Of a DNA stretch of 64,000 nt, positions 1-64,000 are shown piece by piece. Positions within the stretch are counted from its first letter, which is position 1. Every line of letters starts with the position of its first letter. Made by a program: the position numbers and the translations under genes. Origin of the DNA: Thermoplasmatota archaeon (GTDB lineage: Archaea; Thermoplasmatota; JAKEGO01); NCBI GenBank assembly GCA_028279595.1, contig JANQNK010000004.1, forward strand, positions 1 to 64,000, read 5' to 3'. A model generated the notes under the pieces. It worked only from the letters and a program-made list of their open reading frames with translations, made no database searches and had not been told where the DNA came from.

Positions 1-460
1 CGTCATCGCGCTCCTCGAAGTCGGCTAGCAGGGAGATGTCCTCGGTCTTGAAGGCATTGATGGCATCCTCTATCATTGCAATGGCATCGTCGGCCATCCT
101 GGGTATGTCGATAAGCTTGGCGATGTGTTCCATCTCCGAAATGTCGATGGAAATCTTCGCGATGTCCTTACCGTATCTGCCAATCCTGTTTAGATAGGTT
201 ATGAGCTTCAGGACGCATCCTATAGTCCTCATATCACCAGCTACAGGTGAATAAAGCGCTATCAACCGTAGAGCGTCGGTCTCGATCTGGGTATCCATTT
301 GGGCGAGCCTGTCCTTATTCGCGTAGACGTCATTGGCAACATCGCGGTCCCGCGCCTTCAGCGCCTCAATCGAGCCGCGCAGCATGTCGATGGACAGGTC
401 CGCCATCTCCATGACATCGGTCTTGAGCTGCTCGAGCTCCTCAACGAACTTCTCCGTCAT
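1..460 (-). CDS. phoU: Phosphate transport regulator PhoU (3' end beyond window)
   Basis: PhoU is a cytoplasmic helical-bundle protein that controls the Pst phosphate importer and phosphate signalling. The visible 153 codons begin MTEKFVEELEQLKTDVMEMA and show the family's first three-helix repeat, including the stretch IALYSPVAGDMRTIGCVLK, which matches the conserved metal-binding helix region. The start is set by an AGGTGAGAAG ribosome site directly before the ATG at 460. The gene lies 8 bases downstream of pstB on the same strand, the usual pstA-pstB-phoU order, so it is probably cotranscribed. The C-terminal part runs off the window edge. The identification rests on sequence pattern and on operon position, both of which agree. 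Confidence 0.93.
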   Translation of the reverse strand, partial: MTEKFVEELEQLKTDVMEMADLSIDMLRGSIEALKARDRDVANDVYANKDRLAQMDTQIETDALRLIALYSPVAGDMRTIGCVLKLITYLNRIGRYGKDIAKISIDISEMEHIAKLIDIPRMADDAIAMIEDAINAFKTEDISLLADFEERDD

Positions 461-468
461 CTTCTCAC

Positions 469-1311
469 CTATCCGAATCTACCGGTAATATAACGTTCGG
501 TCAACTGCTTCCTTGGGTTCTCAAATATCTGTTCCGTCCGTCCGAATTCGACCAGACGTCCGAGGTACATGAATCCCGTGTAATCGCTGACCCGTGCAGC
601 CTGCTGCATGTTGTGGGTCACGATGACTACAGTGTACTTCTTCTTCAGCTCCGTAATGAGGTCCTCGATCTTCGCGGTCGCTATGGGATCTAGGGCGGAG
701 CAGGGTTCGTCCATTAGGATGACCTCTGGGTCCACGGCCAAGGCACGGGCGATGCAGAGCCTCTGCTGCTGACCTCCGGATAGGCTCATCGCGTGTTCGT
801 CCAACCTGTCCTTAACCTCGTCCCACAGGGCCGCATCTCTCAGTCTCGTTTCGACGATCTCGTCGAGCTCGTCCCTCGACCTTGTCCCGTGGATCCTTGG
901 ACCGAAGGCGATGTTCTTGTAGATGGTCTTGGGGAATGGGTTCGGCTTCTGAAAGACCATGCCGACCTTGTGACGCAGTGCCACGGGATCGACCTGCTTC
1001 GACAGGATGTCGATGTCCTTCCAAATGATTTCCCCCGTTGTCTTGCAGCCCACTATCTCGTCGTTCATGCGGTTGATGCACCTCAGGAGGGTGCTCTTCC
1101 CGCAGCCGCTGGGACCGATGAACGCCGTCACCTTGTTCTTGTAGAGGGGCAGGCTCACCTTCTTGATCGCCCGGACGTCCCTGTAGAATACATCAACGTC
1201 CTTGATCTTGATGGCAACCTTGTTCGGCGTCCTGACCCCGGTTCCGGCACTATCCCCCTGGGTCATTGGTACCTCAGCCATTACTTGCTGGGCGTCGCTT
1301 TCTACACTCAT
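469..1311 (-). CDS. pstB: Phosphate ABC transporter ATP-binding protein PstB
   Basis: This is the cytoplasmic ATPase that powers high-affinity phosphate import with the PstC/PstA membrane channel. In the 280-aa product the Walker A motif GPSGCGKST is at residues 66-74, the ABC signature LSGGQQQ at 177-183 and Walker B VILMDEP at 197-203. These and the Pst-typical QKPNPFP stretch (121-127) identify PstB rather than another ABC ATPase. The reading frame is open much further upstream, inside pstA. However, an AAGGAGG site lies 8 nt before the ATG at 1311, which overlaps the pstA stop as TAATG, so I start it there. A second ATG at 1317 is too close to the site. Translation is probably coupled to pstA. 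The N-terminal 30 residues are a low-complexity extension before the ABC domain. Confidence 0.96.
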
Positions 1312-2342
1312 TACCATTTCCTCCTTGATTGTGCGCGATGACGGATTATTATCGCTATCGAGTTCATGATGAAAAGGATCAATAGGAGCACGAGGATCGT
1401 GCTCGCTGCAAGGTCGTGGAACGCAGCTTTCTCGTGCCGCGTCCAGTAGAAGATCGTGAGCGGGAGGGCCAGGAACGGATCGTGGATGGAGCTCGGTGGC
1501 ACCTTCGCGAAGGTGAAGCCTATGAACAAGATAGGGGCCGTCTCGCCGATAGCCCTGGAAAGGGCTAGGATTGAACCGGTCATTATGCCGGGAAGCGCGT
1601 TCGGCAGTACGTGATGACGAACGGTCTTCCAACGAGATGCGCCAAGTCCACGGGCAGCCTCCCGGAATCCCATTGGGACCGATTTCAATGCTTCCTCAGT
1701 TGACACAATGATGATAGGCAGAGCCATGATGGAAAGGGTAAGGGCCCCAGATAACAGGCTGAACTTCAACTGGAAGAGTCGTACGAAGATCGCAACGCCG
1801 ACCAGGCCGAATACTATTGAAGGGACGCCTGCCAGGTTCTGTATCACGCGCCTAAGGAACCTTGTGTAAATGCTGTCAGGCGCGATCTCCACCAGATAGA
1901 TAGCAGCTCCGACACCTACAGGTACCGCTATTATCATCGTCAGGGCCATCAGGTAGAGGGAGCCGAGGATGACAGGATAGATTCCTGCCTTATCAGGCCA
2001 CCGACTCGGGAAGTAGGATAGGAACTGGCCGTCGATCCCACCGATCCCCTGCGATATCACGGACCACATGAGGTAAGTGAGGAAGACCACGGCAACGACC
2101 AATGAAGAGCCTGTGACCGCCATCCCGATACGGCTCTTGATGTACCTCCTGCGTAGGGTGAGTTCCCTCCTCCTTCTAGGTATCAACCTCGACCTGACCT
2201 GATGGTATTCTTCGGCCAATCTTTTAGTCAAGGGTTTGGCCTTAGGGGAGATCCTGGAGGTCAACGGCTCCAGAGACAACCGGCCCTTCTTCTTGGGGGT
2301 CTTGCCGGTGTGTATCCTCCTCCCGATAGTGGCGGCTATCAT
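1311..2342 (-). CDS. pstA: Phosphate ABC transporter permease PstA, N-terminus altered
   Basis: PstA is one of the two membrane subunits of the phosphate importer. The 343-aa frame has a strongly basic, non-membrane N-terminal stretch of about 70 residues. Typical PstA follows: a first membrane helix around residues 74-95, then five more, with the permease loop [20 protein letters not shown] that contacts PstB. It overlaps pstB by one base. The start at 2342 is uncertain: no ribosome site precedes it, and the codons upstream stay open for another 18 residues that read like the end of PstC. The basic stretch therefore looks like the linker of an original PstC-PstA fusion, not a normal PstA N-terminus. 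A TATA-like ATATAAAA on the minus strand near 2378-2385 could now drive transcription. Confidence 0.9.
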
Positions 2343-2366
2343 GTTGACTATGAAGGTGATGATGGT
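2343..2366 (-). pseudogene. PstC C-terminal remnant in frame with pstA
   Basis: Reading upstream from the pstA ATG in the same frame gives [17 protein letters not shown] across the start codon. This is a hydrophobic helix followed by basic residues, as at the end of PstC permeases. Further upstream the frame loses this character (KLPIS and similar) and ends at a stop at 2397-2399. No other PstC sequence exists in the window. I infer that pstC, or the PstC half of a PstC-PstA fusion, was severed here by the AT-rich island or by an associated rearrangement. The helix resemblance is my reading, not an alignment. Confidence 0.5.
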
Positions 2367-2432
2367 CGATATTGGTAATTTTATATGAATGGAGAACTAG
2401 GAACATCTGCGAGTAATGACATTGAGAGATTT

Positions 2433-3077
2433 CTACTCGAGCTCGATCTTGGAGTCATATCCGATTTGACCTTGCCTTTCCTGCAATCGTTGCATGATTT
2501 CAATGTCATCAATCCTATTCACAGGTCTATCAAGGGTTACTGGTGCTTCCATGGGATAGTTCGGTAATAATAGTGCGAATAACTCCCGGCCCAGAGGATC
2601 GGATAATCCAAATTTATAGGAGCCACGATGTCCAGAAGAGCCAATTTTAAATTCGTCTACTGCCGCACCCGCTTTTTCTTTACCTTCAATCTTTGCGCCT
2701 TCAATCACTATCTCTTTCTTCAAACGTTCTAACTCCTTCTCTTCTTTAGATGTTCGTTTATCTTTTGCTCGTAGCTCATCTCGACGCTTACGTTTTTTCT
2801 TTAGTGCCTCTTGCTCTTCTTTAATGAGATCTTTCGTGTCTACTTTCTTTGGCTTATCTCGGATCTCAATCTTTCCGGCAATACGAGCTTTCTCTAACTC
2901 AATCTTTTTCTCAAGTTCTTCGATCTTCTCTCGATAAAATCTTTCTCCTACTTCCGAACCCTCTTCAATACATCGGTCTATTTCTCTTTGATATTCTTCA
3001 ATTCGACGTTTCAAACATTTTATTCTATCTTGTTCTTTTGCGATTTCTCGGTTAATCTTATCCTTACGATCACCCAT
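2433..3077 (-). CDS. Coiled-coil protein of unknown function
   Basis: I do not recognise this family. The 214-aa product is almost entirely charged helix for residues 1-135, with long runs of Lys, Glu and Arg in heptad-like spacing (for example EEQEALKKKRKRRDELRAK), consistent with a coiled coil. A short Gly-containing segment (GSSGHRGSYKFGLSDPLG) then leads into a C-terminal domain of about 60 residues that may be globular. There is no signal peptide or membrane helix. GGAAGGTG lies six bases before the ATG at 3077, which decides the start over a GTG at 3086. It is the leftmost gene of the AT-rich island and shares its composition. Its 3' end faces the severed pstC remnant. It is probably an accessory gene, and no function can be assigned. 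Confidence 0.72.
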   Translation of the reverse strand: MGDRKDKINREIAKEQDRIKCLKRRIEEYQREIDRCIEEGSEVGERFYREKIEELEKKIELEKARIAGKIEIRDKPKKVDTKDLIKEEQEALKKKRKRRDELRAKDKRTSKEEKELERLKKEIVIEGAKIEGKEKAGAAVDEFKIGSSGHRGSYKFGLSDPLGRELFALLLPNYPMEAPVTLDRPVNRIDDIEIMQRLQERQGQIGYDSKIELE

Positions 3078-3278
3078 AATTATCACCTTCCATACTATTC
3101 GGTCTTGTTTTTACAGGACGTAATTTAATCCCCAAATTTCATACTCGTGATATTTGATAAATGGTCTGACCTTTTTTTTACAAAATGGAATTGTCCGATT
3201 TTTGTAAAAAAATGTTTCCTGTAAGAAACGGTGGTACGCTGAGGTAAAATTACCGGTCAAACCGTGCTGAAATCCCCC
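3078..3278. promoter_or_regulatory. AT-rich intergenic region with long inverted repeat
   Basis: This gene-free stretch lies upstream of the coiled-coil gene. It holds a TATA-like ATTAAATT (minus strand, about 3120-3129). A perfect 13-base inverted repeat has arms TTTTTTTACAAAA at 3173-3185 and TTTTGTAAAAAAA at 3200-3212 with a 14-base spacer. A smaller repeat, GTTTC-CTGTAA-GAAAC, is at 3214-3229. It could be a terminator of the DUF3795 gene, an operator, or an unwinding region of an element origin; the sequence alone does not decide. Confidence 0.5.
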
Positions 3279-3281
3279 TCA
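3238..3281. repeat. Direct repeat copy A flanking the DUF3795 gene
   Basis: The core is GGTAAAATTACCGGTCAAAC followed by CGTGCTGAAATCCCCC. A related copy in the same orientation is at 3891-3929 (GGTAAAAGTACCGGTAAACC followed by GTGCCAAGACCCCC). GGTAAAATTACC is itself palindromic. Together the copies bracket the zinc-protein gene at 3279-3740. They could be recombination sites, operators or target duplications. Confidence 0.5.
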
Positions 3282-3740
3282 TCTACGATATCCACCGACA
3301 AGTTCTCCACAACTTGAGCACTCCTGATCGTACCAAAGGAATCTTTGACCGCACTGGCACCGCCAACGTCTCTCGTTCTCTATTAACCATGCCTCAAAGC
3401 CTTTGATCTTCAATCCTTCAAGGTTGGAGATCGCATCCGCATGATGTGGACGCCCGTCGTTATTGAAGTCAACGAGTTCCACACAGGGAACCTCCCCGCA
3501 CTCAGCGCATGATATGTAATTTCGATCTGAGGCACAACTCCTGCCGGGACAGCTTCGGCATTCCGGATGTACGAGGTTGTCCTCAGCATTGCATCCACCG
3601 CAGATGAACTCTTCGATGGGCTCGTTAGGCTGTTTACGGTCCTCATACAGTTGGGGATTATTTTCTACGTTAAGGACGAAATGAGAGCAAGCACCGCTGA
3701 ATAATCCGCAAAATCCAATACGGACATCATGACCTTCCAT
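3279..3740 (-). CDS. DUF3795-like cysteine-rich zinc-binding protein
   Basis: The 153-aa product has the layout of the DUF3795 family: an opening IGFCGLFSGACSHF, then CGGC, a run of CxxC pairs (CRSCPGRSCAS, ISCAECG), a VPC-x-L-x-x-F segment and a C-terminal WRCQCG...CSSCG zinc ribbon. Family members usually open with CGLYCGAC; here Ser replaces the second Cys, so one metal ligand may be lost. The function of the family is unknown. The frame is open upstream, but GGAGG five bases before the ATG at 3740 fixes the start. The gene is bracketed by two imperfect direct repeats and has a G-rich palindrome upstream. That suggests it moves as a unit within the island, which is my inference. Confidence 0.78.
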   Translation of the reverse strand: MEGHDVRIGFCGLFSGACSHFVLNVENNPQLYEDRKQPNEPIEEFICGGCNAEDNLVHPECRSCPGRSCASDRNYISCAECGEVPCVELVDFNNDGRPHHADAISNLEGLKIKGFEAWLIENERRWRCQCGQRFLWYDQECSSCGELVGGYRR

Positions 3741-3796
3741 ATCATCCTCCAACAAGTCAATTGATAATAATGTTCTCATTCTCAAACCTATCCTAA

Positions 3797-3836
3797 GGGG
3801 CTCTCTAGGGGGGCTTGAAGGGGGCTTCAAGGGGAC
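3797..3836. repeat. G-rich repeat with perfect palindrome
   Basis: The stretch repeats short GGGG-CT units. At 3814-3831 it contains the perfect hairpin CTTGAAG-GGGG-CTTCAAG. It lies upstream of the DUF3795 gene. A G/C-skewed repeat block of similar style sits at 9980-10039 beside the recombinase. The function is unknown; an iteron, operator or folded DNA structure is possible. Confidence 0.45.
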
Positions 3837-3890
3837 TTCTCGACTCGGAATATACAAGGATACCCAGAAGGATCGGACTCTGGTAATCCA

Positions 3891-3929
3891 GCACGGTAAA
3901 AGTACCGGTAAACCGTGCCAAGACCCCCG
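3891..3929. repeat. Direct repeat copy B flanking the DUF3795 gene
   Basis: This is the second copy of the repeat at 3238-3281, in the same orientation. On the minus strand it also contains the inverted repeat GCACGGT ... ACCGTGC around a 14-base loop, so it can form a hairpin. It sits just beyond the 3' end of the NosD-like gene and could also act as its terminator. Confidence 0.5.
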
Positions 3930-3952
3930 CACAGGCGATTCTGGGGACGGTG

Positions 3953-6900
3953 TTACCGACTCCGGTAACGGCTGAAGACAACTATCGCTAGTATCGTGAC
4001 GAATGAAATAGTTGGGAGGATCAGGATTCCGGGAATCTTTTGTGGAGAGTTCGTTTCGACCGGATCTTCAAGAGGATATTTATCCTCGGCATTACCCGCC
4101 CCGTCTATGGAATATGTACCCGAACCGCTCCAATCTGACCAGAAATTCCCCTCGCTGATTCCATCATCCCATCCATTTGATGATGTATTGTCATAAGCTT
4201 GGGAGGATACTCCTGTATTATTCGCGAAGTTATTATGGTGAACTATCAATCGTGTCGAACCTGAAGAATATATTCCGTAATTTCCGTTATTGAATATATC
4301 ATTGTAGACGAATGTAACATTATCAGAGGAGTCAAAGGTTATCCCGTAATCGTCGTTGTTAGAGCAGGTATTGTTTACAAATTGAATATCAACAGAGGAA
4401 TTGAAAAAGACTCCAATGATGTTATCCGACACGTTACAATTCCTGATAATAAAACCATCAGTCCCATTAGAATAAATTCCTAGACCGTTGTCAATTATCG
4501 TGCAATTGAAGATCGTGGCGTTGTTATTAGTTAAGTAAATTCCTGAAGTGCTACCATTCTGGACTGTGATATGTCCGATATTAACACCTGACTCGGAAAT
4601 TTCAATTACATTTCCAGAATTATTACCGTCGATGATTGTCTCTCCAGAACCATTGCCAACAATCGTTATTGATACTGGTATAACTAAGTTCTCTTTGTAA
4701 ATGCCTTCATAAACTAGTATCATATCGCCTGCTGTAGCATTATCGATTGCATCCTGAATGCATTCGTAATCTGCACCTCCATCGTCGTCGACTGTTAGTA
4801 TGATTGAACTATCATTGATGATGCTAATAGGCCAATAATTGGATGTAGAAAATGGCTGGTTAATTCCGTCATCTATTGTCGCACTGATATAATAGGTCCC
4901 TTCCTCTACATTCGTTAGGTCCCAATCCATCACTCCAAACCCATCGTTCTCATCGGAATAACCCAATAAGAACTCACTTGATTCATCATCTGAATAAGTA
5001 AATGTAATATTGGCAGTATTATCATCGTCGCATGCATAATATGTGATCGTTATCGCTGCCGCGATATCTCGATCAACCGTCAATTGGTTTATTCTCGGTA
5101 TGACGATTACATAAGGAATATCATTTCCGCCTATCTCAATATCGAGTTCGTCTACCAAGGGATATCGATCCTTTGCAGGATTATCTCCATCTATGTGATA
5201 TTTTTCTTCTCCAATCCCATCGTCATCGGTGTCCGTACCTGTGTAATCCGACCAATAGTTACCTCTCGATCCATCATCCCAGTCGTTGCTGGAGCTATTT
5301 AACCCATCATCCAAGCCTTGCGCGGTAGCATTGATCGATTTGACATTGTCAATGAACTCATTATGATCCACCGTACATAGAACAGTGTCCCTATCAATGG
5401 ATACTCCGTAACCATGGTTACGACGTAATATGTTATCTTTGATCGATATTTTTCGCGCCTCATCGAGAACGATACCTTCCGCTTGATTACCGACGATTAG
5501 ATTATTTTGAATTAAATATTTCTTCGAGTCCATGATGTCGATTCCTATTGAGTTATTGATAAACGAACAATTCTTAATCATGAGTCCCTCCGAATTGTAG
5601 ATCCGTAAACCTACACCAATAGTATCAGAAATGTTGTTGTTAAAATAAGAATCGTCGATCGCATCCCGTGAGTAAATTGCTTCGTCCCAATTGTTGATCA
5701 TTATGCAGTTAACAAATGAATTTTCATCAGTATTCCTCAAGTATAGGCTTCTTCTGCTTCCGGAGAGGTTCGAATTAATTACGCGATTCCGAAGACATTT
5801 TTCCATAGAAAATGCATTGTTGGAATCGCTTTGGATCACACATCCTGAAATTGTATTATTGTCACCCTCAATCATTGTCAATCCTGTATTTGTCGGGTTT
5901 TCAATCGTACAGTTGAATAGTGTAGAATTGTCGACCCCGAACATGTAAACTGACCTTGCAGAAATATTCAAGAAAAACACGTTGGACGATTGAAATATTT
6001 TGATATTAGCGGGTACTTCAGCTTCCTTAGAGCTCTCGAAAATGATGTTGTTACAGAACGCCATCATTATGTGCGGGCTTGCATTAAATTGCGCCCCATC
6101 ATAAGAGAAATATGAACAGTTAACAACGATTATCTGTCCAACGTCGGCAGGTACTACGAATTCACTGCCATTCAATTTGTGATAAACTCGCTTATCATTG
6201 ACCGTATTATTCAAGATCAAGTGGGTTGTGAAGTGCTCCATGGTTGATCCCATAAATTGTATTGAATCGTTCACGAAAGTACAATCAATGACGCGAGATC
6301 CGGTCGCATAATTCAATAAGATTCCTCCACTAATCCCACTGTTAGAGACAGAGCAGTTGACTATCGTTGTTTTATAACCCATCACGCCAATCCCGGCCCC
6401 CGATGAATTGGTAATTTTGCTATTAATTATCGTTGTGTTATCGCTAGTGGTCCTGATACCGGCCAGACAATTTTCGATTTCAAAATTTTCAAAGATGTTA
6501 TTATTTGAATCATCGAGTCTGATTGCATAATCCTCGATCTGTGAAAATGTGCAATTGTCTACCCTCGTATCGTAGCAGTACTTGAATGTCAGTCCCATTG
6601 GTAATTGGTCGAAATGTGATGATGATATAGTGATGTTATCAGAATATACCGCTAAAAATGTCTCGGTATAATTGAAGCCACAATCATTGATATCTACATT
6701 TGAACTCCCAACGATGATGATCTGAGACACATCAGATTCGATTGAATATGATGACTCATTCTTGATGAAGATGATCGGTTTGCCGTTAAGAGTACAATTG
6801 GTAATCTCATGCGAGTTGTAATATTGTTCCTCGTTCCCTTTAATTGAAATGAACTCATCGATAAACCTGCATCGATCGATGATAACTCCTATCTTATTGT

Positions 6901-8080
6901 ATATTTCGAACCGTCCATGGAAATAATCGTTGAACGTCCATTCGGGGGACTTGATCTTACAACCGATCACTCTCGTGCGATCACCGAAGTGTCGAATGGC
7001 CTTAGAATTGTTTGAAATAACACTTCTTTTAATTAGGATGTCAGGGACGTCCCTCAACCAAATCCCTTCATCGGTATTTGAGATAATTTTAGAATCGAAT
7101 ATTGAGGAATATTGAGAATCATCTCGGAATTTAATTCCAATTTCATTCTGGCTCACGGTGCAATTAATGAATGTATTATTCATTCCGTCCCATACGGATA
7201 TTCCAGATTCGGTATTATTGGTTAGGTGAACATCAGAGATATTGACGTTGTCACTACCCCATATATCAATTCCAACTCCATCATTATCAACGATTGTGCA
7301 GTCTCGGACTACCACCCCGTCCGATCCTCTAAGAAATAATGTTTCTGCTCCGATTACAGAGTGACTGGATTTTGTGTTTCGAAGGGTTGAATTTGAAATT
7401 ATGCAACTGTCAGTCCCCCATGTACCCCATACATATATCGCATTGTCCGTACAATTATCTAACACGCAGGTATCGATGGTTGCATTAGCTGAAGTGATCA
7501 TGATTCCGATTCCATTAATATCTTTGATCTGTGAATTCTCAATTTTCGTGTATTGGCCGTTTATGCTGATACCGGCTCCACAATTAATGACAACAGAATC
7601 GGAGATCGTGTTGTGCGTGCGAGTGTTGTTAATCCGTATTCCCACTGTACTATTGAAGACACGACAATTCTCCACTAGGTTACCATGAGATGCAATGCGT
7701 AGTCCACGGTTATTCTTCGAGCCAGTTATTCCGAATGAAGAAATCGAGCAGTTACTAGCTGAGATCAGAAGACCATCACCATTACCACCGCTTCTAATTA
7801 TCGATTCATTCGTACCATTCCCAATTAGATGGACTCGTTTGTTAACATCGATTTCATCTTCAGTATTATCCGGAGAATAATTCCCTGCAAAAACGCGTAT
7901 TGTGTCACCAATCAATGCGTTTTGTATCCCATCTTGAATTGTCCCATAGGGATTATCTTCAGTCCCGGTGGCAGATGGGTCCCCCTCATTATCGTCATCA
8001 ACATAGATCGTCTCACCTTGTGCATTGATCCCTATCAATACTATTGCAAGAATCGCCACAGCAAATATGGTCCCTCTCAT
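3953..8080 (-). CDS. Secreted NosD-like parallel beta-helix surface protein
   Basis: The product is 1375 aa. It has a signal peptide (MRGTIFAVAILAIVLIGINA), then two right-handed parallel beta-helix regions made of short repeats such as NCTFVNDS and IINSKITNSSGAG, rich in Asn, Ser and Ile. Each helix region ends in the NosD-type motif NYWSDYTGTDTDDDGIG (near residue 960) or NFWSDWSGSGTYSIDG (near 1335). An Ig-like domain (about 985-1100) separates them. The C-terminus has a PGI tripeptide, a hydrophobic helix and a basic end (RYRSR), like a PGF-CTERM archaeosortase signal. Many NxS/T sites suggest glycosylation. The start at 8080 is chosen because the signal peptide begins there; the frame is open for 24 codons upstream. 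Base composition is AT-rich like the island. Despite the name, NosD-like beta-helices are mostly surface or polysaccharide-binding proteins; a copper role is not implied. Confidence 0.87.
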   Translation of the reverse strand: MRGTIFAVAILAIVLIGINAQGETIYVDDDNEGDPSATGTEDNPYGTIQDGIQNALIGDTIRVFAGNYSPDNTEDEIDVNKRVHLIGNGTNESIIRSGGNGDGLLISASNCSISSFGITGSKNNRGLRIASHGNLVENCRVFNSTVGIRINNTRTHNTISDSVVINCGAGISINGQYTKIENSQIKDINGIGIMITSANATIDTCVLDNCTDNAIYVWGTWGTDSCIISNSTLRNTKSSHSVIGAETLFLRGSDGVVVRDCTIVDNDGVGIDIWGSDNVNISDVHLTNNTESGISVWDGMNNTFINCTVSQNEIGIKFRDDSQYSSIFDSKIISNTDEGIWLRDVPDILIKRSVISNNSKAIRHFGDRTRVIGCKIKSPEWTFNDYFHGRFEIYNKIGVIIDRCRFIDEFISIKGNEEQYYNSHEITNCTLNGKPIIFIKNESSYSIESDVSQIIIVGSSNVDINDCGFNYTETFLAVYSDNITISSSHFDQLPMGLTFKYCYDTRVDNCTFSQIEDYAIRLDDSNNNIFENFEIENCLAGIRTTSDNTTIINSKITNSSGAGIGVMGYKTTIVNCSVSNSGISGGILLNYATGSRVIDCTFVNDSIQFMGSTMEHFTTHLILNNTVNDKRVYHKLNGSEFVVPADVGQIIVVNCSYFSYDGAQFNASPHIMMAFCNNIIFESSKEAEVPANIKIFQSSNVFFLNISARSVYMFGVDNSTLFNCTIENPTNTGLTMIEGDNNTISGCVIQSDSNNAFSMEKCLRNRVINSNLSGSRRSLYLRNTDENSFVNCIMINNWDEAIYSRDAIDDSYFNNNISDTIGVGLRIYNSEGLMIKNCSFINNSIGIDIMDSKKYLIQNNLIVGNQAEGIVLDEARKISIKDNILRRNHGYGVSIDRDTVLCTVDHNEFIDNVKSINATAQGLDDGLNSSSNDWDDGSRGNYWSDYTGTDTDDDGIGEEKYHIDGDNPAKDRYPLVDELDIEIGGNDIPYVIVIPRINQLTVDRDIAAAITITYYACDDDNTANITFTYSDDESSEFLLGYSDENDGFGVMDWDLTNVEEGTYYISATIDDGINQPFSTSNYWPISIINDSSIILTVDDDGGADYECIQDAIDNATAGDMILVYEGIYKENLVIPVSITIVGNGSGETIIDGNNSGNVIEISESGVNIGHITVQNGSTSGIYLTNNNATIFNCTIIDNGLGIYSNGTDGFIIRNCNVSDNIIGVFFNSSVDIQFVNNTCSNNDDYGITFDSSDNVTFVYNDIFNNGNYGIYSSGSTRLIVHHNNFANNTGVSSQAYDNTSSNGWDDGISEGNFWSDWSGSGTYSIDGAGNAEDKYPLEDPVETNSPQKIPGILILPTISFVTILAIVVFSRYRSR

Positions 8081-8417
8081 GTTATCGTTGATTGGTTTCC
8101 TTATCAGTATAAGGTAATATTGGAACGATTCTTTATAGAGTCCTGTCTGCAATACTGAAGCCTCAATTGACTAGATGACTTCAGGGTGAACCGTATGGAG
8201 TATTCATTCTGACGTAAATTCCAGGGGTTGCCGTGATTTCAGTTTCTAATAATTGAACATTTATTATACGGGATTACGGTGCCCTAATCCCCCTTCCCAC
8301 GTTTCTTTGAAGAAATGTACATTATAATATCAATTTAAAGTTTCAGAGGAGCGGGGTCGCTCCCCATTTACCTTTTTTTTAATGGATTATTATCCCATAT
8401 CTCGTTCCTATCCCTAT
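8081..8417. other. Gene-free spacer with two hairpins
   Basis: This stretch upstream of the NosD-like gene has no supportable gene. A TATA-like CTATAAAG (minus strand, about 8128-8135) is the likely promoter of that gene. GGGATTA-CGGTGCCC-TAATCCC at 8270-8291 and GGAGCG-GGGT-CGCTCC at 8348-8363 are perfect hairpins. The second is followed on the plus strand by eight T at 8373-8380, as in a terminator. Confidence 0.5.
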
Positions 8418-8705
8418 CTAACCATCTGTATCGCCCTCTTCCTCGACATCCGACTCTTCGTCGTCCTCATCATCGGAGTCTTCTTCTTTCGAGGCCTCAT
8501 TAAGATCCTCGTCACATTCTTCATCGTCGAGGGTATCAGTCTCCTCGTCATCCTCGGAATCATCATCTTCCATTAAGGATTCTGGGACATACACCTCGAC
8601 TTTCGAGCGGATAACAACAAGTCTGTCGGGATCATCGTCTATGATTACGACGGACTCGTCGTCATCTTCCAAGGGCGTTTCAGCCCCGTGGCTTCCAGTA
8701 CTCAT
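8418..8705 (-). CDS. Small very acidic protein, function unknown
   Basis: I do not recognise this 95-aa product. About 46 of the 95 residues are Asp or Glu. A short non-acidic core at about 28-44 (RLVVIRSKVEVYVPESL) looks like two beta strands. The C-terminal half is almost pure acidic repeat, which could mimic DNA, as small acidic proteins of viruses and plasmids sometimes do; that is speculation. There is no signal peptide. GAGG about ten bases before the ATG at 8705 is a weak ribosome site. It belongs to the AT-rich island and may be cotranscribed with the gene at 8823-9167. Low complexity means a chance reading frame cannot be fully excluded, but the opposite strand offers no better gene. 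Confidence 0.6.
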   Translation of the reverse strand: MSTGSHGAETPLEDDDESVVIIDDDPDRLVVIRSKVEVYVPESLMEDDDSEDDEETDTLDDEECDEDLNEASKEEDSDDEDDEESDVEEEGDTDG

Positions 8706-8822
8706 GGTTCCACATCCTCAAGGAGCATCATGCACCCTGAGTTATTGTTGAATCGGGACCTCGTCAGTGCAGTCTGGGAAGATAATTGAGCTATTGTGTC
8801 ATAGACTGCGTATTGATCGGAT

Positions 8823-9167
8823 TTATTGTATAAATATCTCATATTGTTCGCCAACTGTAACTGTAATATTATCTCCCACATGGAAATCAAATCGTTCGAG
8901 TTCAGGACCGTCAGTACTAATCACAACTCTTTGTTCTCTCGAAATGATGACTCTGTTCTCGTCGATGGAACTCACATATCCAATGAACTGTGTCCAGGGT
9001 CTGATAACGAGACCAGATGCACGTAATTCGCCGTGTATCTTACCAGATACACGAGATTGTTGATCCTTCAAGATAGTGCTTCGGTATTCTTCACCTTGTA
9101 GGGTGGTGTGCTCATTTTTCTGTCGTTCAAATGTTTTCTCTTCCGCCTGGCTGTAGGTTTCGGGCAT
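8823..9167 (-). CDS. Hypothetical island protein, 114 aa
   Basis: I recognise no family. Residues 1-45 are charged and probably helical (EEKTFERQKNEHTTLQGEE). The remainder alternates hydrophobic and polar residues (VISREQRVVISTDGPELERF, VGDNITVTVGEQYEIFI) and looks like a small beta barrel, perhaps an OB-like or S1-like fold. There is no export signal. A TATATAT at about 9180-9188 on the minus strand sits close upstream of the ATG, and the gene diverges from the one at 9262. A short spacer without a clear promoter separates it from the acidic gene downstream, so the two may form one transcript. Codon use matches the island. Confidence 0.6.
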   Translation of the reverse strand: MPETYSQAEEKTFERQKNEHTTLQGEEYRSTILKDQQSRVSGKIHGELRASGLVIRPWTQFIGYVSSIDENRVIISREQRVVISTDGPELERFDFHVGDNITVTVGEQYEIFIQ

Positions 9168-9261
9168 CTAGGTACCGAATGATATATAGAATGGATAATC
9201 TTTGGGACCTACAAATTTGATGAATTCTCATAACCGAAAATTAATTAGATGCTGAGACTAC

Positions 9262-9771
9262 ATGCGGATCATGGAATCTCCAAACTCGCCTGATTCAAAT
9301 CATGAGCATGAAATACATGATGAAATCACGAAGGATGATTCACGTTATGGGATTCGCGATGATACAATAGAAATAATTGACGAATATCTAGATGGTTGGA
9401 CAATACCTGATGAGGTCATCTCTCCAAATAAAATCGCGAAAGGGGTGAATACAAATCATAATACTGCGAGAGCATACCTGCGTGACAAAGTCCCTCGAAC
9501 AATACCTAATGTGGATCGACAAGACATTCGGACTCAAGTAAAACATGTCAAAGATGATTGGGCATATATTGAACGTATAAATGATGAACCAATCATCTAT
9601 GTGAAGGGGCGGTTTGAGAATTTACAAAAAACAAAGGCAGCCTTACAACAGAAAGGATTTCGAGCTGGATTAAGGAGCCATAGAAAGGGGCGACGTCATC
9701 GGCGGTTTAAACGGCTCTCCGGACGTAGCAAATTAGTACGTGAGACTGAGTGGATTCTCCCGCCGGAATAG
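9262..9771 (+). CDS. Putative DNA-binding protein of the island
   Basis: The 169-aa product starts with an acidic, disordered-looking segment (1-35). At about 52-76 it contains ISPNKIAKGVNTNHNTARAY, which has the spacing of a helix-turn-helix. It ends in a strongly basic tail (SHRKGRRHRRFKRLSGRSK). This resembles a small element-encoded regulator, though I cannot name a family. The ATG at 9262 lies about 20 bases below an AATTAATTA box, which suits a leaderless start; an ATG nine bases further in is the alternative. It is divergent from 8823-9167, so the 90-base spacer between them could be a control region read in both directions. This is the only plus-strand gene of the island. Confidence 0.65.
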   Translation: MRIMESPNSPDSNHEHEIHDEITKDDSRYGIRDDTIEIIDEYLDGWTIPDEVISPNKIAKGVNTNHNTARAYLRDKVPRTIPNVDRQDIRTQVKHVKDDWAYIERINDEPIIYVKGRFENLQKTKAALQQKGFRAGLRSHRKGRRHRRFKRLSGRSKLVRETEWILPPE

Positions 9772-10129
9772 TCGAATATTGCACTCAATATTACCTCTGA
9801 TTCTTTCTTCTTCGAGGAAATGTCTGTTCAGACTTAATCAACCATAGGACACGTGGGTGGGGATACCCCTCCCTCCCCCCATAAGATTTATGCCTTTACC
9901 TATGTGTATATGGGCATGTAAGGGGGTGTCTTTGGAGGCTCCGATTTACGATTGAAATTATACTATGAACCATGCCCTTCGAGGCATCTCCCTAGGCACC
10001 CCCCAAGGCACCCACCGAGGCATCTCCCCAGGCACCCCCATCGCCCACCTTGAACATATTAGTTTACACCTGAATGTGCTGAATACAGGTCCATGATTAG
10101 CGTGCATTAATCGCTCTCTCGGAGGACAT
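9772..10129. other. Gene-free region with CCCC-rich tandem repeats
   Basis: No gene is supportable in these 358 bases. The left part carries T/C-rich and C-rich runs (about 9865-9882). The centre holds two 24-base copies of a GAGGCATCTCCC-AGGCACC type unit (9980-10003 and 10016-10039, period 36). The right part is ordinary spacer up to the recombinase stop. The strong G/C strand bias inside an AT-rich island suggests a functional site, such as a recombination, replication or regulatory site. Confidence 0.5.
9980..10039. repeat. Two direct repeats, period 36 bp
   Basis: Copies at 9980-10003 and 10016-10039 differ at one base in 24 (CGAGGCATCTCCCTAGGCAC against CGAGGCATCTCCCCAGGCAC, each followed by CCCC). 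A partial third AAGGCACCC lies between them. The block sits downstream of the recombinase stop. Candidate roles are iterons or arm-type binding sites for the recombinase. Confidence 0.6.
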
Positions 10130-11077
10130 CTAGACTCTTAGTTTAGGGATGTACGAGAGGTACATCCGACGTAGCTCAGCGGCATCGATATGATGGTAAA
10201 TGTCTATTGCCTCTGCACGACGATCGCCTCTAAGCTCCTTGACGTGCTCTCTCGGCATTCCGGATCGGATGAGATGCGTGGTGAACCAATGCCTGAGACA
10301 GTGAGGGCCGAAGTGGTCCTCAAATTTATCAGAGTTGGGATTGTGAAATCCGAGCTTGATTGCCGGATTGACGATGGCTTTCCATGCCGCGTTTCGGGAG
10401 AGTCGTGATCCTGTCTGGTAACTCACGAAGAGAGCATCAGTGTTCGTCAGGAGTTTGTCACGGACACGCATCCACCTTTGGAGTGCCCTCGAAGCCTCGT
10501 CGTCGAAGAATACTCGCCGGTTGGACCGCTTTGGGGTGGGTTTAAGCATAAGAGATCCTTCGGACCAATTGATATCGCCGACATCGAGCTTGAGCATCTC
10601 GCCACGACGGATACCCGTCTTTGCTAGAAGAAATATCATTGCCCTGTCGCGGGGATCCATCACTGCACTCACTAGAGCTGAGAGCTGTTCAACCGAAAGT
10701 AACTGACGCGTCGATTGCTCATGCCCGTTCTTGTAACGCTTCAAATAGCGCTTTCGGAACGGGAGAACGAGGTTCTGGTCAACATGTCCGTCGAACAATA
10801 GGTAGTCATAGAACGACGAGAGAACTGAGAAATAATTCTCGAGTGTTTTGAACTTGACCTTCCGTTCCTCCATCAGGTATGATAGAAATTCCCGAAGAGT
10901 GTCCACATCAAGGTCCAATGGAGTGATATTGTGTTCACCGAGATATTGAATGAAGATTTTCAGACTCGTTTGATAGTGACGAATCGATTCCATGGTCATG
11001 TTCTGCAATTTGCAGTCTTCGACGTATGCTTCTAGCAAGTCATCGGGATCCATTTTCTTGCCCTTCTTCTTAGGCAT
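10130..11077 (-). CDS. Tyrosine recombinase (integrase)
   Basis: The 315-aa enzyme has an N-terminal SAM-like core-binding domain (about 10-105) and a C-terminal catalytic domain. Catalytic residues that can be seen are Arg157 in KTGIRRGEML, His259 and Arg262 in HCLRH, and the nucleophile Tyr294 in IDIYHHID. The usual GH before the Tyr is GD (ELRGDRR), a form I associate with integrases of haloarchaeal and other euryarchaeal elements. The start is the ATG at 11077, six bases after GGAGGGG and overlapping the upstream stop as TGATG, so translation is coupled to the RHH gene. Length and domain layout match XerA-like archaeal integrases, with no integron-type insertion. It lies beside tRNA-Leu and is the likely enzyme that inserted the island. 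Confidence 0.93.
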   Translation of the reverse strand: MPKKKGKKMDPDDLLEAYVEDCKLQNMTMESIRHYQTSLKIFIQYLGEHNITPLDLDVDTLREFLSYLMEERKVKFKTLENYFSVLSSFYDYLLFDGHVDQNLVLPFRKRYLKRYKNGHEQSTRQLLSVEQLSALVSAVMDPRDRAMIFLLAKTGIRRGEMLKLDVGDINWSEGSLMLKPTPKRSNRRVFFDDEASRALQRWMRVRDKLLTNTDALFVSYQTGSRLSRNAAWKAIVNPAIKLGFHNPNSDKFEDHFGPHCLRHWFTTHLIRSGMPREHVKELRGDRRAEAIDIYHHIDAAELRRMYLSYIPKLRV

Positions 11078-11622
11078 CACGAGCCCCTCCAACGCCATTT
11101 GTTACCAAGACATTCAACGACACCTATCTGTTCTAAAATCTCCAGCTGGATCGAGATTGCATTAATGAAATCAGATTGTGTTGATTTTATCCCGAGCTTC
11201 CGCATTATGTCTTCTTGAGTGAGCGGATTGGTAGAGGACCTTAGTATTTCGATGAGTTCTGGATCGAATGGCCTTGGTCCTTCGAAGTCATCGTCGAGGA
11301 AAGGTGCAGAGCGATAACGTTTCAACTCGGTGTCGAGAGAATCACTGAGATTGCGAAGCATGCGATTCTCCTGTTCAAGTTCCTTGACCATTTCATCCCT
11401 GATTTGAATCTGTTCAAGGAGTTCGAGTCGGGAAGGTCCCTTGTCCTCATCAACTTCTGTATTAAGTGAATCCATCACTCTCTGAACGACGAACTTTGAG
11501 ATCGACAGGTTCTCGTTGATTGCACGAGCCTTCCATTCTTCTGCTAACTCGACCGATGGTAAATACACATACAAAGCACGTTGTTTTATTGTCTCGGTCT
11601 TCCCTTTATTTGGTTTCCCCAT
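11077..11622 (-). CDS. RHH/coiled-coil/wHTH DNA-binding partner of integrase
   Basis: The 181-aa protein has three parts. Residues 15-50 (RALYVYLPSVELAEEWKARA then ISKFVVQRVM) look like a ribbon-helix-helix DNA-binding unit. Residues 62-105 are a heptad-rich helix (LLEQIQIRDEMVKELEQENR). Residues 115-178 look like a winged helix (PELIEILRSSTNPLTQEDIM...LEILEQIGVV). It is probably a dimeric regulator of excision or of the integrase gene, to which it is translationally coupled through a TGATG overlap. The start ATG at 11622 follows ACCC with no strong ribosome site. The combination is unusual, and I do not know a named family with it. Just upstream lies the 3' end of tRNA-Leu. Confidence 0.75.
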   Translation of the reverse strand: MGKPNKGKTETIKQRALYVYLPSVELAEEWKARAINENLSISKFVVQRVMDSLNTEVDEDKGPSRLELLEQIQIRDEMVKELEQENRMLRNLSDSLDTELKRYRSAPFLDDDFEGPRPFDPELIEILRSSTNPLTQEDIMRKLGIKSTQSDFINAISIQLEILEQIGVVECLGNKWRWRGS

Positions 11623-11676
11623 GGGTATCGTAATTACAATACCACTAATCCTATTAGTAAGTTACTAGCAAAATGG

Positions 11677-11760
11677 TGCGGGGGAAGGGATTTGAACCCT
11701 CGGACCGCTAAGGACATGGCCCTCAACCATGCGCCGTTGACCAGGCTTGGCTACCCCCGC
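11677..11760 (-). tRNA. tRNA-Leu (anticodon GAG)
   Basis: On the minus strand the acceptor GCGGGGG (11760-11754) pairs with CCCCCGC. The anticodon stem CATGG/CCATG encloses TTGAGGG with anticodon GAG. A long variable arm and the T arm GAGGGTTCAAATCCCTT follow, as expected for a class II tRNA. The discriminator is A, and CCA is encoded in the DNA at 11676-11674. The other two tRNA genes here do not encode CCA. Its 3' end faces the island and is the natural candidate for the attachment site. Confidence 0.95.
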
Positions 11761-11781
11761 ATTGCGTGTGTAAAAGGGGAG

Positions 11782-11856
11782 TGGGCCTGATGAGATTCGA
11801 ACTCACGACCTCCCGGTTATCAGCCGGGCGCTCCAACCAGGCTAAGCTACAGGCCC
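11782..11856 (-). tRNA. tRNA-Ile (anticodon GAU)
   Basis: On the minus strand the acceptor GGGCCTG pairs with CAGGCCC. The anticodon stem CCCGG/CCGGG encloses CTGATAA with anticodon GAT, and the T arm contains GTTCGAATC. The discriminator is A, and CCA is not encoded. It lies 21 bases upstream of tRNA-Leu on the same strand, so the two may be cotranscribed. Confidence 0.95.
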
Positions 11857-11954
11857 ACGGGAAGTGGCGATTACGGAGGGGATAAATAAACGTTATCATC
11901 CGCCGAAGGACTGGCCAGTGTTGTGAAATGGTGCGAGTCCCCCCAAGGTAGATA

Positions 11955-13016
11955 TCATTCCTCGGGGACGAAGCTCGGATCGACCAGGTCCTTGACGAAG
12001 GGCGAGAAATCGATACCCTTGATTATCTGTGTCTTTGTCAGGTCGAACACGTTGATCACCGGGGGTTCGACGATGTAGTTCTCGCTCCTGAGGTTCCTCG
12101 TGATGTTAGCCTCGTCGGTGCGGTAGGTCTCGAAGTCCGTGTAGACGGAAAGGATGACCGCCTCGTACTTCCGGGAGATCGCCGAGATGCAGTGCGGGGT
12201 GAGCAGTCTGTGGAAGGCCTCCGCGGGCATCGGCTTCTTCGGGTTGATCTTGATGTGCCAGAAGACCAGGAGATTGTATCCCATCTTCTGGATGTTGGGC
12301 ACACGGACGTGCTTGATGAGGCCGTCGGTCTCGAACCTCTTCCTGACGTTGGAGACGGTGTGCCTCGACAGCGGAAGGAGGTCCCCGAGGCTCTTGTCCC
12401 TCATGCCCGGATGGTGGACGAGCGAGTAGTAGACGATGCGCTCGTTCTTCGAGAGCTCCCTCGGCTCGCCGACAGTGAAGTCGGACGGTGCCGGTTCGGG
12501 AAGGTCCTCTGTATCGATACTGAGGTGGAGCCTCAGGAGGTCCGAGTAGGAGAGGAACCTGAAGACGTTGCTGATCCTGAACGGGAAGATCACGGTCACT
12601 GGATGGTCCTCTGCGAGGAGGTTCATCCGGGAAAAGGTCTCCGTCCTGATGTCATTGATGTGCGAGATCGTGGTGTAGTCCTTGGACATGCTGATCGAGA
12701 AGCCCTTGCTCACCTCGCCCATCGAGTAGAAGATCTCGTTGAACACCTCGATCGCCTCGCTGGTGAGTGCGATCCTCTCCTCGAGCGGGAAGACGATGTT
12801 GAAGTTGGTATAGGTGAATGCCACCATCTCGCAGCCGATGTTCTGTGTGAGTGGGACGTTGATGTCACGGAACATCTCCATCTTCTGCATCCGATGGCGG
12901 ATCGAGGTGACGGTCGAGTGCTTGATCCCCAGAACCTCAGATAGTTTGCAGTCGTTGTACTCGGGGTAGGCGATGAGACCGTAGAGTACCCTCTTTTCAT
13001 TCTTAGTGAGGTTCAT
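11955..13016 (-). CDS. Twin winged-helix transcriptional regulator
   Basis: The 353-aa protein is an internal duplication of an AsnC/Lrp-like winged HTH plus a following domain. The first half opens LTKNEKRVLYGLIAYPEYND with HTH LSEVLGIKHSTVTSIRHRM. The second opens LSKNERIVYYSLVHHPGMRD (about 195-215) with HTH LGDLLPLSRHTVSNVRKRF. Each HTH is followed by a motif ending in Q-x-x-G (LTQNIGCEMVAF, IQKMGYNLLVF). It probably binds DNA with both halves in one chain. An ACTTTAAGG TATA-like box about 25 bases upstream suggests a leaderless mRNA. It is divergent from the VWA gene, and a perfect palindrome between the two could be its own operator. The ligand and the regulon are unknown. Confidence 0.85.
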   Translation of the reverse strand: MNLTKNEKRVLYGLIAYPEYNDCKLSEVLGIKHSTVTSIRHRMQKMEMFRDINVPLTQNIGCEMVAFTYTNFNIVFPLEERIALTSEAIEVFNEIFYSMGEVSKGFSISMSKDYTTISHINDIRTETFSRMNLLAEDHPVTVIFPFRISNVFRFLSYSDLLRLHLSIDTEDLPEPAPSDFTVGEPRELSKNERIVYYSLVHHPGMRDKSLGDLLPLSRHTVSNVRKRFETDGLIKHVRVPNIQKMGYNLLVFWHIKINPKKPMPAEAFHRLLTPHCISAISRKYEAVILSVYTDFETYRTDEANITRNLRSENYIVEPPVINVFDLTKTQIIKGIDFSPFVKDLVDPSFVPEE

Positions 13017-13116
13017 ATGTGGTGATAAGATAATCTCCTTAAAGTTTTTTTCGATTGAAACAATGAAATCGGGAAAATATTATGAATAGTTATAAATCCT
13101 GCTAAATAATCGATAC

Positions 13117-13133
13117 TTCCCTTAAAAAGGGAA
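13117..13133. promoter_or_regulatory. Palindromic operator candidate
   Basis: TTCCCTT-AAA-AAGGGAA is a perfect inverted repeat in the 154-base divergent spacer between the twin-wHTH regulator and the VWA gene. It sits just upstream of a TAAAATAA box that would serve a leaderless VWA transcript. A second TATA-like TTATAAA is at about 13090. Confidence 0.55.
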
Positions 13134-13170
13134 AGTGTAAAATAAGGAATCATTCTTCATAGCGTTACAC

Positions 13171-13791
13171 ATGGAACCAGCGGTATTGCTCATTGGTATC
13201 GAGGCGTCCCACAGCATGACGGACGACGCCCTCGGAAGGTCGAGGTTCGAGGAGGCCCTGTCGTATGCGAGGGACCTCTCGGATGACCCGAACATATACT
13301 GCTTCAATTCCGACTGGTTCATTCCCGGAGAGAACGTCGCGGAGACACCGCTGACCGGATCCGGACTCCTCCGGGCCGGAATGAGGGGGGGTCTCGAGCT
13401 GGCGTCGCAGCACGAGGTCGTACGCCTGATAATATTCACGGACGGCATCGGTGAGCCTGATGTCCCGAAGGCCGAGGCCGGCGCGCTTGCGAACGCGAAC
13501 ATCAAGACGAACTTCATCTACGTCGGGGTCGACAAGAGCGACCTCGCGGTCCTCAAGACCCTCGCGGACGTCGCGGGTGGGAACGCGATACTCCTGCAGG
13601 AAACCGAGGAGGAGGCCTCCGATGAAGAGGAGGACGTGGAGAAGGTCGACCTCGCAAAGCCCGCAGAACTGGTTCCGTCGGAATCCGAGGGCGATGAGAC
13701 CGTCCTAAACATCAAGCCCAAGAGCGACGAGGCAGTCGAGGAGAACGGCGTCAAGAGCGTCATCAACAAGATCAAGGACAAGGTCTGGTGA
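13171..13791 (+). CDS. VWA-domain protein with acidic C-terminal tail
   Basis: The 206-aa product has a von Willebrand factor A fold at residues 1-145. The first strand LLIGIEASHSM carries the metal site as E-x-S-x-S instead of the usual D-x-S-x-S, and the later strand is RLIIFTDGIGEP. Residues 146-206 are acidic and low in complexity, ending in a basic helix (SVINKIKDKVW). There is no signal peptide, so it is cytoplasmic and probably mediates protein-protein contacts. The ATG at 13171 lies about 27 bases below a TAAAATAA box, suggesting a leaderless start. It is divergent from the twin-wHTH regulator, which may control it. VWA fits well; the altered first ligand means metal binding is uncertain. 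Confidence 0.8.
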   Translation: MEPAVLLIGIEASHSMTDDALGRSRFEEALSYARDLSDDPNIYCFNSDWFIPGENVAETPLTGSGLLRAGMRGGLELASQHEVVRLIIFTDGIGEPDVPKAEAGALANANIKTNFIYVGVDKSDLAVLKTLADVAGGNAILLQETEEEASDEEEDVEKVDLAKPAELVPSESEGDETVLNIKPKSDEAVEENGVKSVINKIKDKVW

Positions 13792-13858
13792 CCTTCTTCT
13801 CCTTTCTCAGAATCCGTGATTCAACACATTTAAGTAGACGCTGCAAATTCTCTGCAAC

Positions 13859-14092
13859 ATGGCCATCTACGATGTCAGCGTGGAACTGAAGAAGGGCGTC
13901 AACGACGCCGAGGGCAAGAACGTGGAGAAGGCTCTCAACCTCCTCGGTTTCGACGTATCGTCAGTTGGGATCTCCCGCGTCTACCGGATCGAGTTCGATT
14001 CCGAGGACCCTGACGCCGACATCGAATTGATGTGCCAGCGCTTGCTGGCGAACCCTGTCATCCAGGAGCATTCCTTCGAGCGCGTGGAATAG
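13859..14092 (+). CDS. purS: Phosphoribosylformylglycinamidine synthase subunit PurS
   Basis: PurS is the small subunit that holds PurL and PurQ together in the fourth step of purine synthesis (FGAR to FGAM, using glutamine and ATP). The 77-aa length is normal. The sequence YDVSVELKKGVNDAEGKNVE then ALNLLGF and VYRIEFD is diagnostic of the PurS alpha/beta fold. ATTTAAGT about 25 bases before the ATG suggests a leaderless transcript. purQ is about 40 kb away at 54666-55472 and purL is not in the window, so the genes are scattered here rather than in a purSQL operon. Confidence 0.93.
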   Translation: MAIYDVSVELKKGVNDAEGKNVEKALNLLGFDVSSVGISRVYRIEFDSEDPDADIELMCQRLLANPVIQEHSFERVE

Positions 14093-14161
14093 GCAGATCG
14101 TCATACTCCAAGGAACACGATTCTTATATACTGTCAATCCATCGGCTCTTCACACATGCGT

Positions 14162-14236
14162 GGGCCCGTAGGGTAGCTTGGTCCATCCTTGGGCGTTCGG
14201 GACGCTCGTACTCCGGTTCAAATCCGGGCGGGCCCA
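14162..14236 (+). tRNA. tRNA-Pro (anticodon CGG)
   Basis: The acceptor GGGCCCG pairs with CGGGCCC. The anticodon loop TTCGGGA holds CGG between GGGCG and CGCTC, and the T arm is CCGGTTCAAATCCGG. The discriminator is A, and CCA is not encoded. A TTATATA box at 14124-14130 is the likely promoter. Confidence 0.93.
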
Positions 14237-14366
14237 CATTTTCCATTGGTCTATTGTTTGTATACTTGGAATATGAGGGCGCGCCCTCTCGGGGAACTTG
14301 AACTCAACGATGTCCGATCACGTTCCCCGATCCGGGAAGATTGAGAGGTCACTGATCTCGAGTCCA

Positions 14367-14942
14367 TCATCTCGGCATGCAGATGATCTCCTTGATCTTC
14401 CTGCCCTCGGTCTTGTGCAGGTTCATCGTGGCAGGATAGCTCCACCATCTGTCCGCTGACGTCGCCTCTATTACGACGGCCGTGTCGGAACCACCTCCAG
14501 TAACGAAGTCCTTCCAACCGGTACCGGCGATTGCGATTATCTCCTCTCCCTCTGGTATGTGGCCATCCTCCACGACCGCTATCGCCAGGTGAACGGCGAC
14601 CTTCATACCCTCGCAGAACCGCCTGTAGGACATCTCGGCTTCCGGTGGATATGGATATGCATGCTCGTTGGCATGGATCAGCTTATGTCCTTCCTGCTCC
14701 AGCATGTCTATCATCTTGGGAAGGAACCTGGGGCAACCGTTGCACGCGTCGCACGTAGCGAAGAGTATCCGGATATCGCTTCCAGAGAACGCGTTCAGCA
14801 CCTCGGGAACGGACAAACCGCGAATGGAGGCGATGACGATGCTCTTGATGCCAAGCTCCTCGGCTCGCGCCCTCGCCAGATCATAAGTCTCGCGGCTGTT
14901 GCACTTGCCCGGTTCCTCGAAATAGGTGATCGTCGATCTCAT
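14367..14942 (-). CDS. Pyruvate-kinase C-terminal-domain-like protein
   Basis: This 191-aa protein matches the stand-alone family related to the alpha/beta C-terminal domain of pyruvate kinase. It opens with STITYFEEPGKCNSRETYDL and has a core ELGIKSIVIASIRGLS. It ends with EEIIAIAGTGWKDFVTGGGS, DTAVVIEAT and a final KIKEIICMPR. No catalytic kinase domain is present, so it is not pyruvate kinase; the domain may bind a small ligand. A central CDACNGC adds a cysteine cluster that I do not expect in the family and that could bind metal. AAGGAG nine bases before the ATG at 14942 favours that start over one three codons earlier. It diverges from an HxlR regulator whose likely operator lies in between, so redox-linked control is plausible. 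Confidence 0.78.
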   Translation of the reverse strand: MRSTITYFEEPGKCNSRETYDLARARAEELGIKSIVIASIRGLSVPEVLNAFSGSDIRILFATCDACNGCPRFLPKMIDMLEQEGHKLIHANEHAYPYPPEAEMSYRRFCEGMKVAVHLAIAVVEDGHIPEGEEIIAIAGTGWKDFVTGGGSDTAVVIEATSADRWWSYPATMNLHKTEGRKIKEIICMPR

Positions 14943-14984
14943 CTGCTGCATCTCCTTGGTTGGTCTTCCATTTGCTTTATCTCC

Positions 14985-15009
14985 GTAAGTTGCTTACTTT
15001 CGTAAAGTA
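14985..15009. promoter_or_regulatory. Overlapping palindromes, HxlR operator candidate
   Basis: Two perfect inverted repeats overlap here: GTAAG-TTG-CTTAC (14985-14997) and TACTTT-CGT-AAAGTA (14995-15009). They lie in the divergent spacer between the pyruvate-kinase-like gene and the HxlR gene, upstream of an AAATATATA box (about 15022-15030). HxlR-type regulators bind palindromes of this size. Confidence 0.55.
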
Positions 15010-15076
15010 GATATACATTGTAAATATATAAGGAATTGCTGAAATCGCGGGAAGCAAGTTACCTGGAGGAAAGTTG

Positions 15077-15400
15077 ATGGAACCGGTGAAATGTCCGATC
15101 GAGCGTACGGTGAACCTGATCGGCAACAAATGGAGCCTAATGATAGTGAGGGATTTCAGTATGAACGACGGGCCACTGCGTTTCAACCAACTGTTGAGGT
15201 CGCTCAGGGGGATAAGTTCAAAGACCCTGTCGGCTCGGCTGAAGCAGCTCACCGAATACGGGATAATCGAGAAGAAGGTGGTGTCCACCACCCCGGTCAT
15301 GATCCATTATTCATTAACGGAGAAGGGCAAGGACCTGACGAGGATCATGGACTCTATGGCCGAATGGGGCCTGAAATGGAACGTGGGTGAAAGCGGATAG
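15077..15400 (+). CDS. HxlR-family transcriptional regulator
   Basis: This is a 107-aa winged-HTH protein of the HxlR (DUF24) family. It opens PVKCPIERTVNLIGNKWSLM, where CP and NKW are family hallmarks. The helix pair RFNQLLRSLRGISSKTLSAR and the wing MIHYSLTEKGKDL follow, and the C-terminus contains MAEWGLKW. The Cys near residue 6 is the position used for thiol or electrophile sensing in relatives such as HypR and YodB. GGAGG seven bases before the ATG at 15077 sets the start, and a TTG directly before it is ignored. Overlapping palindromes upstream suggest autoregulation and control of the divergent gene. A second, different HxlR gene converges on it 22 bases beyond its stop. Confidence 0.93.
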   Translation: MEPVKCPIERTVNLIGNKWSLMIVRDFSMNDGPLRFNQLLRSLRGISSKTLSARLKQLTEYGIIEKKVVSTTPVMIHYSLTEKGKDLTRIMDSMAEWGLKWNVGESG

Positions 15401-15422
15401 TGACCTTATACAGTATACTCCC

Positions 15423-15761
15423 CTACTGACCGTTCCGCGCCCTCGCCCAATCCACTAGTGGTACGAGCAGTTCCTTCAATTCCCTTCCATCATCGGTAAG
15501 ATAGTATTCGACACGGGGCGGTATCTCGGCGAACGATTCCCTCCGGATCAGGTCCTCGCGCTCCAATATCTTCAGAATATCGGACAACGCCTTCGGACTG
15601 ATCTCGCCGATCTCGGACTTGATCTCGGTGAAACGCATAGGGGTGTCCACGTGAAGCAGGCTGACCAGGCAGACTGTCCACTTCTTGCTTACAACGTTGA
15701 TTATACCCTTCACAGGGCAGAGGCAGTTCCCTTCCTGCTTGCATTTACCGTTCTCGCCCAC
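15423..15761 (-). CDS. HxlR-family transcriptional regulator (second copy)
   Basis: This is a 112-aa HxlR protein. It opens CLCPVKGIINVVSKKWTVCL, then RFTEIKSEIGEISPKALSDI (recognition helix region) and the wing VEYYLTDDGREL. It has several N-terminal cysteines (C7, C13, C15), more than the neighbouring HxlR, which suits thiol-based sensing. The start is GTG at 15761 with GGTGAG five bases upstream. A perfect 12-base palindrome ACTATTAATAGT and a TTTATA box lie in its upstream spacer, which it shares with the divergent small Cys-rich gene at 15874. The two HxlR genes are not close duplicates. Confidence 0.92.
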   Translation of the reverse strand: MGENGKCKQEGNCLCPVKGIINVVSKKWTVCLVSLLHVDTPMRFTEIKSEIGEISPKALSDILKILEREDLIRRESFAEIPPRVEYYLTDDGRELKELLVPLVDWARARNGQ

Positions 15762-15806
15762 GGCCGCTCACCACCGGTATACCGAGTATGCGAGTATAAA
15801 CTTTTT

Positions 15807-15818
15807 ACTATTAATAGT
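15807..15818. promoter_or_regulatory. Palindrome between HxlR gene and small Cys-rich gene
   Basis: ACTATTAATAGT is a perfect 12-base palindrome. On the minus strand it sits upstream of a TTTATACT box (about 15794-15801) for the HxlR gene at 15761. A direct repeat CGAGTAT-GCGAGTATA (about 15783-15798) is next to it. It is a candidate autoregulatory operator. Confidence 0.5.
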
Positions 15819-15873
15819 TTATTTTCTATACTGACTCGGAAGCGGTATGGACCGCTCCAGGAGTGAACGGAAA

Positions 15874-16038
15874 ATGTGTTGCGGAACCAAGAGAGAGGGG
15901 AATGATGGATGCTGCTGCTGCGGTTTCCGGCGCTACCCGACGAGGGAGGAGGAGATCGAGAGGTTGAAGGGATACGGGGAGGAGCTCGAGAAGGAGGCGA
16001 CCGCTGTCGCCGAGCGGATCGAGCAGCTCCAGGGGTAG
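15874..16038 (+). CDS. Small Cys-rich protein with helical C-terminus (DUF5320-like)
   Basis: The 54-aa product starts MCCGTKREGNDGCCCCGFRR, with six cysteines in the first 16 residues. It ends in an amphipathic helix (PTREEEIERLKGYGEELEKE...RIEQL) of the type seen in short archaeal DUF5320-like proteins. The CCCC run could hold a metal or an Fe-S cluster; this is inference. AGGAGTGA seven bases before the ATG at 15874 decides this start over an ATG nine codons upstream. It is divergent from the Cys-rich HxlR regulator at 15761, which suggests joint control, perhaps by redox state or metal. Confidence 0.7.
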   Translation: MCCGTKREGNDGCCCCGFRRYPTREEEIERLKGYGEELEKEATAVAERIEQLQG

Positions 16039-16104
16039 GCTCGCCTACCCCACATCCGTTTATTATCTACAGGAAATGAGTTCTGGTCCATTCGGGATGT
16101 GGTC

Positions 16105-16506
16105 TTATTTCGCTCGCATCCTGTTGTTCCGCTTCTCATGCTCGACCTCGGCGAGGCCTAGCTCCTCCATGAGTGGAGGGATGTACATGGCGAACCTACC
16201 CCTGAGCCCCTTCTTGAGACCGTAAAAGCCGCCGACGGGATTGTCTGGGGACCGTGCCCAGTGCTCGACGGTGCCCTCCTTGGTGTCGACCTTCTCGTCC
16301 TTGCTTCCCAGGAGCATCCAGTCGCCGTGGTCCCTGAGCATCGCGTGAAGGTCCTCGATCGCCCTTGCATCGTAGTACAACTTCGTCTTTCCGACAACGC
16401 ACATGATGATCTCGGTCCCGTCCTTCTCATCCATGTAAATCTCGTATTCAGATGTCCCGGGCGGGGTCTTCAGCTTCCATGGATCGTCCTCGTACCTCTT
16501 CTCCAC
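16105..16506 (-). CDS. Conserved protein of unknown function (DUF6855-like)
   Basis: The 133-aa protein has the pattern WKLKTPPGTSEYEIYMDEKD, then VVGKTKLYYDARAIEDLHAM, LRDHGDWMLLGSKDE and GGFYGLKKGLRGRFAMYIPP. I recognise this as a small conserved family found in bacteria and archaea; I recall it as DUF6855 but cannot confirm the number. The C-terminal KKGLRGRF and the final LEL-like helix resemble short DNA- or nucleotide-contacting segments, but no function is known. There is no signal peptide or membrane helix. The ATG at 16506 is the only reasonable start. It lies 134 bases downstream of the giant gene's stop, beyond that gene's terminator, so it has its own transcript. Confidence 0.72.
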   Translation of the reverse strand: MEKRYEDDPWKLKTPPGTSEYEIYMDEKDGTEIIMCVVGKTKLYYDARAIEDLHAMLRDHGDWMLLGSKDEKVDTKEGTVEHWARSPDNPVGGFYGLKKGLRGRFAMYIPPLMEELGLAEVEHEKRNNRMRAK

Positions 16507-16592
16507 GTTATCACCTCGTACACGGCATCGCCGTCCACATTACCGCCTAGGATCCGATCATTGATAACTTGTGTCCCTGACCAATGATAATG

Positions 16593-16628
16593 AAAAAAGG
16601 GGGGGTCGCCCGGTCGTCGGACCGGGCG
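16593..16628 (-). terminator. Hairpin terminator of the giant gene
   Basis: On the minus strand, just past the stop at 16641, CGCCCGGTC-CGAC-GACCGGGCG forms a perfect 9-bp stem (16607-16628). It is followed by ACCCCCCC and a run of six T (16598-16593). This is the strongest terminator-like structure in the window. Confidence 0.75.
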
Positions 16629-16640
16629 CTTATTTTGGTA

Positions 16641-19600
16641 TTAGTCTCCCATGGCCTTGTCGAGGTCCTCCATCATCTTGTCGTAGTCGTCGGGTCCGGA
16701 GTCATCGGATGCCTCTTCGGCCGGGGCATCGTCCACAGGTGACTCGGAAGGTTCGTCCATCGGTGGTTCGTCGGCAGGGGATTCCTCTGAAGAAGGTTCG
16801 GGGGCCGGATCATCGGTGGCGGCCAATGGTTCCTCGGCAGGAGGTTCGGTTGGAGGTTCATCAGCAGCGGTCGGTGGTTCCTCAGCGGGATCGTCCTTTG
16901 TTGTTTCCTCGTAGAGTTCGTCCTCGGCCGACTCTTCGGGAGGGGTGTCATCCGGCGGTCCATCGACGGGGGTGTCCTCGGAGGGTGTGTCGGCGACGTC
17001 TTCTGAAGGCTTGTCCTCGTCTGGGGTTTCCTCGGAGGGTTTGTCATCGTCGGAGGGTTCGTCCTCCTTCTCCTCTCCATCCTTTTCCTCCTTGTCCTCA
17101 CCCTCCTTGTCCTCGCCTTCCTTCTCCTCGTCGCCCTCCTCCTTGTCCTTCTCCTCGGTCTCGCCCTCCTTGACCTCCTCCTTCTTGCCCTTGGCGGCCG
17201 GCTTCTTGCCCTTCTTCTTTTCGGCCTCCTTCTTCTTCTTGGCTGCTCCGGGCGGGAGGATGCCCTTCTTGAAGAGGACGATGATGAGGAGCACTGCTAC
17301 GACTATCAGGATCAGCAGGAGCGCGATGGCAGCTCCTGCGCCATCGTCTTCCTTGTCCTTCTCTCCGGAAACGGGTTCGACGTAGAACGCTGGTGCGAAC
17401 ACCGTGAAGTGGGTCACGTTGGCCCACATGTAGTTCTCCTCGGTGTTGATGCCCCATACCTCCGGGGTCACCCATTCCTCTCCGTCGTAGTAGTACAGGG
17501 TCAGGTCTGCCTCGTCCTTGCCCTTCGGTATGTTGGACTCGTCGTACGGGATCTCGAAGTATGCCCAGACCATCTCCATGGCTGCCGGTGCGCTGATGTT
17601 GACGAACACGCCGACATCCCTCAGCGTCTCGGGCATGTCGGGTTCCTCCTCGAGGAGCCCGATGCCCACATCACCGATACCGCTGTATGCGATCACGAGG
17701 TGGATACCTGCGTTGTCGTAGGTCTTGATCTCGTTGATGACGGTCAGGTTGCCGCCATCCAGATAGACTTCCGTGATCCCGTCACTGGCGGAGAAGTTGT
17801 ACAAATAGGTGCCCGGCTCCATCGATATGCCCGCGGTGTAGACAACGCCATCCTTGTATCGATTATCCAGTTCCTCCCTGAACATGAGGAACCCAACACC
17901 GTTCAGTAACAGGGTCACATGATCGGGTCGGTCGTTGTCGATATCAGTGTAGACGACAGAGAGATCGAAGGTCTCACCAACGAAATTCCATGATGAGGAT
18001 GCCGTGCCATTGGTAAGAACAGGTGGGGCCAATCCCTTAACCTCGGGTCCGGTCACGTTGTCGGTGAATACATGGTTCAATCCATCGGAACAGAACATCC
18101 AGAAGGAGTGGCGGTCGGCCGGCAGATCGTCGAAGGACCTGTAGTACAGGGTTCCGTTGCCAATGGGGCCACCTTCGAACATCGGGTATCTGACGCCATC
18201 TACCTCGAGGGTCATGTCGGACGTTGGGTCATCGTCCTCGTCGGCGTAGACGACCGTGAAGTTGTATGTGTCTTCGGTCGTCCCGGTGACCGGTGTGACC
18301 GCTGGATCTAACAGCATCGGGACATGGTCGATCACGGTGTACCCGTATGTCCTTGTCATGGAGGTCGGTCCGATCAGCTCCATCGTGACGTTGTAGGAAC
18401 CCCGAGGCGAAGCAGGAATGAGGAATTCGAATTCGGTCTCCGCCTCCTCGTCGAGATCTTGCTCATCCTCCAGGATACCGTTCAGGAGAAGCCTCATGGT
18501 CGTGTTCACCGTCCCGAAGGTGGTGGCTGTGACGGTCACTGTGTCACCTAGCATGTAAACGTCCTTGTCCGTTCCTATACCCAGTATGATGACCCCCTCG
18601 ACGTCGAAGGTCTCAACCCCCTGGTCAAGCCGCAGGTATTCCTCGCCCTCGGCCCAGTAGAGTCCGTAGTTCATCGTATAGACCCCGGGTTCGACCCCAT
18701 TGATCGGGATCGAGATGGTGAAGAAGTTCATATCCTCATGTACAAGGATGTCGTTCTCGGACGTGGTGATCGGCTCGTCCCTTGAATCGTAGATCCAGAA
18801 GTTCAGGTATCCAGTGAATTCATCCCTGCTGTCGATCGCAATATCCAGAGTTACCGTATCGTTAAGCTCGTAGGCGGCCTTGTCCATCTCGATCTCGTCG
18901 ATCTTCGCATAGAGCCCGTCGATCTCGAAGCTGAACATTCCGGGGATGCTGTCGAACGTGTATCTCATCTGATATGTGCCGGCGGCCAACTCTGGGACAG
19001 TGTACTCAAGTACGCCAGGACCGTCGATGTACGCGTCGACGGTCTCGCCATCGGGGCCGGTCACGTTCAGGTCTCCGGTCCTGTTGGCAACTACCTGCAT
19101 CCTCATCGTCTCCCCGGGTTCGTACACCTGTTCCTCCGGATAGATCGAGATTATCGCGGACATGACGCTTACGTATAACGAGCTGAGGTAGAGCGCGCGA
19201 CCCGTGTCCATGTAAACGCCGAAGAACACCTTCTTCTCGCCGACGTCCTCCAGTGGCAGCAGGAACTCAGTGGTCTGCTTCTTCCCGAGATCGAAATGAT
19301 CGATGTACTCGACCCCATCGAAGGTCGCCTTCACGTACATACCAGTAAGGTTGACGTCGAGGCTCTTGGCGGTCGTGTTGATGACCTCGATGGTCAGCAG
19401 GGCGGACTCGCCGGACTGGTATATCGGTGAATCCGTCGATGCATTCACCTCGAAGCTGATCCCCTCGACCGCTAGGGTCGACTCCCAAGTTGCAGTGCCG
19501 ATAGAGTAGTACATGTCGTAGTCGCGGCCTTCGAGGTCATCCGGGATCGGGACCGTGAAGTATACCGTCGTGCTCTCCTGTGGATCGAGGTCGAAGGGTT

Positions 19601-22600
19601 CGAGGTCGGCGTGTATTCCCGGGATGCTCAGCTCGAGGTTGTCGGTGCCTGCGATCTTCCCTACATTGATCACGAGGATGGCTGCTGTGTAGTTCGTGCC
19701 AAGCGTCGCGACCAGTGGAGATGTGACCTGCGCCTCGAACTCGGCTGTCGGTATGGTCATGTTCGTGTCGATGACGACGATCTCCTGACCTCCGACCGAG
19801 AGGATTATCGAGAGGTTGTAGGTCTCCGGATCGAGTGCCGATATGTCGAGAATGAAGTCCTCCTGCAGCTCTCCCCACAATGGGACGTTGACGGACCTTT
19901 CCTCCGTATAGAAGTCAGTGACCATTGACAGGTCGCCGACTATTTCATTGGATCCTATGTTCAGAACGATGACAGATGCGTTGAGCTCACCCTCGGTCAC
20001 CTCGATCTCCAATTCCAGCTCCGCGGTGTTCTCGTCCGCGACGAACAGGTCTTCGGACCCACTGCCGAACAGGGATGTCCAATTCATGAGATAATGGCCC
20101 ACGGTCAGGTTCCATACCGTATTGTCCGAGACCGATCCGCCAGAGTTGACTGTCACCTGTTCCGTAGCCGAGTCTGCTGTTGACCAGCCGTCGACGTCCA
20201 CGGCCTCGAACACTATATCGAAGGTGGAATCTATGTCGCCCGTGTTGTTCACGTAGTACCAGACCTCGACGGACCCGGCGGAGTAGACCACTTCGGGTTC
20301 GACGGATATCTCGTTGGACTCGACCATCTCCACCAGCACGTAGAACTCGTCCTCGACGTCACCTGTCACGTTAACCGTGAACCAGGTGTCCTCCGTGATG
20401 GTAAGCGTCTCCTTGACGGTTGATGTCTCCCCGACCGGAACCGTCACCACATGGTCCTCGGTTATGCGGACGGTGATGTCCGCGTCGACCGTTCCGGTGT
20501 TCTCGACGAGGACGGTCATGTTGAAGGGCGCTAGGCCGACCTCGTCAGGTGCAGTGATGGACACATCGACAGAGGGTTCGAGGACGGGCACGTGCTCGGT
20601 AACGGAAGAGTTTTGGGCCGATCCATCGCCGGCGTCCAATGGTCCGGGTGGAGGATTGATTATCACGATACCGGTGATGTCCGTGGTCACGGCGGCACCG
20701 GTCTCGGCCTGAACGACATAAGTTGTGTAGGCGTCCAGGTCCAGGGTCTCCTCGGTGAGCAGGGTCTCCCCGTCATATATCATCACCGTCATGTTCTCGG
20801 TCTCGTTGCCGTCATTGAACAGGGTCGCATTGATGTAGATCGTCTCACCGACCTTGTAGGCCTTCTTGTTGAGGTCGAGGGTGAGGTATACAGAGCTGTT
20901 CGTGATGTAGATGCTGGTCACGTTCTGCGAGATGACCTGGCCGTATACGTTCAGGAGAGAGGTCAGCAGATAGAGCTTGCCCGTGGCTCCCATATCCGAA
21001 GCGTTCGGATACATCAGGAACTGCTGGGCCTCGAGCTCCGTAATGTTGACCCCGAAGGTCGCGTTCCACAGCGGATTCACTCCGTAGAGTATCGCGGTGT
21101 ACTTCGGCTGCGTCTGGCCGGTGAAGGTCTTTACCGTGGGTTCCGGCGCGACGTCGATGTAGTAGTTCCGTTCTCCGACAGCCGAGCCGGTACAGGATTG
21201 GTCGATGTATGTGGCCTCCATCCCGGTCCCCGGATCGAGCACCGTCACGATGATCTTGTAGTTCCAGTAGGTGTTGCCATAGGACATCCGGATGCGCCAT
21301 GTGCCGGGCTCGTCGAAGTACCACTTGAACGTCCTGGTGCCGTAATTGATCGGGTACTCTCCCTTCTGATTGACGATGCCGCCGATCTCGTCGTAGAGGT
21401 AGAAGTAGGCATAGGTCCAGTCGTAGCTCCAGAACTCCGAGACGACCTCGACGGATAGAAGGGAGCCCTCAACGGCACTGATGGTGTCGCCATTCCCGAA
21501 CTCGCCGGTAGCGTTCGTGACGTTGAAGTAATAGTACCTTGTGTGGACCTGGGTCCCTGAATATCCCTCATGTGAGTAATGCTGGACCGTGCCGTTGGGC
21601 AATACTATTTCGACGTCGAGCCTGTAGTTCCATGCATATCGGTCGAAATGGACATAGATGTACCATGATCCGTTGGTGTTCAGATCGACCTCCAGGACCC
21701 TTTCGGGATCCCATGCCCTCGAGTCGGCAAGGTAGGAGCGCTGCACGGTGCCATCGCCATCGTATATGCGGAGATGCCCATCGTATGTTGGGTCGGTCGA
21801 CGTTATGGTGGTCAGGTTGACCCGCAGGCGGGATCCGGCCGGTACATCGACGATCTCGTCGTAGGTGTATCGGTCGTATCCAGTGTCGGTGACGTTGATG
21901 AAGTAGTGCCTGTGGGAGGAGGTCGAAGAACCTGCCGTTCCACTGTGGCTGGCCGCCTCGACGCCGTTGATGAGGATGGTCACCTCGTAGGTCCAGTAAA
22001 AGTGTGAGTAGTACATGTCGAGGCAGTACGTACCGTTGCTCTCGAGGACGTAGGTGATCGTGCGTTGGCCGAAGTGCTGGACCTGGGAGTACCATCCGGC
22101 GACGGCCCATACACTGTCCCAGACGCCCGGATCGGACTCGGAGTACCTGAGCTTGGCGAAACCATCGTAGCTATGGTAGGAGTAGGACTTCGTGGTGACC
22201 TCGATCTCGACGACGTCGCCCTCCTGAGCGGTGATCACCGAATCGTATGTGAACAGGTCAGCGGTGCCGTTCACGTACAGATAGTAATTGACCGTGTTCG
22301 TGAACCAGGACCCGGCCCACCCGGCGTGTGTGTACGTTATCTCGGTACCGTTCGGGTCAGTGACGTTTATCCTTATCACGTAGTCCCATCTCTCATACTG
22401 GTACCAAAGACCGACCGACCAGTTCCCCTCGGAGTCGGCGATGTAGGACATCTTCCTCTCACCCCACGAGGAGGCATCGTAGATGTACCACCCGGTGACC
22501 CTCGATAGCGGACTGATGATCCAGGATTGACAGTCGCTGCCCGAGTTGATGTAGCCAAGTACCTCGATGCTGACATTGATGGAGGAACCGTACATCACCG

Positions 22601-25600
22601 GGATGCGGGTGCCGTTGTAGTCCCGCTCGGCGATCGTCGGTTGGATGGTGTGGTCGTTGTCGTTCTCGTTTGTCTCCTCGACCTGTGAGTCGGCATCGAC
22701 CGTTACGGTATAGTTCTCCAGACCCTGTCGGACTATGTACATGAATTCGACGTAGTAGGTGTCGGTCTCGTTCAGGCCGTTTATCGTGAAGCCGTCGGAG
22801 TTGACGCCGTTGTCGTATTCTGTAAGGAGGGTGCCATCTCGGTAGAACCTAACGACGAAGTCGCGATGGACGGACGCTCCGGTGTTCTCGATGGTAGCGT
22901 TGAATATCAGGACGTCGCCGTCGCTCAGCGTCCCGACGGGGTCCGAGTCCACCAGGTACGAGTAGGATAGGTCGCTAACTATGAGGTTGGATGCGAAGAC
23001 CTCGGGCATCGTCTCTGTCCTGTCGTTGTTGTCCTCGTGATATTCAGCGATCGTGTCGGTGCTGTCCGTCTCCGCCGTGAAATCCCAGATCCCGGGTGTG
23101 GCGCGCCACGTGAAGGTGGCGACGGCGGATCCGCGCGATCCCAGCATATCTATGGAGTCTGCCCCGATCGAGCTGCCATTGATCTGGAAGTCCACCGTGA
23201 ACGGGACCTCGGCGTCCCATCCTCCTGCATTGTAGACCGTTGCATTCAACTGGTAGTAGTCCCCGTCTATGAAGGGGGTCGGGTACCATGTTAGATCGGT
23301 CACGATGAGGTCCGGTCCGATCACGTGGAAGGCCTGTGACCAGTCATTGTCGTTCTCGTCGGACTCGTCGCATATATCGTGCGGGTCGACCACGATAGTC
23401 ACTGTGTGGTTGCCTGTCCGTGACCACCACATGATGGGCACCGTGACCTCGTAGCCGTCCTCGGTCCCCGTCACGTTCACAAGGGAATCGAGCACGCCAT
23501 CGACGTACAGACCGAGCTGGATCTGGTGGAGGGTGTCCCCACCGGTGTTCTGGACATCGACCTCGAAGGTGATGCCGTCGAGGTTGTGGTAGGTCCTCAC
23601 ATCGTACCAGACGTCGTTTATCGTCAGGTCGGGGATGGTGACGGCCGAATGGGTCTCGTCCCATTCGTTGTTGGTCTCGTCGTCCTCGCGGATGTCATCG
23701 CCGTGGTCGGCAACGAACGTCAGGTTGAGATGGCCGGCTCGCGCAAGCCATGTGAATAACACATCCTCCCACGTGGTTCCGTTCAAACCGTTGACGCGCT
23801 TGGATTCGATGTGTACTCCATCCATCAACATGCCAACGTAGAAGGCACCGCAAGCCACATCGCCGGAGTTCTCGACACGGACCGTGAAGTCCACTCTCTC
23901 TCCGTCGTCAGTGGCCGGGGTGTAGCCCACGGCGAAGATCTCAAGGTCGACGCCGCTAACGTAGATCGCTTCGGTCCTCGAATTGTTCGTTTCGTTGTCC
24001 TCGTTCACCCTTCCGGTGGGGTCCACAGTGACCGTTAATGTCGTGGAATCGCCCATGGTGTGCCACGGGAAGGTCAGGTTCAAGGTCTCGGCGGACATGA
24101 TGGAGGTCACGGTCTGCCTGGCGATCGGGTACCCGTCCGCGTGGAGGTCGACGTAGAAGGATTCGTAGCAATCGTTGCCGTCGTTGTAGACGCTCACGTT
24201 CACGTCCATGGTGCGACCGCTGTTCGGTACGGTGTCCCACCAGATGTCGGTCACGGTAAGGTCGGGACGGAATATGTTCGTGAAACTGGTATGTTCGTTG
24301 TTGGTCTCGTTCGACTCGTCCACGGTCCCCGCGATGTCCGCGACGACCTTGATGTTGTGTCCGGTGTTGATGTCCCTCCAGATCAGTGTGGTGACGATAC
24401 TGTCGCCACCGTCCGGGACGGACTCGCGTGTCACTCCGATGAGGTTGCCGTTCTCGTAGAAGGCAGTGTGGAAGGTCGTTGGCCTCCACAATGTATCACC
24501 GTAATTCGTGACGGTCGCGTTGATGTAGATGTCACCCATGTAGACTGCAGCGGATTTCGAGACGAAATCGACCTGCAGGTCCGCCACGGGCATTGTGCCG
24601 TTGATGGCCCACACGACGGAGTCGTTGAAGATATTACGTCCGACCGAGTAATAGTACTGTGGATCGTATGTGAACATCACGCCGCGACCCCCGGTGGTGG
24701 CGTTCTCCCTTGTGAGCACTGTCTTTCGTTCTGGCGAGTAATTGTTCCGTCCGCGGACGGTCCAACCTGCAAGGGCGGGGTTGGATATCCTGTATGCGGT
24801 TGCGGGGCTCTGGACTGTATGGACACTCCCGACGGTGTAATCGGAGAGGACATTCGAGTTGTCCTCGACATACAGGTTAAGGTATTGAGTTGTGGTGGAA
24901 CCGCTCCAACTTCCACCATATGTGTATCCCGCAGGACCGAGGAGCAGAACAGGTATGGCGTCGTCGATGAGGCCGTTGAAGAAGGCGCTGCCATGACTGT
25001 AGTCGCCGCTGTACGAAGGCATGACGACGATCGAAGCGTTGTCGTAGATCGCATTGCGAGCGCTGTGCCTCGAGATGTATTCCACCGTGTAACCGAGGTC
25101 GTCGAGGTAACCGTCCACCGCGGACTCGCGTGCTGATAGGGTCGGGGTCTCGTCGTCATCACTGACGATGATGAGGACCGCAGCACCACTCGAGAACCTT
25201 ACCTTGTCGACCGGCTCTTCCATCACATAGGCGACCAGTCGATCGAAGGTGTCGTTCCCCTGTACCGTTAGGTACCGTGGATCGTAGGTGAACACGGCGC
25301 CAACCGCGGAGCCGCTCCCTGTGTCCCTTATCAGGCATGTCTTCCTTTCACCGCTGTATGCGTTCCTGCCGATAACCGACCACCCCACCCATGACGGGTT
25401 GGACACTCTATAGGCGGTGCCAGCATACATCATGTGTGAGTTGAAACCGCCATACTCCTCCATGAATCCGGTCGTGGACTCGGTGACCAGCCTCAGGTAG
25501 TTGCCAGTCGAGGACGAGCCCCAGCTCGAGGTGGAGATCAGGTACCCGCCGTTGTAGATGAGTCCAAGGCCGACACCGTTGTCGACGATTCCGTCCATGA

Positions 25601-28600
25601 ACGTCTTGCCCACCGGGTAGTAACTGCTGTATCCGGTCGCAAATACGGCGCGGACTCCCGAGAAGTCGGCCCGCTTGATCTCCTTGTGACTGATGTAATC
25701 GACAGTGTATCCTGCGGCGATCAGCCGGTCCCTCACGTTCGCTTCGTTCGATGAAAGGGTGGGCGTCAGGTAGTCCTCGCTCACCGTCGCGATGACCACG
25801 TCCGAGCTGAAGGTGTGATACGGTGTCTCCTTGTGCTCGATCCAGTCGATGGTCCTGTTGAAGAGCAATCTTCCTGCATAGTTGTAGTAGTACGGATCGA
25901 AGGTCAGGATCACACCGCGACTGCCAATCGTGGTGTTGTCATGGATGATCGCGGTCTTGCGTTCCCCGCTGTAGGCGTTCCTGCCTATCCATGTCCATCC
26001 CGAAGGTATGGATGAACTCGAGAACCGCCATGCCCCTCCTGTCTGGACCTGGAAGTTGTATCCGCCGTAGTCCTCGAGGAACCCGGTGGCAGATTCGGTC
26101 ACGAGACGGAGGTAGTTGGCCGTCGTGGACCAACCCCATCCCGAGGTGCTGATGGTGGTCGCTGCATCGGCGAGCATCAGAAGTGGCGTTCCCGAATCGA
26201 TCAGTCCGATGGCCCACTCGTTCCCGAGTATCTTCCATGAGTTGTATCCGGCCATGACGACCATCGAGACGTTCGAGTAGTCGATGAACTCGGCGAGGTA
26301 CTGGCCGTAGTAGGAGATGGTGTAGCCTCTATCCTCCAGCATATCCCCTGCCGTTACCTCGCGATTGTTCATTATCGAGGGATCGGCGTTCGCCGTCAGG
26401 ATGAGCGCATTCCCCGAGGGTACTGTGTAGGCAGGGGCCGGGTGCCGGGCAAGCCAAGCTGTCGCCTGCCTGAACACCTCCTTGCCCTCGATGGTGAAGT
26501 ATAGCGGGTCGTACGTGATCATCGCTCCCCTTCCGTCGGATACCGAGGATTCGTTGTAGAACATGGTGTGTCGCTCGCCACTGTAGAGGTTCCGGGCTAT
26601 CGTCGTCCAGCCATACGGCGGATCGTTGGAGAGCCGATACGCGTACCCGCCGGATTGCATCGTCATCGAGAAGGAGTGGAAACCTTCCAGGAAGGCTGTG
26701 TCGCTCATGACGCCGGCGTTCAGGTAGTTGCCCGTCGTACTCGCGCCCCAGCTTCCGCCGTAGCTCTCGCCGGAGTTGTACATGAGCAGAAGGTTCACCC
26801 CGGAATCGATCATCTGATTGTAGTAGGTGCCGTCCGGACTGAGTCCTCCGTACCTGTGGGGTACTGCGACGAGGAGCGCATTGGTGAGGTCAACGTTCCT
26901 GAGTTCGATATGGCTGAGATAGGTGACGTCGTATCCGTTGTCCTTCAGGAGGGTGTCGACCGCCCTTTCACGACTCGTCAACGTCGGGTCCCGGGAGGTG
27001 ATGTCCTCGACAACGAGCACTGCTGTGCCATGCTCTACCGCGTCCTCTGGCCAGCTGTTGTTCGCCAGATAGTCGAACGTCCTCCTGTAGAGGTGTCTTC
27101 CGTAAGTATTGAGGTCGAATACGTCGTAGGTCAGGATCGCCCCGCGACCTCCGCTGGTCATGTTCTCGCGGATGAACGCGGTCTTGTGGTCCACGCTGTA
27201 GACATTTCGACCGATGTACGTCCATCCAGCGGGATAATTCGCATAGATGTAAGGCGTGTTGGTGGTGAGGGTCGTATAGAACGACAGGTCCTTGAGCCCG
27301 GATGCGAAAGCGGTGTCGTTCTCGCCGAAGAACTGCCTCATCCTGTAGTCGGTGGACCAGCTCCATGAACCGCCCATGCCCTGTGCGGCATATGCGAACA
27401 GTCCGATGGAGACCCCATCGTCGATGAGCCCGTGGATGAAGGACGATCTGATGTAGTTCCATGTGTTGTACTCGGCCATCACGACGAATTCCGCATTCGA
27501 ATAATCGCCGCGCCTTGCCTCCTTCGCGCTGATGTACTGGATGTCGAACCCGTACCTGTTGAGCAGGTCCCTTACCTCCATCTCCCTGGATGTCAGGCTG
27601 GGGGCCTGGTAATCGTAGCTTGAGATGATGAACGCGACCTTTCCACTATCGATCTGGATCGTCGGTTGGGAGACATCCTCCAGATAGTCGATGGTCAGGT
27701 TGAAGAGCCATTGGCCGTCATCAGCCAGGTATCTCGGGTCGAATACGAAGACGGCGCCCTTGCCGCCGGACGTCCCGTTCTCCTGATACAGCATCCCGTA
27801 GTAGTTGGCGGTGTTGCTGTAGGATGCGACCGTCCAGTTCGCGGGGATATCGGCGTATATGAAATCGTATCGGGTGTCGGTAAGTGTCGTGAAGGTATAG
27901 CTGTCGTAGTCCGATAGATATCCAGTGCTATCGATGATGACGGAATTGTAGTATGATGTCGAGGTGCCGTACGACCATGTCCCTCCGATGTTCCGTCCGC
28001 CGTACGAGAGGAGGAGTACCTTGAGACCGCTGTCGATCCAGTCCTGGACCATCAACGAACCCACGTGGTCGTCGACCGCCCACTCGGTCATGACGATGAG
28101 GGCGGCATTCGACATATCGTATATCCCGACCTCGTGGTCGGAGACGTATGTCACGGTATATCCGTGGTCCTCGAGCATGGACGCTGTCTGCGCTTCCCGC
28201 TCGGTCAGGTACGGGATCTCCTCGTGTTCGGATTGGATGACGAGTACGGCGTTGCCTGCGGGTATCTCCCGCCTCACGACATCCTCGTTGGCAGCCCACG
28301 TCATCACCGATGAGAATACAGCCTCACCCTCGCTCGTCAGCCTGTGCGGCACGTACGGATATATCGCTCCCCTGCCGCCCGACGTCATGTTCTCCCTGTA
28401 TCCGCTGAACCAGTAGGCGCCCTGCTGGTCGAGGGGGGTCCATCCGGATGGATATGTATTGTACCAGTACAGGCAGTACAGGTTCACATCCTGGAATGTC
28501 TGGACCGTCACTCGCGATCCATGGTAGGGCTCCATGAACGCCTCGTCGCTGCTTCCGTAGAGGTATCCATACGACGAATAGGAGCCGGATGATCCAAGGC

Positions 28601-31600
28601 TATAGGCGCCGTACCACAACAGGACGACGGAAACACCATGGTCATCGATCAGCGTGTCGATGTCATCACCGTCAAGGTCCCAGGAGTTGACGACGACGAT
28701 GATCTCGTAGGCCGAGAGGTTCGTCACGTCGGCGCTGTCATCGTCGATCAGCTCGACCCGGAAGTTGTTCTCGGAGAGGAGGAACACTGCGGCGTGTTCG
28801 CCCTGCGACAAGGCCGCCGGATGATCCACGACGAGCGCGACCACCGGTAGGTTGGTCCTGAAGATGGGTGTCTTGTTGATCAACCCGTCGCCGTCGGTCG
28901 CCTCGATGTAGTAATAGACCCTGTCATCGACGGTGACCGTATCGATCGTGGCGGACCAGGTGTCCACCGATGATGTCATCGCGGCGCTCGTCCATGTCTC
29001 CATGTCCGTGGAACTGAAGAGTGTTGCACCATTCACACCGTCGCTATCCGTTATCTCTGCGGATATGACGATGTCGTTCCCGCTCGGTGTCTCGATGATG
29101 TCCGTGATCACCGGAGGACGGTTGGCGAAATAGGTGGTATACGATGACATCGGCGAACGTGCCGTGTTCATAGCCATGTCCGCCGTCTCCACATAGTATT
29201 CGACATCGATCTCGTCGTATGACGGCGGAATGTACGCGCGGTAGTTCACGGTCGGTTCGGTCATGTACTCGATGACCGTGATCTCCGAAACGACGGCATT
29301 GATCCCGGTCAGGGACTCGAAGACCAGGGTCATGTTCCCGTCGGAGTACGAATCCATCGGTACGGGAAGCCGGTAATTGTTCGGCTTGTACTCGGGCAAT
29401 GATATGGGCCCGTGGACGACGTAACTCCCCGACAGGAGGCGCTGGGTCCTCTCCTCGCCAGCGTTCTGCAGGTAGGTGACCTCGACGACGTAATGATCGT
29501 CGGGATCTACGGGGAACCGGTAGATCACCTGGGAGTCATGGCTCCTGACGGTCCTTTCGGCCTTGGTCGTATGAGGCCAAAGTGCCTTCCATAGGGATAC
29601 GGGATCCCCCTGCACGAGGTATTCCTCGTCGACAAGACCGCAGTCCGCGTAATGCAGGACCGATCCGTTCTCGTTGACGTTCTCGTACATCCTCACACGG
29701 GTCTCAGTGCCCGTCGCGTTGTGGACGAGGTAGGCCCCCAGGACGTCGCCGCCCGATATGTCGGCCTCTATCGGTATATAGTCATAGGCGTTGCGGTCCG
29801 TGCCGTATTCGGTGTGATCGTCGATCGAGGGTGCCGACAAATCGATGTCGACAGTGAAGACCTCCGTTGTGTTGACGTTCCCTGCCAGGTCCTCGACCTC
29901 TATGTAATAGTACAACGTACCGCCGGAGGCGCCGGGTATCCGTGCGATGAGATCTCTCGGCACGCCGGAGGACGTGATCGACTGATAGCTGTGGCCAGTC
30001 GTGTAGAAGTAGTTCGTTTCCTCGGGTGTACCGTTCCCGGTGAAGTTGTAGACGTGCAGCCAGTTGTAGTTGTTGTCCGCGTACACGACCTCGACCTCAC
30101 CGTCGCTGTCGAAGTCTCCCCAGTGGGGGACACGGAGCGAGTGGAAACTGGAGGTCCGGTATGATATTATGTCATCGACGACGATCAGCTCGTCCTCGTA
30201 GTCGCTCTCGTCGTAGAATTCATAGACCGTAGTGTTGAAGAAGTACACTGTCGGACCCGAGGGTGGTACATACCAGTCCTCGTACCCGTACACCGCGACC
30301 TCGTTCCTGCCGTCGCCGTCGTAGTCCCAGACATCGCTGACGTATATGTAGTACCCGAGGTCGCCGCTCTGATATTCGAGCTCGATCCCGTCCATGCCGA
30401 TCTCGTAGATGTGGAGCTGGCGGTACGTCCCGACGATTATCTCGTTCAGGCCATCGCCATCAAGGTCGCCGATCTCCATGTACTGGAAGTCGATATCGTC
30501 CGAATACCAGACCAGTTCAAGCACTCCCTCGACCAGGTCGTAGACCTCGAAACGGTACCAATCCCTCCCGATGATTATCTCCTCCGCCGGATCGTCATCG
30601 ATGTTCACCAGTTCCATGTCCCGCGGGTAGATGGAGGTCCTGAACATGTACTTCAGTTGGTAATCGTAGCCCGCCCATTCGTAGACGTAAATCCGGTCGT
30701 AATAGGCCGGGATCACGATGTCGGGGATCCCGTTCCCGTCGATGTCGCCGACATCGATGGTGAACACAGACGTGTCATAGGAGTGATCCACCTCGTCACC
30801 GAGTGTCGTCTGGAGGTCGTATCCGCTGCCGTTCCACTGGTAGACCTGGGCGAACGTGCCATCGGTGTCGCTGTTCGCGGAGATCAGGTTGGGGACACCG
30901 TCCATGTCGGTGTCCGCGATCGCGTAGGCGGAACCCCTTGTATACAGGTAACCGCCATCGGGGTTGTGCTCGATGCCCCAGGTCTTGTTGATGATGTAAT
31001 TGCCGTAGTACGTACCAAGGACTATCTCGGGTTCACCATCCTCGTCGATGTCGGTGGTGTCGCTCCTTGGCTCGAACTCGACCTCGGTGTAGTTCACTCC
31101 GTCGTAGCCGTAATGGAGCGTGTATCCGTCAAGTCCGAGATTGTCCGATGCGAAGGCTGAAACGTCGATCGGCATATTGGCCGAGGGTACGGTGGGGATG
31201 GACGAGATCGTCCATATGTCGGGGGGAGTGTCGTCGGTCACGTAGTAGTTGCCGATCGATGTGGTCTGGTGGCCGAGTGTGTCGTTCACGATAATGTAGT
31301 AGTACACCCAGGTCGTGTTCCCGGTCGCCGGGATCTCCGCACTGTAGATATCACCCGTGTTGTCCATGATCCCGTACGACCAGTTGTAGGCTGCGTACAC
31401 CTCGATCTCAGCTAGTCCTCCGCCGGCGCCGAAGTAGGAGTCGACATGGAACCTCATGTAGCGAGCGGCTACCGGGTTCAGGTTCGCGGTGTACCAGTTG
31501 ACGATGTCGTCCTCGACAAGTGTCCCGGAGTGGACCACATCGAATTCCACACCGTCCAGGGAGACCGAGAGCCTGAAGTTCCCTGTCGACCTGTCCCAGT

Positions 31601-34600
31601 ATCCAGCATTCCTCGTGTTGAGGAGGTTGACCGTGTCGACGAGGTAGGTCCTGTCGAACTCGAGTTCGAGGTATGCGCCCGAATAGTAATTGGATGTCAA
31701 CCAGTAGTTTTGCTGCGTGGAGCCGTCCTCACCCAGCCCGTCGATCGCCTCCTCGGGGGCGAACTGTGAGCTGTAATAGTCGTTCGCCGTTATCGTGGCG
31801 CCCATCTCGGTCGTCGCGATGTTCCAGGGCGAGGACTGCACGCCGTATATCAACACGGCCTCCTCGATCCCCTGAGAATCGGTGATCGGCACGGATACCG
31901 TGACATCGTCATCGCCGGTCGGGTAGAAGGGATCGGGAACGGGGTCCCCTATCCATGCTGGTGTGTCAAGATAGGCTGTGTATGTGGGTGACATCGCAGT
32001 GTTCCCGGCGAGGTCGATGGCGGTGACGTAATAGGCGACCTCGGTGGCGTTGTACGGTACGTTCGCGTACCACACGCGGAGCGTCACGTCGTAGATGTCC
32101 AGATCCTCGTTCCACATGAAGGAGTTCCCTTCCGGATCCAGTCCGTTCAGGGTCCCGGCAACGATGGCGATGGTGTTCGTCCCGTCGAGTATCGTATCGA
32201 ACGGTACTTCGAAGACGTTGCTGGTCGAACCGACCTCGAGGGTGCCGAGGACATTGCCCGCGGTCCTGTTCGGCTCGTTGAACCATACACCATCGGTGTC
32301 GTGGTCGATACCGCCGGTCGATATCGTGAGGGTCGCCCTGACGATGTCCTCCGGATCGTCAACGTAGACATTGACGTATGCCACGTTGCTGGCGCGGCTA
32401 TCACCGATGTAATGGTCGCCGCTGTTGAGGTGGTCCTCGTACTCCTCGTCGTACGCCATGAAAGCGCCCCAGCTATCGTCCGTTTCGTAAACATCGGCAT
32501 GGAACCCGTATCCGGATATTCCGGTGTCAGAGGTGAACCTGATCAGCAGGACGTCATCATCGACCCAATCCGTCCATAGGTCCTCGTGCCGTCCAGTGAT
32601 GGTCTGGATCAGGTTCTCCGAGCCGTCGTAGATCCTGACCTTGTCCAGTCCCTGCTCGAGCTCGATCTTGGTGAAATGGACCCTTATCGCTCCGACGCCT
32701 GTCTCGGTTATTGTGTACCAGTCATCGACGTTCGAGTCGTAGGGATGTGTCGACTCCACGCCGTATACGTATTGATCGACCCCTGCGCCCGCCATGTCCT
32801 CCATGACCTTCTCACCCGTCCACACATCGTCACCATCGTAGGTGAAATGGAGAGAGACGCTCTGGACGCCCGTGTCGTCGCTCAGGCTGGCCGTGACATC
32901 GATCGGGTCCATTGTGTCGAGCAACGGGGTCGTCGGATATGTCAGGATGTCGTCGATGGCCGGTCCTTCTCCGTCGACGAAGTACGACTGCACGGTCGAG
33001 TTCTCCCATGTGTCGTTGATGGTGTCTTGGGTGACGATGTAGAAGTACGTGGTCGTCGTCATGCCGGCAGGTGGCAGGATCGCCTTGAAGATGAAGGCGT
33101 CGTCGTAGAGTGCCTTGAAATGAGCACCGAGGTCCTCCTGCTGGACTGCCGAATAGTCGTCCCAGTCATAACCCAGATAGCCGTCATCATCGTGGTCTCC
33201 ATCGACGATTATCCCGCCGCCGTGATAGATGAAATGGGACGTTGTCGAGTGCGAGACGAAGGATTTTATGCCCGCGTAGGTCACCCTCCTCAGGACCTCC
33301 TCGAACGTATAGTGGTCGGTAACGACCATGTGGCCGGAGGCTGCCCCGTCGATCACCGAGTCCACATAGTTGTTGTAGCGGTAACCGTCGAAGAACAGTA
33401 TCTCGTTGTCGTAGAAGTCATCGTCGGGCAGATAATTGTTGTAGGAGGCGTACCCACTGTTGTCCGTGTCGTAGGTCCCGGCATAGCCGGCGACCGGCTT
33501 GAGCCCGTAGGTGTACTGCCAGTAGTAGCCCTTGCTCCAGCCGGCGGTCGTCGGGGTCTCCGTGGCAGCCTCGATCACCTCTGCCTGGGTCCAGTTGCCG
33601 TCGCCCATCGTCCCGTTGCTGTCGAAGCTGTACATGATCGAATAGAGAGTGTTGTTGGTCTCGTTCCAGAACCCGAAGCTGACCTGGACCTCCTCCGATG
33701 CGTTGACGTACTCGTCGAGCACCCTGACGTTATAGAATCCCTCGGGTGCCTCGATCACGGGATCCATCGGGAGGTCGTCCCCGGTCCGGGAATTGAAGTA
33801 TACCGAGTAGAACCGGGATGCGGTGTCGTTGGTCGTACCGTTCATCGTCCATGTGATCTGGACAAGGGCGTTGTTCTCCGCATCGTAGGCACGGTCTAGG
33901 TAGTGCCCGAACTGGGTCGCATATCGGAACATATTCCGGGCCTTCCAGGTGCCCTGGGTGTTGTACGGATATCCTACCTCCTGCGCCTCGAGGATGAGGG
34001 TTCCGTCGCCTATGAACCTCTCCAGGGTAACGCCGAATTCGTCCGTGTCGGCCGAATCGACGTAGATCGGGTCGAAATCGTCCGACTCCCAGTTGGTCCA
34101 GTATCCGTTCGTCTCAGAGTAGCTCCATCCGTTGTAGCTCTGTCCGCCGCTGATGTCCGCGAGCGGGTGGTCATCGTCCACCAGAACGACGTTGTCGTTC
34201 CTCCATCCGGAGACGTGGTGGACCCCGAAGACGTCCATGGAGATGGTCGGGCACATGAAGATGAAGACACCACCTTCAGTGACGTAGTCGACTATCGTGT
34301 CCTGAGTATCCTGGTTCCCGATGTCGAACTCCGATGTGGCCTGGATGCCATCCATGATGACGATGTCGTAATCGTCCAGGTCCTCGATGATCGTGGAGGC
34401 CTCGGCATCGTTGTACTGGACGCGTTTTACCGATTGATAGTATCCTGTCGTCCTTGCAGCAAGGTTGTAATCCGTCCTGCTTCCGACCAGGTAGAGGAAT
34501 TTGGGCTTCGGTGAATAGGTGTTGTGGAAGAGGTCGCTCGCAAGAGGTACCCCTGCCTTGACCTCCGACTCCACCACCCATTTGATGGTGTTGTCGGCCG

Positions 34601-37600
34601 AGTATTCTACAACGATTATCGAATCCTCGTCCAAGGCCCGGTCGAATATACCCATGTCGGCGAAGACCTCGGTGAAGTTGACCATCAGCCGGACCTCTGC
34701 GTCCGTCCGGTTCTCCCCGGATGTGTTGATCTTCAATGGCATCCTGTAGCGCAGATTGGTGCTGTACCACGGGCTCTCGCCCTCCATCTCGCTGAGGTCC
34801 GACGAGAATGCCTGGACCAGCAGTGTGCCGTTCTCGATGGCCTTGCCGATGTTCGTCACGTTCACCATTATCTCGACGCCGTCGGCAACATAGTACACGG
34901 TGTCGTTCGCCGCCACGGTCATATGGGCCTCCAGTCCGTCGATCACGAGCGTTGCCGTAATCTGGATGAGGTCCCCGGTCTCGGTGTCCTTGGCGTTGAT
35001 GAGGGTGAAGTACTCGCCCGAAAGGGCCTGGTCGAAGATGTCGTATCCGAAGGTGATGTTCTCGTCGGCCATTATCGAACCGTTCTCCTCCATCCTCGTG
35101 AACCTCTGGTAGTGCGGATCGAAGATGTCGAGACTGAAGGTGTAGTTGGTATCGACACCGCCGTCGTTCCTCAACATGACGTCCAGGGTATCCTCGATGC
35201 TGAAGGAGAGGTTTGCCAGGTGGAGTTCGAGCTGCGAGGACGGTATCGTGAACTGGAACTCGTGATAGGCCGTTTCGTTCTGGGTGACGGTTACGTTGAT
35301 GAGGTGGGCGCCAGCCATGAGATATGTCGGAAGGGCGAAGACGGCCGACTGAGTGCTTCCATCTCCCGAGTCCAACAGCACGTTGTAGGCATCGCTGTCT
35401 CCGGTCTCGGGGATCGATATGACGATGTCAAGGTTCTGCTGCCATACTCCGGAATCGGTGATATTGAGGGTGTATCCAAGGTCCTCGCGGATGCGGTAGG
35501 AGGGCTTGTCCAGGTCGACGGTCAGGGCGTACCTGTTGGGGAGATCCACCCGTCCGGTCAGGGAACGGACGTCCCACAGCACCTCGTAGGCGAGGTAGTA
35601 CGTCCCGAAAACAGGCTCCGGCACGGTGATGTTGATCTCCTTCGATATCTCTCCATAGGCTGGTATTCCGAAGGAGCTGTTGACCATGGCGAGCTCGACG
35701 TCGTATGGATCGAACAGCTTGACGGAGAGCTTCGCGCCGGTCGCCGGGAGGGGACTATCGTTAGAGATGTAGACAGTGAACGTGTTGTTGGTGTTCGGAA
35801 CGATCGGATCCGGCAGGTCGACCTTCCGGACGAGGAGCTTCGGTCCGACCTCGATGAACTTGCGGTCCAGGGTCTGTTGACGAGATCCGCTGAACAGTCG
35901 TGCGCGGACCATGTACTGGCCGAACTGCATCGGGGCCGTCATGTCGTAATACTTGATCTCAGTCGAGTGGGCGGGCACTGTGATGTATGTAGTCGCCGAG
36001 CTGTAGGTCGTCTGCTGCAATCCGTCAAGGATGTCGAGGTATATCGTGTAGCTGAGTTCGTTGGCGTTCGGATTGTAAACGGACATGCTTACATTGATGG
36101 TCTCGTTCGGAGCGTAGTCGTCAAGGTTCGTGATGATATTGATTATGCTGGCTTGGCCTTTCAGTACGCCGTACCGGCGCTCTATGAAGGCGATCTGGTC
36201 CCCTGACCAATCGGATCCGGTGTACAGATAGGAGACCGTTCTGAAATCCCACTGCGAGGTCGCAAAGCGTTCCGTGTACTCGCCATAGGAGTTCGGGGCG
36301 ATGTTGACGTTCACCTTGTGGTACCAACCGTTTGCAGCGCCGCCGTAACCCCACCATAGGACGTGGCCCCTGCCCCACACACCGAACTTGACGCTGCCAT
36401 TGAACCAGGTGTCCTCGTGGTTGTTGATGAAGAACGTGACGAACCCAGGTTCGCCTCCGTCATCGTCGGGGCTTCCGTACGAACCTGTGACGTAGTAGTA
36501 GTTCTTGTCGAAGACCACCCAGAAGTCCACACCTTCCGGTATCACCTTCTTCAATGATTCGTTGAAGTCGCTTAGAGCAAAGGCATCGACGTCGTTCACG
36601 ACCGTGATGTTGTGGAACCCGTTATCGGCTCCGATGTAGTCGACCCGGTAGACACCGTGATCGTCGTATCCGGCGAGGTCGTTGAAACTCCCACCGACAG
36701 CTTTCACGCAATCTACGACCGTGCCGTTCGGTCCGATGATTATGGCGTACTCCGCTTCCATACCGGTCGAGTTCATCTCGAGCGGTATCGGGGTCTCGGG
36801 CTCGATCGTCTCTACGCTCGATGGTTCCGGCACCATGAGATAGGAGAGCATCGCGTCGAGGATCTCGATCTCGTCCGAGGTCCCGGACCCGAAGACCATC
36901 GCGAAGTCAGGATACATCGTCGTGGCCATGATGTACCCGTTCCCGTATGGATACATGACCATGGCCGGCATCTTGTTCGCGGCCCTGGTCAGCAGAACGG
37001 TGGCGTTCGTCGGCCAATCCATGAAGAAGCCGTCGATGTTCAGATCGAGGTAGACCTCGCCCTTGGAGTTCGGGGCCTTGACCTGGGACATCGGAGAGAA
37101 GACCGGATTGTAGTTCTCGATGTAGACGGAGCCGAGGAGACAGTTCTGGTCCTCCTGGTAGCCGTACCCGTCGAGTCCGCCGGGGAGTCCGGCCCACTCG
37201 TATCCGTACTGCTGGGTCATCGCAAGGATGTTCCCGCCGTTCTCGAGGAAGAGTTCGAGCTTCAATCTGACGATGTCCGATCCGCCGGAGGGATCGGTGA
37301 GGTCGTAAAGACCGCCCGAGGGGACGACAAGGACCTTCAGTTCGTTGAGCTCATTGATTGTTATGGTTCCGAGGTCCACGAATCGAGCATCGCGTCCCGT
37401 GCTGTTTATCAGCGTCATCATCTCGTTCGGGAATCCCTTGTCAACGATGCCGATCTCGGATTCCGGGGCATCCGTTGAGGTCACGTTGACCACATTGCTC
37501 CCGAGGACGAATACGTCGTCCGGATTGTAGGGCGGACAGTCCTTGGGGTCCTTGCATGGATCACAATTCGGCTGGTATGGGTCCTCGCAACACCATCGCT

Positions 37601-40600
37601 CCTTGTAATCCTGGATATGGCTACATTTATCACGTCGGCATTTCTTGTCGTCTGGGTTGATACAACATTTCTTGTTGTCACCTTCCAGCTCGTCGCAGCA
37701 CTGGCCGGTCTCGGGGTTCGGATCCTTGCACTCATCGCACTTGATCTTCATCCTGACCGTGTGTTTGGGGCGTTTACTGTCGTCGGTGGTCCTCTGGAAG
37801 ATGCAGCCGTACTTGTCGACCACCTTCATCTCGTAGTTCTTGGTCTCGCCGGCCGGTATCGTGACACGGTGCGTCCCCTTCCAGACGTCTGTATCCACGT
37901 ATTCGGCGGGATCGAGCTTTTCGATGATGGCGGTGAAGACCACGCCGCCATCCTCCTTAAGGGACACCTCTATCCCTTTACTTGGAACGGTACCGAGATT
38001 GTAGACCTCCATGTTTATGTCGTAGACACACGGTTCGTTGTTCTCACCGCCCGAGACCTTGACGGCCCGTATCTTCGCCCTGGGTTTGACCTCGCATTTT
38101 CGACCTTTGTCGGCAATGTAATCAATGAGCTTCCCGACCTGGGGACATATCAACTTGTTGCCGAGCCACCGGGCAGCGTAGAACGTGATCCTGTAGATCA
38201 GTGGAGCCGTCGCCGCGCCGATCCCAACCGTTAGTCCGGTGACGCCGGTGACCATGATGTTCCCGAGGGTAGCGTCGGCGATCAACCCTATGATCTCACC
38301 GCAGGCCCAGTCGAAGACTATCGTTAGGAACAGGCGTATACAACACCAGATGTACGTGGCGACGTTGAGCGCGGTCGCTGCCGATCCGAGGACACATTCG
38401 ACGAAACGCCAAACTTGGATTATGGCTTTCGCTATCTTTGGTATCAGGTCCAGCGGGATACCGAGTACGTCTCCGATCGGGCCCAGGATCTCAGCTGCGA
38501 AATCGAGAGCGCCCTCGATGGTATTACGGAACCATTCGAGACCTTCCCTCTCGCCTCTCCAGAGCTTTCGGAAGTTGTTCAGGACCTCCTGGACCTTTGC
38601 CTTTGCCTTGTAATACAGGTTCTTGATGATCGATACTGCCTTGATGCCCAGTTGCTTGGCGATGGGCTTTATCACCTTCCATTGCTCAACGATCCAATCC
38701 TTGATGTCGCCCGCAAGGGCCCAAAGGTCCTTGATCACCTTGATGAACCAGATGGCGTGCTGGTATTGGGTCGACAGAACGATGTTGGCGACGGCGCCGG
38801 TCTCAGGATCGACTATCCTGAAGGCGTAATAGAGCACACCGTCGACGATTATGCCGGCAGCGATGATGTCGACCTCGTATCCAAGGTCGATCGCATCCAT
38901 TATCCTCTCTAGGACCTGAGAGGGAAGCGTGACGTTCGCCAGTACTTCTTCGTAGTTGTCGGGCGTGATGTGAATTACCGCAATCCCAACCTGCGAGGCT
39001 ATCCCGAGCAGGTCCTCGTAACTCACGGCCCGGGTCTCGTTGAAGATGATGGCACCGACCATCGACTCGATGTAGGACGAGTATTCGCCCGAGTTCAGGG
39101 TGAACAGATAGTCGGCCGTGACCGGGTCCCGCTGCTCCGGGCGGAAGCTCGCCTGGACGGGATCCCTGAGCAGGTCCAGCGAGTACAACGGTGCGAAGAC
39201 AAGAGGTGCCCCGAATCCGAAATAACCGCCGCTGTTGGCGATGACCGCCGATGGGCCTGGGCGCCACCACCATCCGAGGAGGTCCGCAGCCTCGGTGTCG
39301 TAGCTCTCAGCGACCCAGACGTGGAGCATCGTTGCGGCCATCTCGAGATAGGCGTCTGTGGCGTCAGAGAGGGAGGCGTTCTCGACATCCCCGTGGTTCT
39401 CGAGTCGGAAGTTGAGGGTCCTACCGTTCATCTTTCCAACGTCGAAGCTGACCACGGAATCCGCACCGGCCACCGATACGGAGTTGGTGGTGTCCTCGCC
39501 CCAGGGCGCAGTGAATGTGATTGTGAGGTCGAGCGTATCACCGCCGTGGAGCACCATCGACGAGGTATCGATGGTCCTGGCGTTCATTTCGAGTGCCGGG
39601 GTGTAGCCTATCAGGAAGGGGGGAGCATCCCTGCCCATCTCGTCGATCAGGTCCTGACCGGTAGAGGTCGGCTCATACCTGATGTGCATCGGGAATGTGG
39701 CCATTCGCCCGGCGAAGCCGGAATAGCCCACCACGGAGGTGCCGTTATCCTTCAAAGTGACCGTGATCGTATGGCGCAGCGCGGTCGGGACCTCGGCGTA
39801 GTTGTCCGCTCTGGCCGTTACCGTATAGTTGAGACCTGTCGGGAACGCTGTCCTGTTGGAGACATCGGGCTCCTCGTAGGCGCTGAAGTTGGCGGCCCCC
39901 GAAACATAGGTAGTGCCGTCACTGACGAAGGTTCCGTTGATGGCCTCGAGGTCCTCGAAGTTCCATGACGGGTCCATCTCGACCCACTCCCCGTCCACCC
40001 AGGCCGCAACCCAGTGGTGCTCGAATATGATATCCGAGCCCATCATGTCGGCGGGTATCCCGCAGGACCGGAGGATAGCGGTCGCATTCTCCTGGGTATC
40101 GGTCCGCAGCCAATCTGCGACGTCGGCCCAGGGCGCTCGAACAGTACCGAAGACATACCGGCTGGCCACGTCCCTCTCGCGGAGCATGGCGATCAGTAGT
40201 GACGCCTGGTCGACATCGTTGCCGGACCTCTGCATAAGGGTCTGGTCCGCTCCCTTGAGCGACCCGAGGTACGGCTCATAGGCCACACCCTCGAGGACCC
40301 ACCAGAAGAGCTTCTCGACATCCATCGAGTTGGCCTTCTGATACACGGACTCGGATGACCAAGCATCCTTGGTCTCGTTCAGGTCCGCAGCCGTAGTGCT
40401 GACCGGCAGCGCGCTCGTGTCCATCACCGGTTGGTCCCCTCCATCGAGCTCGATGGTGAAATGTGACAGGGGATCGAGGTCAACACCCGAATCGGGGTCG
40501 GCGACGGTCGCTTCGTACACGACGTCCAGGACGTCCTGTATCTCAGCCTGATAGTTGCGGATGGATCGGAGTACCGCAACTTCACTGATGTCCTCGGGCC

Positions 40601-41285
40601 TCGATAGGATCGGAACTATCGTCTCTTCGAGCCAATCGGCCCGGCCCAGGACATCGTCCATCTCCGTCCGGTACGAGGTCAGAGAGGTCGAGAATGAAGC
40701 GTAGGCTTCATCCATCTGTGAGTCATTTCCACCGGCCATATCGCCAAGGAAATCGTCATAATCGTCGGAGATATCGATGAACTCCCCATAGGATGCCTCG
40801 AGCTTTTTGATGTCGAGTATCGTTGTTATCGTGTGGGCCTTCACGTATTCGAGGTACGACCCTCCCTCCTCGCTCTCGATGCCGAGCGCCACGGCCGCCT
40901 CGTTGCTGACATCCGTTATCTCTAGGGTCTGGGAACCGCAGAATGAACAGTTATCGTCCTCCTCCTCCTCGGGTTCCTCCTCTGTCGGATCGATTATCTC
41001 CCTGTAAAGGTTCTGGAGATCGAGGGTAAGGTTGTTCAGGTTCTCCTGCACGGCCATGAACGATCCGTAGAACTCTGCTGATTCGTTCAGGTAACCGGTC
41101 CTTGTTTCATTTCCCTCGTCCTGTGCGATCGGTACTGCGGCAGCGGCACCGCTGTCTCTCTTCCCATCGTCGGCGAATGCCAGGGCCTGAAGGTAGGCTC
41201 CGGCGAAGGTCGACGAAAGCAGTAGCACGACAAGGGCTACGCTGACGAACATTCCTCTCTTTCCAACACTAAATCTCCATCTCAT
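16641..41285 (-). CDS. Giant secreted mosaic surface protein, 8214 aa
   Basis: This is one uninterrupted frame of 24.6 kb. Approximate residue positions: signal peptide 1-32 (MRWRFSVGKRGMFVSVALVV); helical region 33-330; transglutaminase-like domain 335-450, with His and Asp kept (HHWVAAWVDG, MDPSW) but NDV where GDC is expected; hydrophobic helical region 895-1062; CARDB-like 1065-1172; 13-Cys segment 1179-1265; GATase-like domain 1259-1485 and another at 2262-2428; CUB domain 2842-2939; discoidin (F5/8 C) domain 3162-3297; FG-GAP repeats 3409-3749; seven GATase-like repeats of about 200 aa at 4142-5562; six CARDB domains to about 6222; four PPC-like repeats to about 6712; Ig-like domains to 7975; membrane helix 7981-8006; charged 208-aa cytoplasmic tail. 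The start at 41285 has GGAGATG upstream and gives a proper signal peptide. It is probably an adhesin or an enormous cell-surface stalk. The domain names are pattern-based. Confidence 0.9.
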   Translation of the reverse strand: MRWRFSVGKRGMFVSVALVVLLLSSTFAGAYLQALAFADDGKRDSGAAAAVPIAQDEGNETRTGYLNESAEFYGSFMAVQENLNNLTLDLQNLYREIIDPTEEEPEEEEDDNCSFCGSQTLEITDVSNEAAVALGIESEEGGSYLEYVKAHTITTILDIKKLEASYGEFIDISDDYDDFLGDMAGGNDSQMDEAYASFSTSLTSYRTEMDDVLGRADWLEETIVPILSRPEDISEVAVLRSIRNYQAEIQDVLDVVYEATVADPDSGVDLDPLSHFTIELDGGDQPVMDTSALPVSTTAADLNETKDAWSSESVYQKANSMDVEKLFWWVLEGVAYEPYLGSLKGADQTLMQRSGNDVDQASLLIAMLRERDVASRYVFGTVRAPWADVADWLRTDTQENATAILRSCGIPADMMGSDIIFEHHWVAAWVDGEWVEMDPSWNFEDLEAINGTFVSDGTTYVSGAANFSAYEEPDVSNRTAFPTGLNYTVTARADNYAEVPTALRHTITVTLKDNGTSVVGYSGFAGRMATFPMHIRYEPTSTGQDLIDEMGRDAPPFLIGYTPALEMNARTIDTSSMVLHGGDTLDLTITFTAPWGEDTTNSVSVAGADSVVSFDVGKMNGRTLNFRLENHGDVENASLSDATDAYLEMAATMLHVWVAESYDTEAADLLGWWWRPGPSAVIANSGGYFGFGAPLVFAPLYSLDLLRDPVQASFRPEQRDPVTADYLFTLNSGEYSSYIESMVGAIIFNETRAVSYEDLLGIASQVGIAVIHITPDNYEEVLANVTLPSQVLERIMDAIDLGYEVDIIAAGIIVDGVLYYAFRIVDPETGAVANIVLSTQYQHAIWFIKVIKDLWALAGDIKDWIVEQWKVIKPIAKQLGIKAVSIIKNLYYKAKAKVQEVLNNFRKLWRGEREGLEWFRNTIEGALDFAAEILGPIGDVLGIPLDLIPKIAKAIIQVWRFVECVLGSAATALNVATYIWCCIRLFLTIVFDWACGEIIGLIADATLGNIMVTGVTGLTVGIGAATAPLIYRITFYAARWLGNKLICPQVGKLIDYIADKGRKCEVKPRAKIRAVKVSGGENNEPCVYDINMEVYNLGTVPSKGIEVSLKEDGGVVFTAIIEKLDPAEYVDTDVWKGTHRVTIPAGETKNYEMKVVDKYGCIFQRTTDDSKRPKHTVRMKIKCDECKDPNPETGQCCDELEGDNKKCCINPDDKKCRRDKCSHIQDYKERWCCEDPYQPNCDPCKDPKDCPPYNPDDVFVLGSNVVNVTSTDAPESEIGIVDKGFPNEMMTLINSTGRDARFVDLGTITINELNELKVLVVPSGGLYDLTDPSGGSDIVRLKLELFLENGGNILAMTQQYGYEWAGLPGGLDGYGYQEDQNCLLGSVYIENYNPVFSPMSQVKAPNSKGEVYLDLNIDGFFMDWPTNATVLLTRAANKMPAMVMYPYGNGYIMATTMYPDFAMVFGSGTSDEIEILDAMLSYLMVPEPSSVETIEPETPIPLEMNSTGMEAEYAIIIGPNGTVVDCVKAVGGSFNDLAGYDDHGVYRVDYIGADNGFHNITVVNDVDAFALSDFNESLKKVIPEGVDFWVVFDKNYYYVTGSYGSPDDDGGEPGFVTFFINNHEDTWFNGSVKFGVWGRGHVLWWGYGGAANGWYHKVNVNIAPNSYGEYTERFATSQWDFRTVSYLYTGSDWSGDQIAFIERRYGVLKGQASIINIITNLDDYAPNETINVSMSVYNPNANELSYTIYLDILDGLQQTTYSSATTYITVPAHSTEIKYYDMTAPMQFGQYMVRARLFSGSRQQTLDRKFIEVGPKLLVRKVDLPDPIVPNTNNTFTVYISNDSPLPATGAKLSVKLFDPYDVELAMVNSSFGIPAYGEISKEINITVPEPVFGTYYLAYEVLWDVRSLTGRVDLPNRYALTVDLDKPSYRIREDLGYTLNITDSGVWQQNLDIVISIPETGDSDAYNVLLDSGDGSTQSAVFALPTYLMAGAHLINVTVTQNETAYHEFQFTIPSSQLELHLANLSFSIEDTLDVMLRNDGGVDTNYTFSLDIFDPHYQRFTRMEENGSIMADENITFGYDIFDQALSGEYFTLINAKDTETGDLIQITATLVIDGLEAHMTVAANDTVYYVADGVEIMVNVTNIGKAIENGTLLVQAFSSDLSEMEGESPWYSTNLRYRMPLKINTSGENRTDAEVRLMVNFTEVFADMGIFDRALDEDSIIVVEYSADNTIKWVVESEVKAGVPLASDLFHNTYSPKPKFLYLVGSRTDYNLAARTTGYYQSVKRVQYNDAEASTIIEDLDDYDIVIMDGIQATSEFDIGNQDTQDTIVDYVTEGGVFIFMCPTISMDVFGVHHVSGWRNDNVVLVDDDHPLADISGGQSYNGWSYSETNGYWTNWESDDFDPIYVDSADTDEFGVTLERFIGDGTLILEAQEVGYPYNTQGTWKARNMFRYATQFGHYLDRAYDAENNALVQITWTMNGTTNDTASRFYSVYFNSRTGDDLPMDPVIEAPEGFYNVRVLDEYVNASEEVQVSFGFWNETNNTLYSIMYSFDSNGTMGDGNWTQAEVIEAATETPTTAGWSKGYYWQYTYGLKPVAGYAGTYDTDNSGYASYNNYLPDDDFYDNEILFFDGYRYNNYVDSVIDGAASGHMVVTDHYTFEEVLRRVTYAGIKSFVSHSTTSHFIYHGGGIIVDGDHDDDGYLGYDWDDYSAVQQEDLGAHFKALYDDAFIFKAILPPAGMTTTTYFYIVTQDTINDTWENSTVQSYFVDGEGPAIDDILTYPTTPLLDTMDPIDVTASLSDDTGVQSVSLHFTYDGDDVWTGEKVMEDMAGAGVDQYVYGVESTHPYDSNVDDWYTITETGVGAIRVHFTKIELEQGLDKVRIYDGSENLIQTITGRHEDLWTDWVDDDVLLIRFTSDTGISGYGFHADVYETDDSWGAFMAYDEEYEDHLNSGDHYIGDSRASNVAYVNVYVDDPEDIVRATLTISTGGIDHDTDGVWFNEPNRTAGNVLGTLEVGSTSNVFEVPFDTILDGTNTIAIVAGTLNGLDPEGNSFMWNEDLDIYDVTLRVWYANVPYNATEVAYYVTAIDLAGNTAMSPTYTAYLDTPAWIGDPVPDPFYPTGDDDVTVSVPITDSQGIEEAVLIYGVQSSPWNIATTEMGATITANDYYSSQFAPEEAIDGLGEDGSTQQNYWLTSNYYSGAYLELEFDRTYLVDTVNLLNTRNAGYWDRSTGNFRLSVSLDGVEFDVVHSGTLVEDDIVNWYTANLNPVAARYMRFHVDSYFGAGGGLAEIEVYAAYNWSYGIMDNTGDIYSAEIPATGNTTWVYYYIIVNDTLGHQTTSIGNYYVTDDTPPDIWTISSIPTVPSANMPIDVSAFASDNLGLDGYTLHYGYDGVNYTEVEFEPRSDTTDIDEDGEPEIVLGTYYGNYIINKTWGIEHNPDGGYLYTRGSAYAIADTDMDGVPNLISANSDTDGTFAQVYQWNGSGYDLQTTLGDEVDHSYDTSVFTIDVGDIDGNGIPDIVIPAYYDRIYVYEWAGYDYQLKYMFRTSIYPRDMELVNIDDDPAEEIIIGRDWYRFEVYDLVEGVLELVWYSDDIDFQYMEIGDLDGDGLNEIIVGTYRQLHIYEIGMDGIELEYQSGDLGYYIYVSDVWDYDGDGRNEVAVYGYEDWYVPPSGPTVYFFNTTVYEFYDESDYEDELIVVDDIISYRTSSFHSLRVPHWGDFDSDGEVEVVYADNNYNWLHVYNFTGNGTPEETNYFYTTGHSYQSITSSGVPRDLIARIPGASGGTLYYYIEVEDLAGNVNTTEVFTVDIDLSAPSIDDHTEYGTDRNAYDYIPIEADISGGDVLGAYLVHNATGTETRVRMYENVNENGSVLHYADCGLVDEEYLVQGDPVSLWKALWPHTTKAERTVRSHDSQVIYRFPVDPDDHYVVEVTYLQNAGEERTQRLLSGSYVVHGPISLPEYKPNNYRLPVPMDSYSDGNMTLVFESLTGINAVVSEITVIEYMTEPTVNYRAYIPPSYDEIDVEYYVETADMAMNTARSPMSSYTTYFANRPPVITDIIETPSGNDIVISAEITDSDGVNGATLFSSTDMETWTSAAMTSSVDTWSATIDTVTVDDRVYYYIEATDGDGLINKTPIFRTNLPVVALVVDHPAALSQGEHAAVFLLSENNFRVELIDDDSADVTNLSAYEIIVVVNSWDLDGDDIDTLIDDHGVSVVLLWYGAYSLGSSGSYSSYGYLYGSSDEAFMEPYHGSRVTVQTFQDVNLYCLYWYNTYPSGWTPLDQQGAYWFSGYRENMTSGGRGAIYPYVPHRLTSEGEAVFSSVMTWAANEDVVRREIPAGNAVLVIQSEHEEIPYLTEREAQTASMLEDHGYTVTYVSDHEVGIYDMSNAALIVMTEWAVDDHVGSLMVQDWIDSGLKVLLLSYGGRNIGGTWSYGTSTSYYNSVIIDSTGYLSDYDSYTFTTLTDTRYDFIYADIPANWTVASYSNTANYYGMLYQENGTSGGKGAVFVFDPRYLADDGQWLFNLTIDYLEDVSQPTIQIDSGKVAFIISSYDYQAPSLTSREMEVRDLLNRYGFDIQYISAKEARRGDYSNAEFVVMAEYNTWNYIRSSFIHGLIDDGVSIGLFAYAAQGMGGSWSWSTDYRMRQFFGENDTAFASGLKDLSFYTTLTTNTPYIYANYPAGWTYIGRNVYSVDHKTAFIRENMTSGGRGAILTYDVFDLNTYGRHLYRRTFDYLANNSWPEDAVEHGTAVLVVEDITSRDPTLTSRERAVDTLLKDNGYDVTYLSHIELRNVDLTNALLVAVPHRYGGLSPDGTYYNQMIDSGVNLLLMYNSGESYGGSWGASTTGNYLNAGVMSDTAFLEGFHSFSMTMQSGGYAYRLSNDPPYGWTTIARNLYSGERHTMFYNESSVSDGRGAMITYDPLYFTIEGKEVFRQATAWLARHPAPAYTVPSGNALILTANADPSIMNNREVTAGDMLEDRGYTISYYGQYLAEFIDYSNVSMVVMAGYNSWKILGNEWAIGLIDSGTPLLMLADAATTISTSGWGWSTTANYLRLVTESATGFLEDYGGYNFQVQTGGAWRFSSSSIPSGWTWIGRNAYSGERKTAIIHDNTTIGSRGVILTFDPYYYNYAGRLLFNRTIDWIEHKETPYHTFSSDVVIATVSEDYLTPTLSSNEANVRDRLIAAGYTVDYISHKEIKRADFSGVRAVFATGYSSYYPVGKTFMDGIVDNGVGLGLIYNGGYLISTSSWGSSSTGNYLRLVTESTTGFMEEYGGFNSHMMYAGTAYRVSNPSWVGWSVIGRNAYSGERKTCLIRDTGSGSAVGAVFTYDPRYLTVQGNDTFDRLVAYVMEEPVDKVRFSSGAAVLIIVSDDDETPTLSARESAVDGYLDDLGYTVEYISRHSARNAIYDNASIVVMPSYSGDYSHGSAFFNGLIDDAIPVLLLGPAGYTYGGSWSGSTTTQYLNLYVEDNSNVLSDYTVGSVHTVQSPATAYRISNPALAGWTVRGRNNYSPERKTVLTRENATTGGRGVMFTYDPQYYYSVGRNIFNDSVVWAINGTMPVADLQVDFVSKSAAVYMGDIYINATVTNYGDTLWRPTTFHTAFYENGNLIGVTRESVPDGGDSIVTTLIWRDINTGHNIKVVADIAGTVDESNETNNEHTSFTNIFRPDLTVTDIWWDTVPNSGRTMDVNVSVYNDGNDCYESFYVDLHADGYPIARQTVTSIMSAETLNLTFPWHTMGDSTTLTVTVDPTGRVNEDNETNNSRTEAIYVSGVDLEIFAVGYTPATDDGERVDFTVRVENSGDVACGAFYVGMLMDGVHIESKRVNGLNGTTWEDVLFTWLARAGHLNLTFVADHGDDIREDDETNNEWDETHSAVTIPDLTINDVWYDVRTYHNLDGITFEVDVQNTGGDTLHQIQLGLYVDGVLDSLVNVTGTEDGYEVTVPIMWWSRTGNHTVTIVVDPHDICDESDENDNDWSQAFHVIGPDLIVTDLTWYPTPFIDGDYYQLNATVYNAGGWDAEVPFTVDFQINGSSIGADSIDMLGSRGSAVATFTWRATPGIWDFTAETDSTDTIAEYHEDNNDRTETMPEVFASNLIVSDLSYSYLVDSDPVGTLSDGDVLIFNATIENTGASVHRDFVVRFYRDGTLLTEYDNGVNSDGFTINGLNETDTYYVEFMYIVRQGLENYTVTVDADSQVEETNENDNDHTIQPTIAERDYNGTRIPVMYGSSINVSIEVLGYINSGSDCQSWIISPLSRVTGWYIYDASSWGERKMSYIADSEGNWSVGLWYQYERWDYVIRINVTDPNGTEITYTHAGWAGSWFTNTVNYYLYVNGTADLFTYDSVITAQEGDVVEIEVTTKSYSYHSYDGFAKLRYSESDPGVWDSVWAVAGWYSQVQHFGQRTITYVLESNGTYCLDMYYSHFYWTYEVTILINGVEAASHSGTAGSSTSSHRHYFINVTDTGYDRYTYDEIVDVPAGSRLRVNLTTITSTDPTYDGHLRIYDGDGTVQRSYLADSRAWDPERVLEVDLNTNGSWYIYVHFDRYAWNYRLDVEIVLPNGTVQHYSHEGYSGTQVHTRYYYFNVTNATGEFGNGDTISAVEGSLLSVEVVSEFWSYDWTYAYFYLYDEIGGIVNQKGEYPINYGTRTFKWYFDEPGTWRIRMSYGNTYWNYKIIVTVLDPGTGMEATYIDQSCTGSAVGERNYYIDVAPEPTVKTFTGQTQPKYTAILYGVNPLWNATFGVNITELEAQQFLMYPNASDMGATGKLYLLTSLLNVYGQVISQNVTSIYITNSSVYLTLDLNKKAYKVGETIYINATLFNDGNETENMTVMIYDGETLLTEETLDLDAYTTYVVQAETGAAVTTDITGIVIINPPPGPLDAGDGSAQNSSVTEHVPVLEPSVDVSITAPDEVGLAPFNMTVLVENTGTVDADITVRITEDHVVTVPVGETSTVKETLTITEDTWFTVNVTGDVEDEFYVLVEMVESNEISVEPEVVYSAGSVEVWYYVNNTGDIDSTFDIVFEAVDVDGWSTADSATEQVTVNSGGSVSDNTVWNLTVGHYLMNWTSLFGSGSEDLFVADENTAELELEIEVTEGELNASVIVLNIGSNEIVGDLSMVTDFYTEERSVNVPLWGELQEDFILDISALDPETYNLSIILSVGGQEIVVIDTNMTIPTAEFEAQVTSPLVATLGTNYTAAILVINVGKIAGTDNLELSIPGIHADLEPFDLDPQESTTVYFTVPIPDDLEGRDYDMYYSIGTATWESTLAVEGISFEVNASTDSPIYQSGESALLTIEVINTTAKSLDVNLTGMYVKATFDGVEYIDHFDLGKKQTTEFLLPLEDVGEKKVFFGVYMDTGRALYLSSLYVSVMSAIISIYPEEQVYEPGETMRMQVVANRTGDLNVTGPDGETVDAYIDGPGVLEYTVPELAAGTYQMRYTFDSIPGMFSFEIDGLYAKIDEIEMDKAAYELNDTVTLDIAIDSRDEFTGYLNFWIYDSRDEPITTSENDILVHEDMNFFTISIPINGVEPGVYTMNYGLYWAEGEEYLRLDQGVETFDVEGVIILGIGTDKDVYMLGDTVTVTATTFGTVNTTMRLLLNGILEDEQDLDEEAETEFEFLIPASPRGSYNVTMELIGPTSMTRTYGYTVIDHVPMLLDPAVTPVTGTTEDTYNFTVVYADEDDDPTSDMTLEVDGVRYPMFEGGPIGNGTLYYRSFDDLPADRHSFWMFCSDGLNHVFTDNVTGPEVKGLAPPVLTNGTASSSWNFVGETFDLSVVYTDIDNDRPDHVTLLLNGVGFLMFREELDNRYKDGVVYTAGISMEPGTYLYNFSASDGITEVYLDGGNLTVINEIKTYDNAGIHLVIAYSGIGDVGIGLLEEEPDMPETLRDVGVFVNISAPAAMEMVWAYFEIPYDESNIPKGKDEADLTLYYYDGEEWVTPEVWGINTEENYMWANVTHFTVFAPAFYVEPVSGEKDKEDDGAGAAIALLLILIVVAVLLIIVLFKKGILPPGAAKKKKEAEKKKGKKPAAKGKKEEVKEGETEEKDKEEGDEEKEGEDKEGEDKEEKDGEEKEDEPSDDDKPSEETPDEDKPSEDVADTPSEDTPVDGPPDDTPPEESAEDELYEETTKDDPAEEPPTAADEPPTEPPAEEPLAATDDPAPEPSSEESPADEPPMDEPSESPVDDAPAEEASDDSGPDDYDKMMEDLDKAMGD

Positions 41286-41585
41286 GGTTTCATCTCCGAT
41301 CCTCGCACCCAAGGATTAGCCCCCACGGCGCCCATCCACGGTCCCCTGGATAGCGACCGTACGGTAACGGATGCAGGGATAATAAGATTAACCCTCGTAA
41401 TTGACCTACTGGATTGTCAAATTTTGCACAACTAATTAATATCGAAATCCATGTCAAATCTAGCCCGATCTTACCATTGTTCCAATGATAAAGGTCAGGT
41501 CGAGAATAAACGAAACGATGTAAAAGAATGTTCAAAAAGGTAATATATCAATTACCGCGAAGAGGAATGTAGAGAAGGGATCGAC
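41286..41585. promoter_or_regulatory. Divergent control region of giant gene and its neighbour
   Basis: These 300 bases hold no gene. For the giant gene a CTTATTATCC box at about 41376-41385 (minus strand) implies an untranslated leader of roughly 65-90 bases, unlike the leaderless genes elsewhere. For the plus-strand gene at 41586 a TAATATAT box lies at 41541-41548. Confidence 0.5.
41539..41556 (+). promoter_or_regulatory. Inverted repeat over the TATA box of the 41586 gene
   Basis: GGTAAT-ATATCA-ATTACC is a perfect 6-base inverted repeat whose left half overlaps the TAATATAT box. A repressor bound here would block TBP. It lies 30 bases before the GTG start. Confidence 0.5.
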
Positions 41586-42506
41586 GTGGTGGTTTGTGTA
41601 AAACGTATGTTAGCCAGCGGTGGCTTTGTCGGCGCGATCGTACTTGTGGTCGTGTTGATATTGCTCATGACATCTGAACAGGCGAGCGGGCAGACGATGA
41701 ACGAGATAATCATCAGGATTACCGAGACCAGTGGTGAGGTGGATGTCGAGCCGGGGAATCCCACCAACGGTATGTTCTACATGAACGGAACGGTCCGGAT
41801 CAAGAATCAAACAGACCCCCACATTGTTGTTACACAGACCATCTCTGCTGGCGGGTGGCCTTCGAACATTCATCCCGGTGGATTCGACTTCTGGGCTCAT
41901 GAGAGAGAGAACCGTGTCAAGCCATTCGCTGTCAGGATCAGAGCTCCAATCGGATATTCGACGAAGGTCTCTCAAAACGTCATTCTAGGGGGTTCATGGC
42001 AGGGTTCGGAAGGATTGGTGGGAGATCTCGACCAGAAGAGTTTCATCATCTTCGTCAAGCAATACTTCGCAGCTATGATCGAAGCGCCCGAACTTCACCT
42101 GACCGATGGTGGAAAACAGGTGTCAATCCCGATCTCATTATGGAATACCGGAAACGGTGTTGATGAGTTCTCTTTCAGGATCGAGAACCGGAGGTTCCTC
42201 GAAAAGAAGGGATGGACGATAGGTAGGACCGAACCTGTGGTCATCGAGGAGAAGATGAATACCAATTTCAAGATCAATGCACGAGCTCCAGAGGAGGCGG
42301 GTACGTACGAGTTCGTCTTTAACGTGACGTCTCTGGGATCGATCGAGAGGGGTGACAATTACACAAGATATTTTCTGAAGGTGTTCCACGTCAAGGTAGA
42401 GGTCGACAAGACATTGGAGATCTCATTGATGCTTATCGGAGGTTCCGCTGCAGTAACGACTGCGGTATTCTGGAGATGGAGGAAAGGGAGTTGGTCCTAT
42501 GCGTAG
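41586..42506 (+). CDS. Secreted, C-terminally anchored beta-sandwich protein
   Basis: The 306-aa product has an N-terminal signal or anchor helix (GGFVGAIVLVVVLILLMTSE), two predicted beta-sandwich domains (about 35-155 and 160-270) and a C-terminal membrane helix (LEISLMLIGGSAAVTTAVFW) with a short basic end. The second domain, with SLWNTGNGVDEFSFRIENR and ARAPEEAGTYEFVFNVTS, looks like the NPCBM/CARDB-type Ig folds of archaeal surface proteins. It shares VEPGNP, TISAGGW, QNVILGGSW and GLVGDLD motifs with the next gene, so the two are tandem paralogues. The function is unknown. It is divergent from the giant surface gene, which suggests a shared role. The GTG start at 41586 gives the full signal sequence; an ATG eight codons inside is the alternative. 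Confidence 0.8.
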   Translation: MVVCVKRMLASGGFVGAIVLVVVLILLMTSEQASGQTMNEIIIRITETSGEVDVEPGNPTNGMFYMNGTVRIKNQTDPHIVVTQTISAGGWPSNIHPGGFDFWAHERENRVKPFAVRIRAPIGYSTKVSQNVILGGSWQGSEGLVGDLDQKSFIIFVKQYFAAMIEAPELHLTDGGKQVSIPISLWNTGNGVDEFSFRIENRRFLEKKGWTIGRTEPVVIEEKMNTNFKINARAPEEAGTYEFVFNVTSLGSIERGDNYTRYFLKVFHVKVEVDKTLEISLMLIGGSAAVTTAVFWRWRKGSWSYA

Positions 42507-42609
42507 GTTATTAACAGTTTTTTAAAAATACATTCATTGTTGGTCATAGTAGGATCCTGTTGTTTCATCGGCTGGACCAATATCGGTAGGAAGCGGAGTG
42601 GGTGATCGA

Positions 42610-42640
42610 GGGCTGCGCCAACGGGAGAACGGCGCAGCCC
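42610..42640. terminator. Strong hairpin between the two paralogous genes
   Basis: GGGCTGCGCC (42610-42619) and GGCGCAGCCC (42631-42640) form a perfect 10-bp stem with an 11-base loop, and the flanking CGA/TTCG extends it. There is no T run directly after it, so it may be a processing or attenuation structure rather than a terminator. A T-rich stretch (42513-42520, six T) just after the first gene is a separate simple terminator candidate. A GGTTTAAG box follows at 42647-42654. Confidence 0.5.
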
Positions 42641-42688
42641 TTCGATAGGTTTAAGATGAGATAGATTCTTGAATATTGGGGACCAGAC

Positions 42689-43633
42689 ATGAACCGACGC
42701 GACTTGAGGGTGTTCGCCCTGATTCTATTCGTAATAATATTCAGTCTATCGATGATGTTTTTCATACAGCCAGCGGAGGGACAGACCATCATCCCTGTTG
42801 TTAATGCACAATTCGATGATTCCTCGAAGACAGCGGACGTCGAGCCGGGAAATCCTTCCGGCGGTATTGTCAAGAACACCGGAACGATCCATTGCGATTG
42901 TGGCAGTCAGCCACAGGTGGATGTCAGCCTGACCATTTCGGCCGGAGGATGGGGTGCTGCGATAACTCCCAGCAGCATGACCTTCGTCTGGGGAGGTGAA
43001 GAAGAAAAGCCGTTCTCGGTGACGATAGCCGCACCGGAGGGCACGAGCCACAAGGTCGCCCAGAATGTCATTGTCGGGGGTTCATGGACCGGCTCTCTAG
43101 GATTGGTAGGTGACGTTGACGAAACCAGCATGATCGTTTTCGTCGAGCAGTACTTCGATTTAGTACTGGAGCTTGATGAGCCGGAATCCATCGCGCCAGG
43201 TGGAGGCGGAAACATATCATTCCAAATATTCAACCTGGGCAACGACGAGGACGATTTCATCGTTGATGTGGACAATCTGGCAGACCTCGCCCGGGACGGG
43301 TGGTCAATCCCGACCATTGGAAAACTGACCATAGAGGAAAAAGGAGCCCGGAGGATCAGTATCTATGTAAGTGCCCCCGATGAAGAGGACACATACCATT
43401 TCGAGATCACTGTGACCTCGGAGAAATCGCGGCTTGCGAATCCGGATGACGAGAGATCAGCCTCGCTCGATGTATTCGTCGAGGTCAAGAAGGGGGGGTC
43501 AGGTTCTGGAGGCGGGGGCGGTGGATCGAGTGACGACGACGATGGACTGCCTTTCCTTTCGCCATTCGAATTGATGGCAATGGTATGTGTTGTCTCGTTG
43601 GCCCATCGTCATCAAAGAAGAAGATCATCATAA
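42689..43633 (+). CDS. Secreted paralogue with possible archaeosortase signal
   Basis: The 314-aa product has a signal peptide (FALILFVIIFSLSMMFFIQP then AEG). It shows the same two-domain beta-sandwich layout as the preceding gene (VEPGNP, TISAGGW, QNVIVGGSW, GLVGDVD). A Gly/Ser/Asp linker (GGSGSGGGGGGSSDDDDG) follows, then SPFELMAMVCVVSLA and a basic end (RRRSS). The linker, motif, short hydrophobic stretch and basic tail resemble an archaeosortase sorting signal, unlike the plain membrane helix of its paralogue. The hydrophobic stretch is short because HRHQ interrupts it, which might reflect paired single-base changes. Two Cys (HCDCG) occur near residue 70. Its 3' end overlaps the convergent metallophosphoesterase by six bases. 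Confidence 0.78.
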   Translation: MNRRDLRVFALILFVIIFSLSMMFFIQPAEGQTIIPVVNAQFDDSSKTADVEPGNPSGGIVKNTGTIHCDCGSQPQVDVSLTISAGGWGAAITPSSMTFVWGGEEEKPFSVTIAAPEGTSHKVAQNVIVGGSWTGSLGLVGDVDETSMIVFVEQYFDLVLELDEPESIAPGGGGNISFQIFNLGNDEDDFIVDVDNLADLARDGWSIPTIGKLTIEEKGARRISIYVSAPDEEDTYHFEITVTSEKSRLANPDDERSASLDVFVEVKKGGSGSGGGGGGSSDDDDGLPFLSPFELMAMVCVVSLAHRHQRRRSS

Positions 43634-44437
43634 CTCGAACTCGGCGAATCCGTCGAAAATGGTGTGCGCCATTATCCCCTCATCAGTGTCTATAACGACA
43701 GCATGAAGTCTATCGGGACGCATGCCAGCGTTCACGGAGATCGTCCTACCGGTCTTCGTGAACCATTTCTCGGAGATGTAGGGCGCGTCGTGGATGTGTC
43801 CGTGCAATGTTATCGGAGGCTGTACCAGCCGTATGAAGTCCCGTATAGCCATGCTGCCTATGTGTCCACGGTCCGACATATCGCAATGCGTCCCGTACGG
43901 AGGGGCGTGGAAAAGGAATAACGTGTTAGGTGCATCGATCCTGTCGATCACACCGGCGAGGTCCTTCTCGATCGTGTCCGACCTGTCCGTCGGATCGAAC
44001 CTGATGTTCTTCCGCTCCGGGAACGAGACTACGCCCTCGAGGCGGTCCCATGGATTGGTCCTTGTCTCGTTGTCGAACTTCTCCCAGTCCTTGACGTCGA
44101 AGGGTGTGATGTCGACATGGGCGTAGCCGAAGACGTTGTGACCGAATAGGTCGACGTGCTGCATGTGAACATGCTCGATGTACTGTGAATCGTGGAGGAG
44201 ATGTTCGAACTCCCTCCTATCGTTGTTGCCCATCACCGCAAGGACCGGCACCCCTAGATCTTCAAGCCACGGTTCCATGAAACCTTTGAAGAACGCGTCC
44301 TGGTCCGTTGACCATCCGGCCGGGAACATGTCCCCGCCGATGAGTACGGCGTCCGCAGACTCGTCCCTAGCAAGTTCGCCGAGCTGTCCGTAGAGGTCTG
44401 CTATCCCGTGGAGGTCGGATGTGAATACGGCCCTCAT
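43628..44437 (-). CDS. Calcineurin-like metallophosphoesterase
   Basis: The 269-aa enzyme shows the full binuclear-metal signature: TSDLHG (Asp8, His10), IGGDMFPAG, MGNNDRREF, then FHAPPYGTHCD and HGHIHDAPY. Such enzymes hydrolyse phosphomonoesters or diesters, and the substrate here cannot be told. There is no signal peptide, so it acts in the cytoplasm. It starts seven bases after the leuS stop on the same strand, with GGAG about nine bases before the ATG. It is therefore most likely cotranscribed with leuS, though no functional link is evident. The length is typical of the archaeal YfcE/MJ0936-like group but somewhat longer than its smallest members. Confidence 0.88.
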   Translation of the reverse strand: MRAVFTSDLHGIADLYGQLGELARDESADAVLIGGDMFPAGWSTDQDAFFKGFMEPWLEDLGVPVLAVMGNNDRREFEHLLHDSQYIEHVHMQHVDLFGHNVFGYAHVDITPFDVKDWEKFDNETRTNPWDRLEGVVSFPERKNIRFDPTDRSDTIEKDLAGVIDRIDAPNTLFLFHAPPYGTHCDMSDRGHIGSMAIRDFIRLVQPPITLHGHIHDAPYISEKWFTKTGRTISVNAGMRPDRLHAVVIDTDEGIMAHTIFDGFAEFEL

Positions 44438-44444
44438 CTGTTCG

Positions 44445-47297
44445 TCACTCCATGTTGCCTATGAATATCGCGGGTTTGTACGGCAGAGCGTTCTTCGCCT
44501 TGCCCATCGGGTCCTCCGCCTGTCCCTCGGTCCAGACGTGGACCTTCCTGCCGAACTCCTGTGAGAGGAAGTCCGCCTCGTCGGATAACTTCTCGTTCTC
44601 GGCATCCATTCCGATGCCGTACGAGGCACGCTCCTGTATGAGGCGCTTGACGAGGGGCGGGACGACCTTTCCGTTCTTGCGGATCTCGGGGTCCGACATC
44701 ACCTTGGACATGACGTCCTGGAACTTGACCACGCCGTCGTCGACGGAATCGCGGACCGCATCGGCAAGGTGCCATTTCCAGTCGGCGGCGGTGTAGAGGT
44801 GGATGTCGCCCGGCGTGTCGCCGACCAGGCCCAGGACCTCCCTCAGGTCGTCCATGAGGTCGACGAGTACGGACTCGGCGTCGAGCGCGTCCGAGTCGAT
44901 CGAGCCAGGGTCCGGATCAGGTATCTGGCTGACAGACACGAATCCCGATCTACCGATGGTCTCCCAGACCTCCTCGGAGACGTGAGGTGCGAACACGGAG
45001 AGCATCTGTGTCGTCACCTTGATGAACTCGGAGATCACCGAGCGGTTCGGCTCGTCGCAGCGCCTGAGGTACCATCTCAGGTCTCTCTGAAGATCGTAAT
45101 ATCCCCGCTTGACACCCGCCCGGAACTCCATCAGGTCCATGTGGTCGCAGTAGTCCTCCACCGCGGAGTACAGGGCCGAACGGAACCACCGGTCGATGGC
45201 GCGTTCATCGTCGACGCCCTTTCCGTACCTTTCCTGAGCGAACTCGAGCCAAGTGTTGAACTTATCGCCTATGGTCCCGGCGAGGTCAGGATCGAAGTTC
45301 GGGTCGTCGAGCCCGTCGCCACCGTAGGCGAGCGTGAAACGGATAGCGTCGGCTGACCACTCCTCGATGGCGCTCCTCAGGGTGCGGAAGCTGCCGGAGG
45401 ACTTGCTCATCTTCTGTCCACCGATGAGTATCCATCCGTTCGTGCCGAACCCGCGGGGCCAGTGCTCCTGGGGGAAGATTGCGGTGTGGTTGAATATCGT
45501 GAACGAAAGGTGGTTCTGGATGAGGTCCTTCCCGGAGACCCGGAGGTCGAAGGGATACCAGTAGAGGAACTCCTCGCGCATGCGCTCGACGGTGTCGATC
45601 TCGGTGCCTGTCTCCATGGCGACCGTCGCGGCATCGCTCTTTCCGAGGAAGACATGGTCGAACAGCGAGTCGGTGAGTGCAGCCTCCGGAAGATCTGTGA
45701 TGATGTGTGATATCGTGTAGTACGCCATGTAGATGGTCGAGTCCGACAGGGATTCCACCATCCAGTTGTCGTCCCACGGCAGCTTGGTGCCGAGGCCGAG
45801 CTCGCGGGTGCAGGCCCAGTCGCGCAGCCAGCCGAGGACGTGCTCGAACTGCTTCCGGGCGACTTCGGGGTACAGGTTCATCCCGGCCAGGCATTCCCTC
45901 GCCCGTGCCTTCCAGTCGTGATCGCCGTACGCGATGAACCACTGGTCATCGACGACCTTGACTATGGACGGTGTCAAACATCGGCAGACCACTGGGTTGG
46001 AGAGCTCGAACATGAGAGCTGCTTCGCCTTTCTCCAGCATCTCGTCCCGGATCCGGTCCTTCGCCTCCTCGACGGGCATGCCAGCGTACTCACCTGCGAC
46101 CTCCCTCATGACGCCGGTGTAGAAACCGGACCTGTAGATGACGTGCTTAGCCTCAAGGAGCTTGTCCCGCTCCGTCTGGTCCTTGATCCCCATCCTCTCG
46201 ACGATCTCTCCAGCCGGGAAGTCACCCCAACCCTCGGAGGTTATTATCGCGATCGGTTCGACGGACCTGACCATCTCCGGGTCCAATCCATACCGATCCA
46301 TCCCGGCTTCGTCGGCCTTGATGTCGACGAGCGCGATCCAGTCGTCGGGAGCGTCCGACGGAACGGATGTCACTATTCCGGTCCCCTTCTCGGGATCGCA
46401 GAACGAGGACGGAAGTATCGGAATCGGCCGCCTGATCATCGGTGCGACGGCCTCCTTTCCCAGGAGTTGGGAGCCGAACACGGAGCCGACGGTCGCCACC
46501 TCGTGCTTCTGTTCAGATAGCTTCTGGGCGGCCTGCTTCGATAGTATCCACACCTCGCCGTCGACGTCCGCCTTGACGTACTCCTCCTCGGGATCGACCC
46601 AGAGGTTGGTCTGTCCGAAGACCGTCTCCGGCCTCAACGTCGCTGCGACGATGTACTCTCCATCTATCTCGAACTTGAGAAGGACGAACTCCTGGGGCAT
46701 CTCGCCCTCGCCCTCGATCCTGGCGTGGTCGCCGACTGGTGAGTTGTCATGGGTGCACCAGACCACCGGGTGCCTGCCCTTGCGGACCAATCCCTGTTCA
46801 TGGAGCCGATTGAACTGCCACCTGATGAAAGCGTCGTAGGCCGGGTTCAGGGATGTGGTCATGAACTTCCGGCGCCAGTCCACCGACACGCCGAGCCGGT
46901 TGAGGTCGCGCTCCGCCTCGATCGGAAAGTACTCGACCCAGTGGAGCGGATCGCTGAACGCGGACAACTCGTCCTCGGGTATGTCCATCGACCGGAGGAT
47001 GTTCATCTGGGACTCCTCGCCGTCCGCCACCCTTCCCGCCGCCGCCACGATAGGGGTGCCGGTCGCGTGGAAAGCGTACGGAAATAGGACATTGTACCCG
47101 CGAAGCCGCTTGTACCTGGCCATGAACTCGGTCCTCGAGTAGGTGAGCGTGTGACCGATGTGCAGGAGGCCGTTGATGTACGGATAGGGCACGTTGAGGA
47201 AGTACTTCTCCCCGTTGCCCGGCTCCGCCTCGAAGACGCGCTCCTCGCGCCATCGTTCCTGCCATTTCAGCTCCATTTCGGCCGTGTTCATCGCCAT
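44445..47297 (-). CDS. leuS: Leucyl-tRNA synthetase, archaeal type
   Basis: LeuRS charges tRNA-Leu with leucine. The 950-aa length and domain order fit archaeal LeuRS. The HIGH motif is at 46-49 (YINGLLHIGHTLTYS). The CP1 editing domain follows, with the TLRPETVFGQTNLWV threonine-rich motif. Next come the KMSKS loop GGQKMSKSSGSF, the helical anticodon-binding domain and a C-terminal domain for the long variable arm. The frame is open for 68 codons upstream, but a TTTAAA box at 47323-47328 lies about 26 bases before the ATG at 47297. I therefore choose this start and a leaderless mRNA; an ATG two codons in is possible. It is transcribed divergently from cdc48 and is followed by the metallophosphoesterase. 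Confidence 0.96.
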   Translation of the reverse strand: MAMNTAEMELKWQERWREERVFEAEPGNGEKYFLNVPYPYINGLLHIGHTLTYSRTEFMARYKRLRGYNVLFPYAFHATGTPIVAAAGRVADGEESQMNILRSMDIPEDELSAFSDPLHWVEYFPIEAERDLNRLGVSVDWRRKFMTTSLNPAYDAFIRWQFNRLHEQGLVRKGRHPVVWCTHDNSPVGDHARIEGEGEMPQEFVLLKFEIDGEYIVAATLRPETVFGQTNLWVDPEEEYVKADVDGEVWILSKQAAQKLSEQKHEVATVGSVFGSQLLGKEAVAPMIRRPIPILPSSFCDPEKGTGIVTSVPSDAPDDWIALVDIKADEAGMDRYGLDPEMVRSVEPIAIITSEGWGDFPAGEIVERMGIKDQTERDKLLEAKHVIYRSGFYTGVMREVAGEYAGMPVEEAKDRIRDEMLEKGEAALMFELSNPVVCRCLTPSIVKVVDDQWFIAYGDHDWKARARECLAGMNLYPEVARKQFEHVLGWLRDWACTRELGLGTKLPWDDNWMVESLSDSTIYMAYYTISHIITDLPEAALTDSLFDHVFLGKSDAATVAMETGTEIDTVERMREEFLYWYPFDLRVSGKDLIQNHLSFTIFNHTAIFPQEHWPRGFGTNGWILIGGQKMSKSSGSFRTLRSAIEEWSADAIRFTLAYGGDGLDDPNFDPDLAGTIGDKFNTWLEFAQERYGKGVDDERAIDRWFRSALYSAVEDYCDHMDLMEFRAGVKRGYYDLQRDLRWYLRRCDEPNRSVISEFIKVTTQMLSVFAPHVSEEVWETIGRSGFVSVSQIPDPDPGSIDSDALDAESVLVDLMDDLREVLGLVGDTPGDIHLYTAADWKWHLADAVRDSVDDGVVKFQDVMSKVMSDPEIRKNGKVVPPLVKRLIQERASYGIGMDAENEKLSDEADFLSQEFGRKVHVWTEGQAEDPMGKAKNALPYKPAIFIGNME

Positions 47298-47599
47298 CGT
47301 ACCGTGAAGGCGGAACCTGACATTTAAAGATGGTCCTCCTACCGACCATATCTTATCCCGACTGGTCAACCGCGTGGAGGACAGGTAGACTCGGATACCA
47401 TCACCATCATGGGTGTTGCGCGTTGAGGCCCGAACGATCCGGCCTCGAGCGCGTTTTCCAAGGGATCGATGTTGGTCCCCGGAGGATCGGGAATGGTCCA
47501 CATGGAGGGTCCCACGCTGCCAGTATTATTTTCGTATATCGGCCTGTAAGTGCCGGAGAACCGCAGGTTCTTTATAAATGAATGCCGTTTCGGATATCG
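47298..47599. promoter_or_regulatory. Divergent leuS-cdc48 promoter region
   Basis: These 302 bases have no supportable gene. Each end carries a TATA box about 22-29 bases from a start codon: TTTAAA at 47323-47328 for leuS (minus) and TTTATAAA at 47570-47577 for cdc48 (plus). I see nothing clear in the middle. Confidence 0.6.
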
Positions 47600-49780
47600 A
47601 TGACGATCTCTCTTCGCGTCAAGGAAGCTCATTCTGCGGACCCCGGATATTCCCGTGCTAGGATCGACCAGGACACGAGGGAGAAACTGGGCGTGAAGCT
47701 CGGTGATCCCATCGTGATCGAGGGCGTAAGGTCCACCAGCGCGGTGGCCCACCGCCTCTTCCCGGACGAGGAGGGGCGCGGGATCATCAGGATGGACGGA
47801 ATATTGAGGAAGAACGCCGGGGTATCGGTGGACGATGCCGTGACCGTCAAGACCGTCGAGGCAACGGATGCCAAATCGGTCACCCTGGCATTCTATCAGA
47901 CCGTGCCGGACGTCACCGTGGACGACGAGTTCCTGGGCTACGTCAAGAGGAACCTCCTCCAGAGGCCGATGATGGAGGGCGATGTCGTCGCGTTCCCGAT
48001 ATCGGCGTTCAACGCCCGGGTGCTTCCCTTCAGGGTCATGACGACGGAGCCAGAGGGAGTCGTCCTGCTCACCAAGGATACGGAACTGTCGATCCAGAAG
48101 GAGGCGGAGCTCGAGGAGGAGGAGCGCGGCGTCGGCATCACCTACGAGGAGATCGGCGGCCTGAAGGACGAACTCATGCGTGTAAGGGAGATGATCGAGT
48201 TCCCGCTCAAGAGGCCCGAACTGTTCAGGCGCCTCGGCATCGATCCTCCGAGAGGGGTCCTGCTGTACGGTCCGCCAGGCACTGGCAAGACGCTGATGGC
48301 GAAGGCGGTAGCGAACGAATCAGGAGCAACCTTCTTCCTCATACAAGGTCCAGAGATAGTTTCCAAGTACTACGGAGAGAGCGAGGAGCATCTGAGACGG
48401 AAGTTCGAAATGGCCGAGGAGCACGCCCCCGCCATCATTTTCATCGACGAGATCGATTCCATCGCGCCCAAGAGGGCCGAATCCTCCGGCGAACTGGAGA
48501 GGCGCGTCGTCGCCCAGTTGCTGACCCTGATGGACGGCATGGTCGGCCGCGGCCAGGTCATAGTCATCGGCGCCACGAACCGTGTGGACGCCATCGATCC
48601 AGCGCTTCGCCGTCCGGGACGTTTCGACCGGGAGATAATGATCGGTGTGCCCGACAAGATCGGCAGGAAGGAGATCCTCGAGATCCACACCAGGGGGATG
48701 CCCCTCACCGAGGACTTCGACCTCGAGAAGATCGAGGACATCACACACGGCTTTACGGGAGCGGACCTCTCGGCGCTTAGCCGCGAGGCCGCCATGAGGG
48801 CGCTCAGAAGGCTTTTGCCCACCATCGACGTCAACCAGTCCATCCCGCCGAAGGTCCTGGAGGACCTCCACGTGTCGATGGACGACTTCATCGAGGCGCT
48901 CAAGGGGATCGAGCCATCAGCCCTTAGGTCGTTCTACGTCGAGCTCCCTGACGTCGGGTGGTCATCCATAGGAGGACTGGACGAGGTCATCGAGGACATC
49001 AAGGAGGCCGTGGAATGGCCGTTGGAGAAACCGGAGGTCTTCACCGACATGGGTGTCAAGCCTCCCAGCGGTATCCTCCTTTTCGGACCTCCAGGCACCG
49101 GAAAGACCCTGATGGCCAAGGCCGCTGCGAACGAGGTCAAGGCCAATTTCATCCCCGTCCGGGGACCCGAGGTCATGTCCAAGTGGGTCGGTGAGTCCGA
49201 GAAGGCAATCCGGGAGATCTTCAAGCTCGCAAGGATGGCATCGCCGTCGATCATATTGCTGGACGAGCTGGACGCCCTCGCACCATCGAGGGGATTGGGT
49301 GCCGGCAGGGCCCACGAGCAGGTCGTCAACCAGCTGCTGTCCTCCCTGGACGGACTGGAGCAGATGAAGGGCGTCGTCGTCATCGGAACGACAAACCGAC
49401 CCGACATCATCGATCCGGCGCTTCTCCGAGCTGGCCGGTTCGACAGGCGTATCTACGTCAGACCGCCCGGCCTGGACGGAAGGAGGAAGATAATCGAGAT
49501 CCACACCAAGGACATGCCCAAGAAGGGCGTGGACATCGACGCCCTGGCCGCAAGGACCGACGGTTATGTCGGAGCCGACATCGAGGCCGCATGCAGGGAG
49601 GCGGGGATGATGGCCCTCAAGGACAATGTCAAGACGGTCAAGATGGCCCACTTCGAGGCCGCGTTCGACCGGATAGGCCCCTCGATGGACGATTCGACCA
49701 CGAATTTCTACGAGAAGATAGCCGGGGAACTCGAGGGAATGGGCCGCCGCGTCAAGGACGACGTCGAGGGATATCATTAG
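47600..49780 (+). CDS. cdc48: Cdc48/VAT family AAA ATPase
   Basis: This is a hexameric protein unfoldase that prepares substrates for the proteasome. The 726-aa chain has an N-terminal double-psi barrel and four-stranded domain (1-185) and two AAA modules. Walker A GPPGTGKT is at 224-231 and 496-503. Walker B is IIFIDEIDSIAPKR in the first module and IILLDELDALAPSR in the second. Arg fingers lie in the RRPGRFDREI and RAGRFDRRIY segments. The length is close to Thermoplasma VAT. The ATG at 47600 lies about 25 bases below TTTATAAA, indicating a leaderless start and ruling out an ATG six codons upstream. It ends with a short acidic tail (VKDDVEGYH). Confidence 0.96.
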   Translation: MTISLRVKEAHSADPGYSRARIDQDTREKLGVKLGDPIVIEGVRSTSAVAHRLFPDEEGRGIIRMDGILRKNAGVSVDDAVTVKTVEATDAKSVTLAFYQTVPDVTVDDEFLGYVKRNLLQRPMMEGDVVAFPISAFNARVLPFRVMTTEPEGVVLLTKDTELSIQKEAELEEEERGVGITYEEIGGLKDELMRVREMIEFPLKRPELFRRLGIDPPRGVLLYGPPGTGKTLMAKAVANESGATFFLIQGPEIVSKYYGESEEHLRRKFEMAEEHAPAIIFIDEIDSIAPKRAESSGELERRVVAQLLTLMDGMVGRGQVIVIGATNRVDAIDPALRRPGRFDREIMIGVPDKIGRKEILEIHTRGMPLTEDFDLEKIEDITHGFTGADLSALSREAAMRALRRLLPTIDVNQSIPPKVLEDLHVSMDDFIEALKGIEPSALRSFYVELPDVGWSSIGGLDEVIEDIKEAVEWPLEKPEVFTDMGVKPPSGILLFGPPGTGKTLMAKAAANEVKANFIPVRGPEVMSKWVGESEKAIREIFKLARMASPSIILLDELDALAPSRGLGAGRAHEQVVNQLLSSLDGLEQMKGVVVIGTTNRPDIIDPALLRAGRFDRRIYVRPPGLDGRRKIIEIHTKDMPKKGVDIDALAARTDGYVGADIEAACREAGMMALKDNVKTVKMAHFEAAFDRIGPSMDDSTTNFYEKIAGELEGMGRRVKDDVEGYH

Positions 49781-49836
49781 CCGTATACCAGTCCCAAAGC
49801 AACCTTTAAATCCATCAACCCAATGCGCAGAGTACC

Positions 49837-51906
49837 ATGGGTAAGGTATTCAAATCACCGTATCGGAGACCACCGACCCCCGAGGGGCTGCACAAGATCG
49901 AGAACAACACGATGGAGTGGTTCGACATCGAGATGTACTCGAACTTCAACACGGGTGTTCTCGAGCAGTACTTCGAGGAGAAGAATAAGTCCGACGGCTT
50001 CCATCGCAGTACATGGACATGGTGGAAGATCATCGTCGGCATCATCGTCGGAACCCTCTTCGCCGCCATCAACCAGTACGTCGGCCTGAAGGTCGGCATG
50101 GTCATCGGCGGTTCGTGGTACATATCCTACCTCATAGGTATGGGGCTGTTCTGGAAGCCCACCGAGATCAATCTATCCAGCGGCGCATCCACGGGTGCGT
50201 CGATGATCTGCACGGGATTCGTCTTCACGTTCCCTGCGATGTACATCCTGGCCTACGAGGACGGTTACATCTCGACAGGTTCGTTCCCGCCGATGTACGT
50301 GCCCATCACGGCAACGATCTTCGCCGGGTTCCTGGGCGTGATGTACTTCATCATCTTCAGGCGTGTCTGGCTCGTAGAGGACCCGCTCCCCATGCCCACC
50401 TTCGAGGCATGGGTCCAGCTCCTCGACATCGCGAACGACGTGTCGGAAGGAGAAGCGTCGAGAGCGAAGGAGACCATCAGAAAGGTGTCCATGATGGGAC
50501 TCCTGTCAGGTGGTTTCACATTCCTCAGGGACTTCCCGATAATGGAGAACAACCACAAGGACATCTTTCAGTCACACACGGCGGCAGGGACATCCTACGA
50601 TGAGCACATCTCGGTAATGGACCACTACTTCGCCGGCGATCACTACGATATAGGCGACGTCCACCAGCCCTACGCGAGCGCGGAGTACACGTGGATCGAC
50701 TTCCAGCTCTCGCCGATGCTGATCGCGACGGGATGGTTCATGAGGTGGAGGGCCGCCCTCCTGGTCTCGCTTGGCACGCTCTTCACATGGTTCGTCGTCG
50801 TACCGATAGCAGTCCATCACGGGATGCCCGTCGTGATCGAGGGGCTCACATACAATGTCCGGGACCTCGATCCTCCAGCCCTCACCGCTGCGGGTCAGGT
50901 CGCCAGGATAATGGCGATAGGGGCCATCCTCGGCGGTGGATTGACGGGGCTAGCAAAGATGGCACCCGTGTTCAAGACGGCAACCGCTGACCTCAGGAAG
51001 ATCAAGGGCGGCGGGGGAGGCGCGACCTCGGAGTTCATACCTGGACTCGGGTGGTACGAGTGGCCCATGTCCCATATCCTGGTCATGACGGTCGTGACGT
51101 TCTTCGGTGTCTCGATCGCCTTCATTTCCGCAGGGTATCCGGCACCCCAGGTACTCATGCTGTCACTCCTGCTCGTATCGCTCACCTTCTTCCTCGGGGC
51201 GATAGCGGTCAAGGTAATGGGCGAGACGTCGATCGAGCCGGTGTCAGGCACCAGCTTCATCGTACTGCTCATGCTCGTCGGTGTCTTCAAACTCATGGGC
51301 ACATCGAGGACCGAAACGGTCATACTGGCGATCATCGGCACCACCGTGTTCGGCGGCGCCATCTCGATGTCCGGCGACATCATACTCGACTTCAAGAACT
51401 CACTCTACATAGGCAATCGGCCCTACCAGCAGATGCGGGCCGAGATCCTCGGCATCATCCCGGGCGCGATAATCGCGGGTGTCTTCGCGATGATCTTCTC
51501 GGAACAGCTCGCAAAGGGCGAATTGAACCTCATCGCCCCGCAGGCCCACGCGTTCGCGTTCTTCACCAAGATGCTTGTAGGAGGCGATGTCAATCTGACG
51601 ATCTTCGCTCTGGGCTTCTGCATAGGCATCTTCATGGAACTGCTCACCGGCATGGGTACGGCGTTCGGTCTGGGGATGTACTTCCCGCTCGGACTGGCGT
51701 TCCCGCTGATGCTCGGGGGTGGCATGCGCGACCTGTGGCAGGAGAAGGTCTTCGAGAAGCAGGCGAAGGAGGAGAACTGGAGCGAGAGGACGAAGACACT
51801 TAAGCTCCTGGACACATACATGCTTGCGACAGGATTGATCATAGGCGAAGCCCTTGTCGGGACCATCGTCGCGATCTTCCTGTTCACCGTACCGGGGTGG
51901 GTATGA
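49837..51906 (+). CDS. OPT family oligopeptide transporter
   Basis: This 689-aa integral membrane protein has about 14-16 predicted helices and belongs to the OPT superfamily. The first helix is followed by NQYVGLKVGMVIGGSWYISY, close to the family's NxxxGLK-type opening. Later segments such as GASTGASMICTGF and MGETSIEPVSGTSFIVLLML are also typical. OPT members import oligopeptides or metal chelates by proton symport; the substrate cannot be inferred. The ATG at 49837 is about 27 bases below a CTTTAAATCC box, giving a leaderless start. The next gene begins immediately after its stop (TGAATG), so the two are cotranscribed. The N-terminal 60 residues are a soluble extension (PTPEGLHKIENNTMEWFDIE). 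Confidence 0.9.
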   Translation: MGKVFKSPYRRPPTPEGLHKIENNTMEWFDIEMYSNFNTGVLEQYFEEKNKSDGFHRSTWTWWKIIVGIIVGTLFAAINQYVGLKVGMVIGGSWYISYLIGMGLFWKPTEINLSSGASTGASMICTGFVFTFPAMYILAYEDGYISTGSFPPMYVPITATIFAGFLGVMYFIIFRRVWLVEDPLPMPTFEAWVQLLDIANDVSEGEASRAKETIRKVSMMGLLSGGFTFLRDFPIMENNHKDIFQSHTAAGTSYDEHISVMDHYFAGDHYDIGDVHQPYASAEYTWIDFQLSPMLIATGWFMRWRAALLVSLGTLFTWFVVVPIAVHHGMPVVIEGLTYNVRDLDPPALTAAGQVARIMAIGAILGGGLTGLAKMAPVFKTATADLRKIKGGGGGATSEFIPGLGWYEWPMSHILVMTVVTFFGVSIAFISAGYPAPQVLMLSLLLVSLTFFLGAIAVKVMGETSIEPVSGTSFIVLLMLVGVFKLMGTSRTETVILAIIGTTVFGGAISMSGDIILDFKNSLYIGNRPYQQMRAEILGIIPGAIIAGVFAMIFSEQLAKGELNLIAPQAHAFAFFTKMLVGGDVNLTIFALGFCIGIFMELLTGMGTAFGLGMYFPLGLAFPLMLGGGMRDLWQEKVFEKQAKEENWSERTKTLKLLDTYMLATGLIIGEALVGTIVAIFLFTVPGWV

Positions 51907-53214
51907 ATGGCAAAACTGGCGGTCCTGGGAACAAGCTACGTCGGCCTGATAACGGGCGTTGCGTTCGCCGAGTGGGGACACGACGTGACCTGTGTGGACA
52001 TAATCGAGTCCAAGGTAAGTGTCCTGAACGAGGGGAAGGCCCCCATCCACGAGGAGGGCCTGGACGAGCTGCTGAGGAAGCATGTCCCGGGCAGTCTGCG
52101 TGGCACCACTGACCTCGCTGAGGCGATGGAGGGTGCCGAATTCATTTTCATAGCTGTCCAGACACCAGAGGGGGAGGACGGCGCGATCGACCTGTCCTTC
52201 GTCAGGAAGGCGTCCGAGGACATAGCCGGTCATCTGAAATCTGGCCAGACCGTCGTCGTGAAGAGCACGGTCGTCCCGGGAACGACGAGCGATGTCGTCA
52301 TTCCCGCACTCGAAGGCTCGGGACTCGGGAAGGAAGAATACAACGTCGCCGTCAATCCGGAGTTCCTGCGTGAGGGGATAGCGGTCCACGACGCTCTGGA
52401 GCCGAGCCGGATCGTCATAGGAGCGACGGACGGGGAAACGGCCCGGGCGGTCGCCGACCTGTACGATGTCGAGTCGAAGTTCATGTTCACCGATCCTACC
52501 ACGGCCGAGGCCGTGAAATACGCCTCGAACGCCATACTGGCGGTCAAGATCTCGTTCGCGAACGAGGTGGCCACACTCTGCGAGGACCTGGGGATCGACG
52601 TCTACGACGTCATGGATGGGGTCGGCCTGGACCCCAGGATCTCCAGGAAGTTCCTGAACGCCGGCATGGGCTTCGGCGGTTCGTGCCTCCCGAAGGACAC
52701 CAAGGCGTTCGAGCGCCTGTTCGTCGACAGGGGCCTCTATCCAGGGCTCCTCGAGGCTGTCCACGAGGTAAATGACACGATACCGGTCCACGTCGTCAAG
52801 AGATTGAGCTCTATGATAGGGGACCTGAATGGCAAGAGGGTCGCCGTCCTGGGCCTTGCGTTCAAGGAAGGCACGGACGACGTCAGACAGTCACGGGCAC
52901 GTCCGCTCGTGAGGGAACTCCTGGAACGAGGGTGCGTGGTCGTTGCCCACGATCCGATCGCTTCCGGGAACTTCAAGCGTTTCGGGCTCGAGATCGAGTA
53001 TGCCGATAGCATATCCGATGCCCTCGAGGGGGCCGACGCTGCGATAATACAGACTGCCTGGGAAGAATATTCTGGTCTCGATGTCGATGACTTCGTCAGA
53101 ATGGCTGGACGCACGGTAATAGACGGCCGCCGCATTCTGAGCGCTGCGGCGATAGACAGGCTCTCCTCGGAGGGCTTCTCCGTCTACCTGCTGGGACGCG
53201 GGCCTATTCCGTAG
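51907..53214 (+). CDS. UDP-glucose/GDP-mannose dehydrogenase family protein
   Basis: This enzyme oxidises a nucleotide sugar twice, using NAD, to a uronic acid. The 435-aa chain has an N-terminal NAD domain (AVLGTSYVGLITGVAFAEWG), a central helical domain and the catalytic Cys260 in GFGGSCLPKDTKAF. The C-terminal UDP-binding domain contains VAVLGLAFKEGTDDVRQSRA. Family members include UDP-glucose, GDP-mannose and UDP-ManNAc dehydrogenases, and the sugar is not decided by the sequence I can read. It probably supplies acidic sugars for surface glycans or glycoprotein decoration. The ATG directly abuts the stop of the OPT transporter gene, so translation is coupled. The glycosyltransferase at 55465 is close by but on the other strand. 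Confidence 0.92.
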   Translation: MAKLAVLGTSYVGLITGVAFAEWGHDVTCVDIIESKVSVLNEGKAPIHEEGLDELLRKHVPGSLRGTTDLAEAMEGAEFIFIAVQTPEGEDGAIDLSFVRKASEDIAGHLKSGQTVVVKSTVVPGTTSDVVIPALEGSGLGKEEYNVAVNPEFLREGIAVHDALEPSRIVIGATDGETARAVADLYDVESKFMFTDPTTAEAVKYASNAILAVKISFANEVATLCEDLGIDVYDVMDGVGLDPRISRKFLNAGMGFGGSCLPKDTKAFERLFVDRGLYPGLLEAVHEVNDTIPVHVVKRLSSMIGDLNGKRVAVLGLAFKEGTDDVRQSRARPLVRELLERGCVVVAHDPIASGNFKRFGLEIEYADSISDALEGADAAIIQTAWEEYSGLDVDDFVRMAGRTVIDGRRILSAAAIDRLSSEGFSVYLLGRGPIP

Positions 53215-53308
53215 CCCTTCGCTTCCTGTGGTCCAAGTTCACCGACATTCGCATGAGGGCTATCTCCTCGACGACCCTCCTGGAACGGATCTCATCGCTT
53301 TCTTGCAT
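53204..53308 (-). CDS. Possible 34-aa charged peptide
   Basis: The product opens MQESDEIRSRRVVEEIALMR and ends in a basic stretch (DHRKRRATE); it would be a single amphipathic helix. AAGGTG lies five bases before the ATG. A palindromic TATA stretch (GTATATATAC, 53349-53358) and an upstream palindrome give it a complete promoter. It overlaps the 3' end of the convergent sugar dehydrogenase by 11 bases. I recognise no family; the promoter structure is the main support. Confidence 0.45.
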   Translation of the reverse strand: MQESDEIRSRRVVEEIALMRMSVNLDHRKRRATE

Positions 53309-53348
53309 CTCGACACCTTTCGTCCGTATACCTGATTTCACGTTCAGA

Positions 53349-53380
53349 GTATATATACCGTCGTTGGTGATTACCAACGA
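53349..53380 (-). promoter_or_regulatory. TATA box with perfect 20-bp operator palindrome
   Basis: TCGTTGGT-GATT-ACCAACGA (53361-53380) is a perfect 8-base inverted repeat placed directly upstream of GTATATATAC (53349-53358) on the minus strand, the position of a BRE or activator site. Its target would be the small gene at 53308. It is the longest operator-like palindrome in the core region. Confidence 0.6.
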
Positions 53381-53398
53381 TTTTGACGGTGTTATTAC

Positions 53399-53422
53399 CA
53401 AAAAACAACGGTATTTGCCGTA
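53399..53422 (-). terminator. Terminator of the PHP gene
   Basis: On the minus strand ACGG-CAAAT-ACCGT (53422-53409) is followed by TGTTTTTTGG, a hairpin plus T run 20 bases past the PHP stop at 53442. It also insulates the downstream small gene's promoter. Confidence 0.5.
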
Positions 53423-53441
53423 TGTTTCGTTCCTACCGACA

Positions 53442-54641
53442 TCAGTAGTCCTGAAGTGATATCGGATCGTCCGGTAGCTCGGCGCTGCCGTACTGGCCTC
53501 CTCCACCGGGGTGCAGTATGACCCTGCCGTCCCTGAAGGCCCGGATCGCGTGGACGACCCTGGGCTCGGCCACACTGGCTATCTCATCCATGGGGCTGTC
53601 GACGAGGACGCTCACCTCGTCGCCGAAGGCCTCGATCAGCGGGGTCCATCGCGACATCGCCTTCTTCGAGGAGGGGGACTTCACCCCAATGGCCATCGCG
53701 ATTATCTGGGCCAGTGGGATTATCGACACATATTCCGGTCGATGCCCGGGATGCCTGGGCTCAGGCCAGGAGGCCAGCTCGTTCACCCTGTCAACGACCC
53801 CCTTCTTGATCCGGCCGCCGCATGGGCATCGCCAGGACAGCTCTATTGCCTGCTCGAGGCCGTAGTGCACGAAGCATCTGCTGCAGCCGCTCTCGTTGTA
53901 CTTGCCCTCCTGGGGCGGCATGCCGACGTTGAGCACTGGCTTGCGTCCACCCTCGCGGTGAAGCGCCTTCCTCAGTTCGGGAAAGGTAGGCTCCTCCATT
54001 TCGAACCTGTTGAACTCGCGCGCCAGTCTCAGCGGGACAGGACTGTGTGCATCCGAGTTCGTAAGGAAAGTGACGTCCTGAAGGTGCTGGATCCTGTCAG
54101 CATAGTCCGAATTCGCACTCAGGCCCAACTCGAGGTACGAGACGCGGTCCGATAGGTCTCCATAACAGTCCTCCAGGGAATCGTGGAACCGGTACATGGC
54201 CGTCCACGGCGTGAATGCGTGACAGGGACCGTAGAGGGCGTCCACATCGACCGCCGCCTGGGCGATCTCGACGCCGTCCATCTTGACGTTCGGCCGGCCG
54301 TCCTTCGCGATGTTCGTTGACCGATCTCCGATTATCTCGATGAAGCCCTCGACCGAGGACAATGACGGGAATATCAGAAGATGATGTATCTTGTGCGCCG
54401 CCTCGACCTCGGCGGTCAGGACGACGCTGAGGTCCCCGACCCTGTATGTTCCCTCGTCGACCTCCTCGTGCGAGGCCACCTCCGACCTCCAGACGGGATG
54501 GAGGCAGTCCGAGCACCCTATGAGCTGGATCCCCTTCTGGGACGCTCCGGTGGATAGGTTCTCCATGGTCATGTCCCTGCTCGTGGCGAGGGAGAACCGG
54601 CTGTGGATGTGAAGGTCGGAATTGATCAGCAGGGAGGACAC
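53442..54641 (-). CDS. PHP-domain phosphoesterase with zinc-ribbon segment
   Basis: The 399-aa protein starts with a PHP metal site, NSDLHIHSRFS (Asp9, His11, His13), followed by ECSD-like GCSDCLHP, EVEAAH, PCHAFTP and NSDAHSP, all typical metal-binding PHP motifs. After residue 240 there is a four-Cys ribbon (CSRCFVHYG, CPCGGRI) and a helical C-terminal part. This matches the archaeal conserved family I know as TIGR00375; its substrate is unknown, though its homology suggests a nucleotide or DNA phosphoesterase. The likely start is a GTG at 54641 overlapping a TAGGAGG site, which is unusually tight, so a slightly later start is possible. It lies 24 bases below purQ and may be in the same operon. 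Confidence 0.85.
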   Translation of the reverse strand: MSSLLINSDLHIHSRFSLATSRDMTMENLSTGASQKGIQLIGCSDCLHPVWRSEVASHEEVDEGTYRVGDLSVVLTAEVEAAHKIHHLLIFPSLSSVEGFIEIIGDRSTNIAKDGRPNVKMDGVEIAQAAVDVDALYGPCHAFTPWTAMYRFHDSLEDCYGDLSDRVSYLELGLSANSDYADRIQHLQDVTFLTNSDAHSPVPLRLAREFNRFEMEEPTFPELRKALHREGGRKPVLNVGMPPQEGKYNESGCSRCFVHYGLEQAIELSWRCPCGGRIKKGVVDRVNELASWPEPRHPGHRPEYVSIIPLAQIIAMAIGVKSPSSKKAMSRWTPLIEAFGDEVSVLVDSPMDEIASVAEPRVVHAIRAFRDGRVILHPGGGGQYGSAELPDDPISLQDY

Positions 54642-54665
54642 CTCCTACCGGTCAGGACCGTGGGA

Positions 54666-55472
54666 TCACCTCGCGGCGGTCGCCACGACCGACCTGAAAA
54701 GACGGAAGCCGTCGCCCCACTCGTCGTCCCTGGCGCCCTTCCATCCCTCCGGGTGGAGGTGCCTGTAGAGCGACCTCTCGGGATGCGGCATCATTCCGAG
54801 CACGTTGCCGGCGGGATTGCATATCCCGGCGACGTCCCGCTGGGAGCCGTTGGGGTTCCACGGGAAGGCATCGGCCTCCCCGTCCGTGTTGACGTAGGTG
54901 AAGATCGCCTGGCCCTCCTCGAAGAGACGGCCGTACTCATCGTTCTCGATTATCAGCTTGCCCTCGGCGTGCGCGGAGGGCGCGAATATCACCGAGCCCG
55001 CGTCCAGTTCCCTCGTGAAGGGGGTCTGTATCCCTCCGACCTTCAGGAACGTCGGACGGCATTCGAAGTGACCGGAATCGTTCTGTGCAAGGATGGCCGT
55101 CGGCTTCTCGGTCATGGGGTCGTCGAAGGCGGGAAGCAGCCCGAGCTCGACGAGGACCTGGAATCCGTTGCAGACCCCGAGGACCGGGCGCTCGTCCTCG
55201 ACGAAGGACCGGATGTCCCGTCCGAGGGACGCCTTCAGGCGTGCGCCGAAAAGAGCGCCGGCCCTGACGTAGTCGCCGGCCGAGAATCCGCCGGGGAACA
55301 TCAGGATATCGTAATCCTCCAGGGATCGCCTCATGTCGAGGGGTGCATGGCCGGTCAACTGGTTGAGGTGGACCTTCTCCGGCTCGGCCCCTGCCTCCCG
55401 GAACGCCCTCTCGGTCTCGTCCTCGCAGTTGGTTCCCTCGATCCGCAGTATCGCGACGCGCACGTCACCCAT
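54666..55472 (-). CDS. purQ: Phosphoribosylformylglycinamidine synthase subunit PurQ
   Basis: PurQ is the glutaminase subunit that feeds ammonia to PurL in purine synthesis. The 268-aa protein is a class I glutamine amidotransferase. It has RIEGTNCEDE at the N-terminus, FPGGFSAGDYVRAGA for the oxyanion region, nucleophile Cys101 in VLGVCNGFQVL, and the catalytic His and Glu in MMPHPERSLY. It is of the larger PurQ type. GGAGG eight bases before the ATG at 55472 fixes the start and creates an 8-base overlap with the upstream glycosyltransferase gene, so the two are translated from one mRNA. Its partner PurS is at 13859-14092. Confidence 0.94.
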   Translation of the reverse strand: MGDVRVAILRIEGTNCEDETERAFREAGAEPEKVHLNQLTGHAPLDMRRSLEDYDILMFPGGFSAGDYVRAGALFGARLKASLGRDIRSFVEDERPVLGVCNGFQVLVELGLLPAFDDPMTEKPTAILAQNDSGHFECRPTFLKVGGIQTPFTRELDAGSVIFAPSAHAEGKLIIENDEYGRLFEEGQAIFTYVNTDGEADAFPWNPNGSQRDVAGICNPAGNVLGMMPHPERSLYRHLHPEGWKGARDDEWGDGFRLFRSVVATAAR

Positions 55473-56553
55473 TCGCCCATCCTCCAGACAGTTCCCGGAA
55501 GGCTTCCCACAGTTTATCAACGTTTCCCGGCCCAAGCGACCTCCCTGCCACCGCTAGGTTCCTCTCCGACTCCCGCGCGGTCACGGCGGCATCGGCCGAG
55601 TACCTTGAGATGGCGTCGGCGATGGCCTTTCCTTCGGCTGCCTCGTCGATCGAGCCCTTGACGAGCTCCGGTACACCGCGGACGCCGGGGACGACCACGG
55701 GTTTGCCGGCCGCCACTGCCATCACGACGTCGTACGGCAGGTCCTGGTCGTGGGGGAGTTCGGGGATGCACACCATGTCGCACGATCTGAACACCAGCGG
55801 ACGCTCCACGGGAAGGAGCTCGTCGAAGTAGGTGACCCTTCTGGAGAGATGGGTCCGCTTGATGATCGCCTTGAAGGATTTCGGTATAGCCCCCGCGATC
55901 CACAGGACAACGGCCGGGTCGAGACGGTGCAGTGCGTCGATGACGGCCCTGCTCTCCGAGGGAAGCTGCGGGATGAGGACCGCGAACGACGTGCCGGTCC
56001 TTTCAAGGACTGCGCCTGTCGAGGCGGGATCGTAGGCAGAGGGATGGTTGACACCTGCTGTGATCCCCCTCTCCTTCAACCAGGATGCCGTGTACCTGCT
56101 CGATGCGAAGACGCGGTCGGCGTTCGATATCGCATCGACCATGGCCGGGGTCAGTGAATCGACCGAGTGGACCGTGATCGCGAGGGGGATCCCGGCCAGG
56201 TGCTTGGCGAAGACCGAGGACATAGCGGGGTTCCACCCTGTGTGGGTATGTATGATGGACGCATGGTCGCTCAGCACCCATTCCGCGAGGTTCGTGCCGA
56301 CCCTGAGGTCCTTGAACGCCTTCCACTTCATGGCCCTGGGATACAGGGATGCCTTCTCGAAGAAACCGGGCCTGGTCCCCTCGGCGAGAACGTCGCGGGA
56401 GTCGGAGGGAATGTTGGGCTCGGTGCGCCCGTCGGAGCTGTAGACGAATGCCTCGCATGGCCCCAGCTGCTTCAATCCTGAGATCTCGTCCCGGATCAGG
56501 GGCCCGAGGGTCCCCCCCGGGGGAACGATGTACGCGACCCTCGTTGGGTGCAT
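55465..56553 (-). CDS. GT4-like glycosyltransferase
   Basis: The 362-aa protein has the two Rossmann-like domains of GT-B glycosyltransferases. The N-terminal half contains VAYIVPPGGTLGPLIRDEIS, IIHTHTGWNPAMSS and an ITVHS strand. The C-terminal half contains RVTYFDELLPVERPLVFRS and the donor-binding region IPELPHDQDLPYDVVMAVAAG, then KPVVVPGVRGVPELV. That spacing matches family 4 transferases, with the E-x7-E motif appearing only in part (ELPHDQDLPYD). The acceptor and sugar are unknown; glycoprotein or lipid-linked glycan synthesis is plausible. There is no membrane helix. It begins eight bases after the trpB stop and overlaps purQ, so three unrelated genes appear to share a transcript. Confidence 0.84.
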   Translation of the reverse strand: MHPTRVAYIVPPGGTLGPLIRDEISGLKQLGPCEAFVYSSDGRTEPNIPSDSRDVLAEGTRPGFFEKASLYPRAMKWKAFKDLRVGTNLAEWVLSDHASIIHTHTGWNPAMSSVFAKHLAGIPLAITVHSVDSLTPAMVDAISNADRVFASSRYTASWLKERGITAGVNHPSAYDPASTGAVLERTGTSFAVLIPQLPSESRAVIDALHRLDPAVVLWIAGAIPKSFKAIIKRTHLSRRVTYFDELLPVERPLVFRSCDMVCIPELPHDQDLPYDVVMAVAAGKPVVVPGVRGVPELVKGSIDEAAEGKAIADAISRYSADAAVTARESERNLAVAGRSLGPGNVDKLWEAFRELSGGWANG

Positions 56554-56560
56554 GGCCGCC

Positions 56561-57850
56561 TCAGAAGCCCAGCACTTCCTGGTAACCGTTCATGTCCATG
56601 AAGCCGTGCCCGCTGATGTTGAAGACGATGGTCTTCTCCTCGCCCGTCTTCTTGCACTTCAGCGCCTCGTCGATCGCGCATGCAGCGGAATATGCGGACT
56701 CCGGAGCGGGCAGGAATCCCTCGTTCTGGACGAAGATCTTCGCCCTCTCGAAGACGTGCCTCTCGTCTTTCGGATACGCGACCGTGTCGATGAGCCCAGC
56801 GTGCCTGAGTACGCTCAGGACGGGAGCGCAGCCGTGGTAGCGCAGGCCGTCGCCCTTGATCGGGTCCATGGAGGCGTGATGTCCGAGTGTGTACATCTTG
56901 AGCATCGGGGTTATCTCCGCATGGTCCGCGTGGTCGTACCTGTACTCTCCTTGAAGGTTGGGTGCGACCTCCGACTGGGCGGCGATGAACTTGATGTCTG
57001 CCTCGCCCCGGCAGACCTTGCCCAGGAACGGTATCGCGAACCCGCCGAAGTTGCTGCCTCCCCCGAGGCATGACACCATGATGTCGGGCTCGGCCTCGGC
57101 AGCGGCGAGCTGCTCCATGGTCTCGAGACCAATGACGGTCTGGTGGAGCAGGACGTGGTTGAGCACTGACCCGAGGGAATAGATGACGTTCGGGTCCTTG
57201 TCGGCGACCTCGAGGCCCTCGGACACCGCGATCCCCAGTGAACCGGGGTGGTTCGGGTCCTCGGCGAGGAGCTTCCTTCCGCACTCGGTCTGGTCGGACG
57301 GTGACGCATAGACCTCCGAGCCGAGCATCCTCATGAACGCGAGCCTGTCCGCCTTCCACGAATGGACTGCGCGGACCCAGAAGACCTTGGCCTTCAGTCC
57401 TGCGATGGAACACGCATACGAGAGGGCGGTTCCCCACTGGCCGGCGCCGGTCTCGGTGCTGAGGTGTTCGTATCCCTCCTTCACCGCGTAGTAGGCCTGA
57501 GCAAGGGCGGTGTTCACCTTGTGGCTGCCGGTCGGGCTGTAGAACTCGGATTTGTAGTATATCTTGGCCGGAGTGCCGAGATATTCCTCAAGACGGGTCG
57601 CCCTGAATAGGGGGCGGGGCCTGCCGGCCTTCGCGAAGAGCTCCCTTACGCCCTCGGGAATGTCGATCCAGGTATCCTCCGAGAACTCCTGCTTCAGGCA
57701 CTCGCCCAGAAGGAGGTTCGGGAGGTTCTGCACGCGGGAAGGGCCCTCCTCGGGGTCCATGGGCTTCGGCATGGGCTCCGGAAGGTCTGGAAGTATGTTG
57801 TACCACTTCTTCGGGATGTCGTCAACTGAGATGTTGAACTGGTTCTCCAT
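56561..57850 (-). CDS. trpB: Tryptophan synthase beta subunit, TrpB2 type
   Basis: TrpB joins indole to serine with pyridoxal phosphate. The 429-aa length and the N-terminal extension (KKWYNILPDLPEPMPKPMDP) mark it as TrpB2, the form common in archaea. The PLP lysine is Lys111 in SPTGSHKVNTAL, and the phosphate loop is CLGGGSNFGGFA. TrpB2 enzymes often work without TrpA, sometimes as a salvage enzyme for indole or O-phosphoserine. No trpA is adjacent, in keeping with that. A TTTTATAA box (about 57880-57889) lies roughly 30-40 bases before the ATG and may also serve the divergent trmO. The glycosyltransferase follows directly. Confidence 0.94.
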   Translation of the reverse strand: MENQFNISVDDIPKKWYNILPDLPEPMPKPMDPEEGPSRVQNLPNLLLGECLKQEFSEDTWIDIPEGVRELFAKAGRPRPLFRATRLEEYLGTPAKIYYKSEFYSPTGSHKVNTALAQAYYAVKEGYEHLSTETGAGQWGTALSYACSIAGLKAKVFWVRAVHSWKADRLAFMRMLGSEVYASPSDQTECGRKLLAEDPNHPGSLGIAVSEGLEVADKDPNVIYSLGSVLNHVLLHQTVIGLETMEQLAAAEAEPDIMVSCLGGGSNFGGFAIPFLGKVCRGEADIKFIAAQSEVAPNLQGEYRYDHADHAEITPMLKMYTLGHHASMDPIKGDGLRYHGCAPVLSVLRHAGLIDTVAYPKDERHVFERAKIFVQNEGFLPAPESAYSAACAIDEALKCKKTGEEKTIVFNISGHGFMDMNGYQEVLGF

Positions 57851-57938
57851 TGTGTCACCGACCCAACATATCAGTGCGAGTTATAAAACTGTTGGTCGGC
57901 GGCGGAACCTAGATAACCTGGACGGCCGATTCGGACCC

Positions 57939-58397
57939 ATGTCCGGGGAGATCGGGAAGGTGTACTTCGAGCCCATCGGGGTGATCCGGACCCCGTTCCG
58001 GACGAGGAACGATGCTCCCTTCCGACCGGGGGATGCCCGGGGCGAGGTCATCGTCAGACAGGGGCTGCAGGAAGGTCTGCAGGACCTCGAGGGGTTCTCC
58101 CACGTGGTCCTCGTCTTCCACTTCCACCTCTCGGAGGGTTACACGTTGACTCCGACGCCCCCGAGGGAGACGGAGCCCAAGGGGCTCTTCGCGACGAGGT
58201 CCCCGAACCGGCCGAACGGGATAGGTGTCTCGCCCGTCCGGCTCATTGGCATCGAGGGGATTGTCCTCAAGGTCGAGGGGGTCGACATGATCGACGGGAC
58301 TCCTCTACTCGACATCAAACCCTACATCCCGTACGTCGACAGCGACGAGATCGCGCTCGGGTGGCTTGCGGGATCGAGACATGAGGAAGGTGCTTGA
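57939..58397 (+). CDS. trmO: tRNA (t6A37) N6-methyltransferase TrmO (TsaA family)
   Basis: TrmO adds a methyl group to threonylcarbamoyl-adenosine at position 37 of tRNA, using S-adenosylmethionine. The 152-aa chain carries the family's beta-barrel motifs FEPIGVIRTPFRTRNDAPF, FSHVVLVFHFH and RSPNRPNGIGVSPVRLIG, and the C-terminal LLDIKPYIPYVDS. The length is close to that of archaeal members, which lack the bacterial C-terminal extension. The start is the ATG at 57939. The divergent spacer to trpB is 88 bases and contains a TATA element at about 57880. Its stop abuts the ATG of the GNAT gene, so they form an operon. Confidence 0.92.
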   Translation: MSGEIGKVYFEPIGVIRTPFRTRNDAPFRPGDARGEVIVRQGLQEGLQDLEGFSHVVLVFHFHLSEGYTLTPTPPRETEPKGLFATRSPNRPNGIGVSPVRLIGIEGIVLKVEGVDMIDGTPLLDIKPYIPYVDSDEIALGWLAGSRHEEGA

Positions 58398-58841
58398 ATG
58401 GAAGTGGACGATATTACGATCAGGGATTTCACGATGGACGATTTCGATGCTGTCATCGCGTTCTGGACGGAGGAGGATTCTGAGCACAAGCCCCTTGGGC
58501 GGGACCGAAGGGAATGCATCGAGAAGGAGCTCTCCCTTCCGACCTCTGCGTTCCTCGTCGCCGAGCTCGACGGACGTATCGTCGGCACAGTCTTCGGCAC
58601 CCATGATGGGCGGAAGGGCTGGATCAACAGGCTTGCGGTCGCCTCCGACCTCAGGAGGCAGGGGTTGGCCGGAAGGCTCGTCGCGGCGGCGGAGGAGAGC
58701 CTTCACGAAATGGGCATCGAGATCATCGGAGCCCTCATATGGGACACGAACGCCCCGTCGATCGCCTTCGCGGAGGGCATTGGGTACGAGAGGCACGACG
58801 ACTGCCTCTACTTCTCAAAGCGGAAGGGACCCGAGGTCTGA
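58398..58841 (+). CDS. GNAT family N-acetyltransferase
   Basis: The 147-aa protein has the complete GNAT fold: an N-terminal ITIRDFTMDDFDAVIAFW, a central WINRLAVASDLRRQGLAGRL holding the acetyl-CoA pyrophosphate loop (RRQGLAGR), and a C-terminal NAPSIAFAEGIGYERHDD. Substrate choice cannot be told from sequence; small-molecule, tRNA and protein N-terminal acetylation are all possible. Its ATG directly follows the trmO stop (TGAATG), so it is translated with trmO. Archaeosortase A follows after 122 bases with its own promoter. The length is typical for the family. Confidence 0.92.
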   Translation: MEVDDITIRDFTMDDFDAVIAFWTEEDSEHKPLGRDRRECIEKELSLPTSAFLVAELDGRIVGTVFGTHDGRKGWINRLAVASDLRRQGLAGRLVAAAEESLHEMGIEIIGALIWDTNAPSIAFAEGIGYERHDDCLYFSKRKGPEV

Positions 58842-58963
58842 TCCTGATCGGTCGTCTAGCCCCGAGATCCAAGGCATAGCCAGACGGTCTGAACGAACGC
58901 ATTCCATCTGTGTCAAATCATGATGGGAAAGGATTTATAAGCATTCGGGTTCTGGACGGGGTA

Positions 58964-59770
58964 ATGGTCGACCAGGTGACCGCCGTCGTGATGGCGTCGA
59001 GCCTCGCACTCCTGGCAGTGGGCTATATCCTCAGGGACAGGAGGGCGTACGTATTCCAGTCCGTCGGATGGATCGCCATGGCGGGATTCTGGGCCATACA
59101 GACCGTCGTCTACGAGGCGGGCAACATGAGCAACGGCATCTTCACGGCGCTGGGTGCCTCGTTCTCGCTCTACCTCTCGTACTATTCCTTCGAGGCGTTC
59201 TACCGCAGTGTGGAGAGCGAGCCGCTCAGGTTCATCGCGGGGATGTCGGTCATCGCCGGCGGGATATACTACCCCTTCGAGTGGGTACCTGCCCTCGCCG
59301 GAAGATTGATCTACTTCACCGCAGCGCAGACCGCATGGGCGCTAAACCTCATAGGCTACGACGTCTACGCTGGTGAGATAATCACCGTCGGCGGGAACAC
59401 GTACGTCCCGATCGTGGGCACCAACGTCTCGATAATCCTGGCCTGCACTGCCATACAGGCGTTCGCGCTTTTCACAGGCGCCCTCATCGCCGTGAAGGCG
59501 CCATGGCGGACGAAATTGAAGGGGCTGGCCATCTCGCTCCTCGTCATACACGTGCTCAACATCGTCAGGAACGTGAGCATCATCGTACTCGTCAACGACC
59601 ACGGATACGACTTCGACTTCGCGCACAACGGGCTAGGCAAGGGCTTCAGCCTCCTGGTGCTCATCGTGATACTCTACTACCTCTTCGAGATGATCCCGAG
59701 CCTCTACGACAACATCATGGGGCTCTTCTCGCTGGACACGGACCTGCCGAAGGCGAAGAGGAGGTCTTGA
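58964..59770 (+). CDS. artA: Archaeosortase A
   Basis: ArtA is a membrane peptidase that cleaves the C-terminal sorting signal of surface proteins and links them to lipid. The 268-aa protein has about eight membrane helices. The catalytic residues are visible as Cys161 in ILACTAIQAFALF, Arg202 in HVLNIVRNVS and His221 in FAHNGLGKGF, in the order and spacing of the exosortase/archaeosortase family. The start at 58964 lies about 26 bases below TTTATAAG, giving a leaderless mRNA; an in-frame ATG 18 codons upstream is less likely. The next gene starts directly at its stop. Candidate substrates in the window are the NosD-like protein and the protein at 42689-43633. Confidence 0.92.
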   Translation: MVDQVTAVVMASSLALLAVGYILRDRRAYVFQSVGWIAMAGFWAIQTVVYEAGNMSNGIFTALGASFSLYLSYYSFEAFYRSVESEPLRFIAGMSVIAGGIYYPFEWVPALAGRLIYFTAAQTAWALNLIGYDVYAGEIITVGGNTYVPIVGTNVSIILACTAIQAFALFTGALIAVKAPWRTKLKGLAISLLVIHVLNIVRNVSIIVLVNDHGYDFDFAHNGLGKGFSLLVLIVILYYLFEMIPSLYDNIMGLFSLDTDLPKAKRRS

Positions 59771-60253
59771 ATGCTCGATCTCGGGTTCCTGCCGCCTCCG
59801 GTGGCGGTCTTCCTCATGGCCATGCTGCCATTCGGCGAGCTCAGGCTCTCGATACCGGTGGGCATCTTGCATTACAACATGGACCCTACCGCGACCTTCA
59901 TCGTGTCGGTCCTCGGAAACCTGCTCCCGATACCTTTCATCCTGGTCCTCTTCCACAGGGTGGAGAGCTACCTGCGGAAGTATGACAGGTTCAACAGGCT
60001 GTTCGACCGCCTCTTCGACAGGACCATCAGGCGGGCGAAGGCGAAGATCCACACCTACGAGGAGATAGCACTCATCCTCTTCGTTGCCATCCCTGCACCG
60101 TTCACCGGTGCATGGACCGGTGCGCTCATCGCATACCTGTTCGACCTCGAGAACAAGAAATCGTTCCTGATAATCGCCCTGGGCGTGATAATCGCGGGAC
60201 TGGTCGTCACGGCGGTCGTGGTATGGGGCGGCGGTTTTCTGGGGATCCGATGA
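59771..60253 (+). CDS. Small multidrug export family membrane protein
   Basis: The 160-aa protein has four membrane helices and matches the family known as Sm_multidrug_ex. It opens PPPVAVFLMAMLPFGELRLS, with the conserved P-x-GE-x-R-x-SIP motif, then GNLLPIPFILVLFHRV and later FVAIPAPFTGAWTGALIAYL. Despite the family name, substrate transport is not firmly established; the P-x-P and GA-W-T-G motifs resemble DedA-like half-transporters. Its ATG abuts the artA stop (TGAATG), so the two are translated together. That raises the chance of a lipid- or surface-related role rather than drug export, although this is inference. Confidence 0.87.
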   Translation: MLDLGFLPPPVAVFLMAMLPFGELRLSIPVGILHYNMDPTATFIVSVLGNLLPIPFILVLFHRVESYLRKYDRFNRLFDRLFDRTIRRAKAKIHTYEEIALILFVAIPAPFTGAWTGALIAYLFDLENKKSFLIIALGVIIAGLVVTAVVVWGGGFLGIR

Positions 60254-60304
60254 ACGGACCCGTGGATATCATGATCTACCAGGTCTACAGACCCCTCAGC
60301 GGAT

Positions 60305-61249
60305 TCATTCCCACTCGATCGTGCTGGGCGGCTTGTTGGTGATGTCGTAGACTATCCTGGTGACCTCTTCGCCCATCTCGTTCGATATCCTTCTCGATAT
60401 CCGGTCCAGGACCTTGTGGTCTATTGGGCAGTAGGCGGCGGTCATCCCGTCCAGCGAGTAGACCGCGCGAACGACGATCGTGTAGCCATAGGCACGGAGG
60501 TCCCCGTGGACCCCGACGGAGCGTACCGGAAGGAGAACGGCGAAGTACTGCCACGGCTCCTCGTAATATCCCTCCTGGGCACCCTTGAGTATCTCCTCCT
60601 CGGCGATGTGGCACGCCTCCCTGACGATCCTGGTCCTGTCCGGCGTCGCCTCGCCGAGGATCCTTATGGCGAGTCCGGGCCCTGGGAAGGGCTGCCTGTC
60701 GTGGACCGGTATCTCGAGGAACTTGGCCACCTCGCGGACCTCGTCCTTGTAGAGGTCACGGATCGGTTCGATGAGGTCGAGACCGAGCTCATCGGGGAGC
60801 CCGCCGACGTTGTGATGGGACTTGATCGTGTCGCGGATGCCGCCCCCGGACTCTATCCAGTCGGGAGCGATCGTGCCCTGGATGAGGTGCTCGGCGTCAG
60901 TCTCGCCCGCTGCGTCCGTGAACACGTCGATGAACGTCCCGCCGATGACCTTCCTCTTCTCCTCCGGCTCGATCACGCCCTCGAGGGCCTTGTAGAACCG
61001 CTCCGACGCCTCGACGTAGTTGAGGTCGATGCCGAGGTCCTTGAAAATGCCCTTGACGTTCTCCCCCTCGCCCTTCCGCATGTAGCCCGTGTCGACGTAG
61101 ATCGGTATCAACCGGTCGCCTATGGCCCTGTGCGCCAGACAGGCGACGACCGTGCTGTCAACGCCTCCGGACGCCGCAACGATCGCCTTGCCCTCTATGC
61201 GGGACCTCAGGTCCGCTACCGCCTCCTCGATGAATGCCTCTATGTCCAT
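60305..61249 (-). CDS. guaAb: GMP synthase ATP-pyrophosphatase subunit GuaAb
   Basis: This subunit aminates XMP to GMP with ATP, using ammonia from a separate glutaminase. The two-protein form is an archaeal trait. The 314-aa protein has the PP-loop SGGVDST at 27-33 (AIVAASGGVDSTVV). The GTF/D loop GGTFIDVF, KSHHNVGGLP and DRQPFPGPGLAIRI are all signature GMP synthase segments, and the C-terminal dimerisation domain ends TNKPPSTIEWE. The partner GuaAa is not in the window. GAGGTG lies six bases before the ATG. It begins nine bases after the nadX stop and is probably in one operon with it. Confidence 0.96.
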   Translation of the reverse strand: MDIEAFIEEAVADLRSRIEGKAIVAASGGVDSTVVACLAHRAIGDRLIPIYVDTGYMRKGEGENVKGIFKDLGIDLNYVEASERFYKALEGVIEPEEKRKVIGGTFIDVFTDAAGETDAEHLIQGTIAPDWIESGGGIRDTIKSHHNVGGLPDELGLDLIEPIRDLYKDEVREVAKFLEIPVHDRQPFPGPGLAIRILGEATPDRTRIVREACHIAEEEILKGAQEGYYEEPWQYFAVLLPVRSVGVHGDLRAYGYTIVVRAVYSLDGMTAAYCPIDHKVLDRISRRISNEMGEEVTRIVYDITNKPPSTIEWE

Positions 61250-61258
61250 ATGGTCACC

Positions 61259-62059
61259 TCATGTTCCTATCCTTGTGCTCCGCACGTATGCGTGCAGGGC
61301 GGCTATCGCTGACATTACGGCGAGCTCGCTCGTTCCAGGCGTCTCTGCCGATGGGACGTTGTCGAGGGCGAGGGTCATCCTACCGAAGTCCCCCTCGACC
61401 ACGAGTTCGTGCCTGTTCCTCTCTATATCCGGGTCCAGCGTGACCCTCACGATCAGACCGGCCTCGGCCATTGCGGCTATCGCGAGTGTCGATGATACGT
61501 TGACGTTACGCGGGAAGTACCTGATGGCCTGCTCGGGCGAGCCCTCGAATATCAGGGTCCGCTCCTTGATGGACACCGGGTCGATCCCGACCTCCTCGGT
61601 AAAGGCGTCCGAGGGCCTTACGGAGCCCGGATGCTTGACCGTGTTGAGCTCGAAGCGGTGGACCTTGCCGACGGAGGCGGCCTTCAACACGTCGATTCCC
61701 CCGATGGCTCCCGATGGGACCGAGATGATCGAGCCGGACCTGGCCGCCGCGGCCTCTGCCCAGCTCCTCAGTTCTGGGTCGACCAGTCCGCCGGAGCTCA
61801 GTACCATGACGTCCGCCCCGCGATCGAGGGTGCCCTCGAGTACCTCGCGGACGACGTCTGGCGCAGCTGCCTCGATGACGAGATCGGCCGCCGAAAGCAG
61901 GTCTGGAAGGTCGACGGCTTCCACCATGCCGCCCTCGAGCCCTCTGGCCCTCTCTCCGTGCCTGTCATGGACCAGAATGCGTTCCACGACGTCAAGGACG
62001 GCGGCCTCTTCGACCATCCGCCTTCCAATGGCTCCACAGCCGACGACTCCAAGGATCAT
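61259..62059 (-). CDS. nadX: L-aspartate dehydrogenase, NAD biosynthesis
   Basis: This enzyme oxidises aspartate to iminoaspartate, which NadA uses to make quinolinate. The 266-aa chain starts MILGVVGCGAIGRRMVEEA, a canonical NAD-binding Rossmann motif. The mid-chain features DVMVLSSGGLVD, IISVPSGAIGGIDVLKAA and a NVNVSSTLAIAAMAEAGLIV segment are typical of NadX/AspDH. I chose the ATG at 62059 because the Rossmann strand starts there and GAGG precedes it; a CTTTTTTAATG box lies about 35 bases upstream. Frames starting 8 or 16 codons earlier lack support. guaAb follows after nine bases. nadA and nadC are not seen here. Confidence 0.92.
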   Translation of the reverse strand: MILGVVGCGAIGRRMVEEAAVLDVVERILVHDRHGERARGLEGGMVEAVDLPDLLSAADLVIEAAAPDVVREVLEGTLDRGADVMVLSSGGLVDPELRSWAEAAAARSGSIISVPSGAIGGIDVLKAASVGKVHRFELNTVKHPGSVRPSDAFTEEVGIDPVSIKERTLIFEGSPEQAIRYFPRNVNVSSTLAIAAMAEAGLIVRVTLDPDIERNRHELVVEGDFGRMTLALDNVPSAETPGTSELAVMSAIAALHAYVRSTRIGT

Positions 62060-62137
62060 CGGTCCTCGATTGGCAAACAACATGGACGCATTAAAAAGGA
62101 TTTGCATTGAACTGTTCGCATTGGTAAAGGCTCAGGC

Positions 62138-62518
62138 CTAGAACGAATAGGACCTTTCGGGGAGGGTCCAGGCGCCGAAAGCTGAGAATATCATGCAGAC
62201 CGCGTAGATGGCGATGATGGCCGTCCATTCCAGGAACTCGAGCAGGATGAATCCCCTCATCACTCGGAGGAGCATGACGACCGTCGACACCACGATGGAG
62301 GCCTCGACCAGTCCCAGCATGACGGCGAAGGGAACGGCCCTGTCGCGGTGCTCCCACATCGCCATCCTGGCCCCGAAGTACGGACCGAGGATGAGCCAGA
62401 CAGCGATACCGACGATCGGCAGCAGGATGGTCGGTATGAAGAGGAAGAACACTATGAGGCCGAGGAGCATTGCTGAGGGTCTCGTCGTCCTCATCCTGTC
62501 GGCGAAGGAGATGGTCAC
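62138..62518 (-). CDS. Four-helix membrane protein of unknown function
   Basis: The 126-aa protein is mostly hydrophobic. The N-terminal helix pair is LLGLIVFFLFIPTILLPIVG and GIAVWLILGPYFGARMAMWE; two more follow (VMLGLVEASIVVSTVVMLLR, EWTAIIAIYAVCMIFSAFGA). The polar stretch EHRDRAV lies between the second and third helices. I do not recognise a named family; such small multi-helix proteins occur widely in Thermoplasmatota. A CTTTTATATCC box about 25 bases before the ATG at 62518 suggests a leaderless mRNA. It converges on no gene and has its own promoter. There are no obvious catalytic or binding motifs. Confidence 0.72.
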   Translation of the reverse strand: MTISFADRMRTTRPSAMLLGLIVFFLFIPTILLPIVGIAVWLILGPYFGARMAMWEHRDRAVPFAVMLGLVEASIVVSTVVMLLRVMRGFILLEFLEWTAIIAIYAVCMIFSAFGAWTLPERSYSF

Positions 62519-62747
62519 ATATGGCTATTCGGCCGAAGGATATAAAAGTTGTCCGATGGACCGTCCTAGACGGTCTGCAAGGACCGAGGGGCATCTCCAT
62601 GGACGGTACGATCGGACGCCCGGGACTTGTCGCCAATATCGTATCTGTACCATTTTTTCCCGATGCCAGAGCCTGACAATAACCACCACCGGTCTGGGAT
62701 GACCACCAGATTAAGTTTTTATGCTTAAACTGTATTAAGGGACCGCA

Positions 62748-63086
62748 ATGACATTGGATATGATTGAGATCATCCAACAGAAGGTGGCGGAGTTCAACGA
62801 GAAGGTGTCCGCGGACGAGAAGATGTCCAAGGACCTCGGGGGCGTGACTAAGAACATCCTGATCGATCTGGGTGGCGAGAGGGTTTTCCTGGAATTGAAG
62901 GATAACGCGATAGGTATAGTCGATGAATTGGGTGACATCGACATGAAGATCGTGACCACCCCCGAAGTTCTCAGCGGAATAATCAACAAGGAGATCAGTC
63001 CGATGAGGGCGCTTCTGATCGACAGGACCCTGAAGGTCGAGGCGAGCCTGGAGGACAAGTTGCGGCTCCGAAAGCTGTTGGAATGA
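62748..63086 (+). CDS. SCP2 sterol-carrier-like domain protein
   Basis: This 112-aa protein fits the SCP2 fold. An N-terminal helix is followed by ILIDLGGERVFLELKDNAIG and the strand pair DIDMKIVTTPEVLSGIIN. Next comes the family's hallmark NKEISPMRALLIDRTLKVEA (I-x-x-G-KISP-like). It ends in a helical stretch (SLEDKLRLRKLLE). SCP2 domains bind hydrophobic ligands, though in archaea the partner is unknown. A GTTTTTATGC box about 26-32 bases before the ATG supports this start. The TPR gene follows after 13 bases on the same strand with its own GGAGG site, so they are probably cotranscribed. Confidence 0.82.
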   Translation: MTLDMIEIIQQKVAEFNEKVSADEKMSKDLGGVTKNILIDLGGERVFLELKDNAIGIVDELGDIDMKIVTTPEVLSGIINKEISPMRALLIDRTLKVEASLEDKLRLRKLLE

Positions 63087-63099
63087 GGGTGGAGGACCA

Positions 63100-64000
63100 A
63101 TGAGCGGCCCGGACGAAGCGGAGAAGCACCGACTGAAAGGCAACGAGCATTTCAAGAGTGGTAATTATAGAGGGGCGCTCGACGAGTTCGAACTGGGTTT
63201 GAAGGACGACCCGGACAGCATCAGGATACTCAACAACATGGCCATAACGCAGAGGGCGCTGAAGCTCTTCAAGGAGGCTCTCGGCACCTATGACAGGATA
63301 CTCGAGATAGACGCGGACAACGACAAGGCCCTCGTGGGGAGGAAGAAGTGCCTCGAATCGATGCCCGATGAACCGGAAGAGGAGGAGGTCGAGTTCGAGG
63401 CGGGGGAGCCGCCGGCCGAGGAGGCCGAACTGGAGCCCGAGAAGGACCTTCTGGACGACGATGCCAGTTTCGACGACGTTTTCTCCGATCTCCTGTCCGA
63501 TGATGAGGATGAGGAGCCGGCCGTCGAAGAGGAGCCTGAGGAGAGACCGGTAGAGAAGCCAGGAAAGGAACCAGAACCAGAGCGAAAGAAGGCACCGGAA
63601 CCCGAGAAGGTCGTCGAGGAGAAGCGAGAGGCAAAGGTCGATACATCCAAGACGGACGATGAGATCAAGGCGGTGAAGGCTGCAGCGGAGGAGCAGAAGC
63701 AGGCCATAACGGACGAGCTCGAGGATGTCCGCGCAAGTGCCGAGAAGAAGAAGGAGTCCATCGTCCAGGAGATCGCCGACCTGCAGGCCAGCATGGACGA
63801 GAAGAAGCGCGAGATCGAGGAGGAGATCCAGCGAGAGACGGAGTCCGTGCGGAGGGTCACCGAGGAAAGGAAGCGGGTGATCGAATCCGACCTCAAGAAG
63901 CTCGAATCCCGGCTGGAGAGGAGACAGGGCGAGCTTGCTGGCGAGATCGAGGAGCTCGAGGAGGCCGCCAATGCGAAGAAGGCCGTCCTGCAGAGCGAGA
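63100..64000 (+). CDS. TPR and coiled-coil protein, cut by window end
   Basis: The 300 visible codons contain two or more TPR units at residues 5-75 (HRLKGNEHFKSGNYRGALDE and NNMAITQRALKLFKEALGTY). An acidic, Pro/Glu-rich linker follows at 85-180, then a long coiled coil from 185 onward (KKKESIVQEIADLQASMDEK and similar). The 3' end lies beyond the window. It is likely a scaffold protein, with TPR for partner binding and the coiled coil for assembly. GGAGG four bases before the ATG at 63100 supports the start. It follows the SCP2 gene closely. The function is unknown; TPR and coiled-coil calls are pattern-based. Confidence 0.8.
   Translation, partial: MSGPDEAEKHRLKGNEHFKSGNYRGALDEFELGLKDDPDSIRILNNMAITQRALKLFKEALGTYDRILEIDADNDKALVGRKKCLESMPDEPEEEEVEFEAGEPPAEEAELEPEKDLLDDDASFDDVFSDLLSDDEDEEPAVEEEPEERPVEKPGKEPEPERKKAPEPEKVVEEKREAKVDTSKTDDEIKAVKAAAEEQKQAITDELEDVRASAEKKKESIVQEIADLQASMDEKKREIEEEIQRETESVRRVTEERKRVIESDLKKLESRLERRQGELAGEIEELEEAANAKKAVLQSE

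What the first reader, a model, noticed from the sequence alone, without database searches (positions are those of the whole stretch)
16641..41285. An 8214-residue archaeal surface protein
A single 24.6 kb frame with a signal peptide, a series of unrelated extracellular domains, one membrane helix and a 208-aa charged cytoplasmic tail. It takes up over a third of the window and ends in a strong terminator. It is among the very largest archaeal proteins that sequence can suggest, and its role is unknown.
Basis: partly seen in the sequence, partly recalled or inferred. Interest (0 to 1): 0.7.

Follow-up and report, generated by a model that had tools for sequence, protein, structure and literature searches.

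The report
Conserved 8,214-residue archaeal surface fibre protein
An uncultured archaeon carries one unbroken gene for a giant membrane-anchored surface protein of about 913 kDa, and related archaea keep the same protein with nearly the same domain order, so it is a real and selected molecule, most likely a long fibre for attachment or contact.

Summary
The frame is real: 16641-41285, minus strand, ATG start, 8,214 codons, no internal stop. It is not an assembly join. One contig of a different genus carries a single 6,622-codon frame that aligns to residues 26-6566 in one piece at 51% identity, and contigs of two further genomes bridge the rest, so every point between residues 26 and about 8208 is spanned by an independent assembly. 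Third codon positions diverge most throughout.

The protein is extracellular with one C-terminal membrane helix and a 209-residue acidic tail. It is modular: a transglutaminase-like domain whose catalytic Cys is replaced by Asp, a helical hydrophobic block, a Cys-rich knot, several very conserved domains unknown to Pfam, CUB-like and discoidin-like modules, an FG-GAP propeller, seven tandem glutamine-amidotransferase-fold domains (a fold supported by prediction only), six CARDB domains, four PPC-like repeats and an Ig-like stalk.

Orthologues were found in all three held genomes of its class and in one genome of another class; a divergent form occurs in two more. Two longer archaeal proteins are published (9,159 and 9,409 residues), so size is no record. 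The likely role is a long, non-enzymatic adhesin or contact fibre. That is inferred, not shown.

The parts
16641..41285 (-). Whole gene, 8,214 aa, about 913 kDa, pI 4.1
   Evidence: no stop; collinear orthologues
41294..41297 (-). GGAG, possible ribosome binding site 8 nt before ATG
   Evidence: by eye
41172..41285 (-). Residues 1-38: signal peptide or N-terminal anchor (cleavage ambiguous)
   Evidence: hydropathy; also present in G001 and G002
39969..40325 (-). Residues 321-439: transglutaminase-like domain, catalytic Cys replaced by Asp357; His423 and Asp438 kept
   Evidence: Pfam PF01841 E 2e-12; alignment with 11 other TG domains
38103..38771 (-). Residues 839-1061: all-helical block, partly hydrophobic, conserved Cys
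   Evidence: low-confidence AF2 secondary structure
37536..37739 (-). Residues 1183-1250: Cys-rich knot
36186..37502 (-). Residues 1262-1700: conserved domains without Pfam match (identity mostly 60-85% to G001, 52-72% to G002 and G011)
33801..34523 (-). Residues 2255-2495: conserved domain without Pfam match
32496..32750 (-). Residues 2846-2930: CUB-like module (just under the Pfam cut-off)
   Evidence: 20.9 bits against 21.4
31416..31772 (-). Residues 3172-3290: discoidin (F5/8C)-like module
   Evidence: phmmer to PDB 2j7m and 2j1a (module of a hyaluronidase), E 6e-4; the name of the module is my knowledge
30066..31052 (-). Residues 3412-3740: FG-GAP repeats with six DxDx[DNS]G loops, probably a beta-propeller
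   Evidence: Pfam E 3.4e-13; motifs
24561..28823 (-). Residues 4155-5575: seven tandem domains of about 205 aa with a class I glutamine-amidotransferase-like fold, almost without Cys
   Evidence: AF2 pLDDT 81.5; Foldseek
22626..24539 (-). Residues 5583-6220: six CARDB domains
   Evidence: Pfam E 1.3e-79, six stretches
21150..22604 (-). Residues 6228-6712: about four PPC-like repeats
   Evidence: weak Pfam PPC hit under cut-off
17376..21098 (-). Residues 6730-7970: Ig-like stalk before the membrane
   Evidence: Ig-like by eye only; collinear in G001 and G002
17271..17336 (-). Residues 7984-8005: transmembrane helix
   Evidence: hydropathy 3.81
16644..17270 (-). Residues 8006-8214: acidic Lys/Pro-rich cytoplasmic tail ending in a short helix-like segment
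16592..16628 (-). Hairpin followed by C7T6 after the stop codon
11955..13016 (-). Winged-helix-type regulator gene, downstream neighbour in the window and in G001 (75% identical)

Best explanation
Shown: an intact, selected gene for an 8,214-residue modular protein with an N-terminal export-type signal, extracellular-type domains and a single strong C-terminal membrane helix. Inferred: it is exported N-terminus first and stays anchored by its C-terminus, so the N-terminal third (degenerate transglutaminase, helical block, Cys-rich knot, the most conserved orphan domains) forms the distal end of a fibre perhaps 200-300 nm long. The CUB-, discoidin- and FG-GAP-type modules along it bind ligands (glycans, proteins or other cells) without enzymatic action; the GATase-fold, CARDB, PPC and Ig domains act as spacers. 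The cytoplasmic tail, variable except for its end, holds or senses the fibre from inside. Most likely work: adhesion or cell-cell and cell-particle contact.
For: Intact frame. Collinear orthologues in three other genomes, one with 6,541 residues in a single alignment. Third codon positions diverge most in every 500-residue bin. Ligand-binding-type modules. Enzyme-like parts lack their nucleophiles: TG Cys to Asp, GATase-fold repeats nearly Cys-free. Single strong TM and polar tail with a similar short end in G000, G001 and G002. Adhesion or cell contact is the usual reading for proteins of this make-up (PMC12863079; PMC10266531).
Against: No ligand, expression or localisation data. Domain order is steadier than in many adhesins, which suggests a fixed structural job as readily as adhesion. 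The N-terminal model is poor (pLDDT 47), so what the tip does is unknown. The signal may be an uncleaved anchor and the hydrophobic block near residue 1000 may touch the membrane, which would change the topology.
Confidence: 0.5

Rival explanations
1. A structural envelope component (coat or S-layer-like scaffold) that covers the cell or spaces its layers, without specific ligand binding.
For: Domain order and sequence are conserved across two classes; identity to G011 (about 50%) is close to that of LeuRS (51%), which would be unusual for a diversifying adhesin. No repeat expansion beyond 7-8 GATase-like copies.
Against: An 8,214-residue heterogeneous chain is a poor unit for a regular lattice; it carries several classic binding modules.
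Confidence: 0.2
2. A contact device for interaction with another microbe (host, partner or prey), comparable with the giant proteins of nanohaloarchaea, in which the tip touches or enters the other membrane.
For: Similar size, pI and anchoring; conserved hydrophobic Gly/Ala-rich helical block with conserved Cys at the presumed distal end.
Against: No ATPase domain in the protein and no secretion ATPase among the flanking genes scanned; the CDC48-type AAA gene at 47582-49780 is housekeeping-like. The genome is not a reduced symbiont genome (2.29 Mb).
Confidence: 0.15
3. A surface receptor whose tail passes on an external signal (ligand or tension).
For: Long tail with a similar short segment at its very end in three genomes; the G002 tail carries two CxxC/CxxC motifs of zinc-ribbon type; a regulator gene is a downstream neighbour in two genera.
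Against: No known signalling domain; the rest of the tail is low-complexity and differs between orthologues; the regulator gene may be near by chance.
Confidence: 0.1
4. A secreted digestive scaffold or enzyme for polymers.
For: Transglutaminase/peptidase-like and GATase-like domains; discoidin and CUB-like modules often accompany extracellular enzymes.
Against: Both enzyme-like parts lack the catalytic Cys; no glycoside hydrolase or peptidase family found.
Confidence: 0.04
5. An assembly join or artefact.
For: All genomes involved appear to be metagenome-assembled (the three named relatives are MAGs).
Against: Independent assemblies span every point between residues 26 and about 8208; coding-type divergence throughout.
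Confidence: 0.01

Closest known systems
Giant surface proteins of nanohaloarchaea (SVXNc_0300, 9,409 aa; BNXNv_0298, 8,880 aa; 'SPEARE' proteins), PMC10266531
   Same: Archaeal, giant, signal sequence, membrane-anchored, Ig-like arrays, pI about 4
   Different: They carry a VirB4/TraG-like ATPase domain and a neighbouring secretion ATPase; none found here. Sequences were not compared directly
Halomucin of Haloquadratum walsbyi (9,159 aa), PMC4378361
   Same: Archaeal, similar size, exported
   Different: Secreted and only loosely attached, mucin-like, C-type lectin domains in one strain; here a membrane helix and no such Pfam match
Huge archaeal proteins surveyed in UniProt (PMC11573180)
   Same: Over 5,000 residues, binding-type modules
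   Different: Almost all carry Laminin_G_3, which was not found here; the term Thermoplasmat- does not occur in the main text searched
Bacterial giant surface proteins, e.g. Apilactobacillus Giant1-5 (PMC12863079)
   Same: Up to 8,000 residues, surface exposed
   Different: N-terminal beta-solenoid; no tandem GATase-fold array mentioned in the abstract, the only part read
Class I glutamine amidotransferase fold (e.g. GATase subunit of M. jannaschii GMP synthetase, PDB 7yc6; IFT52 N-terminal domain, 5fmr)
   Same: Predicted fold of the 205-aa repeats, TM about 0.6 to 7yc6 and 1wl8 (normalised by target)
   Different: 9-12% identity, seven in tandem, extracellular, almost no Cys

Membership tests
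Giant membrane-anchored archaeal surface protein (descriptive class) | Single frame over 5,000 aa with export signal and membrane anchor | tested here: met
Giant membrane-anchored archaeal surface protein (descriptive class) | Made and displayed on the cell surface | not testable with these tools
   no proteomics or imaging
Nanohaloarchaeal SPEARE-type giant | VirB4/TraG-like ATPase domain | tested here: not met
   Pfam on the whole protein
Nanohaloarchaeal SPEARE-type giant | Adjacent secretion ATPase gene | tested here: not met
   flanking genes scanned; only a CDC48-type AAA ATPase about 6 kb upstream
Halomucin | Secreted, loosely attached, no membrane anchor | tested here: not met
   strong C-terminal TM
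Halomucin | C-type lectin domains (present in one strain only) | tested here: not met
   no such match
Active transglutaminase-like enzyme (PF01841) | Sequence family membership | tested here: met
   47.8 bits against cut-off 23
Active transglutaminase-like enzyme (PF01841) | Catalytic Cys of the Cys-His-Asp triad | tested here: not met
   Asp in G000, G001 and G002, Ser in G034
Class I glutamine amidotransferase (205-aa repeats) | Fold | tested here: met
   AF2 model and Foldseek; prediction only, a profile search of PDB sequences found nothing convincing
Class I glutamine amidotransferase (205-aa repeats) | Nucleophile Cys | tested here: not met
   only two Cys in residues 4155-5575 (4271, 5317), so at least five of seven repeats have none

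The most novel reading that the evidence does not exclude
A so far unnamed family of about 8,000-8,600-residue archaeal surface machines, conserved end to end across two classes of Thermoplasmatota, in which a degenerate transglutaminase and a hydrophobic helical block form a tip carried on an array of recruited, catalytically dead amidotransferase-fold domains and used to engage another membrane.
Probability: 0.12. Interest if true: 0.75.

Novelty: new variant of a known kind. Interest (0 to 1): 0.5.

Why it matters
Giant prokaryotic proteins are often suspected of being artefacts or freely reshuffled repeat adhesins. This one has orthologues that keep nearly the same domain order over more than 8,000 residues across two archaeal classes, at an identity not far below that of LeuRS. 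That makes its function a well-posed question and provides several domains new to Pfam, plus a predicted tandem amidotransferase-fold array in an extracellular setting.

Tried and rejected
Assembly join: rejected. Horizontal transfer of the whole gene between G000 and G011: pairwise identities suggested it, but the four-taxon tree groups G000 with G001 and gives no support. Domains 1262-1510 and 2255-2495 as further members of the GATase-like repeat family: looked so by eye, not supported by profile comparison (probability below 1%). Fold of the N-terminal third: model too poor to search (pLDDT 47), so not used. The first attempt at a collection scan failed for lack of conserved stretches; the second found three named relatives, limited by its two peptide patterns. 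Literature on such Thermoplasmatota giants: none found; a search for isolate names returned only unrelated hits.

Full report
OBSERVATION. The minus-strand frame 16641-41285 is open for 8,214 codons from an ATG with GGAG 8 nt upstream. The protein has a calculated mass of 913 kDa and pI 4.1. G+C at third positions stays at 0.71-0.82 along the gene. The many long frames on the other strand and in other phases are most likely by-products of this composition, since the divergence pattern fits the minus-strand frame (below).

IT IS NOT AN ARTEFACT. Relatives were searched in whole genomes. All three held genomes of the class (G000, G001, G002) have it, and so does one genome outside that class, G011. 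The 19,868-base contig C70 of G001 is one frame of 6,622 codons and aligns with residues 26-6566 in one piece at 51% identity. G011 C39 covers 4430-7658 and G002 C60 covers 6338-8208. Together these span every point from residue 26 to about 8208. Contigs of the relatives end inside the gene, so their full lengths are sums of pieces: about 8,270 residues in G001 and 8,560 in G002 if the pieces are adjacent, which is inferred. Codon positions differ between G000 and G001 by 0.36, 0.29 and 0.52 for first, second and third, with the third highest in every 500-residue bin.

DISTRIBUTION. With a profile of residues about 612-1262, strong full-length matches to that profile were found in 4 of 390 phylum genomes (two more had weak partial hits). 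With a profile of the 205-residue repeats, 6 of 194 had matches: the same four plus G034 and G040, one genus of another family. In those two the order FG-GAP region, repeats, CARDB-like, PPC-like is kept at about 25% identity; G034 contigs C407 and C327 share a 21-base end. A transglutaminase-like head exists in G034 on another contig and may or may not belong to the same protein. None of the genomes with matches is over 90% complete, so the number of carriers is a lower bound, while 0 of 203 genomes of high completeness matched, so rarity in the phylum is well supported.

ANATOMY. Pfam finds Transglut_core, FG-GAP, a CUB-like match just under its cut-off, and six CARDB stretches. Phmmer finds a discoidin-like stretch. 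Self-comparison finds tandem repeats of about 205 residues and of about 125 residues; a profile counts exactly seven of the former. Repeat numbers are 7 in G000, 7 in G001, 8 in G002, 8 in G011 with one cut by a contig end, and 7 each in G034 and G040. A model of residues 4140-4787 reached pLDDT 81.5, and its best PDB matches are class I glutamine amidotransferases; sequence profiles did not find this relation, so it rests on prediction. The region has two Cys in 1,421 residues, so an amidotransferase nucleophile is missing from at least five of the seven copies. In the transglutaminase-like domain, alignment with 11 other PF01841 domains from these genomes puts Asp357 at the Cys position, with His423 and Asp438 retained; the same is seen in G001 and G002, and Ser in G034. 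Cys loss is seen in several of the other aligned domains too, so this is not unique. The N-terminal third was modelled poorly (pLDDT 47) and only its helical character at 839-1061 is used, with caution. Residues 1262-1700 and 2255-2495 are among the best conserved long stretches and match no Pfam family.

CONSERVATION. Per-100-residue identity to G001 ranges from 36% to 85%, with peaks at 301-400, 1301-1700 and 3201-3300. As a yardstick, LeuRS of the same genomes is 66%, 55% and 51% identical to G001, G002 and G011, against about 51-53%, 41-47% and 48-55% for the giant's main alignments. G011 lacks about 126 residues between 2947 and 3074, so single domains can be gained or lost. A four-taxon tree of residues 620-2900 groups G000 with G001.

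NEIGHBOURHOOD. Divergent and upstream lie two paralogous secreted proteins, downstream DUF6855 and an HxlR-type regulator. A winged-helix-type regulator about 3.6 kb downstream has a 75% identical counterpart downstream of the giant in G001. In G002 the downstream genes differ: four small exported, partly pilin-like proteins (by eye). So no operon partner is conserved in all.

MECHANISM. Shown: intact, selected, exported-type, single strong C-terminal anchor, several binding-type modules, enzyme-like domains without their nucleophile. Inferred: an extended fibre with the N-terminus outermost. At roughly 4 nm per domain of about 100 residues, the ectodomain could reach 200-300 nm; this is an estimate, not a measurement. 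I favour adhesion or contact (0.5) over a structural coat (0.2), a contact device of the nanohaloarchaeal sort (0.15) and a receptor (0.1).

COMPARISON. Halomucin (9,159 aa, PMC4378361) and nanohaloarchaeal giants (up to 9,409 aa, PMC10266531) are longer. This protein fails the tests for either group (membrane anchor in place of free secretion, no lectin domain, no VirB4/TraG ATPase) but belongs to the same general kind. It is filed as a new variant of a known kind.

Noticed in passing
window 2001-10000, 10130-11098, 11674-11856: A low-G+C stretch (39-46%) with a beta-helix/NosD protein of 1,399 aa, next to a tyrosine integrase gene and tRNA-Leu and tRNA-Ile genes: looks like an integrated element.
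   Followed up: no
window 41586-42506 and 42689-43633: Two tandem paralogous secreted proteins of about 310 aa, 40% identical, divergent from the giant gene, without Pfam match.
   Followed up: partly
window 58910-59767: Exosortase/archaeosortase-like membrane protein just over the Pfam cut-off.
   Followed up: no
G000:C1 about 127829-144580 (L051, L081), outside the window: A second giant frame of 5,584 codons with PA14, FG-GAP, NEW3 and PKD domains.
   Followed up: partly
L049, end of frame 20-6046 (G002): The cytoplasmic tail of the G002 orthologue holds two CxxC-x(n)-CxxC motifs of zinc-ribbon type that G000 and G001 lack.
   Followed up: no
L021 2-8092 (G011:C31): A paralogue of the N-terminal third (26% identity to residues 367-2073) that lacks most of the Cys-rich knot and continues into a different protein.
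   Followed up: partly
L067 3-7046 (G034:C350): A transglutaminase-like head with Ser at the Cys position in a 2,348-codon frame whose end looks like a squalene-cyclase-type repeat (by eye).
   Followed up: no
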